Assembly (NCBI GenBank): GCA_030374765.1
Contig: JARGXX010000096.1
Location: 372,001 to 436,000 of the forward strand
Origin: Agarophyton chilense
Taxonomy: Eukaryota > Rhodophyta > Florideophyceae > Gracilariales > Gracilariaceae
Direction: 5' to 3'
Length of the DNA: 64,000 bases
The notes beneath the pieces were generated by a model that searched no databases, was not told the origin of the DNA, and saw only the letters and a program-made list of their open reading frames with translations. Shown here one piece after another: positions 1 through 64,000 of this stretch. The stretch's first letter is position 1. Every line of letters begins with the position of its first letter. The position numbers and the translations under genes are program-made.

Positions 1-2774
1 TCTGCGACGCTCCAAGCGATAGCAACGCCATCTACCGTGCTGGTTCCGCGACCGATCTCATCCAACAAAACAAGGCTAGTCGACGTGACATTGGACAAAA
101 TACATGCTGTTTCCGCCATTTCCACCTGAAATGTACTCCGCCCCCGAGCGAGATCATCGACAGCACCGACCCGAGTGAAAATTCTATCACAGATGCTCAT
201 TGTGGCCGAACGAGCTGGTACAAAACAGCCACTTTGCGCCATAATACAAATCAGGCCAATGCTCCGCAACGCACAACTCTTTCCGGCTGCATTGGGTCCG
301 CAGAGGATCATCAAATCCATATCATTGGATAGTGAGCTTTGCCCGATATGGAATGAATTGGGGACATAGCTCTTTCCAATGGGTAACGTCTGCTCGACAA
401 CAGGGTGTCGCGCGTCTTCCAGTTCAAGAATGCGAGTGTCCGCGGGCAGCATTTGAGGTCTTACATAGCCTTTTTCTTCTGCTATTTCTGCGAAGCCAGC
501 GAGAACATCAATGGAAGCAATTTGTCGCCCAAGTTGCCTCAAGTCGTGTACGTACTCTGCCAATCTGTTTCGCAATTGCTCGAACAGTCTCAACTCAAGT
601 ATCAAAACTTCTGCAAACGCAAAATTATGTGACAGCTCCCAGTCTTTCAGCTGCTTGAAGCGAAACCTAAGCTCCGCTTTGGTGCTTTGCACTCTATCAT
701 ATCCAAGTTTGCTGAAATACATAGGGTCCTCATTCATGATCTTTTCTCCAACAGATCGGGGGATTCTGAGTACATAACCTGTACTCTTAATGTGCTTTAT
801 GCGCAACGTTTCAATGGAAGTTCGTTGCTTCTCCTGCTCTTCTAGCATAGAAATCCAAGACTGCGGTTCACGAATCTTTTTGCGAAGAATGTCCAATTGT
901 TCATTGTATCCATCGCGAAAGATTCTTGTGCCCCCAAGATCCCAGTTTTCCTTAGATATGTTTCCGCTTTGGATTGCCAACGCACTAGGAACATATGATG
1001 GAGCTGGGTCAATAATAACATCCGTCACTTGTCTCGCTAATGTGATCAGTTCGTCATGAACAGGGGAGCATACATCGTTGATGTAGTTATCGTTTTGTGT
1101 CAATTCCTCAACAACATTATTTTCCAAACACCGCCAAACAAGGGATAATATGGTTGGTACTTGTAAAATTGATTCACAAAGCCATCTCATCTCCCTTGGA
1201 GTGGTTCTTCCGGTGCATATTCGACCCCCAAGTCGTTCTAAGTCGGCAAAGTTCTTCATTACATTTTGTAAAACTTGTCTGGTGTTATTTTCATCCCAAA
1301 GCAGGCCCTGTACAACCGTCTGTCGCTGATTAATGAGACTTAGACATGAGGAGGGGGCGAGAAGCCATGATCGCAAACATCGGGCCCCCATCGATGTGGT
1401 GGTTCGATCAATCGCCCATTGAAGAGAACGTTCCTTTACTCCGTCTCGAACAGTCTCTATTATTTCAAGATTCTTCAAACAAGCAGCATCCAATAGCATA
1501 GCCTGTGATGGAGAGAAAAGATGCAAAGCGCTTAACGGCATAGGCGAACCTCCGTGCTCTTGGTCTTTGCAGACAGTCATCTGCTGAACATATTTTATTA
1601 GAGCTGAGGCAGCCTGTGTACAAAACGGTCGTGTACGGCAATCAAGCGATTCGACATGATCAACTTGTTGAAGCTGAGCCAAAATACGCTCTGCGTCTGG
1701 AAGCGGTGTATTTTGACGATGAAGTACCACTGCGAAAGAGGAGGCATTCAAAATAGACGACACATGTGAACGAAAGTGTCCACTATCCGACTCTATGGTA
1801 AGCAATATTTCCACAGGTGTGATGGTAGCCAAAAGACGTTGTAGCTGATCGAAAGATGAACCATCTGTAGCTTTGAACTCTCCGGTAGAAACATCAGCAT
1901 AGGAGAACCCGAATTGGCATTGCATCTCAGATGATTCATCATTGGCACGTGCAGGCCTAACAACAACCGATGCGATGTAAGAGCTGTAGTTCGATTGTAG
2001 TAAAGCCTCGTCGCAAGCAGTTCCAGGAGTGATTAATCGGGTGACTGCACGTTTGACGAGCTTTCCAGTTTGAGTTTGGGCAGCACTTTCGACCTGGTCT
2101 ACTACTGCAACAGTTAGATTTTTTTCAATTAGAAGCTTTATCTTCTCATCCACACAATAGTGTGGCACGCCCGCCATTGGTACTTTTGTTCCCAAGGCTT
2201 TCCCAGCATCCTTTGAAGTGAGAGCAATCTCACACACAGACGAAAGGGTATACGCATCTTCAAAGAAACTTTCGAAAAAATCTCCGACCCGATAAAGAAG
2301 GACAAGTGAGTCATCACGAGGTGTATGCAGTCTTTCAAGTAAAGAATGCTTTGTTTCGACGTAATGTTGCATCATGGGCGACAATAATTGGACATTAACA
2401 TTTTCCGTAGATAGATCCCCTTCGATGGTAGAATTCTGTATCTTGGGTACGGATAAAGAGCTGTTTACAGAATGGCTTGAAAAAGTTCGTGCGACCTGGA
2501 GGTGTAATGGAAAGGGAGAAAGGAAAGATATCTTAGGCAGAAGACCGCCTGGAAAAAAAGTGCCCCGCCATAGTCTCCCGTCCAGGCGACGTCCAATCCA
2601 TGGCGACGCCGGAATGGGCAGCCAGGGCGTAGAGAAAGCCGTAATCCCGTTGGTGTTTGCATTTCGTACCATTACCTTGACAATGAAGCTGGAAAGTTGA
2701 ATTCTTGAACTGGGTTCTGTTCGACCCCACAATTCTAAACCAACCCGTGCCGTGCCCCTCGGTCTGAAACGCAT
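1..2774 (-). CDS. mutS: MutS-family DNA mismatch repair protein, cyanobacterial type, C-terminus beyond window
   Basis: One uninterrupted minus-strand frame runs from an ATG at 2774 to the window edge, with a stop upstream at 2793-2795. The MutS mismatch-binding domain begins near MMQHYVETKHS and continues with LYRVGDFFESFFEDA and TSKDAG. The ATPase P-loop GPNAAGKS lies at 276-299, and Walker B with the MutS signature LLDEIGRGTSTVDG lies at about 25-70. The P-loop context (GPNAAGKSC, then RSIGLICIMAQSG) and the N-terminal block resemble cyanobacterial MutS more than eukaryotic MSH2-MSH6 or plant MSH1, judged from memory of the families. About 130 residues precede the MutS core. They are rich in Ser, Arg and Pro and poor in acids, which suggests plastid or mitochondrial targeting. 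A second ATG at 2672 is an alternative start. Roughly the last 100-150 residues are missing. No intron is seen. The role is recognition of DNA mispairs with ATP-driven conformational switching, probably in an organelle. Confidence 0.93.
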   Translation of the reverse strand, partial: MRFRPRGTARVGLELWGRTEPSSRIQLSSFIVKVMVRNANTNGITAFSTPWLPIPASPWIGRRLDGRLWRGTFFPGGLLPKISFLSPFPLHLQVARTFSSHSVNSSLSVPKIQNSTIEGDLSTENVNVQLLSPMMQHYVETKHSLLERLHTPRDDSLVLLYRVGDFFESFFEDAYTLSSVCEIALTSKDAGKALGTKVPMAGVPHYCVDEKIKLLIEKNLTVAVVDQVESAAQTQTGKLVKRAVTRLITPGTACDEALLQSNYSSYIASVVVRPARANDESSEMQCQFGFSYADVSTGEFKATDGSSFDQLQRLLATITPVEILLTIESDSGHFRSHVSSILNASSFAVVLHRQNTPLPDAERILAQLQQVDHVESLDCRTRPFCTQAASALIKYVQQMTVCKDQEHGGSPMPLSALHLFSPSQAMLLDAACLKNLEIIETVRDGVKERSLQWAIDRTTTSMGARCLRSWLLAPSSCLSLINQRQTVVQGLLWDENNTRQVLQNVMKNFADLERLGGRICTGRTTPREMRWLCESILQVPTILSLVWRCLENNVVEELTQNDNYINDVCSPVHDELITLARQVTDVIIDPAPSYVPSALAIQSGNISKENWDLGGTRIFRDGYNEQLDILRKKIREPQSWISMLEEQEKQRTSIETLRIKHIKSTGYVLRIPRSVGEKIMNEDPMYFSKLGYDRVQSTKAELRFRFKQLKDWELSHNFAFAEVLILELRLFEQLRNRLAEYVHDLRQLGRQIASIDVLAGFAEIAEEKGYVRPQMLPADTRILELEDARHPVVEQTLPIGKSYVPNSFHIGQSSLSNDMDLMILCGPNAAGKSCALRSIGLICIMAQSGCFVPARSATMSICDRIFTRVGAVDDLARGRSTFQVEMAETACILSNVTSTSLVLLDEIGRGTSTVDGVAIAWSVA

Positions 2775-3970
2775 ATATTCGTTTTCAAAGTACTATCGTA
2801 CGACCCCCTCAATGTTGAGATCAAGTCTCAGTGCCATGGATCTAAGTGTCTGACCGCCACCAATGCGTCAACTCAACACGTGTCTTGTCGTTTTGATTTC
2901 AAGGCTGGCTGCCGTTTGTTCTAGTGCACCTGCATGAAGAGGGGATGTAGGGTTGTTTCCACACTGCCTCCGCTTTGTTATTTGGCTTGCCAATAACCTC
3001 AAGAACTAAAGTACAATGCCCCCACAGACATAATCAAGCGTTGCCCGTTAAAGATTTTTCTGTTTAGATAACGGTATGAATAGTTTCGTGCCCTTCTGTC
3101 TCTCAAAAAAAATTTGAAATGGTATTTCTAACGACTTCCGTTCTACCTTCGTAGATTTCCTCACTTTCACATCGAGGGAATATTAAATTCAGTTTCTACT
3201 TTATAAACACATGAAAACCACCTAACGGGTACATTTACTTATTGAGAGGAATTCTGGGCACAAGTCAACAAACAACTTCCTGAAGAATTGTGAGGGAATG
3301 TCTTGGGGTCGATAAGGGCTTTTCGGAAAATTTTCCGGAGCTACTGTATTTCATTGGGTTGGACGCTGAATCTCGGTATGCTAAGATTGGGACTTTCCTT
3401 CAATTTGGTGCCAAGGTGTCTCTCTTACGACACCCTTTCATTTTTAGCAGTTTACATGAGTAATGGATGTCTCTTCGAAGATGTATGAAAAGTTTGAAAA
3501 GGACAGCCCACAGGAACCGCTGATACGTTAAATTTTCTTAGCCATTCAAAGATTAAATAATTTCGCCAATATGGCAGTCGCAGGTAATACAAAAGTCTCG
3601 AATGAGGCCAACCTAAACTCCAACTAGGATATTGTTTTCATTAAAGAGCATCAACGATCAACCTCCTGTGAAAATGTTAATGTAGAACAGAACGATATAT
3701 GGTCATGGTCAGTGAAACTTTTTTTCGAGATGAACATTCGTATTAAAACTGAAGGCTTCACTTACACCCTATGTAGTTCATGATTATCAAAACAGGATGA
3801 AAAGAAAACATAAATTGCAAGTTAGACCTGAATTCGATTCATGTTCTTCGAAACAGTACGATGTTTGATGCTGTTACTTACGCTGCAAGTTTCAATAGTT
3901 CGCAATATTCCCAACACAGAAATAAAATGAAAACGAACCGAATAGGTCAGTATGAAGAACTGGGAATTCG
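2775..3970. other. intergenic, no gene recognised
   Basis: This AT-rich stretch separates the start of the MutS gene from the 3' end of NDUFS2, both on the minus strand. Only short ORFs with no recognisable family are present. It should contain the MutS promoter and possibly a last, small NDUFS2 exon, but I could not find a convincing one. Confidence 0.5.
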
Positions 3971-5727
3971 CTACGTACACCTCATATTCGTCGATAATAC
4001 GTACAATACAATGTCCTGTGTTCCGATGATGGTCACCGCGTCAGCTACCATGTGTCCTTTTCCCATCATGTTCAGAGCCGAAAGATGCGCAAACCCTGGC
4101 GCTCGAATACCGCACCTGTATGGACGATTAGTACCATTCGACACTAAATAGACTCCAAACTCTCCCTTTGGAGCTTCAACAGCAGTGTAAGTATCCCCAG
4201 CAGGTACAGAGAACCCTTCAGAATAGAGCTTGAAGTGATGAATGAGTGCTTCCATTGATTGCTTCATATTCTCACGTGAAGGAGGTGAAATCTTACGGTC
4301 ATCTACCTTGATTTCTCCTTCGGGCATTTGGTTAAGGCACTGAACAATGATATCCAAAGATTGTCTCATTTCCTCTACTCGGATAAGATAACGGTCATAA
4401 CAGTCTCCGTTGATGCCAACTGGGATCTTAAAGTTAACAAACTCATAGGCATCGTACGGTTGCGCCTTTCGTAAATCCCATGACACGCCAGATCCCCGAA
4501 GCATGGGTCCTGAGAATCCCCAATCAAGAGCCTCTGCGGCAGTAACTACGCCAATGTCGACAAGTCTTTGCTTCCAGATGCGATTTCCAGTCAACATTTC
4601 TTCAATTTCATCAATTCTAGAAACAAAAGACTTGCAGAAAGCATAAATATCATCCATGAGCCCGAGAGGAATGTCTTGAGCAACGCCACCTGGTCTAACA
4701 TATGCTGAATGTAGGCGAGCACCTGAGACTCGTTCGTAGAACTCCATGAGCTTTTCTCTTTCTTCAAAAGCCCACAGAAACGGAGTCAAAGCACCTACAT
4801 CCATTCCCTAGTATCACATAAAGGTGGCGGCAACAATGAAGGAAACGGTTAATTCGCGCTCACGTATAACCGCAAGTGAATGAGATGTAGCGCATACGTA
4901 CATGACATCCGACTGCGAGAAGATGGTTTAGAATACGAGTGATCTCCGCGAAAAGTGTTCGAATATACTTGGCGCGCATCGGAACCTCAATCTGAAGCAG
5001 TTTTTCGACAGCCAGAGAATAGCATTGTTCCTGAGCCATCATGGACACATAGTCCAAACGATCAAAATACGGAAGCGCTTGGAGGTAGGTTTTGTACTCG
5101 ATTAGTTTTTCTGTACCGCGGTGTAGAAGGCCTACATGAGGGTCTAATTTGACGGCGACTTCGCCATCAAGTTCTAGCACGAGACGGAGCACTCCGTGAG
5201 CAGCTTCGTTCGCAAATCCGGAGATAGTTAGCTTGGTATTTATTCCAAAACAGGACGACTCGTGCGCGATTCCAGAGTAAATACAGCAGTAGGCAACTTA
5301 CCCTTCAATAACAAAAAACATTAAGGCATTGCAACAAACAATAAATGGATGATTGCATAGTTCGTTTTGTTAGAAATCAGCAACTCAACGAAATTGTGCC
5401 GTGGGTAGCATGCTAGCTTTTCAAGACGCTGGCTTTTAAAGAAAGGAGAGAGCATACCGGGTGCTGTGGACCAAAATTGAGCGTAAAGTTTCGGATATCG
5501 AGCTGTTTTTCTCGATCAGCACGCATACGAGCAAGTTCGTGAGGCTCAAGCTGATCAAAATGAACATCACCAGCCACATTGTTCACCGCGGAGTCGATGT
5601 AGTGCGGGTCAGCCTTTTTCGAAGAGCCACCCGTCGCCAACTGACCCCCTCCCGTTGCCAGGGCGCGCACATTGGAGCAGCTTTGGTGAGAGATGGAACC
5701 GAAACGAGAAGCGAATGTGCGCAACAT
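3971..5727 (-). CDS. NDUFS2: NADH dehydrogenase (ubiquinone) iron-sulfur protein 2 (49 kDa, Nad7-type), nuclear, intron-containing
   Basis: Complex I core subunit of the quinone-binding module in the inner mitochondrial membrane. Exon 1 (5727-5458) starts [11 protein letters not shown], a basic Ser/Arg-rich presequence, and ends in NFGPQHP. Exon 2 (about 5203-4902) carries [27 protein letters not shown] and a [10 protein letters not shown] segment. Exon 3 (4807-3971) carries [34 protein letters not shown], the [13 protein letters not shown] region, and IGTQDIV near the end. Intron 2 (4901-4808, 94 nt) is a clean GTACGT...TAG. The intron 1 junction is irregular. The family normally ends IGTQDIVFGEVDR. 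Here the reading frame continues instead with an unrelated tail that begins with another GTACGTAT, the same octamer as the intron 2 donor. A third intron and a tiny last exon are therefore likely, and the printed 3' end at 3971 is provisional. Confidence 0.93.
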
Positions 5728-6069
5728 GGTATTGGTCGTCGGGGCGGTGTCCTGAAGATAAATGAGCTGAGCAGGGCGGAGCGGTTTCGAGGTCAGTGAG
5801 GACGTGAGGAGTAGCTTGCGGGTTGTGTAGCGCGATGAGGGAGGTGTGTGTTGCATCCGATGAGGTATTGAAATTCTGGTAGTGCGTCCCAGGGCAATCG
5901 AATGGTCTGACTTCCATTTACAGTGACCACTGTAAAGCAAACGAAAAAGCCGCTCTTCGGAAACCTCACATGGCTTTCAGCGGAAACTATTTGCGACGGA
6001 CGAGTGATGAGAGAGTGAGATATCTGGACAACTGCGCCTGCGCGTGAGGGAAAGCTAAGGTGCGTCATA
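5728..6069. other. upstream region of NDUFS2
   Basis: About 340 bp between the NDUFS2 start and the left end of the Tc1-type transposon. ORFs here are extensions of the NDUFS2 frame or its shadows. It is the presumed promoter and 5' UTR of NDUFS2; no defined element is recognised. Confidence 0.4.
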
Positions 6070-6199
6070 CAGTGCGTTTCAAAAACATATCCCTTTACAA
6101 AAACTGCGCCAAAAAGGCATTTCACGTACTGTAGAGCACATTTCACAACAAATAAAAACCACTAAGTCAATAACACTGTTTCAAAAGTATATCCTTTAT
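6070..6199 (+). repeat. left terminal inverted repeat with outer and inner motif
   Basis: The outer copy at 6070-6095 and the inner copy at 6174-6199 both contain GTTTCAAAA followed by ATATCC. They pair with the right-hand copies in inverted orientation. They are probably transposase binding sites. Confidence 0.75.
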
Positions 6200-6217
6200 A
6201 CAATCATTCGCTCAATT

Positions 6218-7213
6218 ATGGCTCGTGGCGCACCTCTGACACGCTCTGAACAGCTCGAAATCATGGAATTAGTAGGTCAGGGTATGATTCCAGCAGATAT
6301 AGCCCGAAAACTCAAGCGCAGCCCAAAAACAATCAGCAACTTCATCAAAAACCCCGCTACATACGGAACAAAGCGTTCAACCGGCCGTCCTACGGCACTA
6401 TCCCCGGCCGATAAGCGCGGAATTAAGCGAGAACTATGTCGCAACACTTCATCTTGCGGGAAAATTGTCAAAAACCTAAATTTGCCTCTATCAAGATCTA
6501 CAATATGGCGTGAAGTCAACCGTCAAAATTTGTTCAAGTACACAAAAATGAGGAAAACTTTTTTTTTAAAAGATAATCACAAGAAAAGTCGAGTTGAATG
6601 GTGTGCTCAAAAGGCTTATTGGAAAACTGAATGGAATAATGTTATCTTTTCCGACGAAAAAAAGTTTAACCTTGATGGTCCAGATTGCTATAAATTTTAT
6701 TGGCATGATCTACGAAAAGAAAAGAAGGAATTTGTGACTAGGCATTCAGGAGGCGCATCAGTAATGGTTTGGGCTGGAATCTCCACTAAAGGAGCAACTG
6801 ATATGGCTTTTGTTGAAACTACAATGAACTCTGAGAAGTATGCTGAGGTTCTAGAAAACTATCTTTTACCTTTTTCATACTGTATGCATGGAGAAGAATT
6901 CATTTTTCAGCAAGATAATGCACCTGTGCATAAGTCTAATTTTATGAAACAGTGGTTCAATAGTCTAAATATGTCGGTTATGGAATGGCCTGCGCGCTCT
7001 CCTGACCTCAACCCTATCGAAAACATTTGGGGAATGTTGGCCCGAATGGTTTATGGGCAAGGAAGGCAATTTGATACAGTTTTTGATCTGAAAAATTGTA
7101 TCAAAGATTGTTGGGAAAAGATTGACTGTAATGCCATCAATCCTTTTATAGAATCAATGCCAAAGCGTTGTATAAGTGTTATACAGGCTAAAGGAGCAAA
7201 AATAAACTACTGA
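6218..7213 (+). CDS. Tc1/mariner superfamily transposase (DD34E)
   Basis: 331 codons starting MARGAPLTRSEQ. The N-terminus holds a helix-turn-helix of the Tc1 type (EIMELVGQGMIPADIARKLK...ISNFI) followed by a second DNA-binding region ending in STIWREV. The catalytic triad is readable: D in VIFSDEKKF, D in FQQDNAPVHKS, and E in SPDLNPIENIWG, with 34 residues between the second D and the E, the Tc1 spacing. No stop or frameshift interrupts it and the length is normal for the family. The enzyme cuts and pastes the surrounding element into TA sites. Intact coding plus intact ends suggest recent activity. The mobile element itself sits between NDUFS2 and the parvulin gene. Confidence 0.95.
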   Translation: MARGAPLTRSEQLEIMELVGQGMIPADIARKLKRSPKTISNFIKNPATYGTKRSTGRPTALSPADKRGIKRELCRNTSSCGKIVKNLNLPLSRSTIWREVNRQNLFKYTKMRKTFFLKDNHKKSRVEWCAQKAYWKTEWNNVIFSDEKKFNLDGPDCYKFYWHDLRKEKKEFVTRHSGGASVMVWAGISTKGATDMAFVETTMNSEKYAEVLENYLLPFSYCMHGEEFIFQQDNAPVHKSNFMKQWFNSLNMSVMEWPARSPDLNPIENIWGMLARMVYGQGRQFDTVFDLKNCIKDCWEKIDCNAINPFIESMPKRCISVIQAKGAKINY

Positions 7214-7241
7214 ACTCGCGTTAGAATAAAAAGGATGCAAT

Positions 7242-7369
7242 AAAGGTTATGATTTTGAAACAGTTTTTTTACTTGAAAATTTTTTCACACTGATTTTGTT
7301 AGTTTTACTGTAGCCAAAACGTCGATTTTTGGAAAATTTGCGCGAGGGATATGATTTTGAAACAGACTT
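7242..7369 (-). repeat. right terminal inverted repeat with outer and inner motif
   Basis: The inner copy at 7242-7266 and the outer copy at 7345-7369 match the left end on the opposite strand (GTTTCAAAATCATA core). The outer copy abuts the TA at 7370-7371. Confidence 0.75.
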
Positions 7370-7512
7370 TACTACAGACTGGAGTAGCGAACACCGGCGC
7401 CACCATTTTCCTTGTGCCACACGCATTTTTGACATACTCACTCACATCTATCTAGAATCCGTCTGCTGCGCGCTCGTCGTTCGTATTTCTGTAGGAACCA
7501 AGTGCGGAAAAC

Positions 7513-7956
7513 ATGGGAAAGAAGGGGGGCAAGGGAGCCGGTTCGAGCTCGGGTGGAGGAAAGGGAAAAGGGCAAGCCGGTCCAAGCAATGCGAGCAAGG
7601 GCGGAAAGGCAGGCGGGAAAGGCGGTAAAGGCGGAAAAGAAGACATGAAAAATTGCAACCACGTCAAAGCTCGTCACATCCTCTGCGAAAAATACGGAAA
7701 GATTGATGAGGCGTATACAGAGCTGAAGGAAAAATACCCCGGCAAGATTCCCCCTGCTAAGTTTGGAGAGATTGCTAAAAAGTATAGCGAATGCTCTTCA
7801 GCCAATTCTGGGGGTAATTTGGGCTGGTTTCCTCGCGGAAAGATGGTTGGTGCATTTGAGGAAAAGGCTTTTAACACTGCGCCTGGAGAGGTCACTGCCC
7901 CGTTTAAGAGCAGCGCTGGGTACCATATTGTACTCGTTGAGGGTCGTAAGATGTAG
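7513..7956 (+). CDS. PIN4: parvulin-type peptidyl-prolyl cis-trans isomerase (Par14/PIN4-like)
   Basis: 147 codons. The first ~45 residues are almost only Gly, Lys, Ser and Ala (MGKKGGKGAG...), like the basic, disordered N-tail of animal Par14/PIN4, which binds DNA and ribosomal precursor particles. The parvulin domain follows: VKARHILCEKYGKIDEA, then FGEIAKKYSECSSA, GGNLGWFPRGKMV, FEEKAFNTAPGEV and the C-terminal GYHIVLVEGRK. Both parvulin histidines (ARHIL and GYHIV) are present. There is no WW domain, so this is not a Pin1-type phospho-specific enzyme. The gene has no intron and starts at the first ATG after the transposon. The likely role is prolyl isomerisation in the nucleus or in ribosome assembly. 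Confidence 0.93.
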   Translation: MGKKGGKGAGSSSGGGKGKGQAGPSNASKGGKAGGKGGKGGKEDMKNCNHVKARHILCEKYGKIDEAYTELKEKYPGKIPPAKFGEIAKKYSECSSANSGGNLGWFPRGKMVGAFEEKAFNTAPGEVTAPFKSSAGYHIVLVEGRKM

Positions 7957-9715
7957 GCTACAGCTTTATCTGCTTATTGAAAGTGTTTCACATGTGACAA
8001 TATTCAAATGTGGTCGCACCTGAACAAAAACTTCTTTTTAGCTAAGCTATTCCGAGCACAAAGCCCCAGTCGCGCCCGCCACCTCACTTGCCTTCGCCTC
8101 ATTTGTACGGAAAGCGCTCCTCATCTACAAACCCCGGGCCCTCGTCAACAGAAATCCAACGACATCAACTTTTCGCGAAACAACTTTGGAATTACGGAGC
8201 TGTCCCACTCGAATATCCCAATGAAAATTAGAAGTTACCGTTATCTTGCTCGTGAATCATCTGAATGTTATTCCGTTCCCTTTATTGGCACGGCCTCCGT
8301 GTTCTTTGGGAAAAGTGCGATGAGAGCCAACGCGTTCATGTAAGAATGGCCCGGAGTTTTCGCGCCTCCAACAGGACTGCCTCCTACGTCACCATATAGA
8401 GGAACTGCCTTTGTCATCTCAAGAGCATTCTCATTCAAGGATGGTACCCACGTACCTCTTCACCTCCAGAACAGCACATTAACGTTGCGATGCAGTGGGC
8501 CTTCGCAAAGTGGTATTTCGTAACTCTGGCGACAATACCTTTTTTCTCTTTTCAGATTCTTGGTACTTTTTGGTACACGTTCCTATCTTTCGCGGTTGAC
8601 TTTATCATCGAAAGAAGGCACCCAAAGAATCGGTGAATCGGTGCATTTGATTCACAATTTGCACCGGTTAGATGTTTCACGTATCGTGAGCACCCAGTAA
8701 ATCTCTCGTGCAGAGCAGTTGAAAAGTTTGAATCGCCTACTCGTTAAGGAATCCTTACTGAAGAGGTGTAGCAAAGGCCACTGAACATTTGACGTGATCA
8801 CTTTAGTATCCAATTTTACCGACCAAAACAAAACACCAGTGGGGTTGTAAGATATAACTTTCAAGTTGTAACAGCAACATAGCCTAACTTAATTGAGCCA
8901 CGTGAATAATGGGCGAACCAGTCTTTGCTAGGCGCTGATGGTGAAAACAGTTCTGTTCACGCTCCAAGGAAGTATCAGGTGCCTTCAGCAGCCCCCGTAA
9001 CCTGTTTGCACGCGGCCCACTCAAGATGTAGACAGAAGTTGGCTTGTGGAAAAATTCTTCTCTGAACTCAGCAAATTTCTTTAGCATGAATCACGAGGAA
9101 CCTATCAACTCTAAAAGTTATCCGTAGAATGGCTACGAACGTCTTAGACACACTGCAAACGTTTTGAAACACCATAAATACTTTTAAGAACTGTACGTAC
9201 TGCTCATGCCCCACGCCAAGAGAAAAATAGATGGCCAATACTTATCGTATCGGTCTGAACAGCAGAGCTACGGAAGCTACATTTTTCTGACTACATCTCA
9301 GAACATCATTACAGTTGCTTGAAAAACCGTGCGAAAACTGCGATGGGAGTTTCACAATACATTTTTGACAGGCCCTATCTTCAAGAAGAAATCTAGGGTC
9401 GAATTCAAAAGCAGAAGTGGGCTTCTGGCATGTTGACGCCTTAGCATTGACCTGTTTCTGTGATGCTAGTACAGTTTACACTCAAAGGTCACCGGATGAT
9501 TTGTGGGGCTTCTTTTGGTACTCGTCCCTTTCGCATCGTTCGTCCTGTTTGGACCGCATACGAAGGGACTAGGCAGGGACTGCCTACTTGTGGCAATGAC
9601 GTCGATTGTAAAATGGAGCTTTCAGCAGTTGTACCAGACGATTACTTAAAGATTTTTCTTTACTCCGATTGCATACGTCATTGTAGCAACGCCCACATCA
9701 ATTGGAGAAGACAAG
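7957..9715. other. long intergenic region, no gene recognised
   Basis: About 1.76 kb between the parvulin stop and the Hint-protein start. Several short ORFs on both strands show no family resemblance and no shared frame. The promoter of the downstream secreted protein gene should lie in the last few hundred bases; no clear TATA box was chosen. Confidence 0.45.
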
Positions 9716-11182
9716 ATGGTCGCCACCAAGTCAATTATCTGCTTCGCTGCACTCATTGCCAGTGCTTGTGCTGGGCTCACTGGCCGCAACGCCCGTGAGT
9801 TCCTTCCTTCTGACATCACAGGTGAATACTCATTGTTTGTTAAGCAAGGAACTTGTGCTCCTACCGTCGAGTTCAAGTCTTTCAAGGAGCAGGCCCCTGG
9901 TGTTTACGCTGTGCCACACAATCAGATTATAGAGGATGGGACTGTTTGCTCCGGCGACGGCGAACTCACTGTTGTTAGCAAAGAGACCATCATTGAGAGC
10001 GGTAATGAAGAAATTCTCAACATGAAGCCAGTTGATGGTATCGTCAAGGAGCTCAACAAACAAGGTGCCACTTTCATGTTGGGTTACGAGAGGACTCGTC
10101 GTGAGTGCGGATCAGCCAAGACTTCGGCTAGGTCGGTCGCCGTTTTTGTTGATGAAGAGAAAAAGATTCTTATTCCGGGTCTTATTACTCTCTTCCCGGG
10201 AGCGAAGTACATGGTTGTTTATGACAGCTCCTCTCCAACTCCGTGTACGTACTTCGCCCAGCATGATGACCGCACAATTGGCGTTGTCGCCACTCCGATG
10301 CCGACCCCGACTCCCGCTCCGGAAGTTGTTGCTACTCCGGCTGCTGCTGTCGAAGAGCCCTCCGCTTCCATGGAAGCTGCAGTCATTGAGGAAAACAATG
10401 ATGCCGGTGTCAGTGCCGGAGGTGCCGCTGGTGCTGGAGCCGCTGCCGCTGATGGAGCCGCTGCCGCTGATGGAGCCGCTGCCGCTGGTGGAGCCGCTGC
10501 CGCTGGTGGAGCCGCTGCCGCTGGTGGAGCCGCTGCCGCTGGCGCCGCTGCCGCTGGCTCAACTGACTCCGATGACATCATCGAGGTTAACGATGTCGCC
10601 GGGGAATCGCTCGAACCGAGTTCAAGCCCCGAAGAAGACGACGGCTCTGTTTGCTTCCCAGCTGACGCTACTGTCGAACTTAAGGATGGATCCATTAAAA
10701 CCATGGATACTCTTGAACTTGGTGACCTTGTGAAGGTTGCCGCCGGCGAATTCTCCCCGGTGTTCATGTTCTCCCACAGGATGGGTGGCGTTTCATACAC
10801 TTTTGTTCGCCTTGCCGCTTCCTCTGGTGAGTCTTTGACCTTGACTAAAGGACACTACCTCTACGTCAACGGCAAGATGGCCGCCGCCGAAACCGTTCGT
10901 GTCGGTGATTCTATTGAGACTGAGACTGGTTTGGTTTCTGTTTCTTCCGTTGAATCAGTCGTTTCCCATGGACTTTACAACCCGCAGACCATCAACGGCA
11001 ACATCTTTGTCAACGGCGTCAAGGCTTCAACCTATACCACCGCTGTTGAGACCAATACTGCTCATTCTCTGCTTCTTCCACTTCGTGCAGCCTTCCGTTT
11101 CGCTGGCATGACCACTTCCATGCTCGACAACGGAGCTGACAGGATTGCAGACATTCTCCCCACCGGCGGGCTTGTTATGTGA
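9716..11182 (+). CDS. secreted Hog-like protein with C-terminal Hint (hedgehog/intein) autoprocessing domain
   Basis: 488 codons. Residues 1-20 (MVATKSIICFAALIASACAG) are a clear signal peptide. Residues ~21-190 form an unrecognised, probably extracellular domain containing several cysteines. Residues ~195-310 are a Pro/Ala/Gly and acid-rich linker with an 18-bp coding minisatellite. The Hint domain starts at Cys313 (CFPADATVELKDG, like the hedgehog CFPGDA block), has GDLVKV, and the TKGH motif with His380 in the position of the TxxH of block B. It ends with YNPQTINGNIFVNGVKAST, which matches the hedgehog LTLHGTIVVDGV-ASCYA region, except that the position usually occupied by Cys (SCYA) is Thr here. 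Expected chemistry is an N-S shift at Cys313 and release of the N-terminal part; the C-terminal Leu-rich tail could be an adduct-recognition segment. Similar Hint proteins are known outside animals. Confidence 0.85.
   Translation: MVATKSIICFAALIASACAGLTGRNAREFLPSDITGEYSLFVKQGTCAPTVEFKSFKEQAPGVYAVPHNQIIEDGTVCSGDGELTVVSKETIIESGNEEILNMKPVDGIVKELNKQGATFMLGYERTRRECGSAKTSARSVAVFVDEEKKILIPGLITLFPGAKYMVVYDSSSPTPCTYFAQHDDRTIGVVATPMPTPTPAPEVVATPAAAVEEPSASMEAAVIEENNDAGVSAGGAAGAGAAAADGAAAADGAAAAGGAAAAGGAAAAGGAAAAGAAAAGSTDSDDIIEVNDVAGESLEPSSSPEEDDGSVCFPADATVELKDGSIKTMDTLELGDLVKVAAGEFSPVFMFSHRMGGVSYTFVRLAASSGESLTLTKGHYLYVNGKMAAAETVRVGDSIETETGLVSVSSVESVVSHGLYNPQTINGNIFVNGVKASTYTTAVETNTAHSLLLPLRAAFRFAGMTTSMLDNGADRIADILPTGGLVM
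10437..10560 (+). repeat. in-frame 18-bp minisatellite encoding Ala/Gly/Asp repeats
   Basis: About six to seven tandem copies of GCTGCCGCTG(A/G)TGGAGCC, each coding AAA(D/G)GA, in the linker ahead of the Hint domain. Copies 1-2 carry Asp and later ones carry Gly, so the array seems to have grown by local duplication. It is a likely site of length polymorphism. Confidence 0.9.
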
Positions 11183-11541
11183 CTGTCCAACCAATACTAA
11201 CTGTAACTATGCTCAGCACGTTTGTGACCTAGTATTTCGAGATCGTACAGCGTGTTTCCGAGAGAAGACGAGCGTTGATGTATAGGTGCTGTGTATAAAG
11301 CACGTGAGTAAATAAATTCACCTGCGTACGCACATCATCTTTGTCTAGAATGTTTTTACATGTAAAGGGCAAAAGCAGTAGGGACCACGCGGGGGATGCG
11401 CTTGGATAGCGACAAATTCCACCAACCCAAGGATGCTACACGACAAAAGAAAGGACTGGTTCTGTGAAATAGTGATATGTTTGTTTGTTCTCTCATGTAC
11501 GGTATCAGTCTAACATGCATGTGTTGTAGATGAAACCAAGC
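11183..11541. other. convergent 3' ends of the Hint gene and THG1
   Basis: About 360 bp between two convergent genes. It contains AATAAA at 11311-11316, a candidate polyadenylation signal about 130 bp after the Hint-protein stop. Nothing else is recognised. Confidence 0.45.
11311..11316 (+). terminator. candidate polyadenylation signal AATAAA
   Basis: An exact AATAAA hexamer downstream of the Hint-protein gene. The position is plausible, but hexamer use in this organism is not established from this window. Confidence 0.3.
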
Positions 11542-12414
11542 TCAATTCTTTCGTATTCTAGGCGGAGATTCATCCGGGGGCCACAAAAGATAGGGGTAAT
11601 TCTCCCAAAACTCATCTTTGATAATGTCTACATGAAGAACGTTATATTCTGTCTCGGTTCCATCTCTTCGTTCCGTTTCTTGAGTCACATCAAGAGTAGA
11701 AGTTGGGGTTTCATTTGAATTTGTTTCCAAGCGTCTTCGCTTTTGTAAGCTCTGTTGATCGCCGACTGGTTTTCTTATGATAACGGACCCTTTACGAAAC
11801 ATCTGAGGTTCATTGTTGTAGTTAATACTAAATCGGGAGAATAATATCTCATTCTTCTCTTTTGAATTAGTGCCCTTTAATAAATATTCTGCTTCTTGCA
11901 GAGAATTGCCACCGTGATTCACAAGCGCCCAAAAAGTTGTATTGAAAAGGTTGTTGATGTGCGTGTCTGCTTGGCGCCAAGAGAGATAATCTCGCAAATG
12001 CTTGGTAGTGGGATACATGACAATTCGACCATCAAATGTCGGGGGCTCCTTCAAGTCAGTATCCATATACTTTTTCCAATTTACCACATAAGACGATGTA
12101 AACAATGACGCAACCGTTGAAAGAATCTTGCTTTCACGTCTGGAAAACAAATTAGACTCTCGCTTCATGACGAAGCTATACTCATCACTCTGCCCGTACG
12201 CCAGTAATAGATGGTTGTCAAACGTGCTCAATACGGATGTTGCAGCTGCGTTCATTAGGTCTAAGGCTCGCTCATCATTGGGTTTTCGAAACGAATGTTT
12301 TTTAGCAAAAGAGGTGAAGCATCGGCCGTCGAGTCGAATGACAGACCAACAACCCGGGAGAAGACGTTGATGATTCTCAAAGAACTTGACGTACTCGAAG
12401 CGAGAACATGCCAT
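11542..12414 (-). CDS. THG1: tRNA-His guanylyltransferase
   Basis: About 290 residues. The start is most likely the ATG at 12414 (MACSRFEYVKFFE), because THG1 proteins normally begin M-x-x-S-x-FEYV; an in-frame ATG three codons upstream (12423) is possible. Motifs are complete: VIRLDGRCF with the first metal-binding Asp, YGQSDEYSFV with the Asp-Glu metal pair, TFDGRIVMYP, and the RQADTHINNLFNTTFWAL block containing HINN. The length is normal for a eukaryotic THG1. The C-terminal quarter (after RKPVGDQQ) is Lys/Arg/Thr-rich and poorly conserved, ending DEFWENYPYLLWP. The enzyme adds the extra G-1 to the 5' end of tRNA-His, essential for histidyl-tRNA synthetase recognition. No intron is seen. 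It is divergent from the cyclophilin gene and convergent with the Hint gene. Confidence 0.96.
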   Translation of the reverse strand: MACSRFEYVKFFENHQRLLPGCWSVIRLDGRCFTSFAKKHSFRKPNDERALDLMNAAATSVLSTFDNHLLLAYGQSDEYSFVMKRESNLFSRRESKILSTVASLFTSSYVVNWKKYMDTDLKEPPTFDGRIVMYPTTKHLRDYLSWRQADTHINNLFNTTFWALVNHGGNSLQEAEYLLKGTNSKEKNEILFSRFSINYNNEPQMFRKGSVIIRKPVGDQQSLQKRRRLETNSNETPTSTLDVTQETERRDGTETEYNVLHVDIIKDEFWENYPYLLWPPDESPPRIRKN

Positions 12415-12423
12415 GATTGGCAT

Positions 12424-12822
12424 CGATCAAGTTTCATTTGAACCGATAGTTGAAAAATGTCGCTGAAAAAGTAGGAAACACAAAGTCAGTCAGCGTTCGA
12501 AGAGAACATTGTCATTGAAAATCGTGTTCGATGCAGTCGTGGACACATGCATCCGTCGCCAACTTGGTTTCCAGTTCCGCTTCGGTTGGCTCTATGGAGT
12601 ATCATCGAAAAATGCGAGTGTACAAGTGTTTCGCAGGGTACACGTACAGAACCAGAAACGCGTGTCCAAGTGTAAAGGGCATCAGAAGAGCACTCTGTGT
12701 AGCCTCGGATCACACTATGCACCCCAGATTTATGACCTCGATCCGAAGTAAACCACGTCTCCTTCCAAAGCGTATCGAACCTGCCCGATCCTTATCGAAG
12801 CCAACCTACATTCTTCACAAAG
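12424..12822. other. shared upstream region of THG1 and cyclophilin
   Basis: About 400 bp between two divergently transcribed genes, so a bidirectional promoter region by position. No canonical TATA element is evident. ORFs across it are extensions of other frames. Confidence 0.45.
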
Positions 12823-13583
12823 ATGATGGCATTCGTTCCATCCGCCTTCCGTTTCGCCGCCAGCCAAACTTCTGTACAGGCTGCTCGATGTGCATCTCGA
12901 GGCAGCTTTGTGCCTCAGCGCGCAATGCGCTCCGTGAGATTGGATTCCCTCAAACGCAATATAACCTCGATGGCAGCACCTTCAGTCACCAACAAGGTTT
13001 TCTTTGATGTCGAAATTGATGGCAAGAGCGAGGGGCGCATTGAATTTGCACTCTTCGGAGAACAGGTTCCGAAGACTGTTGAAAACTTTCGTGCATTGTG
13101 TACAGGGGAGAAGGGATTTGGCTACAAGGGATGTGCCTTTCACCGCGTGATTAACGAATTCATGTTGCAGGTATGTTATTAGAATCTTACTGCCAAGTCA
13201 TTTCCTCTGGTGCGCGTCGTGACACATTATTGCTGACATTCATTATTGTATTGGGCGTTTTCACATCATGATAGGGAGGTGACTTCACGCGAGGTGATGG
13301 GACAGGTGGAAAGTCAATATATGGGGATCGTTTTGACGATGAGGCCTTTGTAATCCCTCACTCTGTTCCTGGATTGCTCTCCATGGCGAACGCGGGCCCC
13401 AACACCAATGGATCACAGTTCTTTATCACGACTGTGCCGTGTCCCTGGTTGGACGGCCGACATGTCGTTTTCGGTCAAGTGATTGGCGGTATGGACCTGG
13501 TCAGAACAATTGAAAAGCAACCTACGGATAGTTCTGATAGGCCTCAGAAGAAGGTCGTGATTTCTGATTGTGGCGAGCTTTGA
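12823..13583 (+). CDS. cyclophilin-type peptidyl-prolyl isomerase with one intron and an N-terminal extension
   Basis: Two exons, 12823-13170 and 13275-13583, separated by a 104-nt GTATGT...ATAG intron in phase 0 between the codons for Gln and Gly in FMLQ|GGDF. The cyclophilin core starts at [15 protein letters not shown] and contains the [43 protein letters not shown] and [12 protein letters not shown] segments. The catalytic Arg, Phe, Gln, Trp and His positions typical of cyclophilin A are all present. About 55 residues precede the core: hydrophobic, basic and Ser-rich with no acid before VRLD, compatible with a plastid or mitochondrial transit peptide. An internal ATG ([12 protein letters not shown], at 12970) would give a cytosolic form. 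It assists protein folding by isomerising X-Pro bonds. Confidence 0.95.
13171..13274 (+). other. spliceosomal intron of the cyclophilin gene
   Basis: 104 nt, beginning GTATGT directly after CAG and ending ATGATAG before GGAGGT. The joined frame restores the conserved FMLQGGDF sequence exactly. Confidence 0.93.
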
Positions 13584-13938
13584 GCAAGTAAATGGCATTT
13601 CAGTAGTATACTGACCGCAATCAATTTTACGCAACGTGATCATGAGCTGTGGACTATGTATGAAACGTGACTTGTGGAGATATATCGGTGACACACTGCG
13701 TCCGTGGACTATTATAAAGCTGAAACTGGAGCCAAGCTGATAGGTTTGGATAAGTATTGGGCATTTGTTTGTAGACAACGCAGGCCTTCCCCAACAATGT
13801 CTCGGGGAACTAAAAGAACGTGAGAGATGGAGAAAAAAGCGGTTGGGCCAGGCCATGATGAAATAGTCGGCGCTTCTTTCCCTAAGAAATTATTACAACC
13901 AAGCAACATGAAACAAGAAATACGGCACTATCACATGA

Positions 13939-14298
13939 TCACTGCGGATGATAGGGGCAGCGAGCCTTCTGTTCGCCACCGTCATCACCTCCACCACCGG
14001 CACCACCACCGGCACCACTGCCAGTATCAGAGTGGAAGAATTGAGTATTACTGAGGGCGAAATGTTGTGGGGAACTAACAACTAACCCCTGCGGAACAGC
14101 GCGTGGGATGAAAGACGGTAGCATGGGGCATTTTCTATCTCGGTGAATGGGAGATTGTAGCATTTGTAGATTCCAGCCGGCTGCACAGGTCATGCGTCGA
14201 AGTTCGTCGTAGTTTGGCGGGGGAAGGGCGGGGCCATGGTTGGGGAGTAGATGGACTCGTGCAAGGGCCTGTGGAGGTACGCTTAGTTCTTCAGCCAT
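13939..14298 (-). CDS. hypothetical small protein, Gly/Pro-rich
   Basis: 119 codons beginning MAEELSVPPQALARVHLLP, with a good start context (accATGG) just downstream, on the minus strand, of a GC-rich stretch (14306-14336) that could be a promoter. The N-terminal half contains a PPPNYDELRRMTCAAGW segment. The C-terminus has a Gly-rich run (GSGAGGGAGGGGDDGG) that corresponds to a CAC/CCG-rich microsatellite-like tract. I do not recognise a family. Good start context and length favour a real gene; low complexity and lack of homology argue against it. Confidence 0.35.
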   Translation of the reverse strand: MAEELSVPPQALARVHLLPNHGPALPPPNYDELRRMTCAAGWNLQMLQSPIHRDRKCPMLPSFIPRAVPQGLVVSSPQHFALSNTQFFHSDTGSGAGGGAGGGGDDGGEQKARCPYHPQ

Positions 14299-14451
14299 GG
14301 TTGTGATAGTGCGGGGCGCGGCGCGGCGCGGCGGATTGTGGTGACTGCGGTTTGGTGGAAGGGCCGGAGGGCAAGAGCGACGCTCTAAAAGAGTGGGCGG
14401 CAGATGCCGAGATGCAGAAGGCCGAATCTATCAGACACGTGCGAGCAGTGT

Positions 14452-14562
14452 AAGAAACCATTCGCGTACAGCGTGTGCGTGGCCCGTTGCAAATCAATTA
14501 CCAAGAATTACATATCTTGCCATCATCCGTTATTTCGAACAGTTTGAGTAACGGTTTTAGTA
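14452..14562 (+). repeat. dispersed repeat, probable copia-type LTR fragment (copy 1)
   Basis: About 110 bp closely matching 30189-30300. Both contain GTTGCAAATC, ATTACCAAGAATTACA, TCTTGCCATCATCCGTT and TTTGAGTAACGGTTTTAGTA. Here it lies about 200 bp before the gag-like start of a copia remnant, which suggests it belongs to that element's 5' LTR. Confidence 0.6.
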
Positions 14563-14763
14563 ATCGCGATTGTTGTAAGGCTTACATAAGCTGTTAGCTT
14601 ACGTACCTGACTAGTGGAGATCGCAGTGAGTGTTTCCAACAAACCTACAATAAAAACTCAACAACGCTCTCGCCGGTTCGCGGCGAGTGCGGGGAAGGCG
14701 AGACGAGAGGGGTTTTGAGGGATGACATTTCTTCCCTGTCAATTTGCTCTGCGCGCTGCGACG

Positions 14764-15342
14764 ATGTCAAATCTGCCCATAGTTACAGGCCCAGCCCAGG
14801 ACAACCCAAAACCATTTGCACCCACCGATCATCCTCTATTCAACCGGAAAAGCGATTCAAAATAGTATCATCGCGACGTTTCTCGATGGGTTGAAACAAT
14901 TAAAGTTACCTCTTCTGAGAAATCGAATATAATGTACAAAACCGTATATGTCACCCTCTTACAACATTTATACGATTTTAGTATGTTTCTAGAGCATGAA
15001 TCAATCGTCGACAAAGCTCAGGAGAAAAACTTCATCAACTACAAGCATCTTAATCAGATTGAGGGTGTGGAGCACGTTTTAAAGCTCATAGCCGTTAGAC
15101 CACCAATAGCCGTGGTCATGGGGTACATATTTTGGTTCAATGATGTCACATGCTGCCGTCGCAATCAAACCAAAAACTTGAACATATTTGCATCCCGTTT
15201 TCTTGGACTTTTTGCAGATCTTCTCATGCAAGTAGGTGTCGGGCCCAGCAACCTATTTCAAATCGAACTGACATCTTCAAGGATGAAAACGTTTTCGATA
15301 AGAGGTTTCATCTATACACCCACATGCGTCCGAGAGAGATGA
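14764..15342 (+). pseudogene. copia-like gag remnant
   Basis: Starts MSNLPIVTGPAQDNPKPF at 14764 and is interrupted by a stop and a frame change before VTLLQHLYDFSMFLEHESIV. The VEHVLKLIAVRPPI and DVTCCRRNQTKNLNIFASRF blocks have the pattern of copia-like gag proteins of algae and protists. The assignment is from pattern and position before the integrase. Confidence 0.55.
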
Positions 15343-15459
15343 AGCAACTATGTGGCCGAGCGAAGGTGCTATCGTACACGCTGGCATCGCTACTTGACGA
15401 AGCAAATAAAAACTATACGAGTTGCATAAGGACTGGCCACCCACATGCGTCTCGAAAGT

Positions 15460-15872
15460 TATCCTTTTCTCGTCTTCTAAAGGATTTCAATGACCATTTT
15501 CAGATAGACTTCATGTTTGTAGCAGAAATGAGAAACCTTTCCATACTACACATGAAAGACACCGCCACTGGACTCACGGTGGCGATTCTGTCATTCTCCC
15601 GTTCAATGAAAGAAGAGAAACGGTGGATACTTACACACTCGATTTCCACCCACGGCGCTCCTACGGAGCTATCTAGAGATCCAGAGTTCTTTAACGAAGA
15701 AATAATGCTTATTCGTGCGGAGAACAACACCAAGTTTTCTCCGGGACCTAACAAAGTTGGTATGGTCGAGTCGTCCCAGAGAAAACTTCGCTACCTCATT
15801 CAACGAATGATACGGGATCTTCAATACGTCTTGCCACGCGGCAACCCAGTGCTTCTGACCACGAGATCGTGA
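15460..15872 (+). pseudogene. copia-like integrase core remnant
   Basis: Contains HFQIDFMFVAEM with the first catalytic Asp. ISTHGAPTELSRDPEFFNEE follows, in the position of the HG-P---SD-G-EF block with the second Asp. Then GMVESSQRKLRYLIQRM supplies the Glu in the G--E---R motif. The spacing is as expected for an rve integrase core, although it lies in a broken element. Confidence 0.65.
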
Positions 15873-16261
15873 CATAGGCAGCATTTCTCAGAAACGTTCA
15901 ACAGGGCTCGAACACATTGTCTAGTTTCGAACTCGCTCGTTGGTACACTCCTTCGATCTCAGGCCCACCGAAGAGTCTCATCAACGAAGAGATGATTGCC
16001 GCCCACACAGAGCGAAAACCGCGCAATGCTCTTCATCGTTTTCCCAGGTCTAAAAGGTGTTAAATTCTTGTCGAAAACCTTGCTCGATCTCAAAACGCCA
16101 GTCTTTTCTTTGGGAATCGTCAAAAGCGCGGCTTCTGGCAGCAAGGGTACGTAAAAGAGGCAAATGATTACCTAGTCTCTGTCTTCTCCGAGCAATCTCT
16201 AGAAGGCCGCGCATACGTAGTCGGCTAGGAAGACCTTCGTCTTTTACCCAGCAGCCCGAGT

Positions 16262-16852
16262 TTGAAAGTTCTAAAGCGTCCTGAGCTCGGCTTCAATCTC
16301 TTGCCCGAGCAAAGTTCGAAAAAAGAAGCTTCCATCGTCGAAAATTCGTGCCGTTATCATATTTCAGACCCAATAATGAGCACAACCGACGAAGAATCCG
16401 TGATTTTCGATGATATCGACAAGAATCTTCCCGATTATTTTACAGAATGGGACGACCATCCATCCATCATTGCCTATCTGTCAAAAACAGTATTTTCAAA
16501 GAGCTTCAATGCACCCTCCAAGGATATCGCCATAAATCCCACCTCGAAAGAGAACCCATTCTCTATCAAGTTTGCCGCTAAGTCCATACTCGAAGAGCTT
16601 CCCGAAACTCTGGGAAACGAACCGTTGAATAAACAAAAGCTACAAACTTCCCCTCGATGGCTCTTGGACGACGCAATCGCAAAAAAGAAGGCGTATCCCG
16701 ACAAAAAAGCTTATAAGCCTGTTTCAGTTCGTTTCCTTCCCCGGGACGCTAATCAAATCTCGTCCCACCATTTCTTCGTCATCAAACATGACGGTGAAAG
16801 CTGCATACTCAAACTGAAATTCCATGTCGTACCGCATGGGAACAAGGATAGG
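16262..16852 (+). pseudogene. copia-like reverse transcriptase, N-terminal part, interrupted
   Basis: The segment FLPRDANQISSHHFFVIKHDGE followed by CILKLKFHVVPHGNKDR matches the opening of copia RT (R-RDA--I-SH---KIK-DG---LKAR---HGN-D). Immediately after GNKD the frame runs into the LTR at 16853, so the catalytic YVDD region is absent here. Confidence 0.65.
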
Positions 16853-17298
16853 TGTAACGCAAAAGACTGGTGGGTCAGCGCCCTGGTCTCAACCTGGGGT
16901 AGCGAGGTAGAGCGGGTCCTAAGGTTCGTATCCTTGACGGCGGCACTCCCAGAGTACTTGGTGCAATAGGCTGGCGTTTAATGCGTAGTTCTACAGGTCG
17001 GAGCTACGGAAACGATGGCTTGAAGACCAATTAGCGGAACTAATGTACCAAAGGGGGTAATTTAGTATCTTTACGGTGCCTACCTTACTGTAAAGAAGAA
17101 GCGTCACTCGAGCCAAGTAAATAGCAATGGCGAGGCGCTGGGTTCTCCCTGACACTTTAATGCTAATCTATTACACTTATTAAATTAAAATAGTTATCTA
17201 AATGAGTCCAGCCGAGGTAGGCCAGTTTACGTGGCTTCTGTCAGATACCTCAAGCCTCGCCGGCTTACAGATCTCACCGGTATCGTTGCTCCTTCACA
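16853..17298 (-). repeat. gypsy-family LTR A (3' LTR of copy 1)
   Basis: 446 bp; the minus strand reads TGTGAAGGAG... to ...GCGTTACA, so it is TG...CA bounded. It is flanked on its inner side by the purine-rich tract (minus strand AAGGAGGGAGATA). On its outer side is copia reverse transcriptase sequence. It contains the antisense tRNA-like module at about 16895-16945. Confidence 0.85.
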
Positions 17299-17311
17299 TA
17301 TCTCCCTCCTT
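17299..17311 (-). promoter_or_regulatory. polypurine tract beside LTR A
   Basis: The minus strand reads AAGGAGGGAGATA directly before the LTR start. Equivalent tracts precede the LTRs at 27162 and 54510, as expected for the plus-strand primer site of an LTR retrotransposon. Confidence 0.6.
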
Positions 17312-17924
17312 AGGATTCGACCGTCACGGCGATGTCCAAATTGCCTCACACCTTCCTGGGGGTCTGGCTCTAATTGGACCTATAGGTGAACCTCCAATCT
17401 TGCCTCCGGGTTCGGAACGTCGTTATACTCGGCTTCCCAATGGCCTGGACACAAGCGGTGCCTTGTCCGGCATGTCGCCGTCTTATGACCAATCCGGGGG
17501 TTTGTTGCTCTCGTTACCAGTGGGCGCGACGGGGCGTCGTATCGCCACCATCCTCGAGGGTACCAGTGCGTATGAGCTGACCCTTGGCGCCAGGTTGGCA
17601 ATTAATTCAACTTAAGTACTGTACGCGCACAGGGGAGGGGTCCTTGCCGCTTTTCCTAGCCTTTGCTATTCCTTTGGCGACCCTACGCGCGTCGTCCGCC
17701 GTGAACCACGGAGCGCGCTTTGTCCATTCGGGGTCACGTCGGTTATCCTGCCCGGTTCGGTTTCATCTTCTCTCCTTCCCGTCGTTTTATTGCTCCATTG
17801 GTCGCGCGCGATGCCGAACCCGCCCTAAAATCCCGTCGGATTCGATATTCTCCCTCCGGACTTTGTTGTTTCCGTCAGTTTTCCTATCCATTTCCCGGCG
17901 GGCCAGCCGGTGGGCAGCGACACC

Positions 17925-20344
17925 ATGGCTTCGAACAAACAAGCAGGGAGCTCCTCGGGATACCAAGTGGCTTATGAGCGTCCCGGGGACCACTAGGACC
18001 ATACCCTCGGGCAAAAACCGCGGGTAGTGCGTTGTGAAGGAGCGCTTATAACGGTTGAGCCTTGTAAGCCGCCGGGCCCTGAGATATCTTACAGGCGACA
18101 CGTAAACTGGTCGACCTCGGCTGGACTCATTTAGTTAACTATTTTAATTTAATAAGTGTAGTAGATTAGCATTAAAGTGTCAGGGAGATTCCAGCGCCCC
18201 GCCAGTACTATTTACTTGGGTCGAGTGACGTTTCTCCCTTATAGTAAGGCAGGCACCGATAGGATACTAAACAACCCCCTTGGGTATATTAGTTCCACCA
18301 TTTGGTCTTCAAACCATCGTTTCCGTAGCTCCAACCTGTAGGACTACGCAGTAAACGCCAGCCCATTGCACCAACTACTTTGGGAGCGCCGCCGTCAAGG
18401 ATTCGAACCTTAGGACCCGCTCTACCACGCTACCACCGGTCGAGACCCGTACGTGGACCCACCCGTCATTGCGTTACATGCGTCATGCCATTCTTCCGTC
18501 CTCTGTGAAAGAATACCAAAGGTCCTGTCATATGTATCTCGACGCCCGGAGGTCCGCTAAGATACCCGATTTCCGGAGGGGCAATAAGAACGCACGCAGC
18601 GTCTCGTGGTATAACCGATGGTTGCATTGTCCTGTGGATCTGCGTTCGGCGACGCGCTGTCGCACACTCATCCAAGCGGATATGCCGTACGTCTGCCACG
18701 AGGAGGAAGCCGAGTACCAGTTGAGGGTGAACAAACTCCCTTCGGACCTATACCCGGACTTCATCTCGCCTCATGTGAGATTTCCTCCGGCGGGTGACAA
18801 CCTCTTGGCGCTCATATGCTTCCGTCCGCCGTATAACCGCCTGTGTTGGATGTCCAACAGGTTCTATTGGAACAAGATGCACGAGCCTGGTGGTCGTTCA
18901 CGTCAATCCCTGGAGTTCTTCTTCTGCTGGCACCAGGTGGAGTTTCACGACATGAGCGCAGACAAGCGCCCTCCATTATATCTCTCGCTGCCCCGTGTGA
19001 AAGAGAACCAATGGGCCATGTCTCGGCGTGTCTCGCCGCCCCATTTGGTCCGCACGCCGTCCGTGGTGGCGTATCGTTCGTCCCAACTCATGTGCGACGA
19101 CAATGACCGAAGGTCCTGGTTGTCCTGGCAGGTACTCTTAGTTGAGTTCCGCGTGATTTCCCTTATGGCCTTCCTGGATACCGCGAAGTACGACGTCCGT
19201 TGTAATGTCCGTTCGGATGATTGGAGGATATTACACGACGAGAACACACCCGGTCCTCGAGGTCGTCTAGTCCCGCTCCCGGACGTCATGATCCGTTTCC
19301 TAAGGAACCTGGGCATCCATAATATCGTTCGTGGGACCCAGTTCGCAGTCGAGGAGGTCGAGTCTCTTTCGGATCATGTCCTACACGTGGAATGGTGCAA
19401 GACTCCCTGGATCCTTTGGTATGACCACGATACCGACTCGTTCACGCCGATTCCGCTATATCCACACGATCGGGATGAGACTTGTGCCTATTCCGCTAAG
19501 CTCTTGAGGAATCAACTATCGGACATTCCGAGGCTTCATTTGCCTGACTATTACACAAAGGCCGTTGGTTTCGATTCCCTGTGCTTTGAGCCTGACTCGG
19601 AAGCCACGCCTTTGGTTCCTGCTGGTATGTCCGATGGAGAATCCTTCGGTGAAGATCTAATCGTCCTACCCGTGGAGGGCGTCAATCCTCCGGTCGAGTC
19701 CGCTGTTGGGTTGATGACCTCTTCCCCTCCTCCAGCTCCTCCGAGCGCTGCTCCTCAGGATGAACTCTCATATGAGCCGCCCGTCTCCCAGGTAGATATC
19801 CCTCCTGGCGAGGTTACTGTCGAAGCCGAAAGTCCTGTATGTGATGCGCTGGCTCAGACGTCCACTGGGGGGCGTCGATATCGCTCCATCCTCTCCGTTG
19901 CCACATTTTCCCGCTTCGGTCACGGCTGTGGCTTCTCATCTCCGTCATGTCTGCTCCAGCGTCGGTATTACTGCCTCGATGGACATTGCGACAGTCCTGA
20001 GGGAAGCTTGCTCCTGGGCGCGTCGCTCGGCGCGCTACGCCGCGGTTGTCCAACAGGATCAGGATCTGAAGACCACTATGGTCAGTATACTGCAGCATAA
20101 TGCCCAAGTGATGTCCCAGAGGGTTACAGCCGACTTGAATGCCCGGTTTGGTCTAAATTTGAGTGAGCGGGAGGCTTCCGATGGTGACAATAGTTCCTCA
20201 GGTGAATCTCCGCCGAAGAAGCGTGCTCGGCTCGCTGGGACCGGTCCCAGCGGTCCAGTTGGCTCCTCGGGTGACCTTAGTCCCTGTTTCGCTCCTGTAG
20301 GTTCCAATGAGGACGACGGAGTTACTCTTGCGCCGCCTCCGTGA
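17925..20344 (+). pseudogene. antisense ORF (aORF) protein of gypsy copy 1, interrupted by a solo LTR
   Basis: Protein of unknown family carried by the gypsy element on the strand opposite gag-pol. The ATG is at 17925 in a strong context (caccATGGCTTCG) and the protein starts MASNKQAGSS. It has an internal stop, then solo LTR B (18033-18478), then resumes at RHAILPSSVKEYQRSCHMY. A long run rich in Trp, Tyr and Arg follows to about 19600. Next come a Pro/Ala linker (SSPPPAPPSAAP) and a C-terminal helical segment (MDIATVLREACSWARRSARY, QDQDLKTTMVSILQHNAQV). A nuclear-localisation-like SPPKKRARL lies before the stop at 20342-20344. An extra G in the run near 19868 shifts the frame. The amino-acid sequence is shared with copies 2 and 3 and distantly with 40788-41687. 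Confidence 0.75.
18033..18478 (+). repeat. solo LTR B of the gypsy family, 5-bp target duplication TGCGT
   Basis: 446 bp, TGTGAAGGAG...GCGTTACA on the plus strand. It is preceded by TGCGT (18028-18032) and followed by TGCGT (the A of the LTR end, then tgcgtcatgcc at 18479). Removing it restores the antisense ORF sequence GTGCGTCATGCC, so this is a clean insertion followed by LTR-LTR recombination. Confidence 0.9.
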
Positions 20345-20519
20345 GTCCTGTTGGTGTTACGAGCGCTTCCGCGAACCATGAGGTCTGGGTGAGGGATGTT
20401 CTACCTCTGTTTGTTGTCAAATAAAGTATTGCTTGTGCATTCCAAATGTTGCTCCTGTATTTCGGGACTGCGCCCGATCCTTGAGAGTGTCTCGGGTCTT
20501 CCTCAGTTGTCGCCTGAGG

Positions 20520-21695
20520 ACTGATTTTGTTCCCTGATGCGGGAGCTACGGCGAACCTCGTGTGGGGAGACAGTTTGGGAGGCGTTTTGGTATTATTCAG
20601 GGCGATGGTTTCCCTCTCCTGAAGGCTGCGCTCCTTGCAGCCGATTTTGCGCCACTAGCGGGCGACAAAATTAGCCAGAATGGTTTGAGGCTCTTTCCAA
20701 TTGTCTTTCTCAGGGGGGTAGCCGAACCAACAGACGCGATAGCCCATAGTTCCGTCTTCTCCCCGACTGGCGGAGATGACGCGCTCAATCACGTATTCCG
20801 GTTGGTGTTCACTCTCCTTCTGGAGAATGTGGTCCAGCGGAGCGAATCCATCGGATTCAGTTGGAAGAGATGGGTCATCGTCATTGGCATTGACAATCGA
20901 GTCCATGGGGATAGTTGGGTTTGCGGGAGCTGCCTTAGGAGGTGTGGGGACTTGAGCGTCGACCTGAGGTCGTAGTGATTTCGTCGGGCCTGGGGCTGGA
21001 ACTTTGGTGATTCGGGAGAGCTGGGTGTTCGTGTCACCCGATCAGTGGATACGGTGTCCTGTAGGCCGTCAATTAGTAACGTAATGGTGTGTTGATTGGC
21101 CTTAAGGACTTTTTATGGTCCCGTAGAGTGGGATAAGAGCTTCAGAGTAGTGATCTCGAGTTCATCACTGTCCTTCGGTAGCTGGTCTAGGTAAATCAAT
21201 TCTCCTTTCCCAAAGGTAGGTGTGTTCCAGACGGTTTTGTCGAAATTGCCATTTTAGCGCCCTTTGTCTTTGGTCTCTACAGCTCTAGCCGATTGGGGAA
21301 TGCGGTCGATGCGTCGGCGCGAGTAGCGTTTCGCCTGGGTAGGAGTCATTTCTTCGGTTATGTACTGGGTTACGATAGACTCCTAGAGGTTAACATCTAT
21401 CGGCGGGGCCGATCTCGTTAGCGTTAAATCGAAAGTTTTTGTCCCCGTGGAAGCGTGCACTTGCCTGTTGTAGGCATAAACCAGTGGCTCAACGTAGTCA
21501 TCCCAGTCCAATTGGTGCTCGGATACGTATTGTGGCAATCGGTTCAGAATGGTGCGGTTGAAGCTTTCGGCTTGGTTATTGGTTAGCAGGTGGTACGAAT
21601 TGGTGGTCACATGTTTGATGCCTAAGGTAGCACAAAAGTGTGAAAAGAATTTGGATACATACTGGCTGCCATCATCCGTCTGTGTTTTCGGAAAG
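20520..21695 (-). pseudogene. gypsy pol remnant: integrase end and chromodomain (copy 1)
   Basis: On the minus strand, the integrase end reads GSQYVSKFFSHFCATLGIKH and then NNQAESFNRTILNRLPQYV, with the catalytic Glu of the QAES motif intact. WDDYVEPLVYAYNRQVH follows. Further on, PEYVIERVISASRGEDG...YRVCWFGYPPEKDNWKEPQTI (20655-20860) is a chromodomain like those that end chromovirus integrases. Several stops separate the pieces. The end of this frame converges on the end of the antisense ORF. Confidence 0.75.
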
Positions 21696-22339
21696 CTAGT
21701 ACTGGGTGCTAGATTTCTAGTTTGGGTGTGCTAGAATGTCTATGGTTAGCATTAAAAAATTCGCAGAATTTTGATGCCAGAATATCTAGCGCAAAATTAC
21801 TAGCCCAATTGAATTTTGAGGAGAATGTAGAAAACTAACAAACTTCCGTACTAACAGCGGCACACTAGGAAGAATGGAAGAGAACTTGGGAGATATCTTT
21901 CGATACTCATAAATCCTAGACCATGAATTCTACCGACAATGAAAGGAATACTGAACGCTATCTAGCGCATGATCATTCATTTCGCGCAGGTATCGTAGCT
22001 ATAATGAACCGTTCAAATGCCTTGCACATTCAATTTAATGTTCTCTAATGACCCTAATGGCCAGTGCGTAATACTGCGATCCTGCAACTGAGACCCGAAA
22101 CGGGTCCCCATTGCACTTGAAATGAGATCTTTCCAATTCACATGCGGTGACCCGCTTTGCATCTCGCCCTCCGATCATTGCGCTTCACTTCGCGTCGCGC
22201 GAACCGCGGCGCGAAGAACCCTCCACTATACGAGAACCGGCCAAGTGGTACACCAGTTCACCCTTCATCAATAACAAATTCCTACATAACTAGATAGACA
22301 TCACAAAATCACACAAATTAGAGGGCAATTCTTCGCTTC
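21696..22339. other. AT-rich spacer, no gene recognised
   Basis: Follows the abrupt end of gypsy copy 1. AT-rich in its first half and containing a short GC-rich patch (22185-22225). No ORF of interest. Confidence 0.4.
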
Positions 22340-23360
22340 ATGAAAGCACATTCCATATAAACAAACTTACCTCTGCAAAAAATGTGCTCCTTGTCTTGCC
22401 TCCACTTTCTGCATTCGCATCAATAAATAGACGAAAGTCAGATCACCGTCACAAAACAAACCCCAACCACATCAGCACGACCCTCACCTCTATAGCGACC
22501 ACTTACCACACCTCTCGTCCAATCTTGCCTCCCTGTTGTCTTGCATCAGCAAACAACGGCAAGTCAGATCTCCTTCCCTAACGCATACAAGATACGATTG
22601 CAGCTCGCACTTACCTGTGATGCAAAAATTTCCCGATGAACCACTGTCGTAACAAGGAAGAAATATAAGTCAGACTTCCAGCAAAAATCGAAACCAAATT
22701 ACTTCAATGACGCACTCACCTCCTATAAAGCCTGCTCGGCCCAGTCCTTCTAGAAGGTTCCCGTCCTCACCCAATCGCTCCTTTCTGTCGCTTTGCAGCA
22801 GAAAAAAACAAAATGTCTGAACTCTTTTCAAAACCAATATCAGACACTAGTAGCACTCGCATTTACCCGCACTTCCATCATTTTCCTTCATACAACGTCG
22901 TAACAATAAAGAAATACAAGTCAGATCTCCGTCAATAATAGAAAGAAATTTCCTCAGGGACGCACTCACCGTCTAGGCAACTTGCTTGATTCGCTTCCTT
23001 CAGGGAGGTTCCCCTCCCCACCCAATCTTTCCTCTCCGTCGCTTCGCACCATCAAACAAGAACATGTCAGATATCTTTTCTATATCTCTATAATACACTA
23101 GTAGCACTCGCACCCACATTTAACTAAACGAATCCTGCCCCCCCATTCCAATTTTCTGTCGCTTCGCAGCCTCAGTCGAAAATATGTCAGGTCTCCGTCC
23201 CGCTTGCAGAGCAGAAAACGTAGCAAACCCACCTGTTCATCACAATGAGGGCCGTTGAAATAGGTTTCCCATGTTAGCAACCAGAAGGAGACGAAACACA
23301 CTATATCAACGTAGTGCGGCGCGTACATCCAAATCGCAACTCACTCACCAGCCCACCCTC
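22340..23360 (-). other. tandem array of putative small exons and short introns
   Basis: Read on the minus strand, the region alternates donor-like GTGAGTGCG or GTAAGTGCG sequences, a CTGAC motif about 25-35 nt before an AG, and short blocks of 29-72 nt that could be exons. CTGAC (GTCAG on the plus strand) recurs near 22437, 22562, 22669, 22920, 23066 and 23186. Two blocks of about 72 nt (ending near 22730 and 22974) are duplicates 244 bp apart. In one frame they encode similar peptides, DRKERLGEDGNLLEG and DGEERLGGEGNLPEG. A related repeat continues to about 23600. This is an intron-dense locus, real or decayed, in an otherwise intron-poor window. No protein family is recognised. Confidence 0.45.
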
Positions 23361-25214
23361 CACCCCACTCCGCATAACCCATCGCTCCCCTCGCTCTTCG
23401 CCCGCTCGCCCATGACCACAAACAGTTTCAATGCCCCAGATCAACATAGACGACGTACATCTCAATCGAAAGCTGGGGTACCCGTCACCTCCCACACCGC
23501 ACCCCATCACTTAACGCCACGGTCGTGCTCCGCCCGCTCGCGCACAATTAGAAACAGAGTTAGCACTTGTGAAACGCATGCGGAAACTTACACAATACCG
23601 CTTCTCACGCACCTAGGAAAAGCGGGAGGTCCACCGGGTCCAGACGACATCATATCACAGAATCTCAAGATCCCACAACCGCTCATCCGTCCACTACTTA
23701 TAATCAACGAAAGCACACGCCGCCGCTCAGAAAACATACAACTTTCAATAATTTCATTCCAGCCCACTTTCCAAGCCACATGCGCGCCGTGTCGGTTTTG
23801 CCGCACGACATGTGGGCGTCTCTAGCGCATCACTTGACGTTGGTGAGTACGCATAATAAGTTCAAACTCTCCCCACCGTTCTCGTCCTGCATCTTCCTCA
23901 CCTCCAGCCTGTATACATTCTCGGCCTCTCACTTCGTCCTACGTCTTTTTCACCTCCCCTATTTACTTTCCGAGATCGCGGGCAGGCACACTACACACCA
24001 TGCAGCCTTTTCGCTTCCCAAGGTGAACCTTCCAGACAAAAATCACACCTTCCTTTTCCAACACCAGCGCCGGTGTCGCTACCGCACCACCCGCAACCCC
24101 TTCCTCGCCTCCACCCCGAAAAATGGCACTCAATTCCCACCACGTACGAAGCACCCACGCTTACAGACCGCAGACACCGGCTCCTTTGGCATCTCAAACC
24201 GCCTTTCCAACAACGTTCTGCTGGTAGAAGAGGACAACTACCATTCGAGCCAGCTCGCTCTGGCCATACGCTCCGCAGACGTCCCAGCCCTCGCTCACCC
24301 GTGAAGCTCCATTACATCGTCTACTACATCTCATTCATTGCGACCAAGCTCGGTAAACGAAAAGCCGATGAACTCATTACCCTCCTCAAGGACCCCGACT
24401 ACTCCAAAACACTCATCCAACAGGTAACCTTCGTTTCCCACTGCCTTCAACTTCATTCCAAACTATTCAAAGACACTGTCGGCTCCATCGGCTTCAAATC
24501 CACAACCGTTCGTCACAATCCCTTAAGCATCACTGCAACGCTCTACCTCAAAAACCCCGTCGATGTCCTTCTCCAGCAACTTCGCTGCCCCACTCGAGCT
24601 AACACCTTCCTCCACCCCGTCGGACAGTGTTCTAGCGCTTTAGTCATGACGTGCATTGGTCGGGCCGTGCGGTTACGCGATATTGTAAAATACTTTTTTC
24701 TGATTGGACTAGGCGGTTGTGAAAATGGTTACGCGAATTTTCGGGAAAGCTTTGACCTTTTATAAAATAAGTTTGCTTCGCCACCCGAGTCAAAAGAGAT
24801 CTTTAAACTCTCATCTGCTGCCTTCAGTAGCAGAACCGTATCACTCGGTCCATTTTGAGAGACATGAGGCGCCGCTTTTTCCATATTAGTCTGAACACCA
24901 GAGCTCTCAGTGTGGGTAGAACTCATCGGCGGAATAAATACAGGGCAGATGCTGGAGGTCACGGCTTGCGTCCCAAACTTTTCTGCCTGGGTCGATTGTG
25001 GCACGACATTGCTCATTAAATTGTTCGTCTTGGCCTCCGCTATCACGGCATTACTCCCAGGTACGTTGAGAGTAGGAATAGTGTCCAGCGGGGCTGGGAA
25101 AGGCGGTGGCGGTGGTGCGGCTGAAGGGTTGGCCTCATTTGACGATAAAGCCACCGGATGAGTACGCCGTGGCTCAGGGATTCTGACACTGTTGCTTTCA
25201 AAAGACGCATGACC
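23361..25214. other. unassigned region with open frames of unknown origin
   Basis: Pyrimidine-rich on the plus strand to about 24300. From 24301 a plus-strand frame reads VKLHYIVYYISFIATKLGKR and then KADELITLLKDPDYSKTLIQ before a GTAACC donor-like site. On the minus strand 25154-24729 encodes a Pro/Ser-rich peptide. Neither matches a family I know; transposon-derived sequence is the likeliest explanation. Confidence 0.3.
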
Positions 25215-25355
25215 GGGCCCCGGTTAAGAAAGCTCATGCTTAGGGGCAGCGCCCGGAGGAGCTGGAGGACGGGAAGCGGTAGGCAACACCACAGCGGACT
25301 CGACCGGGGGATGAACGCCCTCCACAGGTAGTACGAAGGGATCTTCACCGAAGGA

Positions 25356-26612
25356 TTATCTATCGCACATACCAGCAGGAGCCAACGGCGTGGTTTCCAC
25401 GTCAGGCTCGAAGCACAGCGGATCGAATCCAATGGCTTTCGGATAGTATTCGGGCACATGAAGCCTCGGGATGTCCAATGATTGATTCCTCAAAGGCTTG
25501 GCTGGATAGGCACGAGCGTCGTCCTGACCCTGCGGATGTAGTGGAATCGGCGTGAATGAGTGGGTAGCGTGGTCATACCAAAGGAACCCGGGAGTCTTGC
25601 CCCACTCCACCTGTAGGACATGATCCAAAAGAGACTTGGTCTCCTGGACGTCGAACTGGGTCCCACGGACGATATTCCGGATGCCCAGGTTCCTTAAGAA
25701 GCGGATCATGATGTCCGGGAGCCGGATTAGGTGAACTCGAGGACCGGGTATATTCTCATCGTACCACAATCTCCAATCATCCGAACGGACATTACCACGG
25801 GTTCCGTACTTCGCGGTATCCAGGAAGGCCATAAGAGACATCACGCCGAGCTCAACTAAGAGTACCTGCCAGGATAGCCACAACCTTCGGTCATTGTCAT
25901 CGCCCATGAGTTGGGACGAGTGGTACGCCACCACAGACGGCGTGGGAACCAAAAGAAGCGGCGAGACACGCCAATACATGGCCCATTGGTTCTCATCCTC
26001 GTGGGTAAGCGAAATATATAACGGAAGACGTTTCTCTGCGCTCATGTCGTGGAACTCCACCTGGTGCCCACAAAAGAAGAACCCCAGGGATAAACGCAAA
26101 CAACCCTCGGGCTCATGCGTCTCGTTCCAATAGACCCTATTGGACATCCAAAACAGCCGGTCAAACGGCGGCCGGAAGCACAAAAGAGCCAAGAGGTGGT
26201 GACCCGCGGGAGGAAGTCGCACATGAGGCAAGATTAAGTCCGTGTATAGGTCCGAAAAGAGTTTTTTCACCCTGAACTGGTATTGGACTTCCTCCTCGGA
26301 GCCGACATATGGCATGTCCGCTTGGATGAGGGTACTACATCGCGTCGCCAAACGCGGATCTACAGGACATTGCAGCCATCGGTTATACCACGAGACGCTG
26401 CGCGCGTTTTTGCTGCCCCTCTGGAATTCGGATATCTTGGCTAACCTTCGGGCGTCGAGGTACATATGACAAAACCGCTGATATTCTTCCACAGAGGACG
26501 GAAGAATGGCATGACGCACTGCCCGCGGATTCCGTCCGATGGTATAATCATAGGGACGTTCGTAAGCCACTTGGTATCCCCAGGAGCTCCCCGCTTGGTT
26601 GTTCGAAGCCAT
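25356..26612 (-). CDS. antisense ORF (aORF) protein of gypsy copy 2, longest uninterrupted version
   Basis: 418 residues from the ATG at 26612 (context caccATGGCTTCG, identical in all three copies) to a stop at 25356. It starts MASNNQAGSSWGYQVAYERP and contains the YQRFCHMYLDARRLAKI, SWYNRWLQCPVD, PHVRLPPAGHHLLALLCFRP, FHDMSAEKRLPLYISL, PTPSVVAYHSSQLMGDDNDR, WLSWQVLLVELGVMSLMAFL, MIRFLRNLGIRNIVRGTQFD and VEWGKTPGFLWYDH segments. It ends early relative to copies 1 and 3, because homologous but interrupted sequence continues to about 25215. It has no CCHC knuckle, no protease or polymerase motif, no signal peptide and no obvious membrane span. I cannot assign a family. The protein could be an accessory structural or regulatory factor transcribed from the antisense side of the 3' LTR. 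Confidence 0.7.
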   Translation of the reverse strand: MASNNQAGSSWGYQVAYERPYDYTIGRNPRAVRHAILPSSVEEYQRFCHMYLDARRLAKISEFQRGSKNARSVSWYNRWLQCPVDPRLATRCSTLIQADMPYVGSEEEVQYQFRVKKLFSDLYTDLILPHVRLPPAGHHLLALLCFRPPFDRLFWMSNRVYWNETHEPEGCLRLSLGFFFCGHQVEFHDMSAEKRLPLYISLTHEDENQWAMYWRVSPLLLVPTPSVVAYHSSQLMGDDNDRRLWLSWQVLLVELGVMSLMAFLDTAKYGTRGNVRSDDWRLWYDENIPGPRVHLIRLPDIMIRFLRNLGIRNIVRGTQFDVQETKSLLDHVLQVEWGKTPGFLWYDHATHSFTPIPLHPQGQDDARAYPAKPLRNQSLDIPRLHVPEYYPKAIGFDPLCFEPDVETTPLAPAGMCDR

Positions 26613-27148
26613 GGTGCTGCTGCCCACAGGCTGCTCCGCCGGGAAGTGAATAGGACGACAGCTGGAAGCGATAAGGTCCAGAGGGAGAACGGCATATCCG
26701 ACGGGCCTGAAAGGCGAGTTCGGCATCGCGTGCGACCAATGAAAAAGTACAACGATGGGAAGGCGAATGACGGAATTGACCCGAGCAAACTGACAGGCGT
26801 GATCCACGGTGGACAAAGCGCAGGGGGTCGCTAAAGGAAGAACGGAGACTGAGGAAGGCTCCAATGACCGTCAGAGAAGATGAAGCCAATGGACCGTCTG
26901 GGCACCGCGACGCGAGGAATGCGCCGGCGATGCACCTATGGCCAGTGCTCAAGGCACGTGGGAGTTTCACTCACTAGGCAAATTAATTGCCCTTCGGCGC
27001 CAATGGTCCGCTCACGCTTCCCCGCATCCCCGCAGGCGATGACCACGCGACGTCCCGTCGCGCCGAACGGTACCAGGAGCAACGAAGTGCTCGCGTCCCC
27101 TGGGTCAATCATGAGGCCATCTGGACTTCGCTGTGACGCCCGACTCCT

Positions 27149-27161
27149 AAAGGGGGAGATA
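27149..27161 (+). promoter_or_regulatory. polypurine tract beside LTR C
   Basis: AAAGGGGGAGATA directly before the LTR start TGTGAAGG. It corresponds to the tracts beside LTRs A and F. Confidence 0.65.
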
Positions 27162-27607
27162 TGTGAAGGAGCGATGACAACGGTTGAGCTCTGTAAGCCG
27201 CCGGGCCCTGAGGTACCTTACAGATGACACGTGGACGGGTCGACGTCAGATGGGCTAATGTAGATTATTTATCTATTTTAATTAGTGTAATAGATTATCA
27301 TTACAGTGCCAGAGAGATCCCAATGCCTCGCCAATACTATTTACTTGGCTCCAGTGACGCTTCTCCCTTACAGTAAGGTAGGCACCGTTAGGATTCTAAA
27401 TAACCCTCTTTGGTATATTAGTTCCACCCTTTGGTCTTCAAGTCATCGTTTCCGTAGCTCCAACCTGTAGGACTACGCATTAAACGCCAGCCCACTGCAC
27501 CAAGTACTCTGGGAGTGCCGCCGTCAAGGATTCGAACCTTAGGACCCGCTCTACCCCGCTACCCCAGGTTGAGACCAGGGTGTTGACCCACCAGTCTTTG
27601 CGTTACA
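27162..27607 (+). repeat. gypsy-family LTR C (3' LTR of copy 2)
   Basis: 446 bp, TGTGAAGGAG...GCGTTACA. It carries the antisense tRNA-like module at about 27515-27570. It shares with LTR A the variant AACCTGGGG (minus strand) where the other LTRs have GACCGGTGG, so A and C form a subgroup. Confidence 0.87.
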
Positions 27608-27755
27608 CCTATCCTTGTTCCCATGCGCATTATTCAGTTTTTGGGTTCTGAAATCGATTGTCTTTAAAGCGGTTTCTGGAAACACAATATTTTTTGTACA
27701 AAGAAAACATAAGCGATTCTGTTAACAACGTTTCTTTTCATCTTCCTTTAGATAA
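27608..27755 (-). pseudogene. short copia reverse transcriptase remnant at the outer side of LTR C
   Basis: The minus strand carries CGCATGGGAACAAGGATAGG next to the LTR, coding HGNKDR, exactly the 20 bases that flank LTR A. Further out it diverges but still shows an AAACTGAA match, consistent with a decayed relative of the same RT gene. Confidence 0.45.
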
Positions 27756-28158
27756 TGAAACGCAATGACTGGTGAGTCAGCGTACTGGTCTCAACCTCAG
27801 GTTGCGTGGTAGAGCGGGTCCTAAGGTTCGTATCCTTGACGGCAGCACTCCAAGAGTACTTGGTGCAATGGGCTGGCGTTTACTGCGTAGTTCTACAGGT
27901 CGGAGTTACGGAAACGATGGCTTGAAGACCAATTGGTGGAACTAATGTACCAAAGGAGGTAGTTTACTATCCTGACGGTGCCTACCTGACTCTAAGGGAG
28001 AAGCGTCACTCCAGCCAAGTAAATAGTACTGGCGAGGCGCTGGGTTCTCCCTGGCACTGTAATGCTAATCTATTACACTAATTGTGATATTTTACAGTAT
28101 TAGATACATCAGGGCCCGGCGGCTTACAGGGCTCAACCATTATCGTTGCTCCTTCACA
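27756..28158 (-). repeat. solo LTR D of the gypsy family, 5-bp target duplication GATAA
   Basis: 403 bp; the plus strand reads TGAAACGCAATG...GCTCCTTCACA. GATAA precedes it (27751-27755) and follows it (28159-28163). The segment just before the CAGGGCCCGGCGG block is shortened relative to other LTRs. It contains the tRNA-like module in plus-strand orientation near 27800-27850. Confidence 0.9.
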
Positions 28159-28163
28159 GATAA

Positions 28164-28897
28164 CGATACCTTGTTGTATTGATATTCCCTATCTGCATTG
28201 TTGTAGGGCCTTGATTACCTTCGTAGCTACTTCCAAAACTGTTACTTTTCCAATCATCGCTTCGGAATAAAATGTCTAACTTATCAGCAATTACCATGGC
28301 CTCATGAGTGGTAGACGGCTCAGCTCCTTCAACTTCAACCCGACTTCTTGCTCTCAGGCCTTGACAATAATGAAATAGCTGTTCCGAATTCGTCATAGTA
28401 GGAACTTGTAGTAAGCATTTGGTAAATTCCTCGTTATAAGATCGTACACTGCTAAGCTTTCGTAATTGCTTTAACTTACTTAAACGCTTTCAAGCAGTAC
28501 CTTCTCTATTTCCTGGTTCAAAGTATTGTAACAGCTTATCTTTAAATATTTGGTACGATACCAGTTGCTCATTATTTATAGTGATCAGCTCGTACCACTG
28601 TAGTGCATCACCAGTCATATAACTTACCGCATATTTGATCTTCTGTTCATAAATTGAAAATTTTCTAATACTTATACAGATATTTTCTAGGCCTTTTATC
28701 TAACTACGAACTCCTTTTCCATAGAACTTGTCTGGGGTGCCAATCTTTAATAATGTACTAAAACTCTGAGTATTAGTTAAATTGACAAAAGCTTGAATAG
28801 CATTATTCGACTGCTTCTGCAATCCAGCAACTTGTTGCTTTAATTCTAGAATTGCTTGCAGACTTTGTTGAAATGTTTGGGAATTTGGGCTAGTCAT
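28164..28897 (-). pseudogene. gypsy-type retrotransposon gag remnant
   Basis: Starts MTSPNSQTFQQSLQAIL at 28897 with a coiled-coil-like stretch (ELKQQVAGLQKQ). After a stop it resumes with the capsid-type segment YMTGDALQWYELITINNEQL, then FKDKLLQYFEPGN, a TGA stop (28490-28492), then RLSKLKQ, VRSYNEEFTKCLLQVP and EAMVIADKL. This is the retrotransposon gag pattern (W, FP, LKQ, Y--EF). Solo LTR D has inserted at its 3' end. It is a different lineage from the gag at 45538-47463. Confidence 0.7.
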
Positions 28898-30186
28898 CGT
28901 GAGATAATTTTAAACAATGATAACTTTAATAATATATTCGAAACAGTTGTACGGCTCTTATGCTCCCCTGTCCGCATATGATGAACGTAAGACAGAGCGT
29001 CTTTACACCTCAAATTACATAGAGTGCAATAAATCTTTAAACTTTCCACGTAATCCAACAGTGCAGCATGTCGGGCGGAACCGAAGCCTCATTGTGTGAC
29101 AGTTGTATAGAGATGTTTGTGGAACATTTGTGATCCAACCAGTTGACAGTTCGCGGCTTAAATTGGTGCCAAACGTGACAGAGGCCGCGGGAGCAGGGCG
29201 TGACCGGCTCACGGGGGATCTCGTAACGCCCAATTTAATCACCAATTGCCCTTTATCGATTAATGGCCGTCAGTATCCTCTCGACGCGGTTACCGGCAGG
29301 AGTACCAGTGTTGCGGAGACGGTATGTTGAGACAGGAGCGTAGGCCTCTAGATCGTCCACCTGTAGAGTGAAGGGTTCCGGTGATGTCTTTGGGTAGCTG
29401 ATGGGCTTCGGTAGCCTCACTCAGGTCGGTTTTTGGATTGTACCTCCACGCAAGAAGAAGGCCTTTTCGAGAGCTGTGGGTTCCTGCCCACGTGGCTTTT
29501 CAATCATCAACTTACGTGTCGGGCTGACAATACTGACCGGTTTATCAAGATTTGGGCAACGTGTGACAAGCGTAGCCGTTTGACTCGTCAATCTTTTTCG
29601 GCTACTTGGGACAGATTTGGCTCTAATGCGCCCTCCACAGTGCAGCTTTTGATTGACTGAGAGTCGTCCACTTTTGGACTCTATGTTATCCAATTTTAAA
29701 TCTAGAATTGCATCAAGATTTTTTTTAGCAGCGGACTAATGGCTCTTCTTGCTGTACACGTGTTTAGTTGGAAAAGTTGACACTGTGATTTAGAATTAGC
29801 AATTGATTTGCGATGCTACAAATATGTAGCAATGTAGGTAACTAATGAGATTATTAACTTACTAATTGCAATTGGACATGAACAAAATAAATAATCAAAG
29901 TTTAATTATTTAATTTAACTGGCTAGAGGAGGCACAATGCAGCACTCTTATTCTGGTCCAGCGGTTCGCGGTGGTTCCATAGAAAAGAGCGACCACGACG
30001 GAGAAGCAAGAACTCTCTTATAGAGAGTTCAAAAGGTTTCACTGCTCTGTGTAACCAAAGATGCTATTATTCTGCATTGTCATGTGCATGACAATGCACA
30101 TGTCAATGCATTACAACAATTACTTGGTTAAATAGTTGGGCGACAGTAATTGCGTAGAAATTATATGTTACTGATTAAAAAGTAAC
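28898..30186. other. transposon-derived spacer, no gene recognised
   Basis: Lies upstream, on the minus strand, of the gag remnant, so it may hold its leader and LTR, but I could not define LTR borders. A near-perfect hairpin occurs at 30074-30097. Confidence 0.35.
30074..30097. repeat. 11-bp inverted repeat with 2-nt loop
   Basis: GCATTGTCATG and CATGACAATGC form perfectly complementary arms around TG. Function unknown; it lies just outside a probable LTR fragment. Confidence 0.75.
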
Positions 30187-30188
30187 AA

Positions 30189-30300
30189 CAAAGAAACCAT
30201 CCGCGTACGGGTGTGCATGCTTTGTTGCAAATCGATTACCAAGAATTACACATCTTGCCATCATCCGTTTTTTCGAACAGTTTGAGTAACGGTTTTAGTA
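30189..30300 (+). repeat. dispersed repeat, probable copia-type LTR fragment (copy 2)
   Basis: Matches 14452-14562 over about 110 bp with few differences (for example TTACCAAGAATTACA, CTTGCCATCATCCGTT and GAGTAACGGTTTTAGTA). No adjoining coding region of the same element is seen. Confidence 0.6.
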
Positions 30301-31660
30301 TTCGCCGTATTGTCCATGGTACTGATCTACAAGTGAGCTTACAGATAAGGAGTGACCTGCGTAAAGGATAATTAATGGAAACAAATAGTATCGGCACAAA
30401 CCGGAGAACAATATGTCTCAGATGGGTTTATGTAGGTATAAAGGAGATTGTTTCACTTCTATTTTTCCCTCTTTTCTTTACCTCGATGCCTTTTTTGGTC
30501 GAGGTTTCTTGCTCGTAAGACCCCATTGCGTTGAGTATTAATGCTCTTGTAAATCGTCTTCTCCGATTTACTGCTCTCGCGATTAAGTTTGCATTTGATG
30601 TTTTTCCTAAGCGGGTTTTCCCACTCTTGGCGTTTTTGAACTACATGCGTCCGTGTACGTAGATGTATCTCCAATACCTGGCCTCTTTTCATTCTTTTTC
30701 ATGTCAGACTTCGTCGTGTTGACTGGGATCTAACAACGGTTCCTTTTTTAACCCTTTGGACCCGGATCAATTGTCTACATTTCAGAAAAGGATTGTGTTG
30801 AACACGTTTTCAAAACATTTACAATATCTTTCAAACTAGTTGAGTACCAACTTCCAAACTGACTGCAATCTACCAGGGATCTCCTCAATTAGAAACCTGA
30901 GTTTCGTAACCCACACATACGACTTACGTTACCAAGCCAACACACAGTCATATTAATGTTTTCTGCTTCAAAATGGCCTTAAAATGTCCTCATTGGGCCT
31001 CGTAATACAAAGACTGTGCCAGTTTCCACCAAAGCTAGAAATTCGGAAGCAATAGTTGCCCTGCTCAACAAGTAATAACAAGTTTGTTAGACATTCCATC
31101 CAACTTTCTATAGTTCACAGGCTTTAGCATTCAAATAACAGTGTTTGCAACTCGATTAAGAATAACAGTATCCTTTTTTTCTAATCTAGCTCTTTCGGTG
31201 CGCTTGACGCCTTCCATTTTCCTCTGTAAAGAAACATTTTTCTTTTCTTATCTGTCCTTTTTGCCACTTTTCTTGCGGAGAAAGATTTTCTTGAAATGCT
31301 TTTTCTGTTGCTAGTCATCTTCTTTTTTTTTACCCTCGGGCAATATATCCATTGCATTTTATGTTGTGGAAGAGCTTCAAAGTCATAGGATTAAATGGTA
31401 TTCAGTTCTTTTATTCCTCTTACAAGCTTTTCCGTCGTAGGCGAACAAGTACATGTTAACCTGTTCTTCTATATGTCCCAAGGTTGTGTTTTGTCTTCAG
31501 CAAACCATATGGGGCTTCATTTTAATAAAACATATCTAAGTTTTTCGACAAGCAGGTTAGGATTTTGGAAATTAACAATAATCTAATCATATCTTTTCAA
31601 GATGTTCTGTGCCTTTTGCAAAACGTTTGTGTTCTTTCTATTGCAAACTCTAAGTTATTG
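30301..31660. other. AT-rich spacer, no gene recognised
   Basis: Pyrimidine-rich, AT-rich sequence between a copia LTR fragment and the second gypsy lineage. Short ORFs only, none recognisable. Confidence 0.4.
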
Positions 31661-31890
31661 TGGTCCGTTGCGGTCAAGAAAAGACCAGGACGTGCTGTGT
31701 GGTGTTTATTTTTTGGTGTTAGATCGTCGATACCAAGGGAGCTTAACCGTCTACGGGCTTATCTACCTACGTGCTGCGGCAACTGGTGACGGCGGCGGAG
31801 TGTTCTTGCTAAAAATCTTCGGTGATACGAACCGTACGAAACTTGATTAGCTCATGGTGCGTGTGGCTACGCTCCCCTCTTTCAGAGTGC
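31661..31890 (-). repeat. left LTR of second gypsy element (3' LTR)
   Basis: Matches 37580-37810 over about 220 bp, including GTCCGTTGCGGTCAAG, TATCTACCTACG and CGAACCGTACGAAACTTG. The inner end is approximate because the two copies diverge near 31880. Confidence 0.75.
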
Positions 31891-32154
31891 ATGTGCAAGT
31901 CGAGCTTTGTTCTCTAACAGCCGAGAAGTGTAATTGCGCAGAAGCAGGCCTTGGAACATTGGTGGTACGTCTTTGCAGACGCGTTTCAGCGGCTCCAGCG
32001 TGTCGTTCGAATTCGGTAGTCCTTTCCAGCGAACTAAAACTTGTATTGCGCCGTCTTCGATTTCTTCTAGCCACATCAGTCGAACGACGGGCATGCCTGG
32101 TTCGGACGATAACACGTGCCACAGCGACAATATGATTCGGGTGTCTGTGGCCAA
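31882..32154 (-). pseudogene. chromodomain at the pol C-terminus, second gypsy lineage
   Basis: The minus strand encodes MPVVRLMWLEEIEDGAIQVL followed by VRWKGLPNSNDTLEPLKRV. This matches the chromodomain fold signature (start of strand 1, VRWKG, then the position of the conserved WEP, here LEP). Chromodomains at this place direct integration toward marked chromatin in related elements. Confidence 0.75.
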
Positions 32155-33100
32155 GTCACGGAAGCACTTAAGGCGTTTGCCATGGATGTCTTCCAGAAAT
32201 CCGTTTCGGAGATCTTTGACTTGATAAACGTATTCTCTTTGTGCCTTGATAGTTCGTTTTGTGCCACTCCAGCGTAGACAGAGTTTCTGTAGTATCCTGC
32301 ACTATCGGAATGCTAATGGAAGATTTTTTTAGCTATGTATAATGATACTCATAAGTGAGTGCAACGGCTAGGATGAAGTTATGAAGCGGAACCCCGCAGA
32401 TAGTCCGTGAGGTGGTTTGTTACACGTGGGATCTCGGTCTGCAACGGCGCATACCGTTCGACTGTTTATAGGGAAATACCGGATTGGCAGTGGTGCATGT
32501 AGAGGGTAGCCCCGTGGCATTCAGGCCTATCTTTCTTAGGCGGACGCCCATTTAAAGCTAGTTTTCCAGTACTGTAGAGGGATTCTTCGTCTAGCCAAAA
32601 TTATATCTAGATTTTATTATGTGCGGCGCTCACCCCTATGCACAGTACTTAAGGCACACAGGAGAGCGCCGACTCTAAAGTAAAGGAGACAACAAACGGG
32701 TTCACAACTGACTTGTTCCTTATTCAGGATTCCTGAACCGGAGATCCGGACAAGCTACAACAAGTAATTGTCCGTTCCACACAATACCAACCACCCTCAT
32801 TGGCGAGTGGGGCCTCAGAGCCCCCATTCTAGCTCGCTTGTGTTGTGCTCTACCCCATCTTCCCCTTAGCCGCAAGCACCCATTCGGCATTCCCGAACAC
32901 TGTCGCAGGTGTCCGCTCTCTCCGTCGAGCGGATAATACAGTTTCTATTCGGCAAAAAAACTTCTCACTGGCGACGAGGACGTAATTTCTTTCCGTAGAG
33001 TTCGGTAGCTCGCTAGTTGATGCGGCACGTTGGAAGCATTCCCGATTTTTCCGTCCGGATTCTTGAACGAGTGGTATAATTAGGCATCGCGTTTCTTGAG

Positions 33101-33900
33101 TCACTGCACATTAAGCAAACGCTCATGAATCGATTCGGAGACTATGAACGGTTCAACGGTTTCGCTACGCAGAAAGTTGCCGATCGGTGTGGAGGGACCC
33201 ATACCCAGGAACGTGGCTATGGGTGTGATTTTTTCGCGTGATGGAGACGAGGCCATGTTGAGTGCCCTTTTTACCAGCGGTAGTAGGTCAGGCCCACCTT
33301 CCCAGTGGAGTTGCAACTCTGAAACGACCGATCGGAAAACACAAAGCATTTTCCTGCCTGACCATTTTTCAACACCGTTGCTCCACGGATAATAAGGCAG
33401 CGTGAAATGATGCGCTGTCTTCAGTCCCCTGTAATAAAAGCTCTACCGTTTCGTGGCGAAAATGCGTGGAGCCGTCGGACCTGACGCCGTTCAGTACACC
33501 AAAAGCGGTGCACCAGTCGAGGATGCACGTAGCTTCAATTTCGTCTGCCGTGTCGAAGAACATAAAAATCCAGTGATATTCGGAATGATCGTCGCGGAGT
33601 AGAAGTACGTACTTTTCTCTCGTCCTATTCGGTCCGATCTCGAAATACTCGAACTGTAAAAGGTCGTTTGGCGGCGCTCCGAGTACGGCAGGTCCGAATG
33701 AGCGCAGTACCTTCTACTCATCAGTTGTCGGTAAACAATGGGTGCAGGCCCGCACAGAGGACCGGAAGTCGGTTTTCATCGTGGACCAGTAGTAGTAGTT
33801 AAGAAATAACTTTTCAAATGATTCACCGCCACAATGTCTGCTTAGCCCGTTATGGGCGATGATGCCCAGGCGCAGTTGCAAGTCCAAAGCAGAGTCGGGA
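33101..33900 (-). pseudogene. integrase remnant, second gypsy lineage
   Basis: Reading right to left: a HHCC-like zinc finger (GIIAHNGLSRHCGG...RACTHCL) and a core beginning YFEIGPNRTREKYVLLLRDD. The second Asp is in VRSDGSTHF, and the C-terminal part has SELQLHWEGGPDLLPLVKRA and ITPIATFLG. Stops and frameshifts break it. The expected N-G--ER block with the catalytic Glu was not identified. Confidence 0.7.
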
Positions 33901-34487
33901 ATCCGAATTTAGGTCGTGTGGTTCCGCCTGATGCAGCTTACGTGGCTAAGGGGGGCTGGGCGATTTGATGCGTCGTCTTTTTGTGGCGAAGTAACGTCCG
34001 TTGCGGTCGGCCATTCGAAATCTTCAGCAGATAAGGAGGGTAGTTTCCGGTTGCAAACTATTCTCCGTACGGTACGCGACGCTGAACAGAAACCTAGTAT
34101 TTCAGTCTAAATATTGGCCGTGTTAAGGATGTGAATTCATTTATAGTTGAACATGTTGAACGGTACGGCCCAGCGGAAGACTTTGCACAGCGAGGTCTGT
34201 GAGAAGTACGGGACGACCGAAAAAGTATCAAACTACAAGATGAAGTTGTTTTGATCCGTGTAGAGATCAATACCGGTCGGTGCGGCAGCGAGACAGGCCA
34301 TTTGCCTTAGGGATGCGAGGGCTGCGTACGATTCCTGCTCGAGCGTAGACCAACACTACTGCATGGCAGAAAACTATCCGGACAGAAAGGCTAGAGGTTC
34401 GTGAGCCTGGGCCAAATGCGTTTTGAAAAGGTCTGTGGCGAAGACCTGAGGGAGTACACAAGACCAGACCGTATCGGAAACGTAGGT

Positions 34488-35318
34488 TTAGGCACAAAGG
34501 CGCTTTGTCTCGTCCCTATGAGACAAATTGATCTGGTTGGCAAGGTCGGTCTTGCATGTCTTTAAGAAGTCTTGCTCGACCTTGCCCCATCCGAAAGCGC
34601 AAAGCTTAACACGAAGGACGGCTGGCTTGGTTCGTTTCCCGGCTCGGTCATAAACTCTTTCCATAAATCTGTGTATCTCTGTGACAACAACGACGAAGTT
34701 GGGAATGCCATTCTTGATCCAATGCAGCGCGCCTTTGAATTGCTGCCAGTAGTCTCCGGTTTGCGGTGGTTTCATCTGGAGTAGACCTCGTAACCGACGC
34801 TGATCGTATCGAGGATTATCTGCGGATACGAGTCTGTCGCACCAACTGAGCAAAGTGGCGAAGAGAACACACTTCACGGGGTGCAGCTTGATGTTCTCAC
34901 GAACATATAGGCCGATTAGCTGATAGATAGATCGTATGAGTCCCGAAACCATACAGTTGGGGAACAAGATGTCATCCAGCAAGTGAAGGAAGTGCGATGT
35001 GAGACCGCTCGGTAATTTTTCCGACAGGGCAGAATGCAGATGAGTGACTGCGTCAGAAGTGCCAATCATCTCTCGGGTTAGCGAATAAACTCCGTCCGGT
35101 GAAATAAAGGACTGGAGGGCTCGGAAAGTCTGGTCGCGTTCGAGCTGCCAGTAACAGTGTGACAGGACGGACTCGGCGCAGTTTTTTGATTCGGACAACT
35201 GGCTTAGCTCGTCCTCAAGGTTGGGCATAGGAAACTGTTGTTTAATTGTAAAATTCTTGACAGGGCGGAAGTTAACAGTAAACCGATAGCGGCTTTTGGG
35301 GCCGAGTTTTGGTACCAA
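34488..35318 (-). pseudogene. reverse transcriptase remnant, second gypsy lineage
   Basis: 276 open codons on the minus strand starting VPKLGPKSRYRFTVNFRPVK, followed by PMPNLEDELSQL. The HFLHLLDDILFPN segment occupies the position of the YxDD catalytic box, with the Tyr replaced. VKCVLFATLLSWCDRLVS and the thumb region YDQRRLRGLLQMKPPQTGDY then WQQFKGALHWI follow. Upstream on the minus strand (to about 35790) is the linker into RT. The domain is open but altered at key positions. Confidence 0.75.
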
Positions 35319-35799
35319 CAGTAATGCGCATGCTTAAGGATATGACGGATTGGGATAGGTCATACCGGTACGGACGAGGTTGGGGACGAATTGGTGGGGA
35401 GAGTGGTTCTGTTCTCACGAATTGTTGCGCATGCGAGCCTTAAACAATGCAGAATTCGGAGCGAACTTGGGAGGTCTGATTTGGGACAGTGGGCCAGCCA
35501 AAAAAGCGGTACCGAAGACGTCGACATGTGCGTCCACGATCTTGGACAGGGGTTTCCCGTGTTATGTGCTAGCCCATTATCTGTTGCGGTGTTCTTTATT
35601 TGTTCTACAAATTTTTGTTTGGCGATTTGCTGATCCGAATCGATCGGATCGAGAAATGAGCGGTCCAAGAACGGGTCTTCTTCCGTTCGGGCGGTGTTGT
35701 AGTTGGCGCGTTGCCGATCGGTTTGCAGTTGCGTACTACTATCGGCAGCGTCATTGGCAGTCCATATGCGATTCAGTCGGGCATTTATCATGCTACTGG

Positions 35800-37579
35800 T
35801 GGTACTGCCTCAGTTTCTAGTGGTAGGGTTGCCGATTTGCAAGCAGTCTGGTCAAGAGTACCGCTCGGTTATTCTCCAACAATATGCATGTATTCACCTG
35901 TACATGTTGGGGAACATGTAGCCCGATGATTACCAGTTCATGATCGAGATCCCCGTCGACAACTAGAAAACTCACGTTGGCGAGGGCCAACTGTTCTGAT
36001 GACAAGTGCATGACCGTTCTCGGACATGCCTCGGACCTTGCAAAGGGGAAGGGTTGCGCTTTTTCTCCAGACTTGGATGTAACACGTAACCGGTCTGTAT
36101 TGATGGCAGTCATGCGACTGATTCCCACAGATTACGGCACGTTCGGGTATATTGGATGAGACGAGGTTGTCTTCGTTACTGTCATCGCACCGGCACGTCG
36201 CCTACATCGATGTGACACCATTGTATACCATAAACAGGCAGGAAGGTGCCTGATCTTCTGACGGATCCAGAATGGGCTTCGTCTCCATGTCCCAAACGGT
36301 ACAAAAAAACTTTGGATGTGAATGCGATAAATCCAATTCGGAATTAGGGCTGCTCTTTTTTCCACGGTTGGATTTTATGAGACCGTGACGGGACTCGCTC
36401 GCTCTTACGTCTGTGATTAACTTTGACTTTTCTTCATGCGATATCTTCGGGCAGTTTTTCATCAGATTCTGATCTCCGATTTAAGAACAGCAGCTGTGCG
36501 GGCAATCAGGAAGGCTGCCCTTCTTCTTGCCCGATCGATTTCCTGATTTTTCATCCGATCTGGATCAGGATCCGATCTTGTGGGGTGGCTTGTCTCTGTA
36601 ACCAGTTCCGTCCGTCTCGGTTCTTGTTCGCCTTTTGTTTGTCATGCTTCGGGCCCACATCAAGCAACTGAAATGCTTTTGAAATATTAAACCGCGTCCT
36701 TTATAAAAATTTGTGAAATCTTTCCGGAAATCAAAACTAGAGAATTATAGTTCCAATTCCAGACGATCATGTAGCGTTTTGAGCAGAATAGCGGAGGGGA
36801 CATGGCCGATGGCCATTTTCTGGTTTTCGTCTAGAATCCATAAAAATCCGTGTCGGCGAAGTAGCTTATGTTAAGTGTGGAGTCTGTGCCGCGTCATGAC
36901 AGCCATAAATATAGACAGGCCGCCGTAGCGCGTACATAAGAACCACAACAATTCGGGAAGCGCAAAGTAAAGGTAGACCCTCTGTGAGATTTTGCCCAAC
37001 TCTAAAAAAGGGCATTTCAGTAAGCTACTAAAACGTCTTGTTCTGCCAACGACAATTCTTATTCTTAATATCCATCCGTAGTTCCCGGTTGAGGATTTCA
37101 TCAAGAGTATCGGGACATAATGACTCCCTAGAATCTCCCGCTTCGGTCTTGAGGTGTTTTCGCAATACTGAATTGGGTAATGTACCATATGCGGTAGAAC
37201 CTGTGATGAGACTTAAAGCGATCGCTGACTGTAGATACTCCGGGTCTAGGCAAAACGTGAGACTGACTGGCTGGATAGCTTCGGTAGTAGCTGTGGCCGT
37301 GCCGGTGAGTTGGGCCGCTCTGGCAGTTACGTCTCACTCGTACTGATCGTAGAGCCGAAGGAATATGCAGATCGAGTCCTTATTGGTGCGGACTAATCAC
37401 GGGGTGTTAACCGATGTTGCCGCGAATGACTCGCCTTTCTTCGTGTCTACGGATGTCTTGGAGGCTGACATATTCTTGACTGGAAGCAATGTGCAAGTTC
37501 GGATAAGGCGGGGCGATCGGTGACCGAATAAACAAACTGGTTAAAAGGTAAAACATTACACAACTCGCAGTGATCACTA
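35800..37579 (-). other. expected gag/protease part of the second gypsy element, unrecognisable
   Basis: By position between RT and the 5' LTR this should hold gag and protease. Minus-strand frames are short and I see no protease DTG/DSG triad or CCHC knuckle with confidence. Confidence 0.35.
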
Positions 37580-37810
37580 TGGTCCGTTGCGGTCAAGGGA
37601 AAGGCGGAATAGGCTGTGTGTTCCTTGTTTTCTGGTGTTCGATGATCGATATCAGGGAGGCTTTACCGTATACGGACATATCTACCTACGCACTTCGGCC
37701 GCTTGTGACAACTGGGAAATGTCCTTGCTAGAACTATCCGGTTTTACGAACCGTACGAAACTTGGTTAGCTGACGGCACGTGTGGCTACACTTCCGTCGC
37801 CAACTGATGC
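37580..37810 (-). repeat. right LTR of second gypsy element (5' LTR)
   Basis: Direct-repeat partner of 31661-31890, visibly diverged, so the insertion is old. The outer border is approximate. Confidence 0.75.
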
Positions 37811-39727
37811 AAACTGTAGGACAGAAACAATGCTCCTATCATTCTCAGGTTTAGGAAAGAAGTTTGCAATCGATGGTCGGAAGAAATATAGGCTATTGCC
37901 ATCAAATAAGGTTTTATGTACGGCTTGATTATAGTAGCGTTAGCATACACCGTGCAGACGAGATTCAAGTGACGAATACACATTCCGGACTTCTAAAACC
38001 GCAGAGCGATTTAAATGGTCTATAAAGTGTCAAATAAACTCTTGAACCAGTTTTGATATTCGGCGAGCACAAAATGAGATTATATTTTATGTGTTGGTCT
38101 GTTGATGGCAAAAGAGTAGTTTATTTTAAATTCCCAAAAGTAAGTTGTATATGGTTCCCACGGGCATGGGTTTATACACTCGGCAGATTCTGCCGGGATT
38201 TGGGTATGTTTCTGTAAAATTAAATCGTTTTTAAGAGTGATGTAGGCATTGGGAATTTCACTGACAGACGATCCTGACTCTGTGGAATTTATCACGAAAG
38301 TGTAACTTTTTTCAGAGTGGATTCTTACGACTAAGATATTTTACGGTTTTCGATTTGTTGTGATTCTTGTCCATTACTTGTGTCTATTCGATAACAAACC
38401 TCATATGAGGCCAAAATGTAATATTTGTGGTGATTTTTCTTATCTTGACCGTAATTGTTTTCATATTTTGCCCTGTGAGCAGACAAAACTCGGTATTTTC
38501 ATTTCAATAAGATCTTCGCCTCACGAAACTGGTTCTATGTGAAAGAATACATCTTGAGTGACAAAAATATATACAATGTATATTTAACTGTTTAGCACCG
38601 TTAGTTATTTTTCATATATTATCTGCATTATTTCTAATAAAGTAAAGAGTATAGTCTAATATTCTACATTATATAGTGACTCGGTTATGTTGCCTTGTTG
38701 CTCAGTAAATCTTCCCCAACCGGATTTTGTGGCTCAAAATTTTTCTTCTTTTGGGCGACTCAACTCTCTTTGAATGATTGGCCGCCCTATCTAGCGTAGA
38801 CTTACCCAAATTGTGTCTTCAAGAGAACTACATCCGCCTTTGACGTCTGTTGTTTATTACTTAATGTGTTTATCGACCCTGTTAAGGGTTGTTTCTATTT
38901 TATTTCTTTGGATCCCCAGCCGTACGGCCTGGCGGCTTTACTGGCTGTAAGCCATTTCCTTTGTGATATAAACCAAAACGATAGCAATGGGTGTAAGATC
39001 CGATGGTTCGAGGGAGCACGCGATGGGCTTGACCTATGAGGAGGAAATTAAGGATACCTGTAAGGTGTGAGAGCACTAACCACTAAAGTGTGCAACAGGA
39101 ACGGCGTTCTCACTGAGACCACGTTGGTAGAAGATGACGCAAAGCGCACGATGGTCCGGAAAACCGTAAACACATTAGGCTTACAATTATGGTCGACTGT
39201 AGGAACCAAAAGGGTTAAAAGTAGTCTAGTAAGTGCTTGTATTTACAATGGTGACAAAGACAGCCATGCTTGGCGAAGATATATCTCACCAGTCACCCGA
39301 ATTACGGTGGCGCTTCTCGCTAAATGGCCACGAGGAGGTACACTTGAGGTGCGCCTCCCTATCTATTTACTCTTATCTAAGAAATACTAAATTAGCGAAA
39401 AGCTAAGCTAATTGCTAGCTAAACCACTGTAGTACACAGCGCACGCCGGCAATCATCCAGGTCCACCACGTGGTATAACTACCTTATCGATGTAGCTCAC
39501 TATTATACAGATCCCTTTCCTAAAGACAGCCACGCCCCGTGGCCGTACCTTGGTGCAGCGTTCGACAATGCGGTGTACTACAGGGCAGCAGTCGCCAGTG
39601 TCGGATGCACTATACCGTTTGATAGTGCCGCGCAGTGAACCAAACGGGTTCGACCACCGTCGTTGTGCTTGAGGTTCATTCCTCGTGGTCGTTCGTAACG
39701 GCTGAGTAACTAAGATTTCCTTGAGGG
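37811..39727. other. spacer with a possible gag zinc-knuckle fragment
   Basis: AT-rich and mostly without recognisable content. At about 38412-38453 (+) the peptide KCNICGDFSYLDRNC has the spacing C-x2-C-x4-Y-x4-C, a retroviral-type zinc knuckle whose His is Tyr, which suggests a scrap of a gag gene. Nothing else is recognised. Confidence 0.35.
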
Positions 39728-40101
39728 TTGCCAATATTTATTTGGAGTTCTTGTACCAATCTGTTTTGTCTCGTTCTCCGTTGCGGTCATCGGGTGCGTT
39801 CAGTGCCATGCGTACTTCACACCTCGTTGGTGTCTTCTCCGCCTCTCCATTCTTCGTCACGCCGTACCTTTTTGGTGTCATCGTTTCCGTTTATCTCCTT
39901 TCCCTTCTCTTCTCGTACCGTATGGGTTGAATTGCACATGTCGCGATGCGCGCAGTTTTTTGAAACCTCGTGGTGGAAATCGAATGTCCTTCGTAGGGTC
40001 AATCGAGCATGGTGATGGCTTTTTACTTCTGTTGAACCCGATTATCAGTGTGGTTTCCTTGTCGGTGGGGCCCCTTCCGTTCTTTCCCGCTCAATCAATG
40101 C

Positions 40102-42268
40102 AGAATTCGAGCACCTCCGATGACACAATGCACGACCATCATGGTTTGCGTCGGACGCAAGAGCCTACCGTCAAGGGGTACAAAGATCTTGGATCCGAGG
40201 AAATACTGTGTCAATATGTCTCTTCATCACTGTTGGGCACCATGTCTGGTAAAGGTACTCGCGGTTCGAACTGCAGCCGTGGTATCTTGAAGCCTCTGCC
40301 TCACTTCCGCTCTCGGGGTTGTGGTCGTGGCCAGTCCGTTACCGCTCCGGTTTCTGCTTCATCCTCCATCCCTGATGGGGCATTTAAATTACCTCTTGGG
40401 GCCGGGCATTTTGATCCGTACTCGTTAAACGCCCCGCTTACAACACTCAAACCCTTTGGTCTGTTCTAGGAGGAGCTCAATGCGCTGCACTTGGAGGCCA
40501 CCTCCTCTTCTGTCCCGATTAACACCGCTGGGTTGGGTTCGCAGTTTCGGCATCCACCCTTCCTGGTCATGCCTCATGGAATTGTTAGGACAGCCACCGT
40601 CTTTGCGCTGTGCCATTAGCTCCACCGGTGCGATCAAGGGAGAAGCGTTCCCGTCCAGGGAGATAGGCTTGCTTTCCATCTAAAGTGTGAGCAGCACTCA
40701 CCGTTTCGGTTTTTCATTTCTAACACCACTCCGAGGGACTTATCATATCTACGGTGAAACGACGATTTTTTCTACTTCTGTAACCTTGTGGGATTATTGC
40801 ACCGTATCTATCCATGGAAGAAGTGGCTGAAGCCTGACCCGGTAGTGGTGATATTCAACACAGCCTTCCGTACCATTCACTGGTTGGAGCGTGACCGTTG
40901 GGGCGAGGGCGCTACCACCGAGATCCGAGTCCGCTGTCGAAACAGTCCCGTACGTACCATACATGGTTTCCATCGCACTGAGTTCCTCTTTCAAACGACG
41001 GAGAATCGTTGCAAATGGTATGTGACCCGTCCCGAAGGATGGGTGGGCTACAATGTAGCTCATAGGTTGTGCGTTACGACTCCTCCCGTGTTGGCGTACA
41101 TCTGCAGTAATTGCCACCGATACGAGGAGAACTATCATACCACTTGGTTTGTGGCTCTCGCATATTGGGCCGTTCTTGTTGTCCTACTAGCTTTCAAAGC
41201 ATCCCGTGATAGTATCATATGGTACAACCGTTGCTCCGACCATCATTTCATCAATTATATTTTCTCAGCTGTGGGTCGTATCTTCCGGCTTCGCAGCTCT
41301 ACAGTAGATCTCCTTCACCAGATCGGTGTGGATGAGATTCTCTTCGGTACCAAATGCTCCTTCACCCAGCTGGAGACACACCTGGAGGTGTCGCTGTCGA
41401 ATTTATGGAAGGATGACCAATGTTGGGAGGTTTCGGAGTTCGAGAACCTAGCCATCTCCAGAGAAGTGAATCGCGTAGTACCAGAAGAAGAACTCTCTGG
41501 TGGATACCCTCACCCTTTTACCCATAAAGTGGAGACTACGGAAGGTATTACCTCCGTCTTAATAACCCCCGCTCCTGCTATTTCGGCTGGATTTTTTTGT
41601 ATCCGCATTCCCCGCTCGGTACGTGCTACATCTCCTGGGCCTGCGAAATCCGTCAGGGTGAATGCTACTACAGCTGGCGGATGTTAGCTGGTTACGGCTC
41701 CTGCAATTAGTAGTAAGCTTATGAGGATCCATTGCGTGTTTGTGTCTCGTCTCAATCGTCCCAATTTGCGCTTCCTCCAGGAAGCTATCGCGCTCCTGGA
41801 GCAGTTCATTCTTTGTCATACAGAGTATATTTCCGGTATCATCCATGGGTTCCCTTCCGTAATCGGTTTCAGAGCAGGATATACCAAGCGGTCAGGCATC
41901 ACGTGGCCGATCTCAGCACCGTTGTCGATCGAGCGGACACTTCGATCGATCCCCTCATGGGCACCACTGCTGGTTCCTTGTTGGATTCCGTCAGTAATTA
42001 CCCTGTTGCTAACGTACCGATGCCGATTCCTGGCTCTTTGCCTTTCTCTAATCCTACTTTCTCCTCGAGTACCTCTTCGGGTCTGCCGCGGTTTCCTCCA
42101 ACTCCTCAGGGTTCTGCTCCAAATTGGTCTAGTGCGGGTTCACAGTCCTTCACTGCGAAGCTCCCTGGTACTGGTTCCGGGCCTTCTAGAAGACCTCCTA
42201 CCAATCATGGTGCGAAACCTTCCTGGAGGGGCCTTTGCAGGTTTCCGACATTGTGCAGCTTGCCATAA
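40102..42268 (+). pseudogene. diverged relative of the gypsy antisense ORF protein
   Basis: Plus-strand pieces with frame changes; the largest, 40788-41687, is 299 codons. It aligns with the antisense ORF protein: FRTIHWLERDRW with FDRLFWMSNRVYW; PPVLAYICSNC with PSVVAYHSSQL; AVLVVLLAFKASRD with GVMSLMAFLDTAK; VDLLHQIGVDEILFGTKCSF with IRFLRNLGIRNIVRGTQFDV. The nucleotide sequences are too different to be a recent copy. A Pro/Ser-rich C-terminal part follows (41940-42268), as in the other family. The stretch 40102-40787 supplies a candidate N-terminus (Gly/Arg/Ser-rich) in other frames. No LTRs or pol were identified around it. Confidence 0.6.
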
Positions 42269-45026
42269 GCTTATGAACTCTTCTTGACTGTACTTTTTTT
42301 TTCTTCGAACCGATCAATCGCACAGCCAATGTCTCCCCTCACACACGTTAGCGAACTGCACCAGTGTAGGTCCTTATCCATCGCTTTGTGGGAGTTCGTT
42401 GCCCCTGCACCAGTACCGTAGTCGGATGTTGCGTGGTACATGATGAGGAGGTTCCGATATGTCATCTCCAGTTCCATAGCCATACAAGAGGACGAAGTAA
42501 CGAAGACCTGCTGGTATTTGTTTGTGATCTACAATGCTGTCGATCGCGCATTCGGAGGTCGGGACCTCAGGCTGCTCGCCTAATTGAGATGCGGAGCCCT
42601 GCTCTTGGGCTTCACTTGATGAAATCGACTCTGGTTCTGGGAGTCTCGTGCCAACTGTTTGGTGCGCTGTACCTACAAGTTTACATTACGGTAGTTGGTG
42701 ATGTATTGGAGAAGGTAGTGGGGCAATTTGAGCTGCTCCAGTCGCTGATCCAGATGGTGGTTCAGGTTGAGCTTTGATGCCCTCAGAGCCGCCCCTAGAA
42801 GCACTGGGCGCCGTATCACCTCTTTGATAAGGCAATATTGAGACCCAAACCACCAATTCGTTGTTTTCGAGTCCATCCATTCGAACCGTCACGGTGTACT
42901 TACTCGCTGAGGTTCCCACATATGGTTCTTTTGACTTGAGTAGTTGCTTCAAATTGATGTCAGCATCAATACGAATATCGTCTTTTTCCGCGGATGTTGC
43001 AACCGACCTTGATGCTTTTATAACAGTATCCACACATTTTCCTGCGAACCACGACCCGAAGACACACAGTGATGTCGTCAGAGTATAAGAAGTTGTCTCG
43101 TAACCTTTATTGAATCTTGGTGGTATTGAAGTGCGCTGGAGAAAATTGAAAGCTCGTTCATATTCGCCACCGTAGTTGATAAAAGTGTTTCGAAAGAGAC
43201 TCTGGCTGTGCCTTTTTACGCATAATTCAATATTTTAGTTGAGAAATTGAAACGTCAGTAAGAGCGGATTTCCAGCAATGTTGTTGCACTGCTGCGACTG
43301 ACGGTGCATGGTGCCCCCTGTAAGGCACTGTTGCTATTGACAGTAGGCAGGGAGCTCCTATTACTACGATAGTTGCCCCGGAGACTTTCTAATATAATAT
43401 TTTGTAAGTATATCGTCTGGACTCCCTATTTGTACGACTAAGAGTTCGACCGTCTATATAAACCGCCCGAAATACTATAGCTGAGAAAATTCTGGGCAGA
43501 AATCTTCCCCCTAGACGACTCCTTCCCAATCTTAACTTGAAAACCGAGTCTTGCTTCCCTCTGTCGTCTCAACCTCATATATCTATAATTTACCCCTTAA
43601 GGCTGTGCGGTCTCCCGCCTATCTTTTGCACACATCCGTGAAGCATTGCACTTCGTTGGGCTCGTTCATGCTCCAGCTTGTGACTGAGCCCCTTTTCTAC
43701 GGTACTAGGCCTAGGACTTTTGTCCTTCGGTTGGCTCTGTTCATTGTCGTTGCTCCCTTCACGCCTTTACATTTTATAGCCCGGAGTTGCAAGTTCGGGT
43801 GGGTGTTCTATTTTGCTACGTCAGTCTACTTTTCTACGCGGACGTGGGCTGTCCTTTAATTTTTGTTTCTTTCTACGGACTACCGTTCTGCTCTAGTCTG
43901 TGGTGCCCATGTGGACTGCTACTTGCGTGAGTTTTTCTTCCGCTTTTGTCCTCCTAGGGTTTGTAACCACCCGCGTCGTGACCCTTTGCCGTCATGGCGT
44001 CCACAGTAGTGTCCTTTCCGAAAAACGCAGATCGCCGCAAAACGGGGGGTGTGTGGTGCTTGCTGCACTTTTGAATATTTGCTGAGTGCACAGAAATGGA
44101 ATAACTGGTCACTGTGCACTCAAGCCTGATAATCCGCGCATAATAGATCGTTTTGGGGACATAATAACGAAGAGTTCTCGATGGTAGCTTTTTCTGCCGG
44201 TTTCGCTCACCTGCGGCTGCTTTGCACATTACGCGAACCCAGGAAAGCGCTCTGTATTTATCTGGTCTTCTTTTTTTTTCTACTTGGTTCGTACGATCCC
44301 GGCAGAATAGAGAAGGCAGGTCTAAAAATCGAATTAAGCACGTATGTAGGGGTTCAAAATTGGTCCAAACTCATCCCAGAATTACATTGCTGACGACCCC
44401 CGTCAATACCGATTCCCCATCCTACCCCGGTTATCTCCCCTGTTCGTAAAGTATTTCCCTCCTTTGCAGCTCAAAACCATTTCTACCACTATCGTCACGC
44501 GCGTCTGCTGGCAAGACGAAGCTGCCCATCGGGCTGCGCTAGTTGCATCCGTTCCTTGAGGCTTACAACGCCAAGAAAAAGCCAAACTACATTGCTACAC
44601 GGAAACTATCCGTCTTGGCAGCAAAATGAGTGCCGAAGGTCACTCTTGCACTTCCGGAACATGTAGAAAAGAGAAACAGGAGCCTGCGCCGTATCGACAT
44701 GTATTAGCGATGGAATGGCTGCGTCGCAATTCTGTGAACCTTTGAACGACAGAATTACCCAACACTTCCTCAGATGTAGTTCTGGACATTTAAAATTTGA
44801 AATATATGGCAGTATTCGATATATAATCCGATCCACACTGAGCCTATCATAACGAAATTGTCTTGTAACAGGGGGATGGTATTTCTATCCCTTTCGACTA
44901 CAAGATCCTCGATTCGTTTCGATGCCTTCTGATGCTAGTTATCAACACCCCACATCCACTATTTACATTATCGTCGAGTTCAGATCGAAACAAAGCTCTC
45001 GGAATCGTCTTTATTGTCCTCTGTAC
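42269..45026. other. region of unknown content with a TATA-bearing promoter-like segment
   Basis: Minus-strand frame 43033-42686 and plus-strand frame 43551-43859 show no recognisable family. TATATAAA at 43455-43462 precedes a pyrimidine-rich leader, and the pyrimidine-rich plus-strand sequence resembles the leader before 40102. It is probably transposon-derived. Confidence 0.35.
43455..43462 (+). promoter_or_regulatory. candidate TATA box
   Basis: TATATAAA followed by a CT-rich leader. It may be the core promoter of an LTR or of a transposon ORF; no transcript evidence is available. Confidence 0.3.
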
Positions 45027-45473
45027 TGTGAAAGAGCAAACGATAACGGTTGATCCCTGTAAGCCGCCGGGCCCTGAGGGATGTTACAAACGCCACGTGG
45101 GCTAGCCGACCTCAGCTGGGCTAGTGTAGATTATTAATTTGTTTTAATTAGTGTAATATATTAGCATTACAGTGTCGGAGAGATCCAAGCGCCTCGCCAT
45201 TACTATTTACTTGGCTCGAGTGACGCTTCTCCCTTAGAGTACGGTAAGCACCGTTCGGATACTAAATTCCCCCCTTTGGTACATTAGTTCCACCAATTGG
45301 TCTTCAAGCCATCGGTTCCGTAGCTCCAACTTGTAGGAATACGCAGCAAACGCCAGCCTATTGCACCAAGTACTCTAGGAGTGCCGCCGTCAAGGATTCA
45401 AACCTTAGGACCCGCTCTACCACGCTACCACCGGTCGAGACCAGTACGCTAACCCAACAGTCATTGCGATACA
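45027..45473 (+). repeat. gypsy-family LTR E (5' LTR of copy 3)
   Basis: 447 bp, TGTGAAAGAG...GCGATACA. Contains the antisense tRNA-like module at about 45380-45440. The sequence that follows (ttcggttgtcccgactta) does not start with TGG, so no ordinary tRNA primer-binding site is visible. Confidence 0.88.
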
Positions 45474-45537
45474 TTCGGTTGTCCCGACTTAGAAAATACC
45501 TTTGGAATAATTGAACGGACCACTGGAACGAAGAATT

Positions 45538-47463
45538 ATGGGGATTCTAAGCTTTGGTTTAATTCCTCAACGGACCAGAAATACAGTAGCAACCGCCATT
45601 ACAGACGCAGGAAACACACCCAACCGACCAGACCATAGGACTCCTATGGCAGGAACACCTGCCACTGCAACGTCGAAGATGTCGCCCGAATTTCAGGTTG
45701 ATAATGATAGTGACTACAGGAGCACGAAAAGCCAGCCGCAAGGAGTACTGACTCCCCTGGACGACCCTGAACGGATTCACCGAGAACTCACGGCAGCAGC
45801 GCGTTTACGAGAACGCCTCACTAGGGCCACCTCTATGCCAGGAACACCACAAGGAGAACCCCGTAAAATCGAAGGAATTAGAGAGAACACTCCCGCCGGG
45901 CTTGTACACCTTCTCTGGCGTTGTCTTCGTGAGCTCTGCTCAGCCCACGTAGATTCTATTGTAGACATGCGACTCGCTACGGCGATCACTGACCATACCG
46001 ATCACCTCGTTACGCGAATCGCCCCCAAGGTCATGGAGTCGAGTAATTCTTAGACTCCCTCCTTCAGGTCGTTCAAGGAGCAGTCACCAGCCAGTCAGGC
46101 AATACGGTCCTTAGGACCACTCTACAAATCAACCATCCGGCTTCCATATGGCAACCCCCTACCGAATCCCGAGGAGTGCTGGTTTTTGGCGCCCCTTGCC
46201 AGGAACAGGTTCAAGAAAATCCAATTGAAGGACGATCTAGGAGCAGAAGAGAGGCTCCGCGTCTAGATGAGAGACAGACTGCCCTTCCCAAAGGATAATA
46301 TGAGGTACAAGTACCTCGGAGTTCCATCAGATCTGATAGAGAGGTCGATCCGTTAGGTCCTATTCCGCTGGAAAGAAAAGAAGTAACCGCAGGAGAAAAA
46401 GAACAGGAGAAGCAAAAGAAAAGATCGTTCGGACACGAGTGATATCGATTCGGTCTCGTCCGAAACGACCGACTCGGAAGTGTATAAGGCTGCCGTTCGA
46501 GGCCTCAAACCACTGATAACCACAAACCAACTTTTCCTTAAGGTTTTAGACTATCGGAACTACCGGCTGGTAGATATGTCCCCGAAATATTCTGGTTCCG
46601 TTGCTCGAAGCGTCGCAAAATGGGCCAAACGGATGCAACTAAACATTACGGACAGGTTCTCGGGTTTCGATCCCATTGCTGTCCTTAGGTTTCTCAGTTT
46701 GTTCCGTCCGGCCTGTGATCAGAACGGTGTCCACGAGGGCGCAGCTCTGTACCTTTTCCAATTCTTCTTTACAGGACAGGCGCGTGGTCGAGTGCTTTCG
46801 AAGATATCTGGCACAACTGACCTCGTCGATGCTAAAGACCGTGAGCTCCTCAGGTCATACCCTCAGGTTATTCATTACCTCTTGGAAACTTGCGCCAAGG
46901 ATGACGTTATAATGGTTGTCCACCAGGTAGTAATCTCCTTCAGGATGAGCTCCAACATGAATGAATCGGCTTTCGCCAACGACCTATGGAAGAAGGCTAA
47001 CCGTTGTGGAAACGTGTTCTCCGAAGGATGGCTTAAACGTAACTTCATCACAGGATTACTCCCTCCCATTTGGACATATGTACTTAATTACCACATGGAA
47101 AACCCACAGCACTCCTTCCAAAGGCTCGTTGCTTATGCCGAGGGTTATGGAAAAACCTACAGGACTTCCAGGCGGAGTGCTGACATATCCAGAGGATACG
47201 AAACTCCATTGCGTGAACGCAATCAAGTCCATTTGGTTAGCTGCACGGAATCGGACATGGATTCATCACTCCATGATGCCGACTCGGGAGATGTCCTCAC
47301 GATCAATTTCAGTGCTTCCCCGTCCATGCCCCCATCATATACCTCCCAGGGAACTACAGCGACCATTGGACCACCCACGCCCAAGTATTCTTCCCTTCCG
47401 CCCCGCAAGGACGTTTTTGTTCGCTCCCCAAGGGCCTTCTTTCTCTGCCTGTCACTTACTTAA
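45538..47463 (+). pseudogene. gag remnant of gypsy copy 3
   Basis: The N-terminal part starts MGILSFGLIPQRTRN at 45538 and stops at 46053. The frame then degenerates until a capsid-like stretch (46480-47463): VARSVAKWAKRMQLNITDRF, GAALYLFQFFFTGQARG, FANDLWKKANRCGNVF, LKRNFITGLLPPIWTYV and HSFQRLVAYAEGYG. This is the helical gag pattern of Ty3/gypsy elements. A Pro/Ser-rich tail follows. No intact CCHC knuckle was found, although a short Cys-rich stretch occurs near 47620-47680. Confidence 0.7.
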
Positions 47464-47783
47464 CCTTGTGACTGTATGAAATATTTGCCTAAGGACGCAC
47501 GAAAACCCCTCCTATCCCTAAGAGAAGAGAAGTACCAGGTGCGGAGATCCGAAGGAATGTAGAACAGGGCACAGCCACGAACCATGGGGAACCCTGGAAG
47601 CTCACGCGATGCCACGCCTCTGTACATTCTGATCAAAGTCCCACAGTTCCACTCCATTGTAGATCCTGCGGACGGCCCCGTGGAAGAACCCTATTCTTAG
47701 GAAGAAACGGAAACCCCATCGGAAAACTCCTAGGAGGACGACTCGAGGCAAATCCTCCCTCTTTAAGCCCCTGCCTCAACCAA

Positions 47784-50700
47784 TTGGACAGTCATGAGCC
47801 AAAGAGCTCCTCACCTCTCAACACAAACCACCCACAATGGACCATTCAGGAAGAACCACAATTGGAACACAGAATCGACCGCGTCTGTATCCTCAGGAAA
47901 GAGAACTATAAAGTTCGAGTTACCGTAGGACTTCGTTCCAACAACTCTCGAGTGACCACAGATGTATTGGACACTGGCGCTGGTCCCAACTTGGTCCATC
48001 CTAAGCTGCTCCCACTGGGTTGGCAAGATTTCGATCAGGCAAGGAAGACCCCAAGGATTACCGATGTGTCTGGTAGACCAATGGACATTAAAGAGATAGT
48101 ACCACTTTACCTCCAGGCAGGACAATCCTAAGTCCGCACGTGGTTCCTTGTATCTCCTAACTTAGGCGCTAAAGCAATCCTATGGACCTTTTTTATCGAC
48201 AGATACATTAAGGCTATTTATCCAGGCCTTAGGAAAGTCGCGTTTTACCGCGCACATTCCATCTCCATAACTGGTTCAATCGCAGGGCCAGAAGCTAACC
48301 GCAAACGGGCGGTTGTTTCCGAAAACACGAAGTCCAATATGGTTCGCGTGTCAAAGGCCATAACGATACCGCCGATGACCCAAATCGCTGTATCGGTCCA
48401 TTCTCAGTCCTCAGGTCTCGTTTCGATTCAGAACCACCCGAAAACGGTTCTGAAGCACCTTACCTAGATGGCTAATGGAGTATTGGACATCCACCCAAAC
48501 AGGTCCTTCTTGGTCACAATCAGCAACTTCCGAGATAAACCCGTACGGTTACCTAATGGTACATTGATTGGTATCCCTCTACCCACGCCCGTGGCCATTA
48601 CGGAGGCCTAAATGGATAATCTTGCGACGCCAACCCCCGACGAGGACTTCAACTCTTGGGAAAAAGCAGTTGCAATCGGCGCAGAATTCGAATCCTATAG
48701 GCCCCAGGGACTTAATCTTCTCACGGAATATCAGGCGAATTGGTCAGGTAGATTGGGTAAAATCAGAGCCATTACACACTGCACTAACCTTCAGAATGAT
48801 GCTAGACCACAGATCCAGCACCCATACAGTACCGGCCTTAAAGGTAGGGAAATTGTCGCCGACCAGATAGACAAGATGCGCAAAGCTCAAATCATAAAGC
48901 CGGCGCCTCTAAACCAATCCGAATGGGCAAGTCCCCTTGTCTTCGTGGCGAAGAAAGACGGCTCCGTCGGGTTCTGTGTGGACTACAAGAAGCTGAACGC
49001 AGTAACCAAGAGGGTCTCATACCCGAGTCCCCTCATGGACGACTGTCTGGAATCATTAGGCGAAGCTGTCGTATTTACCACACTGGACGCTAACTCCGAT
49101 TACTGGCAAATCGCTTCGGCCGAAGATGCAAGAGCGCTGACAACCTTTACAACCCATGAAAATCTGTTCAGATTTACTCGAATGCCCTTTGGTTTGTCAA
49201 CAGGTAATGAAAATTATACTGCCCAGAGTGAAATGGAAGTTCGCCCTGGCCTATTTGGATGACGTTATAATATTCTCACGGACCGTAAAAGAACACCTTT
49301 GCCACGTGAAGAAGGTGCTAACAATCCTACAGGACTCTGGAGTAACACTGAAACTCCGCAAATGCGCCTTCTTCCAGGCCTCATTGAACTATCTCGGTCA
49401 CGTCGTCCTCCCAGGAAAGCCAAAGGTGGCCACACGGACCACAAATGCGATTCGTCAGGCTAAACCTCCTAGAATGCACACGGAACCACGATCCTTCGTG
49501 GGCTTGTGCAATTGTTATCGACGGTTTGTCCAAGGGTTTACTAAAATATCGGCCCCTCTCAACGCGATGCTGAAGAAGAGAACACCTTCGGAGTTCGAAG
49601 CCCTTACTGACGACCACTACGAGGCATTTCAGACCCTCAAGGACAAATTGCTGAAACCACCTATATTTGCTTTACCAAAAAACCAATAGGCCCTTTGTCC
49701 TGGATACTGGCGCCTCTGATGTCCAAGTGGCATATGCACTTCTACAGGAACAGGAGTCATCGAAGGACTATCGACCAATAAGATACTGGAGCAGAACGCT
49801 CACCAGTGCGGAGCGAAACTACAGTACTACTGAAAAGAAATGTCTAGCCAGCGTATGGTACGTATTGAGACTCCGTCCATACCTCGAGGTAACTAGGTTT
49901 ACAATTACGACAGACCACGATTCACTCCGCTGGTTACTCAATATGACCGATGTATCAAGTCGCCTCGCTCAGTGGCGCCTCAGGCTGTCCGAATATGACA
50001 ACGAGATAGCCTATTCTCCGGGCATCAAGCACCAGGCAGCAGATGCCCTGTCATGGATCATAACTGACGGAACTGATGACCCTCCATTGGACGACCTAAT
50101 TCCTACCCCCTTTACAGACGATGAAGCTCAGGACTATACGGAAACGGATGTCCTTATGGGTAAGGTGCAATCGGAGGATCCTGAAGTGAAGGAGAACGAA
50201 GTATACCTATTGAACTGGGAGACAATACCGGCCAATTCGACACCACTTCAGGTTACCGCGATAGCCCCGGAGGAGAAAGTGCTCCTCCCTATAACTGTTG
50301 AGGAACTACTACAGGCGCGGGTCGAATACGAATACTGCAAGGAAACAGCCCAATTGGTAAGAACCCCTGGATGCCTATTTGACTGCGACCGATTTGGACT
50401 ACTATGTCACCGCTCACCGCCGCATGGCGCACCCCAACGGGTAGTACCAACTTCGATAAAGGCGCGATTCCTATACCTCGCCCATTTTCCTCGCTTGACT
50501 GGTCACTCTGGATGCCAATGAATGTACCAGACCCTAAGGAAGTTCTTCTACTGGCCACTAATGGCTCAGGACCTGTGGAAAACCGCACGGAACTGTACTT
50601 CGTGCGCACAAATCCAAGGGTCTCGCGCCAACCTTGAGGACAAATTGAAGCTCTTTCCCACTGCAGGTCTGATGGAATTTGTCGCAATGGATTTACTTGG

Positions 50701-51810
50701 GCCTCTGCCTAAGTCGCCTCATGGGAAATGGTTTGTTTTGGTTATTACCGATAGGTTTACCAAACACAACCAAACCCTACCCCTAGGGAAGACAAAGGCC
50801 ACGGATGTCGCCACAGACTTCTTGTCCCACTGGGTATATCCATATGGTATGCAACTTTACCTCGTTACGGATAACCGCAGCCAGTTTGTATCCAAATTCT
50901 TCGTACAAGTTTGTGCTACCTAAGGTATAAAACATGTAGCCACCATGTTGTACCACCCGCAAACCATTGGACAAGCCAAACGCTTCCACCGCACCCTTCT
51001 GGACCTTGGAACACTACGTATCGGAGCATCAATTGGACTGGGACGGCTACGTCGAGCCACTGGTTTATGCCTACAACACGCAGATGCACTCTTCCACGGG
51101 GACCACGCCTTTCGACTTAAAGCTAACGAGAGCGTTACCGCCGATAGCTGTGTACCTTTAGGAGTCTATCATACCCCAGGACATAAACGAAGGGATGAGT
51201 CATACCCAGGCAAGGCCCTACTCGCGCCGACGAATCGACCGCATTACCCAATCGGCCAGAGCTGTACTAACCAATGTCCAACGGCGCTACAAGGCCAATT
51301 TCGATAAGGCTGTTTTTAACACACCGACCTTTGGGAATGGAGAATTTGTTTACCTGGACCGGTCACAGAAGGACAGTAGGACCTCGATGACACTACGCGA
51401 AAGCTCTTACCCCGCTCTACGGGACCATTCAAAGTCTTTAAGGTCAATCAAAACCCCATTACGATCCTAATTGACTGGACCACACTCTCCTGCCGGAGAA
51501 TGAATACCAACCGGAGTATGTGATCGAGCGCATTATCTCCGCCAGTCGGGGAGAAGGGGGAACGATGCTGTACCGCGTCCGTTGGTTCGGCTACACACCT
51601 GACGAAGACCCTTGGCATGAGTTTCAAACTATTCCGGCTAATTTTATCGCCCGCTATTGGCGCAGAATCGGCCGCACGGAGCGCAGCCTTCAGGAGGGGG
51701 CAACCTTTGGTCCGAATAATCCCAAAACGCCTCCCAAACCGCCTCCCGACCCGACGGTTCGCCGTAGCACAACGGTTCGTCATAGCTCCCACATAAGAGA
51801 ACAATTTTAG
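47784..51810 (+). pseudogene. pol remnant of gypsy copy 3: protease, RT, RNase H, integrase, chromodomain
   Basis: Protease: VLDTGAGPNLVHP at about 47970. Reverse transcriptase: EWASPLVFVAKKDGSVGFCV, VVFTTLDANSDYWQI, FRFTRMPFGLS, a frameshift near 49200, then LAYLDDVIIFS with the catalytic YxDD, and SFVGLCNCYRRFVQGF. RNase H: LTSAERNYSTTEKKCLASVW, TDHDSLRWLL and the final ADALS, with the first Asp in VLDTGAS. Integrase: HFPRLTGHSG...CTSC zinc finger interrupted by TGA at 50519-50521, AMDLLGPLPKS, LVTDNRSQF, then IGQAKRFHRT, where the catalytic Glu is Lys. Chromodomain: PEYVIERIISASRGEGG with YRVRWFGYTPDEDPWHEFQT at 51500-51665. The gene is broken by several stops and frame changes. Confidence 0.85.
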
Positions 51811-51983
51811 TTCTTCGACGACTCCTGAGGAAGACCTGAAACGCTTTCATTATTGGACGACGTCCCGGGGCACGCACGTTTGAGATACAAGAACGACCTT
51901 GGGAAAGCAAAAGCATTAATTTATTTGTCTAACTAGCAGAGTTATAACAGCCCTCACCATGACCTCAAGGTTCGCCGAAGCGC

Positions 51984-53960
51984 TCAGAACACCAACAGGA
52001 CTCCCTGGGGTTGCGCAGGAGTAACTCCGTCGTCCTCATTTGAACCTGTAGGAGCGGAACCGGAACCAGGGTCACCCAAGGAGCCAACTGGACCACCAGG
52101 ACCGGCCCCAGCGAGCCGAGCACATTTCTTCGGCGGAGATTCTCCTAAGGAACTATTGTCACCATTGGAAGCCTCCCGGTCACTCAAATTTATACCATAC
52201 CGGGCATCCAAGTCGAAAGTGACCCTCCGGGAAATCACTTGGGCATTTTGCTGCAAAATACTGACCATGGCGGTCTTCTGGTCCTGACCCTGTTAGACAA
52301 CCGTGGCGTAGCGCGCCAAGCGACGCACACAGGAGCAAGCTTCCCTCAGGACTGTCGCAATTTCCATCGAGGCCGTAGTACCGACGGTAAGGCACACATG
52401 ACAGTGATCCGAGGCCGCAGCCGTGACCGAAGCGGCAAAATGTGGCAACGGAGAGGACAGAGCGATGTTGACGACCCCAGTGGACGTTTAAGCCAGCGCA
52501 TCACCTACAAATCTTCCGGCCTCGACAGTAACCTCGCCAGAAGGTATGTCCACCTAGGCGATGCGCAGCTCATAAGAAAGCTCATTCTGGGGAGCAGCGC
52601 CCGGAGAAGCTGGAGGAGGGGAAGCGATCAGCAACACCACAGCGGACTCGACCGAAGCATTAACTTCCTCCACGGGTAGGCCGTAGGGATCTTTACCGAA
52701 GGATTCTCCACCGGACATACAAGCAGGAACCAACAGCGTGGCTTCTACATCATGCTCGAAGCACAAGGGATCGAATACGTTGTCCTTTTGAGAATAGTCG
52801 GGCACATGACGCCTCGGTAGTTCCGATGGTTGATTCCTCAAAGGGTTGGCGGTATAGGCACGAGCGTCGTCCTGACCCTGCAGATGTAGCGGAGTCGGCG
52901 TGAATGATTCGGTATCGTGGTCATACCAAAGGAACGCGGGAGTCTTGCCCCAATCCAGCTGTTGGACATGATCCAAAAGTTCTGCGGTCTCCTCGACGTC
53001 GAACTTGGTCCCATATACAATATTCTAAATGCAAAGGTTCCTTAGGAAGCGAATCATGGTGTCCGGGAGCGGGATTAGGCGAACTCGAGGACCAGGTATA
53101 TTCTCATCGTATAACACCCTCCAATGCTTCGAACGGACATCACCACGGGTTCCGTACTTCGCGGTATCCATGAAGGCCATAAGCGACATCACGCCGAACT
53201 CATCGAAGAGTACCTGCCAGGACAGCCATGACCTTCGGTCGTTGTCATCGCCCATGAGTTGGGACGAATGGTACGCCACCACAGACGGCGTGGGAACCAA
53301 AAGAAGCGGCGAGACACGCCAATACATGGCCCATTAGTTTTCATCCTCGTGGGGAAGGGAAAGATATAGCGGAAGACGTTTGTCTGCGCTCATGTCGTGG
53401 AACTCCACCTGGTGCCCACTACAGAAGAACCCCAGGGATTAACGCAAACGAACATCGGGCTCGTGCATCTCGTTCCGATAGATTCGGTTGGACATCCAAA
53501 GCAGGCGGTCATACGGCGGCCCGAAGCACAGAAGAGCCAAGAAGTTGTGACCCGCGGGAGGAAGGCGCACATGAGGCGAGATGAAGTCCGTGTATAGGTC
53601 CGAAAGGAGTTTGTTCACCCTGAAATGGTATTCGGCTTCCACCTCGCAGCGGACCTATGGCATGTCCGCTTGGATGAGGGTGCGACATCACGTCGCCGAA
53701 CGCAGATCCACAGGGCAATGCAACCATCGGTTACACCACAAGACGCCGCGCGCGTTCTTGCTGCCCCTCCGGAAATCTGGTATCTTGGCAAACATTCGGG
53801 CGTCGAGATACATATGACAAAACCGCTGATACTCTTGCACAGAGGACGGAAGAATGGCATGACGCACTGCCCGCGGATTCCGTCCGGTGGTATAATCATA
53901 GGGACGTTCGTAAGCCACTTGGTATCGCGAGGAGCTCCCCGCTTGGTTGTTCGAAGCCAT
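51984..53960 (-). pseudogene. antisense ORF (aORF) protein of gypsy copy 3, degenerate
   Basis: Starts at the ATG at 53960 (caccATGGCTTCG), MASNNQAGSSSRYQVAYERP, and follows the protein of copies 1 and 2 throughout. It is interrupted by several stops and frame changes (for example near 53640, 53440, 53335, 53020 and 52490). The C-terminal helical part and the SPPKKCARLAG segment, equivalent to SPPKKRARL of copy 1, are readable to the stop at 51984. It is transcribed, if at all, toward the end of pol from the side of the 3' LTR. Family unknown. Confidence 0.72.
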
Positions 53961-54496
53961 GGTGCCGCTGCCCACAGGCTGCTACGCCGGGAGTGGATAG
54001 GACGACCGCCGGAGGCGATGAGGGCCAGAGGGGGAACGGCATATCCGACGGGCCTGAAAGGCGAGGTCGGCATCGAGTGCGACCAATGAAAAAAGTACAT
54101 CGATGGGAAGGCGAGTGACGGAATTGACCCGAGCAGACTGACAGGCGTGAACCACGGTGGGCAAAGCGCGGAGGGTCGCTAAAAACAGAACGACGACTGA
54201 GGAAGGCTCCAATGACCGTCAGAGAAGAAGAAGCCAATGGACCGTCTGGGAACCGCGACGCGAGGAACGCGCCGGTGATGCACCTATGGACAGCGCTCAA
54301 GGCACGTGGGAGTTTCACTCACTAGGCAAGTTAATTGCTCTTTGGCGCCAATGGTCAGCTCACGCTTCCCCGCATCCCCGCAGGCGATGACGACGCGACG
54401 TCCCGTCGCGCCGAACGGTACCGGGAGCAACGAAGTGCTCGCGTCCCCTTGGTCAATCATGAGGCCACCTAGACTTCGTTGTGACGGCCGAATCCT

Positions 54497-54509
54497 AAGG
54501 AGTGAGATA
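54497..54509 (+). promoter_or_regulatory. polypurine tract beside LTR F
   Basis: AAGGAGTGAGATA immediately before the 3' LTR, one or two substitutions from the tracts beside LTRs A and C. Confidence 0.6.
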
Positions 54510-54934
54510 TGTGAAGCAGCGATGACAACGGTTGAGCTTTGTAAGCCGCCGGGCCTTGAGGTACCTTACAGCTGACACGTGGACAGGTCGACGTCAGGTG
54601 GGCTCATGTAGATTATTAATCTTTTTTAAATAGTGTAATAGAGTAGCATTACAGTGACAGGGGGATCCCAATGCCTCGCCAGTACTCTTTACTGAGCTGG
54701 AGTTACGCTTCTCCCTTAGAGTAAGGTAGACACTGTTAGGATACTAAATAACCTCCTTTGGTATTCAATCCATCGTTTCCGTAGCTCCAACCTGTAGGAA
54801 TACGCAGTAAATGCCAGCCTATTGCTCCAAATACTCTGGGAGTACCGCCGTCAAGGATTCGAACCTTTGGACCCGGTCTACCAGGCTACCACCGGTCGGG
54901 ATCCGTACGCTGACCCAACACTCCTTGCATTACA
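54510..54934 (+). repeat. gypsy-family LTR F (3' LTR of copy 3)
   Basis: 425 bp, TGTGAAGCAG...GCATTACA. It differs from LTR E by many substitutions and a deletion of about 20 bp after CCTCCTTTGGTAT, so the insertion is not recent. The antisense tRNA-like module lies at about 54840-54900. Confidence 0.87.
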
Positions 54935-57416
54935 CATGGCCTTGGCCAAAAGTAATCGATGATGTCGGTTTGGCCTATCCTGGAAAGGACGTGTAATCTG
55001 ACAGTCAGATTTCGCCACACAAATAGAACGGTTTTGATGTAATGCTTTCCGTTGTGACCACTATTAAGAAACTTCTGCGCTCTTTACCAAAGCTGACGAC
55101 CGACACAAAACACCTTAGCAGAAACCTGATCTGATGTTTTGTCAAACAATTCCTTCTTGGTCTGTTCTTAAGTATGCAACGCGGATCTCTCGCTCACAAA
55201 CATGGTAGAATCAACCAAATCTTTTAGGTCTGGACATTCAGAAAGCAAAAGATCGGTCACATGGATGAGCGTAACTGCGTGGATATTGAAGATAACTGCC
55301 CTATTATTTCGGGCATGACTTTGGCTCAGAAGGTTTCCACTTGAGAGCTTGACAAAACTGCAGTTTCCGCCTTTCCGTGAAGCAGCGGTATTCTAGACAC
55401 TTTATCCCATAATTACCACACCTCGAGCCAGTATCGAGCCTTTTTCGACGAAAAGTGTTTTGCTACAGTACCCAGCATATTACGTCCTTCTGTCACACTG
55501 AAAGGGTTGATTAACTTGTAATTATTTGCGCAAAATGAAAACAATACGTCATTGAGAGTGTCCTCAAATGCGTAGCAACACAATAATGGTGCCAGACGAA
55601 AAAGATGTATACCTTTCCCTGCAAGTGCTGGTTGCAGGCTGCTTTTAAACGTCCTTGGCTTTACATTGTTTCAATTTTGTTCTAAAAGTGAGCAACTGCT
55701 CACGTAAATCTCGAACAGACACGAAAGGGAGGAAGAGCGCCCTTGGACATGCATGTACCGGTGCAACCACCAAGCGACATCTAAAATCGCGCTCATTTTC
55801 TAATTCTGGAAGCACCGACGCCCGCCCCACATCAGAACCACTTTAGTCAACAGCGCTTATGATCATGTCCAGCAAGAAACGATGAGCTACGTCCTTCAAG
55901 AGTACACCGATAACTGGCGGTGGACTCCCTTCAATGCCTTTTGAAAGCATTAAGCGGAAGTGGGTGCACACTTGCTTTCTGTACACGTCTTGAGCTCGCA
56001 GCATTCCATCCGCAAAAGATAATACGGAATCGTTAGAGTCAGTGGCTTCTTCGGCATCTTCAATGGTATTGCTCTCCAAAATAGGAAGGGAAGGGAGACT
56101 AACCTTTTTCTTCGGGCAAACTATGTCAAAGAAAACGCAACGACCACCGGGACTCCCCACCTTTTTTTCTCTTGTAGTTCCGCATCATTGAGAATGGGTC
56201 TGGTATGATTATGATGAAGTTTGAAAAGCGGCTTCTCAAAATTGTGGTTCATCAGCTAATCTAATTCACTCTCAGAAATTTGGGAGCGGTTTGAAAGTTC
56301 CCTCTTTAAGAAAAGCGAACTCGTCCTACCAAATAGAAAAATGATGTAAAGTTTGCGTTTGATGTATTAGTTTGCTTTTCGAACATTTCTTTCTTGAACT
56401 TCGGCATTACTCAAGCATGAACGAATGTAGCATGATTTGTGCCGGTTTTTTCGCATTTGATCGATTCTGTACTCCCAAGACTGAAGAGATGTTCAAGCTC
56501 TTGGCGCGTAATGAGGTTCGTCAGAAATTACGTTTTATTATCTTTTACTTCATCGACATTCCGTTCATAGAAGGAAACGACCAAGTGCACACCCTACGAA
56601 TGGGTTGAGATAGGGGGAAGTGTCAACCCTCTGCCGTTTATTGGGTTGGTTTTCCGAGATAATTACCTAAAAGAGAGGCCGCTAAGCGGACGAATGTGAA
56701 CATGCCATGCCCAAATGTGATAAAAAGTCTATAGTGGTGTCTGAGACAACTTTTTTGAGTTTTGGTTGCATAGCCACAACTCAGTCTGGCCGAAGGCGTT
56801 TCGAGACTTTGTGCAGAGCTGTTTTATTCGTTGGCGCTTGGGTTCTTTAACGGGGGTGCGGCGTCGCAAGTCGCGCAGAGGCAAGGCGTTCAATGCCGTT
56901 CACCAACGAGATGGATAGAGCCGAGAAAAAGGGACGGAGATAACCTCCAGTACGGTTTTTGGAGGACGACAAAATGTGACTTTTTCGGAGGTATGATAAT
57001 CCCTTTAGCACTATCTGCGGAGGCTTCGTACGGACTTTACTGCAACACGCTGCACTAATGGTCTGTCCATAGCGACATGATGCGATGAAACACTGACTGC
57101 TAAACTGAGCGCACTTTAGAGAAAACTTTCCAAAATGGCCCCACAAATTTTCATTGCAAACCAGCTCTTTAAGGGCCGATCCCACAATGAACAACCGAGA
57201 TACTGTGACATCACAATGTGACCGTCGCCTCGAGTTTCAAGACACTTCATATCGGGAACTGCGTGCAGTGTCATGAAATCCATTCAGAGAAAAACAAAGG
57301 AAACTAAGCATCGAACACTTGCCATCGCCGGAGACTCTTTGGCATTGTACGACTTCATTAGCTCTCGTTGCATAATCGCGCGCTGAACGCTCCGCAAAAG
57401 ACGACCATTTTGGGAA
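54935..57416. other. long spacer without recognised genes
   Basis: Between the gypsy element and a Harbinger-type transposase. A minus-strand frame at 56160-55843 (105 codons, LSKGIEGSPPPVIGVLLKDV) is open but unrecognised. No repeats with the flanking elements were noticed. Confidence 0.4.
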
Positions 57417-58618
57417 ATGAACTACAATTTCTCTGATGGCGAATTCAAGTCATGCTATCGGGTTTCCAGAACGTCTTTCCAACGACTTTTAACAGCCCTC
57501 CGTCCATTCTTATCCCAATACAATGAAGAAGAGTATCAAGATAAATTGGAAGAGCATTTCAACAGTGAAGCAATAGAAGCTGCTACAAAACTTTAGACCT
57601 TTCTTCGCTTAATTTCAGGAGCTAGTTATTGGGATGTTATGCTCGTTTATGGATTAGAAAGATCCACCTTTTATACCATTTTCGACAACGTTATTAGTGC
57701 TTTTCATGAGGTCATAGAGTTGGAAGATCTTTCATCGAAAGCTGACACCAAAACTTATCGAAGAAGGGCCTTGGATTTTTTTATATCTCGCGAGGCTATG
57801 AATCCTTTTCCCGGTTGCGTTGGAGCCTTAGATGGAACTCTAATTATTGTGCAGAAGCCAACGAAGGAACTTAAAAATCAACAATTTTACGCCAGGAAAG
57901 GCGGGTTTGGAGTTGCTGTCCTGGCGCTTGTTGAAGCAAGGTGTCGGTTTTTTGCGTCATCCGCAGTTTGTGTGGGAACTACGGTTGACCGCATGGCTCT
58001 CGCTCACTCGAACATTGGCAGATTTCTAGAACAAGAAGGTCTTCCTGATGGCTTCTGGATAGCTAGAGATAAGGCATATGGGTGTGTACGAATTACATAG
58101 TTACTCCTATTTCGCGCTGTATGGCTAGCAGATATCAAGATGGTTTCGACTTTTGCATTTCCTCTCATAGCGATCATGTGGAAGAGGCTTTTGGAAGGCT
58201 TAAAAGACGATGGGGTATTCTGTTGCGACCTGTTCAGTACGATCCGCAAAACGCTTTAATAATTGTGAACAATGCGATGAGGCTCCATAACAACTGCATC
58301 AATTCTGGTGATTCTGGTGATTTTTTGTGCTCTGCTGGTAGTCTTTTTAGGTCTGAAGCCCGTGAATGTTTGGAGAGATGGCTTGCGTGGTCAACCAATG
58401 GATATGATTTTTATTTCGATCTTTTGGAAGACGACAACTTCACTAGCGACAGTTGCCTTCCTGAAGTTAGAGTGCGCTTTGCTGAGAACATCTCCAACAC
58501 GCGAGTCAGGCTCTGTCGAATTATTGAGAAGCTTAAGTTTGTGCGTCCTTCTTTGGGGTATATCGGTACCCAGTGCCGTGACGAAAGCACAAGAGGCCAT
58601 CGGTCCAATAGATTCTAG
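57417..58618 (+). pseudogene. PIF/Harbinger-type (HARBI1-like) transposase, decayed
   Basis: Starts MNYNFSDGEFKSCYRVSRTS at 57417. An in-frame TAG lies at 57594-57596, after which ISGASYWDVMLVYGLERST continues the helix-turn-helix-like N-terminal region. The DDE nuclease core shows GCVGALDGTLIIV (first Asp), WIARDKAYG (second Asp) and, after a frameshift near 58090, HVEEAFGRLKRRWGILLRPV (the Glu), followed by NNAMRLHNNCI. The order and motifs fit HARBI1-type transposases, which move elements with 3-bp target duplications with the help of a Myb-like partner. No partner gene or terminal repeats were identified nearby. Confidence 0.85.
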
Positions 58619-60974
58619 GCGTCGACAGCTGCTAGCGGTAATGCGGCTGAGCTGGTTGGAGTGACGCAGCGCGCTGTGAACTCGTCCCTCACCAGCGGCG
58701 TGGTGCAGAAATGCGACGCTGCGACCGTGATATCGAATGGGGTGCGCGCCACATTCTCCGAAGCACACACGCAGGTGGTCAAAACGCTGTGGTAAACAAC
58801 AACGCGCCCGGCTCAGAGGCGCGTTGCGCGCGGAAGACACACATTATCCATTCGCTTTGTGCAATGTGACAATGACAAGGGCAACTCACAGGTGCAGATC
58901 CCCTTTCTTACCGATCTAATTCGCGACTGTACGCAGCACCTCGTGAAGCACAAACAGAACAAGATGAGCCACCCGTGACTCATTACCATGGTCGCCAAGC
59001 GATTTCGCCTCATGAAGTACTTGCTTCGCCCGAATTCAGAGGCCTACATACGCCTCGTCAACGAGCTCTCCTTGCGTCCCAACTGCGTCATTCCCAGCGA
59101 CCGCCCGCAAGGCGCTAGGAAACACGCTAGACCCAGGTTGCACTGACGTTATGCCACACACACACACACACAAATCTTCTTGAGGAAACCAATGCCACAT
59201 AACGCAATGCATATCCCGACAGAACTGCAAGCAATGTCCGTGTCCCATCTCTCACTTTCCTCCACTTCTTTCACTCACCGCCTCCTATGTGATAACAACA
59301 CACCCCTCCGTGTGGCACATCCTCTTGTCGCCGGCACTACGCGAGCTGCTTGCGTGATTTTCGCGCGAACCGATACATTTAACCATGCATTCGGCCATGC
59401 ATTCTGCCATGAATTCAGAGCGATGATTATCATATATATCGTACCCGCGCGGGCTGGCAACTCCAATTCATCTCCAATCGCAACTTCTGATGAGCCTGCT
59501 GATCTGATGAGCTCTCTCAACCACATTTTTAACAAGCTACTGCATCTGTATCTTGAAACGAATGCATACACGCTCCTGAGGCCATATAGCACACGTCCAC
59601 AACACCAACGCATCGCCGCCACACCCGGAGTGTGCGCATATCAACATCCAACCAGTTGCCGGTGTAACGGAACATGTCGTGCACGCTGTCGCTGTCAAAT
59701 ATTTCAACGCGCATTCCAATCGAGCTTGTGTGCAAAGTTCAAATCACACACCCCTTGGCTCTTTCTATGAATGCGGATTGCATGCACGCCAACCTACGTC
59801 ATGTGGAAGCCTGCTTCCTTCAATTCGCTCACAAGGCCCTTCTAAAACGATTCGTCCTGCCAAATAATGCCCGATGCCGCAAGGAAACGAGCAGATCACA
59901 ATTAAAGACTCAATCTCACTCGCACAGGTTTTCAATCAGAAAAGCAGTGTCTCTGTGCATCTCATACCGCGCTTTCGCTGACGATTGAGGTGAGCTGTTG
60001 CGAGGCTTACAGCCCCGCACACTGGAAATCGTATGGAGATGCGGTAGGCCAATTATCATGATCACGAGTAAAGTCTCCACACTTTTTTTAAATAGGTAAG
60101 CGAGTATTGGCGGCCACTCTTCGCCAAATCCTACCAACGATAGTTACGCGCGCCAGAGAAGACTGATTGTTCGGTATTGCGTGCAGCCGGGGCGTTGAGT
60201 GGAACGGAGATACCCATAGCCGGCGCTTTATCGCAGGCGAGGGAAACAAAAGTCGTTAGACATGGCGGCACGGCGTCAACGACGAAGAAGAAGAAGCGAT
60301 GTATCATGTGGAGTGAGGTGGGATCGGCAAGAAGGCGAAAGGCAGCTTCGCTGAAAAAAAAATTTGCTCAACCGTTGTCCAAATCCAGACCGTAGCAAGC
60401 GCTTTTCGCACTTGATTTGATTGGATCCTGGAAAAATGCGACGTCAGTGCCTTTGATTCCGTTGCATGATTACGCCTGTTTTCGTCAAAGTTGAATTCAT
60501 CCACCGCTGGTCGTTCCATCCCCGCGCCTTTGTTTTCCATCAACCCCGAGACCGTCACAGTGTCAAACCTGAGCTGAGCTCACGAGTCCTTTGACCATTC
60601 TCCCTCATGGTAACCTACTCCGCCGCGGAAGGGAATGGCCACTCGCTTGTCGCACCTCTACCGTATTGCTCAAGAGCCACGTCAAGATCCGCCATGTCTT
60701 ATTCGTCGCGCATCCCCCCACCTCCGCCCCCGCCAGACTCAGCTCTGAGCGAAGATTCCAGCCCTTAAGCAGCTTCTTTTTCGGCGAACCCCCAGCCTAG
60801 CGCATCTCCAAAGCTTCCCCTAGACAACAAATTGAAAGCACTGCATCTTACGCCTTGCTCAATGGAAGAATATTTCAACATTATTCCTGCTGTGTTTGGC
60901 TTATATTGCTACGTAGACGGCTGTGGCACTGCCGATGGCCGATGATCATCACGATGAAATAGGGCACATGATGT
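58619..60974. other. spacer with a CA microsatellite, no gene recognised
   Basis: Only short or low-complexity frames. A plus-strand frame at 59180-59770 contains many His, Cys and Thr residues but no family pattern. A Pro-rich peptide (SRIPPPPPPPDSALSEDSSP) is encoded at about 60700-60766 (+), followed by a stop; it could be an exon of the next ORF but this is unproven. Confidence 0.35.
59155..59172 (+). repeat. CA dinucleotide microsatellite
   Basis: About nine CA units in a row. Its complement would be a TG repeat. No function inferred. Confidence 0.9.
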
Positions 60975-61718
60975 ATGCCTCGGTTCATGCTCGATATGTG
61001 GAAGGCAAGACATCATAAATATTCTTTCTACAGACAGAAACTGCTATTCCCCCAGAGTCTCCATCTTTGTCGCGCTCTCCGCGCCCAAGACGTGCGAAAA
61101 CCGGATATTAGCACTGTTCGCTTGTTTACGCAAGCGGAAAGACTTCTACTCTGTCCCAGCTCCCAAAAAGTAACTAACCCTCTTGGTAGGCCTCGGGAAA
61201 CTATTGTTGAAAATACCAGCAAGAACAAGGCCACCGATACTGTGATCAAAGTACGCGAGTATGAAAGAGCAGGTATAAACCAGTTCATTACCGTGAATAG
61301 AGAAAACGTCTGTGATGACGAAAAGAAACACGATCCACGCGTTGAAGTATACAAAAGGAATCGGGAGAGAGGTAAACATGATCCCAAACGTGTATTCCGT
61401 GGAGAACAATTTGTTCAATTTCGTCCTTATGGCGATCACAGGCCCAAGGATCTGTTAAAACCAAATCCGTCAAGTGCGCCTGATGATCTCGCATCATCTT
61501 TCTGTTCAAAAGACGCAGCGCTGGCTTCGAAAGACGAAGACATAGAACAGAAGCGTTTGGAATTGAAAAGTGGAACGTCCAAGCAGAGAAGGCTCATGGA
61601 AAAGGTGAAGAAAGAAGACCCTAATATGAGCTTGAGCAACTCCAGTGGAAGTTCAAGTGCAAGCCCCACAAAAATTCCAAAGAAAGAGAAGTCCAAACAC
61701 CTACAACGGAGACACTGA
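60975..61718 (+). CDS. hypothetical Lys/Ser-rich protein
   Basis: 247 open codons starting MPRFMLDMWKARHHKYSFYR. The C-terminal half is highly charged (YKRNRERGKHDPKRVFRGEQ, DEDIEQKRLELKSGTSKQRR) and ends in a Ser-rich plus Lys-rich tail (MSLSNSSGSSSASPTKIPKK) typical of nuclear, disordered proteins. Candidate splice acceptors (TCTACAG at about 61030; TTGGTAG at about 61190) suggest that only the part from RPRETIVENTSKNKATD on may be coding. No domain is recognised. The open frame is long for random sequence of this composition, but the start is uncertain. Confidence 0.4.
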   Translation: MPRFMLDMWKARHHKYSFYRQKLLFPQSLHLCRALRAQDVRKPDISTVRLFTQAERLLLCPSSQKVTNPLGRPRETIVENTSKNKATDTVIKVREYERAGINQFITVNRENVCDDEKKHDPRVEVYKRNRERGKHDPKRVFRGEQFVQFRPYGDHRPKDLLKPNPSSAPDDLASSFCSKDAALASKDEDIEQKRLELKSGTSKQRRLMEKVKKEDPNMSLSNSSGSSSASPTKIPKKEKSKHLQRRH

Positions 61719-63248
61719 ACACAGTTTTGGACACCAAAATCATTAGATATGCTTTGTCGTGACATTATTGAGCCCAGTTGTTTGTGTTTCATCAAAAGGT
61801 CTGATTGTATTGCTTACCTCCAGGGTACTTCAAGATCAAACCCAAGAACGCCCAAATTTAGAGATAGGTTCACCCACACGGAGTGAAGACTCAATTGTCG
61901 TTCTTGTTAATTACACGATGGCAACTCTTCCAAGTAATTTTATGCTGATTTAGCTGATTCTGGTGACTTGATGCAGCTCACATACAATTTGTAACTGCAA
62001 TGCGCGGGTGGACCAGTTCTAAGCTCTGTACCGAAAATGTAGTGAAACTTGTTGGGAAACTATGGCACTCCCTACCATGCTCAAGGACTGCCTTAGATGA
62101 CACCAGAGCCTGTGAAGAGGCCCAAACAGACCTCCAACTTCTAGCCTAATTTACGTCGTCATCGTTTTCACGTTATACTGTAGTACGAACACAACACCGC
62201 ACATGCCATCACACACACTTGAGCCAGTCAATTCGGTGCACACAAACTTTGGCCTGTACTTGCCCGTACGATTCAAACTTGCACAGCAGCTCTCCTTATA
62301 CACATGTGCAGCGCCGGATTCTCACGGTGCTGCAGTCGTGGCACCGCTGCTTTCTCCTTGAAGATTGCGCAGAGTGCGCATAGCCTAGAGAGAACTATTT
62401 TAGTTAGTCAGGCTTTATAGGTTTCGGATCTTTGACGTTATTCTTGCGGGGAGACTACAGCTTGAGCGCAAGCACATAAAGCTAATCTTCAAAATTACAT
62501 TTGAATGCACTCTGCGTCATCTCGCACATTCTTGTCTACATCCGTTCGTTCGCCACGGTATTTTTACACAGTTCATCACTACTTCCTGTTCTTCTAAACA
62601 AGGCGATTTCTCGCACATCTTAGTACATACTACATCAACTAGCTATCAATCTACACACACCATCATTGCCCGTAGTAGACGTAGTCACATTCTTCTGCGC
62701 GTTTGTTCGGGAGTTACTTACTTTTCAAATGCTCGGGTAACACGAGGTTACAACCTCCTCAGCCTTCTCGAGCCTTTGCACTACTGCCCATAATTCAAGC
62801 CTGTCTACTTTCATAGCTTTAAAGGCGTTCCCAATCCTTTCGCATGACGTTTAAGTGTTCAAGAATGCAAAAAATGCCTTGTAAACGAGCTCGCCTTGCG
62901 TCCTAGCTCATTTTCCCCAGCGACGGGCTCCGGAGACCATCCTCCTACTGCTGCCTGCGTATCTAGCTCGGATGGTACTGGAATTCAAGTCATCATAACA
63001 CATGCCCACGGGCGGGATCCTAGAAACGCAAATGAAACCTTTAACAAGAAGAAGAAGAAACAATCAGAAGTAAAGCGAAAACCAACAAGCAACCTAATAT
63101 CCGCTAATCTAGGAGCTTCCTCATCTACTTGACCAAGAGCTCTTGTAAACATTTCAACTTGCTTCTTCCAACTTTTCGAGTGCTTTCCTTCGTTCAGTCT
63201 ATCCTCTGCCACACCAATCTCGTCCAACGGTTTTTTTCGATTCAGGAA
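61719..63248. other. spacer without recognised genes
   Basis: Mixed-composition sequence with only short frames. Nothing recognised on either strand. Confidence 0.4.
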
Positions 63249-64000
63249 TTAGGTCACCGAAGAAGTGAATCTCTCAGCCGCAGCTCTTGTTTTCTTTTCT
63301 TTTCTTAAGTCCTTTTCCTTTTCGTCGGCCTTGAAGTAGCTGCTAACTGATTCAAAGAATTTAAACCCAGCATCTTCGAACTCCCCTGACGATCGTCTTC
63401 GTGGCGGAGATATTGTACCTGAACTGCCAGCGCGGGACCCGTTCCCACTTGAATCAAACTGACCTGCTCCACATTCGTGACCAGTACCACCAGCGTAAAC
63501 TATAGATCTTGAGGAGGAGCGCAAGATAGCTTTGTCTTCATTGGCCGTACCGAGACCCAGAATAACAGCCCCGATTATAATTCTCTTTTTATCTCTCTCG
63601 CCGTACTTGTAGCACCGCTTCCCATCTTCACTGTCCATGATCTCCTTAAAATTTGGATTGTTCGGGCCGCTCCTATTGTAATTCGGCATTTGCAATGAAG
63701 AAAGACTTCGGAAGCCGTTCCAGACTGCCCGCTAGTAGTCTCCGGGACGAAAGCCAATTCGAGGCTCTTCCGGAGTAATGGACTCGTCGAACAAGTATTC
63801 CAAAGTCTGCTGGGGTCGTAGCGATTCATCATTGTATCTTCTTTCAATGACGTTCACCCAAGCGTCAGAAGGTTTCAAATTCATATCCATTTTGGAGCGC
63901 TTTATGAGAGTCTGGAATGCCTTCAGAAAGGCAGACCTGCAATCGGGATCATCGCGTATGAGAAGCACCAAACTTGCAAACTCAGACAGCGTAAACGGCT
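63249..64000 (-). pseudogene. unidentified protein with an in-frame stop, N-terminus beyond window
   Basis: A minus-strand frame enters from the right edge (FTLSEFASLVLLIRDDPDCR, then SDAWVNVIERRYNDESLRPQ and ITPEEPRIGFRPGDY). It meets a TAG at 63732-63734 and continues in the same frame (RAVWNGFRSLSSLQMPNYNR, SEDGKRCYKYGERDKKRIII) to a stop at 63249. The second half ends in a Ser/Gly-rich stretch and a Lys/Glu-rich coiled-coil-like tail (YFKADEKEKDLRKEKKTRAA). Continuity of the frame suggests one gene with a nonsense mutation, or an intron spanning the stop. The WENVI/RYN style of the N-terminal part is reminiscent of transposon-associated DNA-binding proteins, but I cannot name a family. 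Confidence 0.4.

What the first reader, a model, noticed from the sequence alone, without database searches (positions are those of the whole stretch)
17925..54509. A gypsy chromodomain family carries a long conserved ORF antisense to gag-pol
Seen directly: three copies (17925-20344 +, 26612-25356 -, 53960-51984 -) encode the same ~600-residue protein from an ATG in an identical context. It always lies between the end of pol and the 3' LTR, on the opposite strand, converging on the chromodomain. Known precedent: some plant gypsy elements (Grande, RIRE2) carry antisense extra ORFs, but I recognise no family for this protein. Inference: the antisense side of the 3' LTR acts as its promoter, and the protein with its KKRAR basic patch could be a nuclear accessory factor.
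Basis: partly seen in the sequence, partly recalled or inferred. Interest (0 to 1): 0.78.

Follow-up and report, generated by a model that had tools for sequence, protein, structure and literature searches.

The report
Antisense accessory gene in algal retrotransposons
Jumping genes in a red seaweed carry, on the strand opposite to their usual genes, an extra protein gene that evolution kept intact and that distantly related element families share, so it probably does a real but still unknown job for them.

Summary
The genome is Agarophyton chilense or a near-identical red alga. All three window copies carry the antisense ORF, but each is broken. Across 43 copies the ORF frame has 4.5 stops per copy, against 12–24.5 in the other five frames. 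Two copies are open end to end (655 and 644 aa). Variants shared by at least 10 copies are mostly synonymous (12 N, 65 S, omega 0.07), while singletons look neutral (1.27): purifying selection on the protein while elements were active.

New: the ORF is not private to this family. A second gypsy family has a homologue (hhalign E 1.8e-9) with open frames up to 876 aa, converging on its chromodomain in 42 of 42 pairs found. A third homologue lies in this window (40620–41962), with only a weak chromodomain trace. Yet 11 of 20 sampled family-1 relatives share one frameshifting deletion of the ORF, so it is dispensable in cis or supplied in trans. No Pfam or PDB match was found. Antisense ORFs in this place are known from plants and a fungus; this protein superfamily and setting look new.

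The parts
45027..45473 (+). copy 3, 5' LTR (TG...CA)
   Evidence: self-comparison; LTR ends fixed by the solo LTR with 5-bp target duplication
46480..47463 (+). copy 3, gag-position ORF, no Pfam match
48612..49262 (+). copy 3, reverse transcriptase piece
   Evidence: PF00078 E 1.1e-7
49667..50521 (+). copy 3, RNase H piece
   Evidence: PF17917 E 1.3e-31
50522..51475 (+). copy 3, integrase region (broken)
   Evidence: tblastn with the family-3 integrase L070, 34-53% identity in three pieces
51517..51666 (+). copy 3, chromodomain
   Evidence: PF00385 E 1.4e-6 over its cut-off
52002..53960 (-). copy 3, antisense ORF (about 652 codons; 8 internal stops; usual stop codon at 52002-52004 lost, frame runs on to 51984)
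53963..54509 (.). spacer between antisense ATG and 3' LTR; purine-rich stretch next to the LTR (read by eye)
   Evidence: conservation profile
54510..54934 (+). copy 3, 3' LTR (83% identical to the 5' LTR, 344 of 414 aligned bases, its last 13 bases left out)
16853..17298 (-). copy 1, 3' LTR
17925..18032 (+). copy 1, antisense ORF, first 36 codons
18033..18478 (+). solo LTR of the same family inserted in copy 1 (target duplication TGCGT at 18028-18032 and 18479-18483)
18479..20357 (+). copy 1, rest of the antisense ORF (long open stretch 18469-20100, then frameshift)
20545..20831 (-). copy 1, chromodomain region
   Evidence: tblastn 69%
21068..21679 (-). copy 1, integrase remnant
25225..26612 (-). 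copy 2, antisense ORF, truncated; open for 418 codons (26612-25356)
26615..27161 (.). copy 2, spacer (92% identical to copy 3)
27162..27607 (+). copy 2, 3' LTR
40620..41962 (+). family 2: homologous antisense-type ORF remnant (open stretch 40788-41684, 299 aa) of a different element
   Evidence: tblastn with family-3 protein L069, 32% over 421 aa, E 2.8e-51; 38% over 246 aa
42404..42553 (-). family 2: possible chromodomain remnant on the opposite strand (weak)
   Evidence: tblastn 29%, E 0.055; degraded frame seen

Best explanation
It is a genuine accessory gene of chromodomain Ty3/gypsy retrotransposons in a red alga, lying between pol and the 3' LTR and read on the opposite strand, converging on the chromodomain. 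It belongs to an old protein superfamily shared by at least two clearly different gypsy families of this genome and very probably a third. While the elements were active the protein was maintained by purifying selection over its whole length. Proposed mechanism: the gene is transcribed from its own promoter in the spacer or antisense 3' LTR and ends in the short gap before the chromodomain. Its protein acts in trans on the element family, most likely in the nucleus as a regulatory or anti-silencing factor or as a helper of nuclear entry and integration. That would let copies with the gene deleted amplify as parasites of intact ones. Shown here: coding constraint (family 1), the converging layout (families 1 and 3), homology across families, existence and abundance of a deletion derivative. 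Inferred: transcription, trans action, nuclear site, biochemical role. My estimates: selected protein-coding gene 0.95; trans-acting 0.6; nuclear regulatory or anti-silencing role 0.35.
For: Stops per copy 4.5 in the ORF frame versus 16.4, 24.2, 18.9, 24.5 and 12.0 in the other five frames, 43 copies. N/S of variants shared by >=10 copies 12/65, omega 0.07, stop variants 0; singletons 1072/324, omega 1.27; none of the four frames that do not share its wobble column shows this, and the one reverse frame that does (0.13) has 24.5 stops per copy. Fisher p 6e-28. Constraint in all six 110-residue blocks. On the same loci, variants shared by >=3 copies give omega 0.28 for the ORF versus 0.49 integrase and 0.52 RNase H (the integrase value is inflated by a frame change in the reference copy, so read it as 'no weaker'). 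Full open frames of 655 and 644 aa. Homology to family 3: hhalign E 1.8e-9, 28% over 247 columns, score 78.8 versus a maximum of 25.5 in 40 shuffles; BLASTP 24% over 383 aa, E 3e-19. Family 3 layout: 42 of 63 ORF hits have a listed chromodomain tail within 3 kb, 42 of 42 on the opposite strand, mostly 215-230 bp apart; integrase core PF00665 next to it in the one locus read. Deletion derivative 11 of 20. AATAAA 61 bases after the copy-3 stop kept in 13 of 23 copies, median hexamer 6 of 23.
Against: No transcript, proteomic or functional data. The protein has no domain match and both AlphaFold models failed (pLDDT 33 and 36), so the role is inferred from layout alone. A common deletion derivative shows the gene is not needed in cis. 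The basic patch is seen in family 1 only. AATAAA retention is above the median but below other hexamers (up to 20 of 23). In family 3, 21 of 63 ORF hits have no listed chromodomain tail and 90 of 150 tails no listed ORF (lists are capped, so this may be the caps or deletions). Family-3 selection rests on one pair (omega 0.61; other frames of the same pair 0.70 to 1.18), which is weak. Family 2's carrier is known only from a weak chromodomain trace and one listed pair 2.8 kb apart.
Confidence: 0.6

Rival explanations
1. The selected product is the antisense RNA (double-stranded RNA, copy-number control), and the open frame is incidental.
For: Antisense transcripts without coding capacity are known in other retroelements (review PMC7264820).
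Against: Constraint follows codons: shared variants are mostly synonymous and stops are absent from variants shared by >=10 copies; full-length frames persist; homologous protein across families at 24-28% identity.
Confidence: 0.04
2. A host gene fragment or another mobile element's gene was captured once and hitch-hikes without function.
For: Higher GC3 (0.60-0.61) than RT, RNase H and gag pieces (0.51-0.54); a deletion derivative without it is abundant.
Against: Strong constraint, no weaker than pol pieces on the same loci, and presence in families 1 and 3, whose integrases are mostly 37-48% identical.
Confidence: 0.06
3. The protein is a structural or cell-exit protein (gag- or env-like) rather than a nuclear regulator.
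For: Position between pol and 3' LTR is that of env-like genes; the role is unknown.
Against: Antisense orientation; no similarity to the gag ORF of copy 3 (hhalign score 17, at the level of shuffled sequences). Membrane segments were not examined with a predictor.
Confidence: 0.15
4. The protein is a copy-number suppressor of its own element, so that deletion copies escape and multiply.
For: A single shared deletion is common (11 of 20).
Against: By inference, a pure suppressor would be hard to maintain by selection on the element lineage over several families; deletion copies are mixed with full ones in a tree (short and weakly resolved).
Confidence: 0.12

Closest known systems
Antisense additional ORFs between pol and 3' LTR (aORF-3R) of plant gypsy elements: Grande gene23, RIRE2, Retand ORF4 (Transposase_28/TRP28), PvRetro13 (review PMC7264820, parts 1 and 2 of 3 of the text read; Retand study PMC11963269, abstract and discussion read)
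   Same: Same place, same opposite orientation, long ORF, recurrent in the family, nuclear role suspected.
   Different: No Pfam match to Transposase_28 or plant mobile domain; the elements here carry chromodomains while Retand is a non-chromovirus lineage; host is a red alga.
Boty of Botrytis cinerea (named in PMC7264820 as a non-plant element with such an ORF)
   Same: Antisense ORF between pol and 3' LTR outside plants.
   Different: Its protein was not compared here directly; no fungal homologue appeared in the protein searches.
Ogre elements with plant mobile domain (PF10536) ORFs (PMC6317226, one passage read)
   Same: Extra ORF with a lineage-specific domain.
   Different: PF10536 not found in the ORF; the whole-genome search for it gave nothing, but its controls rang nowhere, so it proves no absence.
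VANC anti-silencing proteins of VANDAL DNA transposons (PMC10398659 and PMC5735166, search listing with abstract starts only)
   Same: Analogy for a transposon-encoded accessory protein that helps related copies.
   Different: DNA transposons, no sequence comparison made; analogy only.

Membership tests
aORF-3R (antisense ORF between pol and 3' LTR) | ORF lies between end of pol and 3' LTR | tested here: met
   Family 1: 20 of 20 fetched copies follow the chromodomain, LTR in 19 of 20. Family 3: next to the chromodomain in 42 of 42 listed pairs; its 3' LTR was not examined
aORF-3R (antisense ORF between pol and 3' LTR) | antisense to gag-pol | tested here: met
   integrase and chromodomain on the opposite strand in L069/L070
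aORF-3R (antisense ORF between pol and 3' LTR) | conserved in most copies of the family | tested here: inconclusive
   19 of 20 integrase-selected relatives keep some of it, but 11 of 20 share an internal deletion
aORF-3R (antisense ORF between pol and 3' LTR) | transcribed from its own promoter | not testable with these tools
   no RNA data
Transposase_28 / TRP28 (PF04195) | profile match | tested here: not met
   no match at E up to 10 in L030 and L042 nor at E up to 5 in the 5 members of A4
Plant mobile domain (PF10536) | profile match | tested here: not met
Chromodomain Ty3/gypsy element (carrier) | RT, RNase H, integrase order with C-terminal chromodomain and LTRs | tested here: met
   Family 1. 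Family 3: integrase core and chromodomain only (the chromodomain match is below its Pfam cut-off). Family 2: weak chromodomain trace only
Chromovirus clade | RT/integrase phylogeny | not tested
   no tree of RT or integrase was made

The most novel reading that the evidence does not exclude
Red-algal chromodomain retrotransposons share an ancient, uncharacterised superfamily of antisense-encoded, trans-acting nuclear proteins (an element-encoded regulator or anti-silencing factor). It arose independently of the plant antisense ORF proteins, and it sustains both intact elements and a swarm of deletion derivatives that parasitise it.
Probability: 0.3. Interest if true: 0.78.

Novelty: new variant of a known kind. 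Interest (0 to 1): 0.62.

Why it matters
Antisense accessory genes of LTR retrotransposons have been discussed for flowering plants and one fungus, with unknown function and origin (PMC7264820). Here is an unrelated-looking protein in the same place in a red alga, under clear purifying selection, shared by families whose integrases are mostly 37-48% identical, with a natural knock-out (the common deletion) for comparison. That makes the question of what such genes do, and whether the arrangement evolved more than once, open to direct test.

Tried and rejected
Structure: two AlphaFold jobs with 13-sequence alignments gave pLDDT 33 and 36. No fold search was run, because matches to such models mean nothing. 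PDB and Pfam sequence searches found nothing credible (best PDB E 0.64). The hits of the 5.8-billion-protein search are all A. chilense (8, 11); the family-2 ORF found none, and the family-3 protein could not be searched there (cap reached). Viral-contig scans gave no relative and the phage collection none.

An idea that the recurrent deletion is a spliced intron was dropped: the junction shows no GT-AG on either strand and some microhomology, read by eye. The pattern search for the junction was not specific, because full-length copies match it too. Upstream extension of the ORF: no frame is free of stops (in the ATG's own frame 2 to 10 per copy over 20 copies), so the ATG is the likely start. 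Whole-genome searches for PF04195 and PF10536 are uninformative because their controls did not ring. The tree of the C-terminal 385 bp is too poorly resolved to say whether deletion copies form one clade. The first integrase comparison mixed frames; one search repeats it by piece, and its stop counts show that the integrase part still crosses a frame change in the reference copy.
Full report
WHAT IS THERE. The window lies in G000, a 79.8-Mb assembly of 135 contigs. A predicted Agarophyton chilense protein (P0002) matches it 100%, so it is that red alga or an almost identical relative. Copy 3 is a gypsy element at 45027-54934: 5' LTR, gag-position ORF without a Pfam match, RT, RNase H, integrase remnants, chromodomain, then a reading frame on the other strand (ATG 53960), a 547-bp spacer and the 3' LTR. 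Its two LTRs are 83% identical (344 of 414 bases), so it is old. Copy 1 is split by a solo LTR of its own family with a TGCGT target duplication. Copy 2 is a truncated 3' end. None of the three encodes the complete protein.

IS IT A GENE. One search scored 100 of 1081 candidate places for copy 2's 418-residue frame; all 100 matched, 4 without a stop in the matched part. I aligned 43 copies (3 from the window, 40 from 10-kb or 2.1-kb stretches chosen because they hold the ORF; some are truncated). In the ORF frame there are 4.5 stops per copy including the shared terminal one; the other five frames have 12.0 to 24.5. Two copies are open from ATG to stop, 655 and 644 aa; a third has a 598-codon open stretch. 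Polarising by the commonest codon, variants found in one copy look neutral (1072 N, 324 S, 53 stops; omega 1.27 against the mutation spectrum of the spacer). Variants in 2-3 copies give 0.83, in 4-9 copies 0.32, in 10 or more 0.07 (12 N, 65 S, no stop). Only the reverse frame sharing the same wobble column shows a like drop (0.13), and it has 24.5 stops per copy. The contrast is significant (Fisher p 6e-28), though copies are related and the p-value is not a phylogenetic test. All six 110-residue blocks show it (0.03 to 0.15 at 10 or more copies). On the loci for which pol pieces were held (17 pol rows, 18 ORF rows), variants shared by at least 3 copies give 0.28 for the ORF, 0.49 for integrase and 0.52 for RNase H (9 variants only). 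The integrase value crosses a frame change in the reference copy and is therefore too high; the fair reading is that the ORF is constrained no less than pol. So the protein was kept by selection while the elements moved, and each inserted copy has since decayed.

CIS SIGNALS. The start context is conserved (A at -3 in 20 of 20, ATG in 19 of 20). After the stop, an AATAAA in antisense orientation is kept in 13 of 23 copies (median hexamer 6 of 23), and a block about 36 bases further on (CTCAAACGTGCGTGCC) has hexamers kept in 16 to 20 of 23; two hexamers soon after the stop are kept as well as these (18 and 19 of 23). This fits an antisense poly(A) site but is not proof. No promoter evidence was obtained. 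The KKRAR patch (residues 611-615) is exact in 20 of 43 copies.

A DELETION DERIVATIVE. To avoid choosing copies by the ORF, I took the integrase hits (39 besides the window; 40 scored of 566 candidates). Of the first 24, four were already held for their ORF (L012, L019, L022, L024), and I read 800 bases downstream of the other 20. Six have an ORF tail that runs on past the point of deletion, 11 share one internal deletion of about 1456 bp, 1 has another deletion, 1 shows too little, 1 shows none. With the four, that is 11 shared deletions in 24. The deletion joins residue about 38 to about 525 out of frame, at the same place in the alignment of all 11. For the 15 hits further down, plus the four, coordinates alone say: 12 of 19 have an ORF hit in place, 2 have the spacing of the full form and 2 that of the deletion form, and 3 are unknown (my reading of the lists). 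Deletion and full copies are mixed in a weak tree of 57 sequences. A family-3 copy (L009) also seems to lack most of its ORF. The gene is therefore dispensable in cis; supply in trans is the simplest reading given the strong selection.

THE ORF FAMILY IS OLDER THAN THE ELEMENT FAMILY. An unassigned ORF in the same window, 40788-41684 (+), aligns collinearly with the family-1 profile but weakly (hhalign P 0.0036; score 30.1, best of 40 shuffles 28.1). Searching the genome with it gave 139 matches (131 scored of 371 candidates), among them a group at about 34-42% identity with much longer open frames. One of these, L069, has an open frame of 856 aa in the genome (710 in the stretch), followed about 208 bases on by a chromodomain reading frame on the other strand (PF00385 at E 0.0093, below its cut-off; 29% to copy 3's chromodomain over 56 residues, E 7e-7). 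That frame continues upstream into an integrase core (PF00665, E 1.3e-10; L070). L069 is homologous to family 1 (hhalign E 1.8e-9, 247 columns, 28% identity; 40 shuffles reach at most 25.5 against 78.8, the reversed sequence 14.6; BLASTP 24% over 383 aa, E 3e-19) and to the window's family-2 ORF (38% over 246 aa, E 5e-49; tblastn 40620-41840 at E 2.8e-51). Twenty-eight columns are invariant in five sequences of the three families. Family-1 and family-3 integrases are mostly 37-48% identical (single pieces 30-53%, first 25 lines). Of 63 scored family-3 ORF hits (of 1660 candidates), 42 have one of the 150 listed chromodomain tails (of 1886 candidates) within 3 kb, all 42 on the opposite strand and mostly 215-230 bp away; the other 21 have none listed. 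Of the 150 tails, 60 have a listed ORF on the expected side within 3.5 kb, all opposite; 90 have none listed. The lists are capped, so the misses may be caps, deletions or real absences. Five of the 63 have no internal stop (839-876 aa). The Pfam chromodomain search helped little: of 125 ORF places typed and 137 of its 150 rows, 7 pairs lie within about 12 kb, and only one is on the expected side within 3 kb, opposite strand, beside a family-2-like ORF (C99). Family 2's carrier is thus the least certain. Family-3 selection could be tried on one pair only: omega 0.61 for the ORF against 0.70, 0.89 and 1.18 in other frames, 0.37 for integrase from a different pair; this is weak.

HOW IT MIGHT WORK. 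Facts: coding constraint, antisense convergent layout, sharing across diverged families, abundant deletion derivatives. From these I infer a protein expressed from an antisense promoter and acting in trans. The nuclear regulator, anti-silencing or nuclear-entry role is by analogy with plant antisense ORF proteins (Grande gene23 is nuclear; Retand TRP28 is predicted to bind DNA: PMC7264820, PMC11963269). It has the weakest support.

KNOWN OR NEW. The arrangement is a known kind, called aORF-3R in PMC7264820 (parts 1 and 2 of 3 of the text read), found in plants and Boty of Botrytis. The plant domains named there and in PMC6317226 (one passage read) do not match. Searches of open-access papers listed nothing that I recognised, from titles and abstract starts, as such an ORF in a red alga; I did not open the algal papers listed, and the library lacks most subscription journals. 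Protein homologues were only A. chilense, with a search that needs shared 5-residue words. I therefore rate it a new variant of a known kind, with a protein superfamily that appears undescribed.

CHANGES ON CHECKING. 

Noticed in passing
window 18033-18478: Solo LTR of the same gypsy family inserted inside copy 1's antisense ORF with a perfect 5-bp target duplication (TGCGT); it fixes the LTR ends (TG...CA, 446 bp).
   Followed up: yes
L049-L068 (integrase neighbours): One shared, frameshifting deletion of about 1456 bp in the antisense ORF in 11 of 20 sampled relatives: an abundant deletion derivative.
   Followed up: partly
L014:7830-9899 and L014:4980-6130: One 10-kb stretch holds antisense-type ORFs of three families side by side (family 1 at 1894-3875, family 2 about 4980-6130, family 3 at 7830-9899).
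   Followed up: partly
window 9716-11182: ORF of 488 aa with a C-terminal Hint (hedgehog/intein-type) module (PF01079, E 1.2e-26) and an 18-bp tandem repeat at 10435-10557.
   Followed up: no
window 3971-4804 and 11542-12423: Host-like genes on the minus strand: complex I 49-kDa subunit (PF00346) and tRNA-His guanylyltransferase (PF04446/PF14413).
   Followed up: no
window 6218-7213: Open Tc1/mariner-type transposase ORF (DDE_3 and Tc3 HTH domains).
   Followed up: no
window 31661-37789: A second, different gypsy-like element in minus orientation: 212-bp direct repeats (77%) and an RT-like ORF at 34488-35318 (PF00078 below cut-off).
   Followed up: no
window 27754-28083: A partial inverted LTR next to copy 2's 3' LTR.
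   Followed up: no
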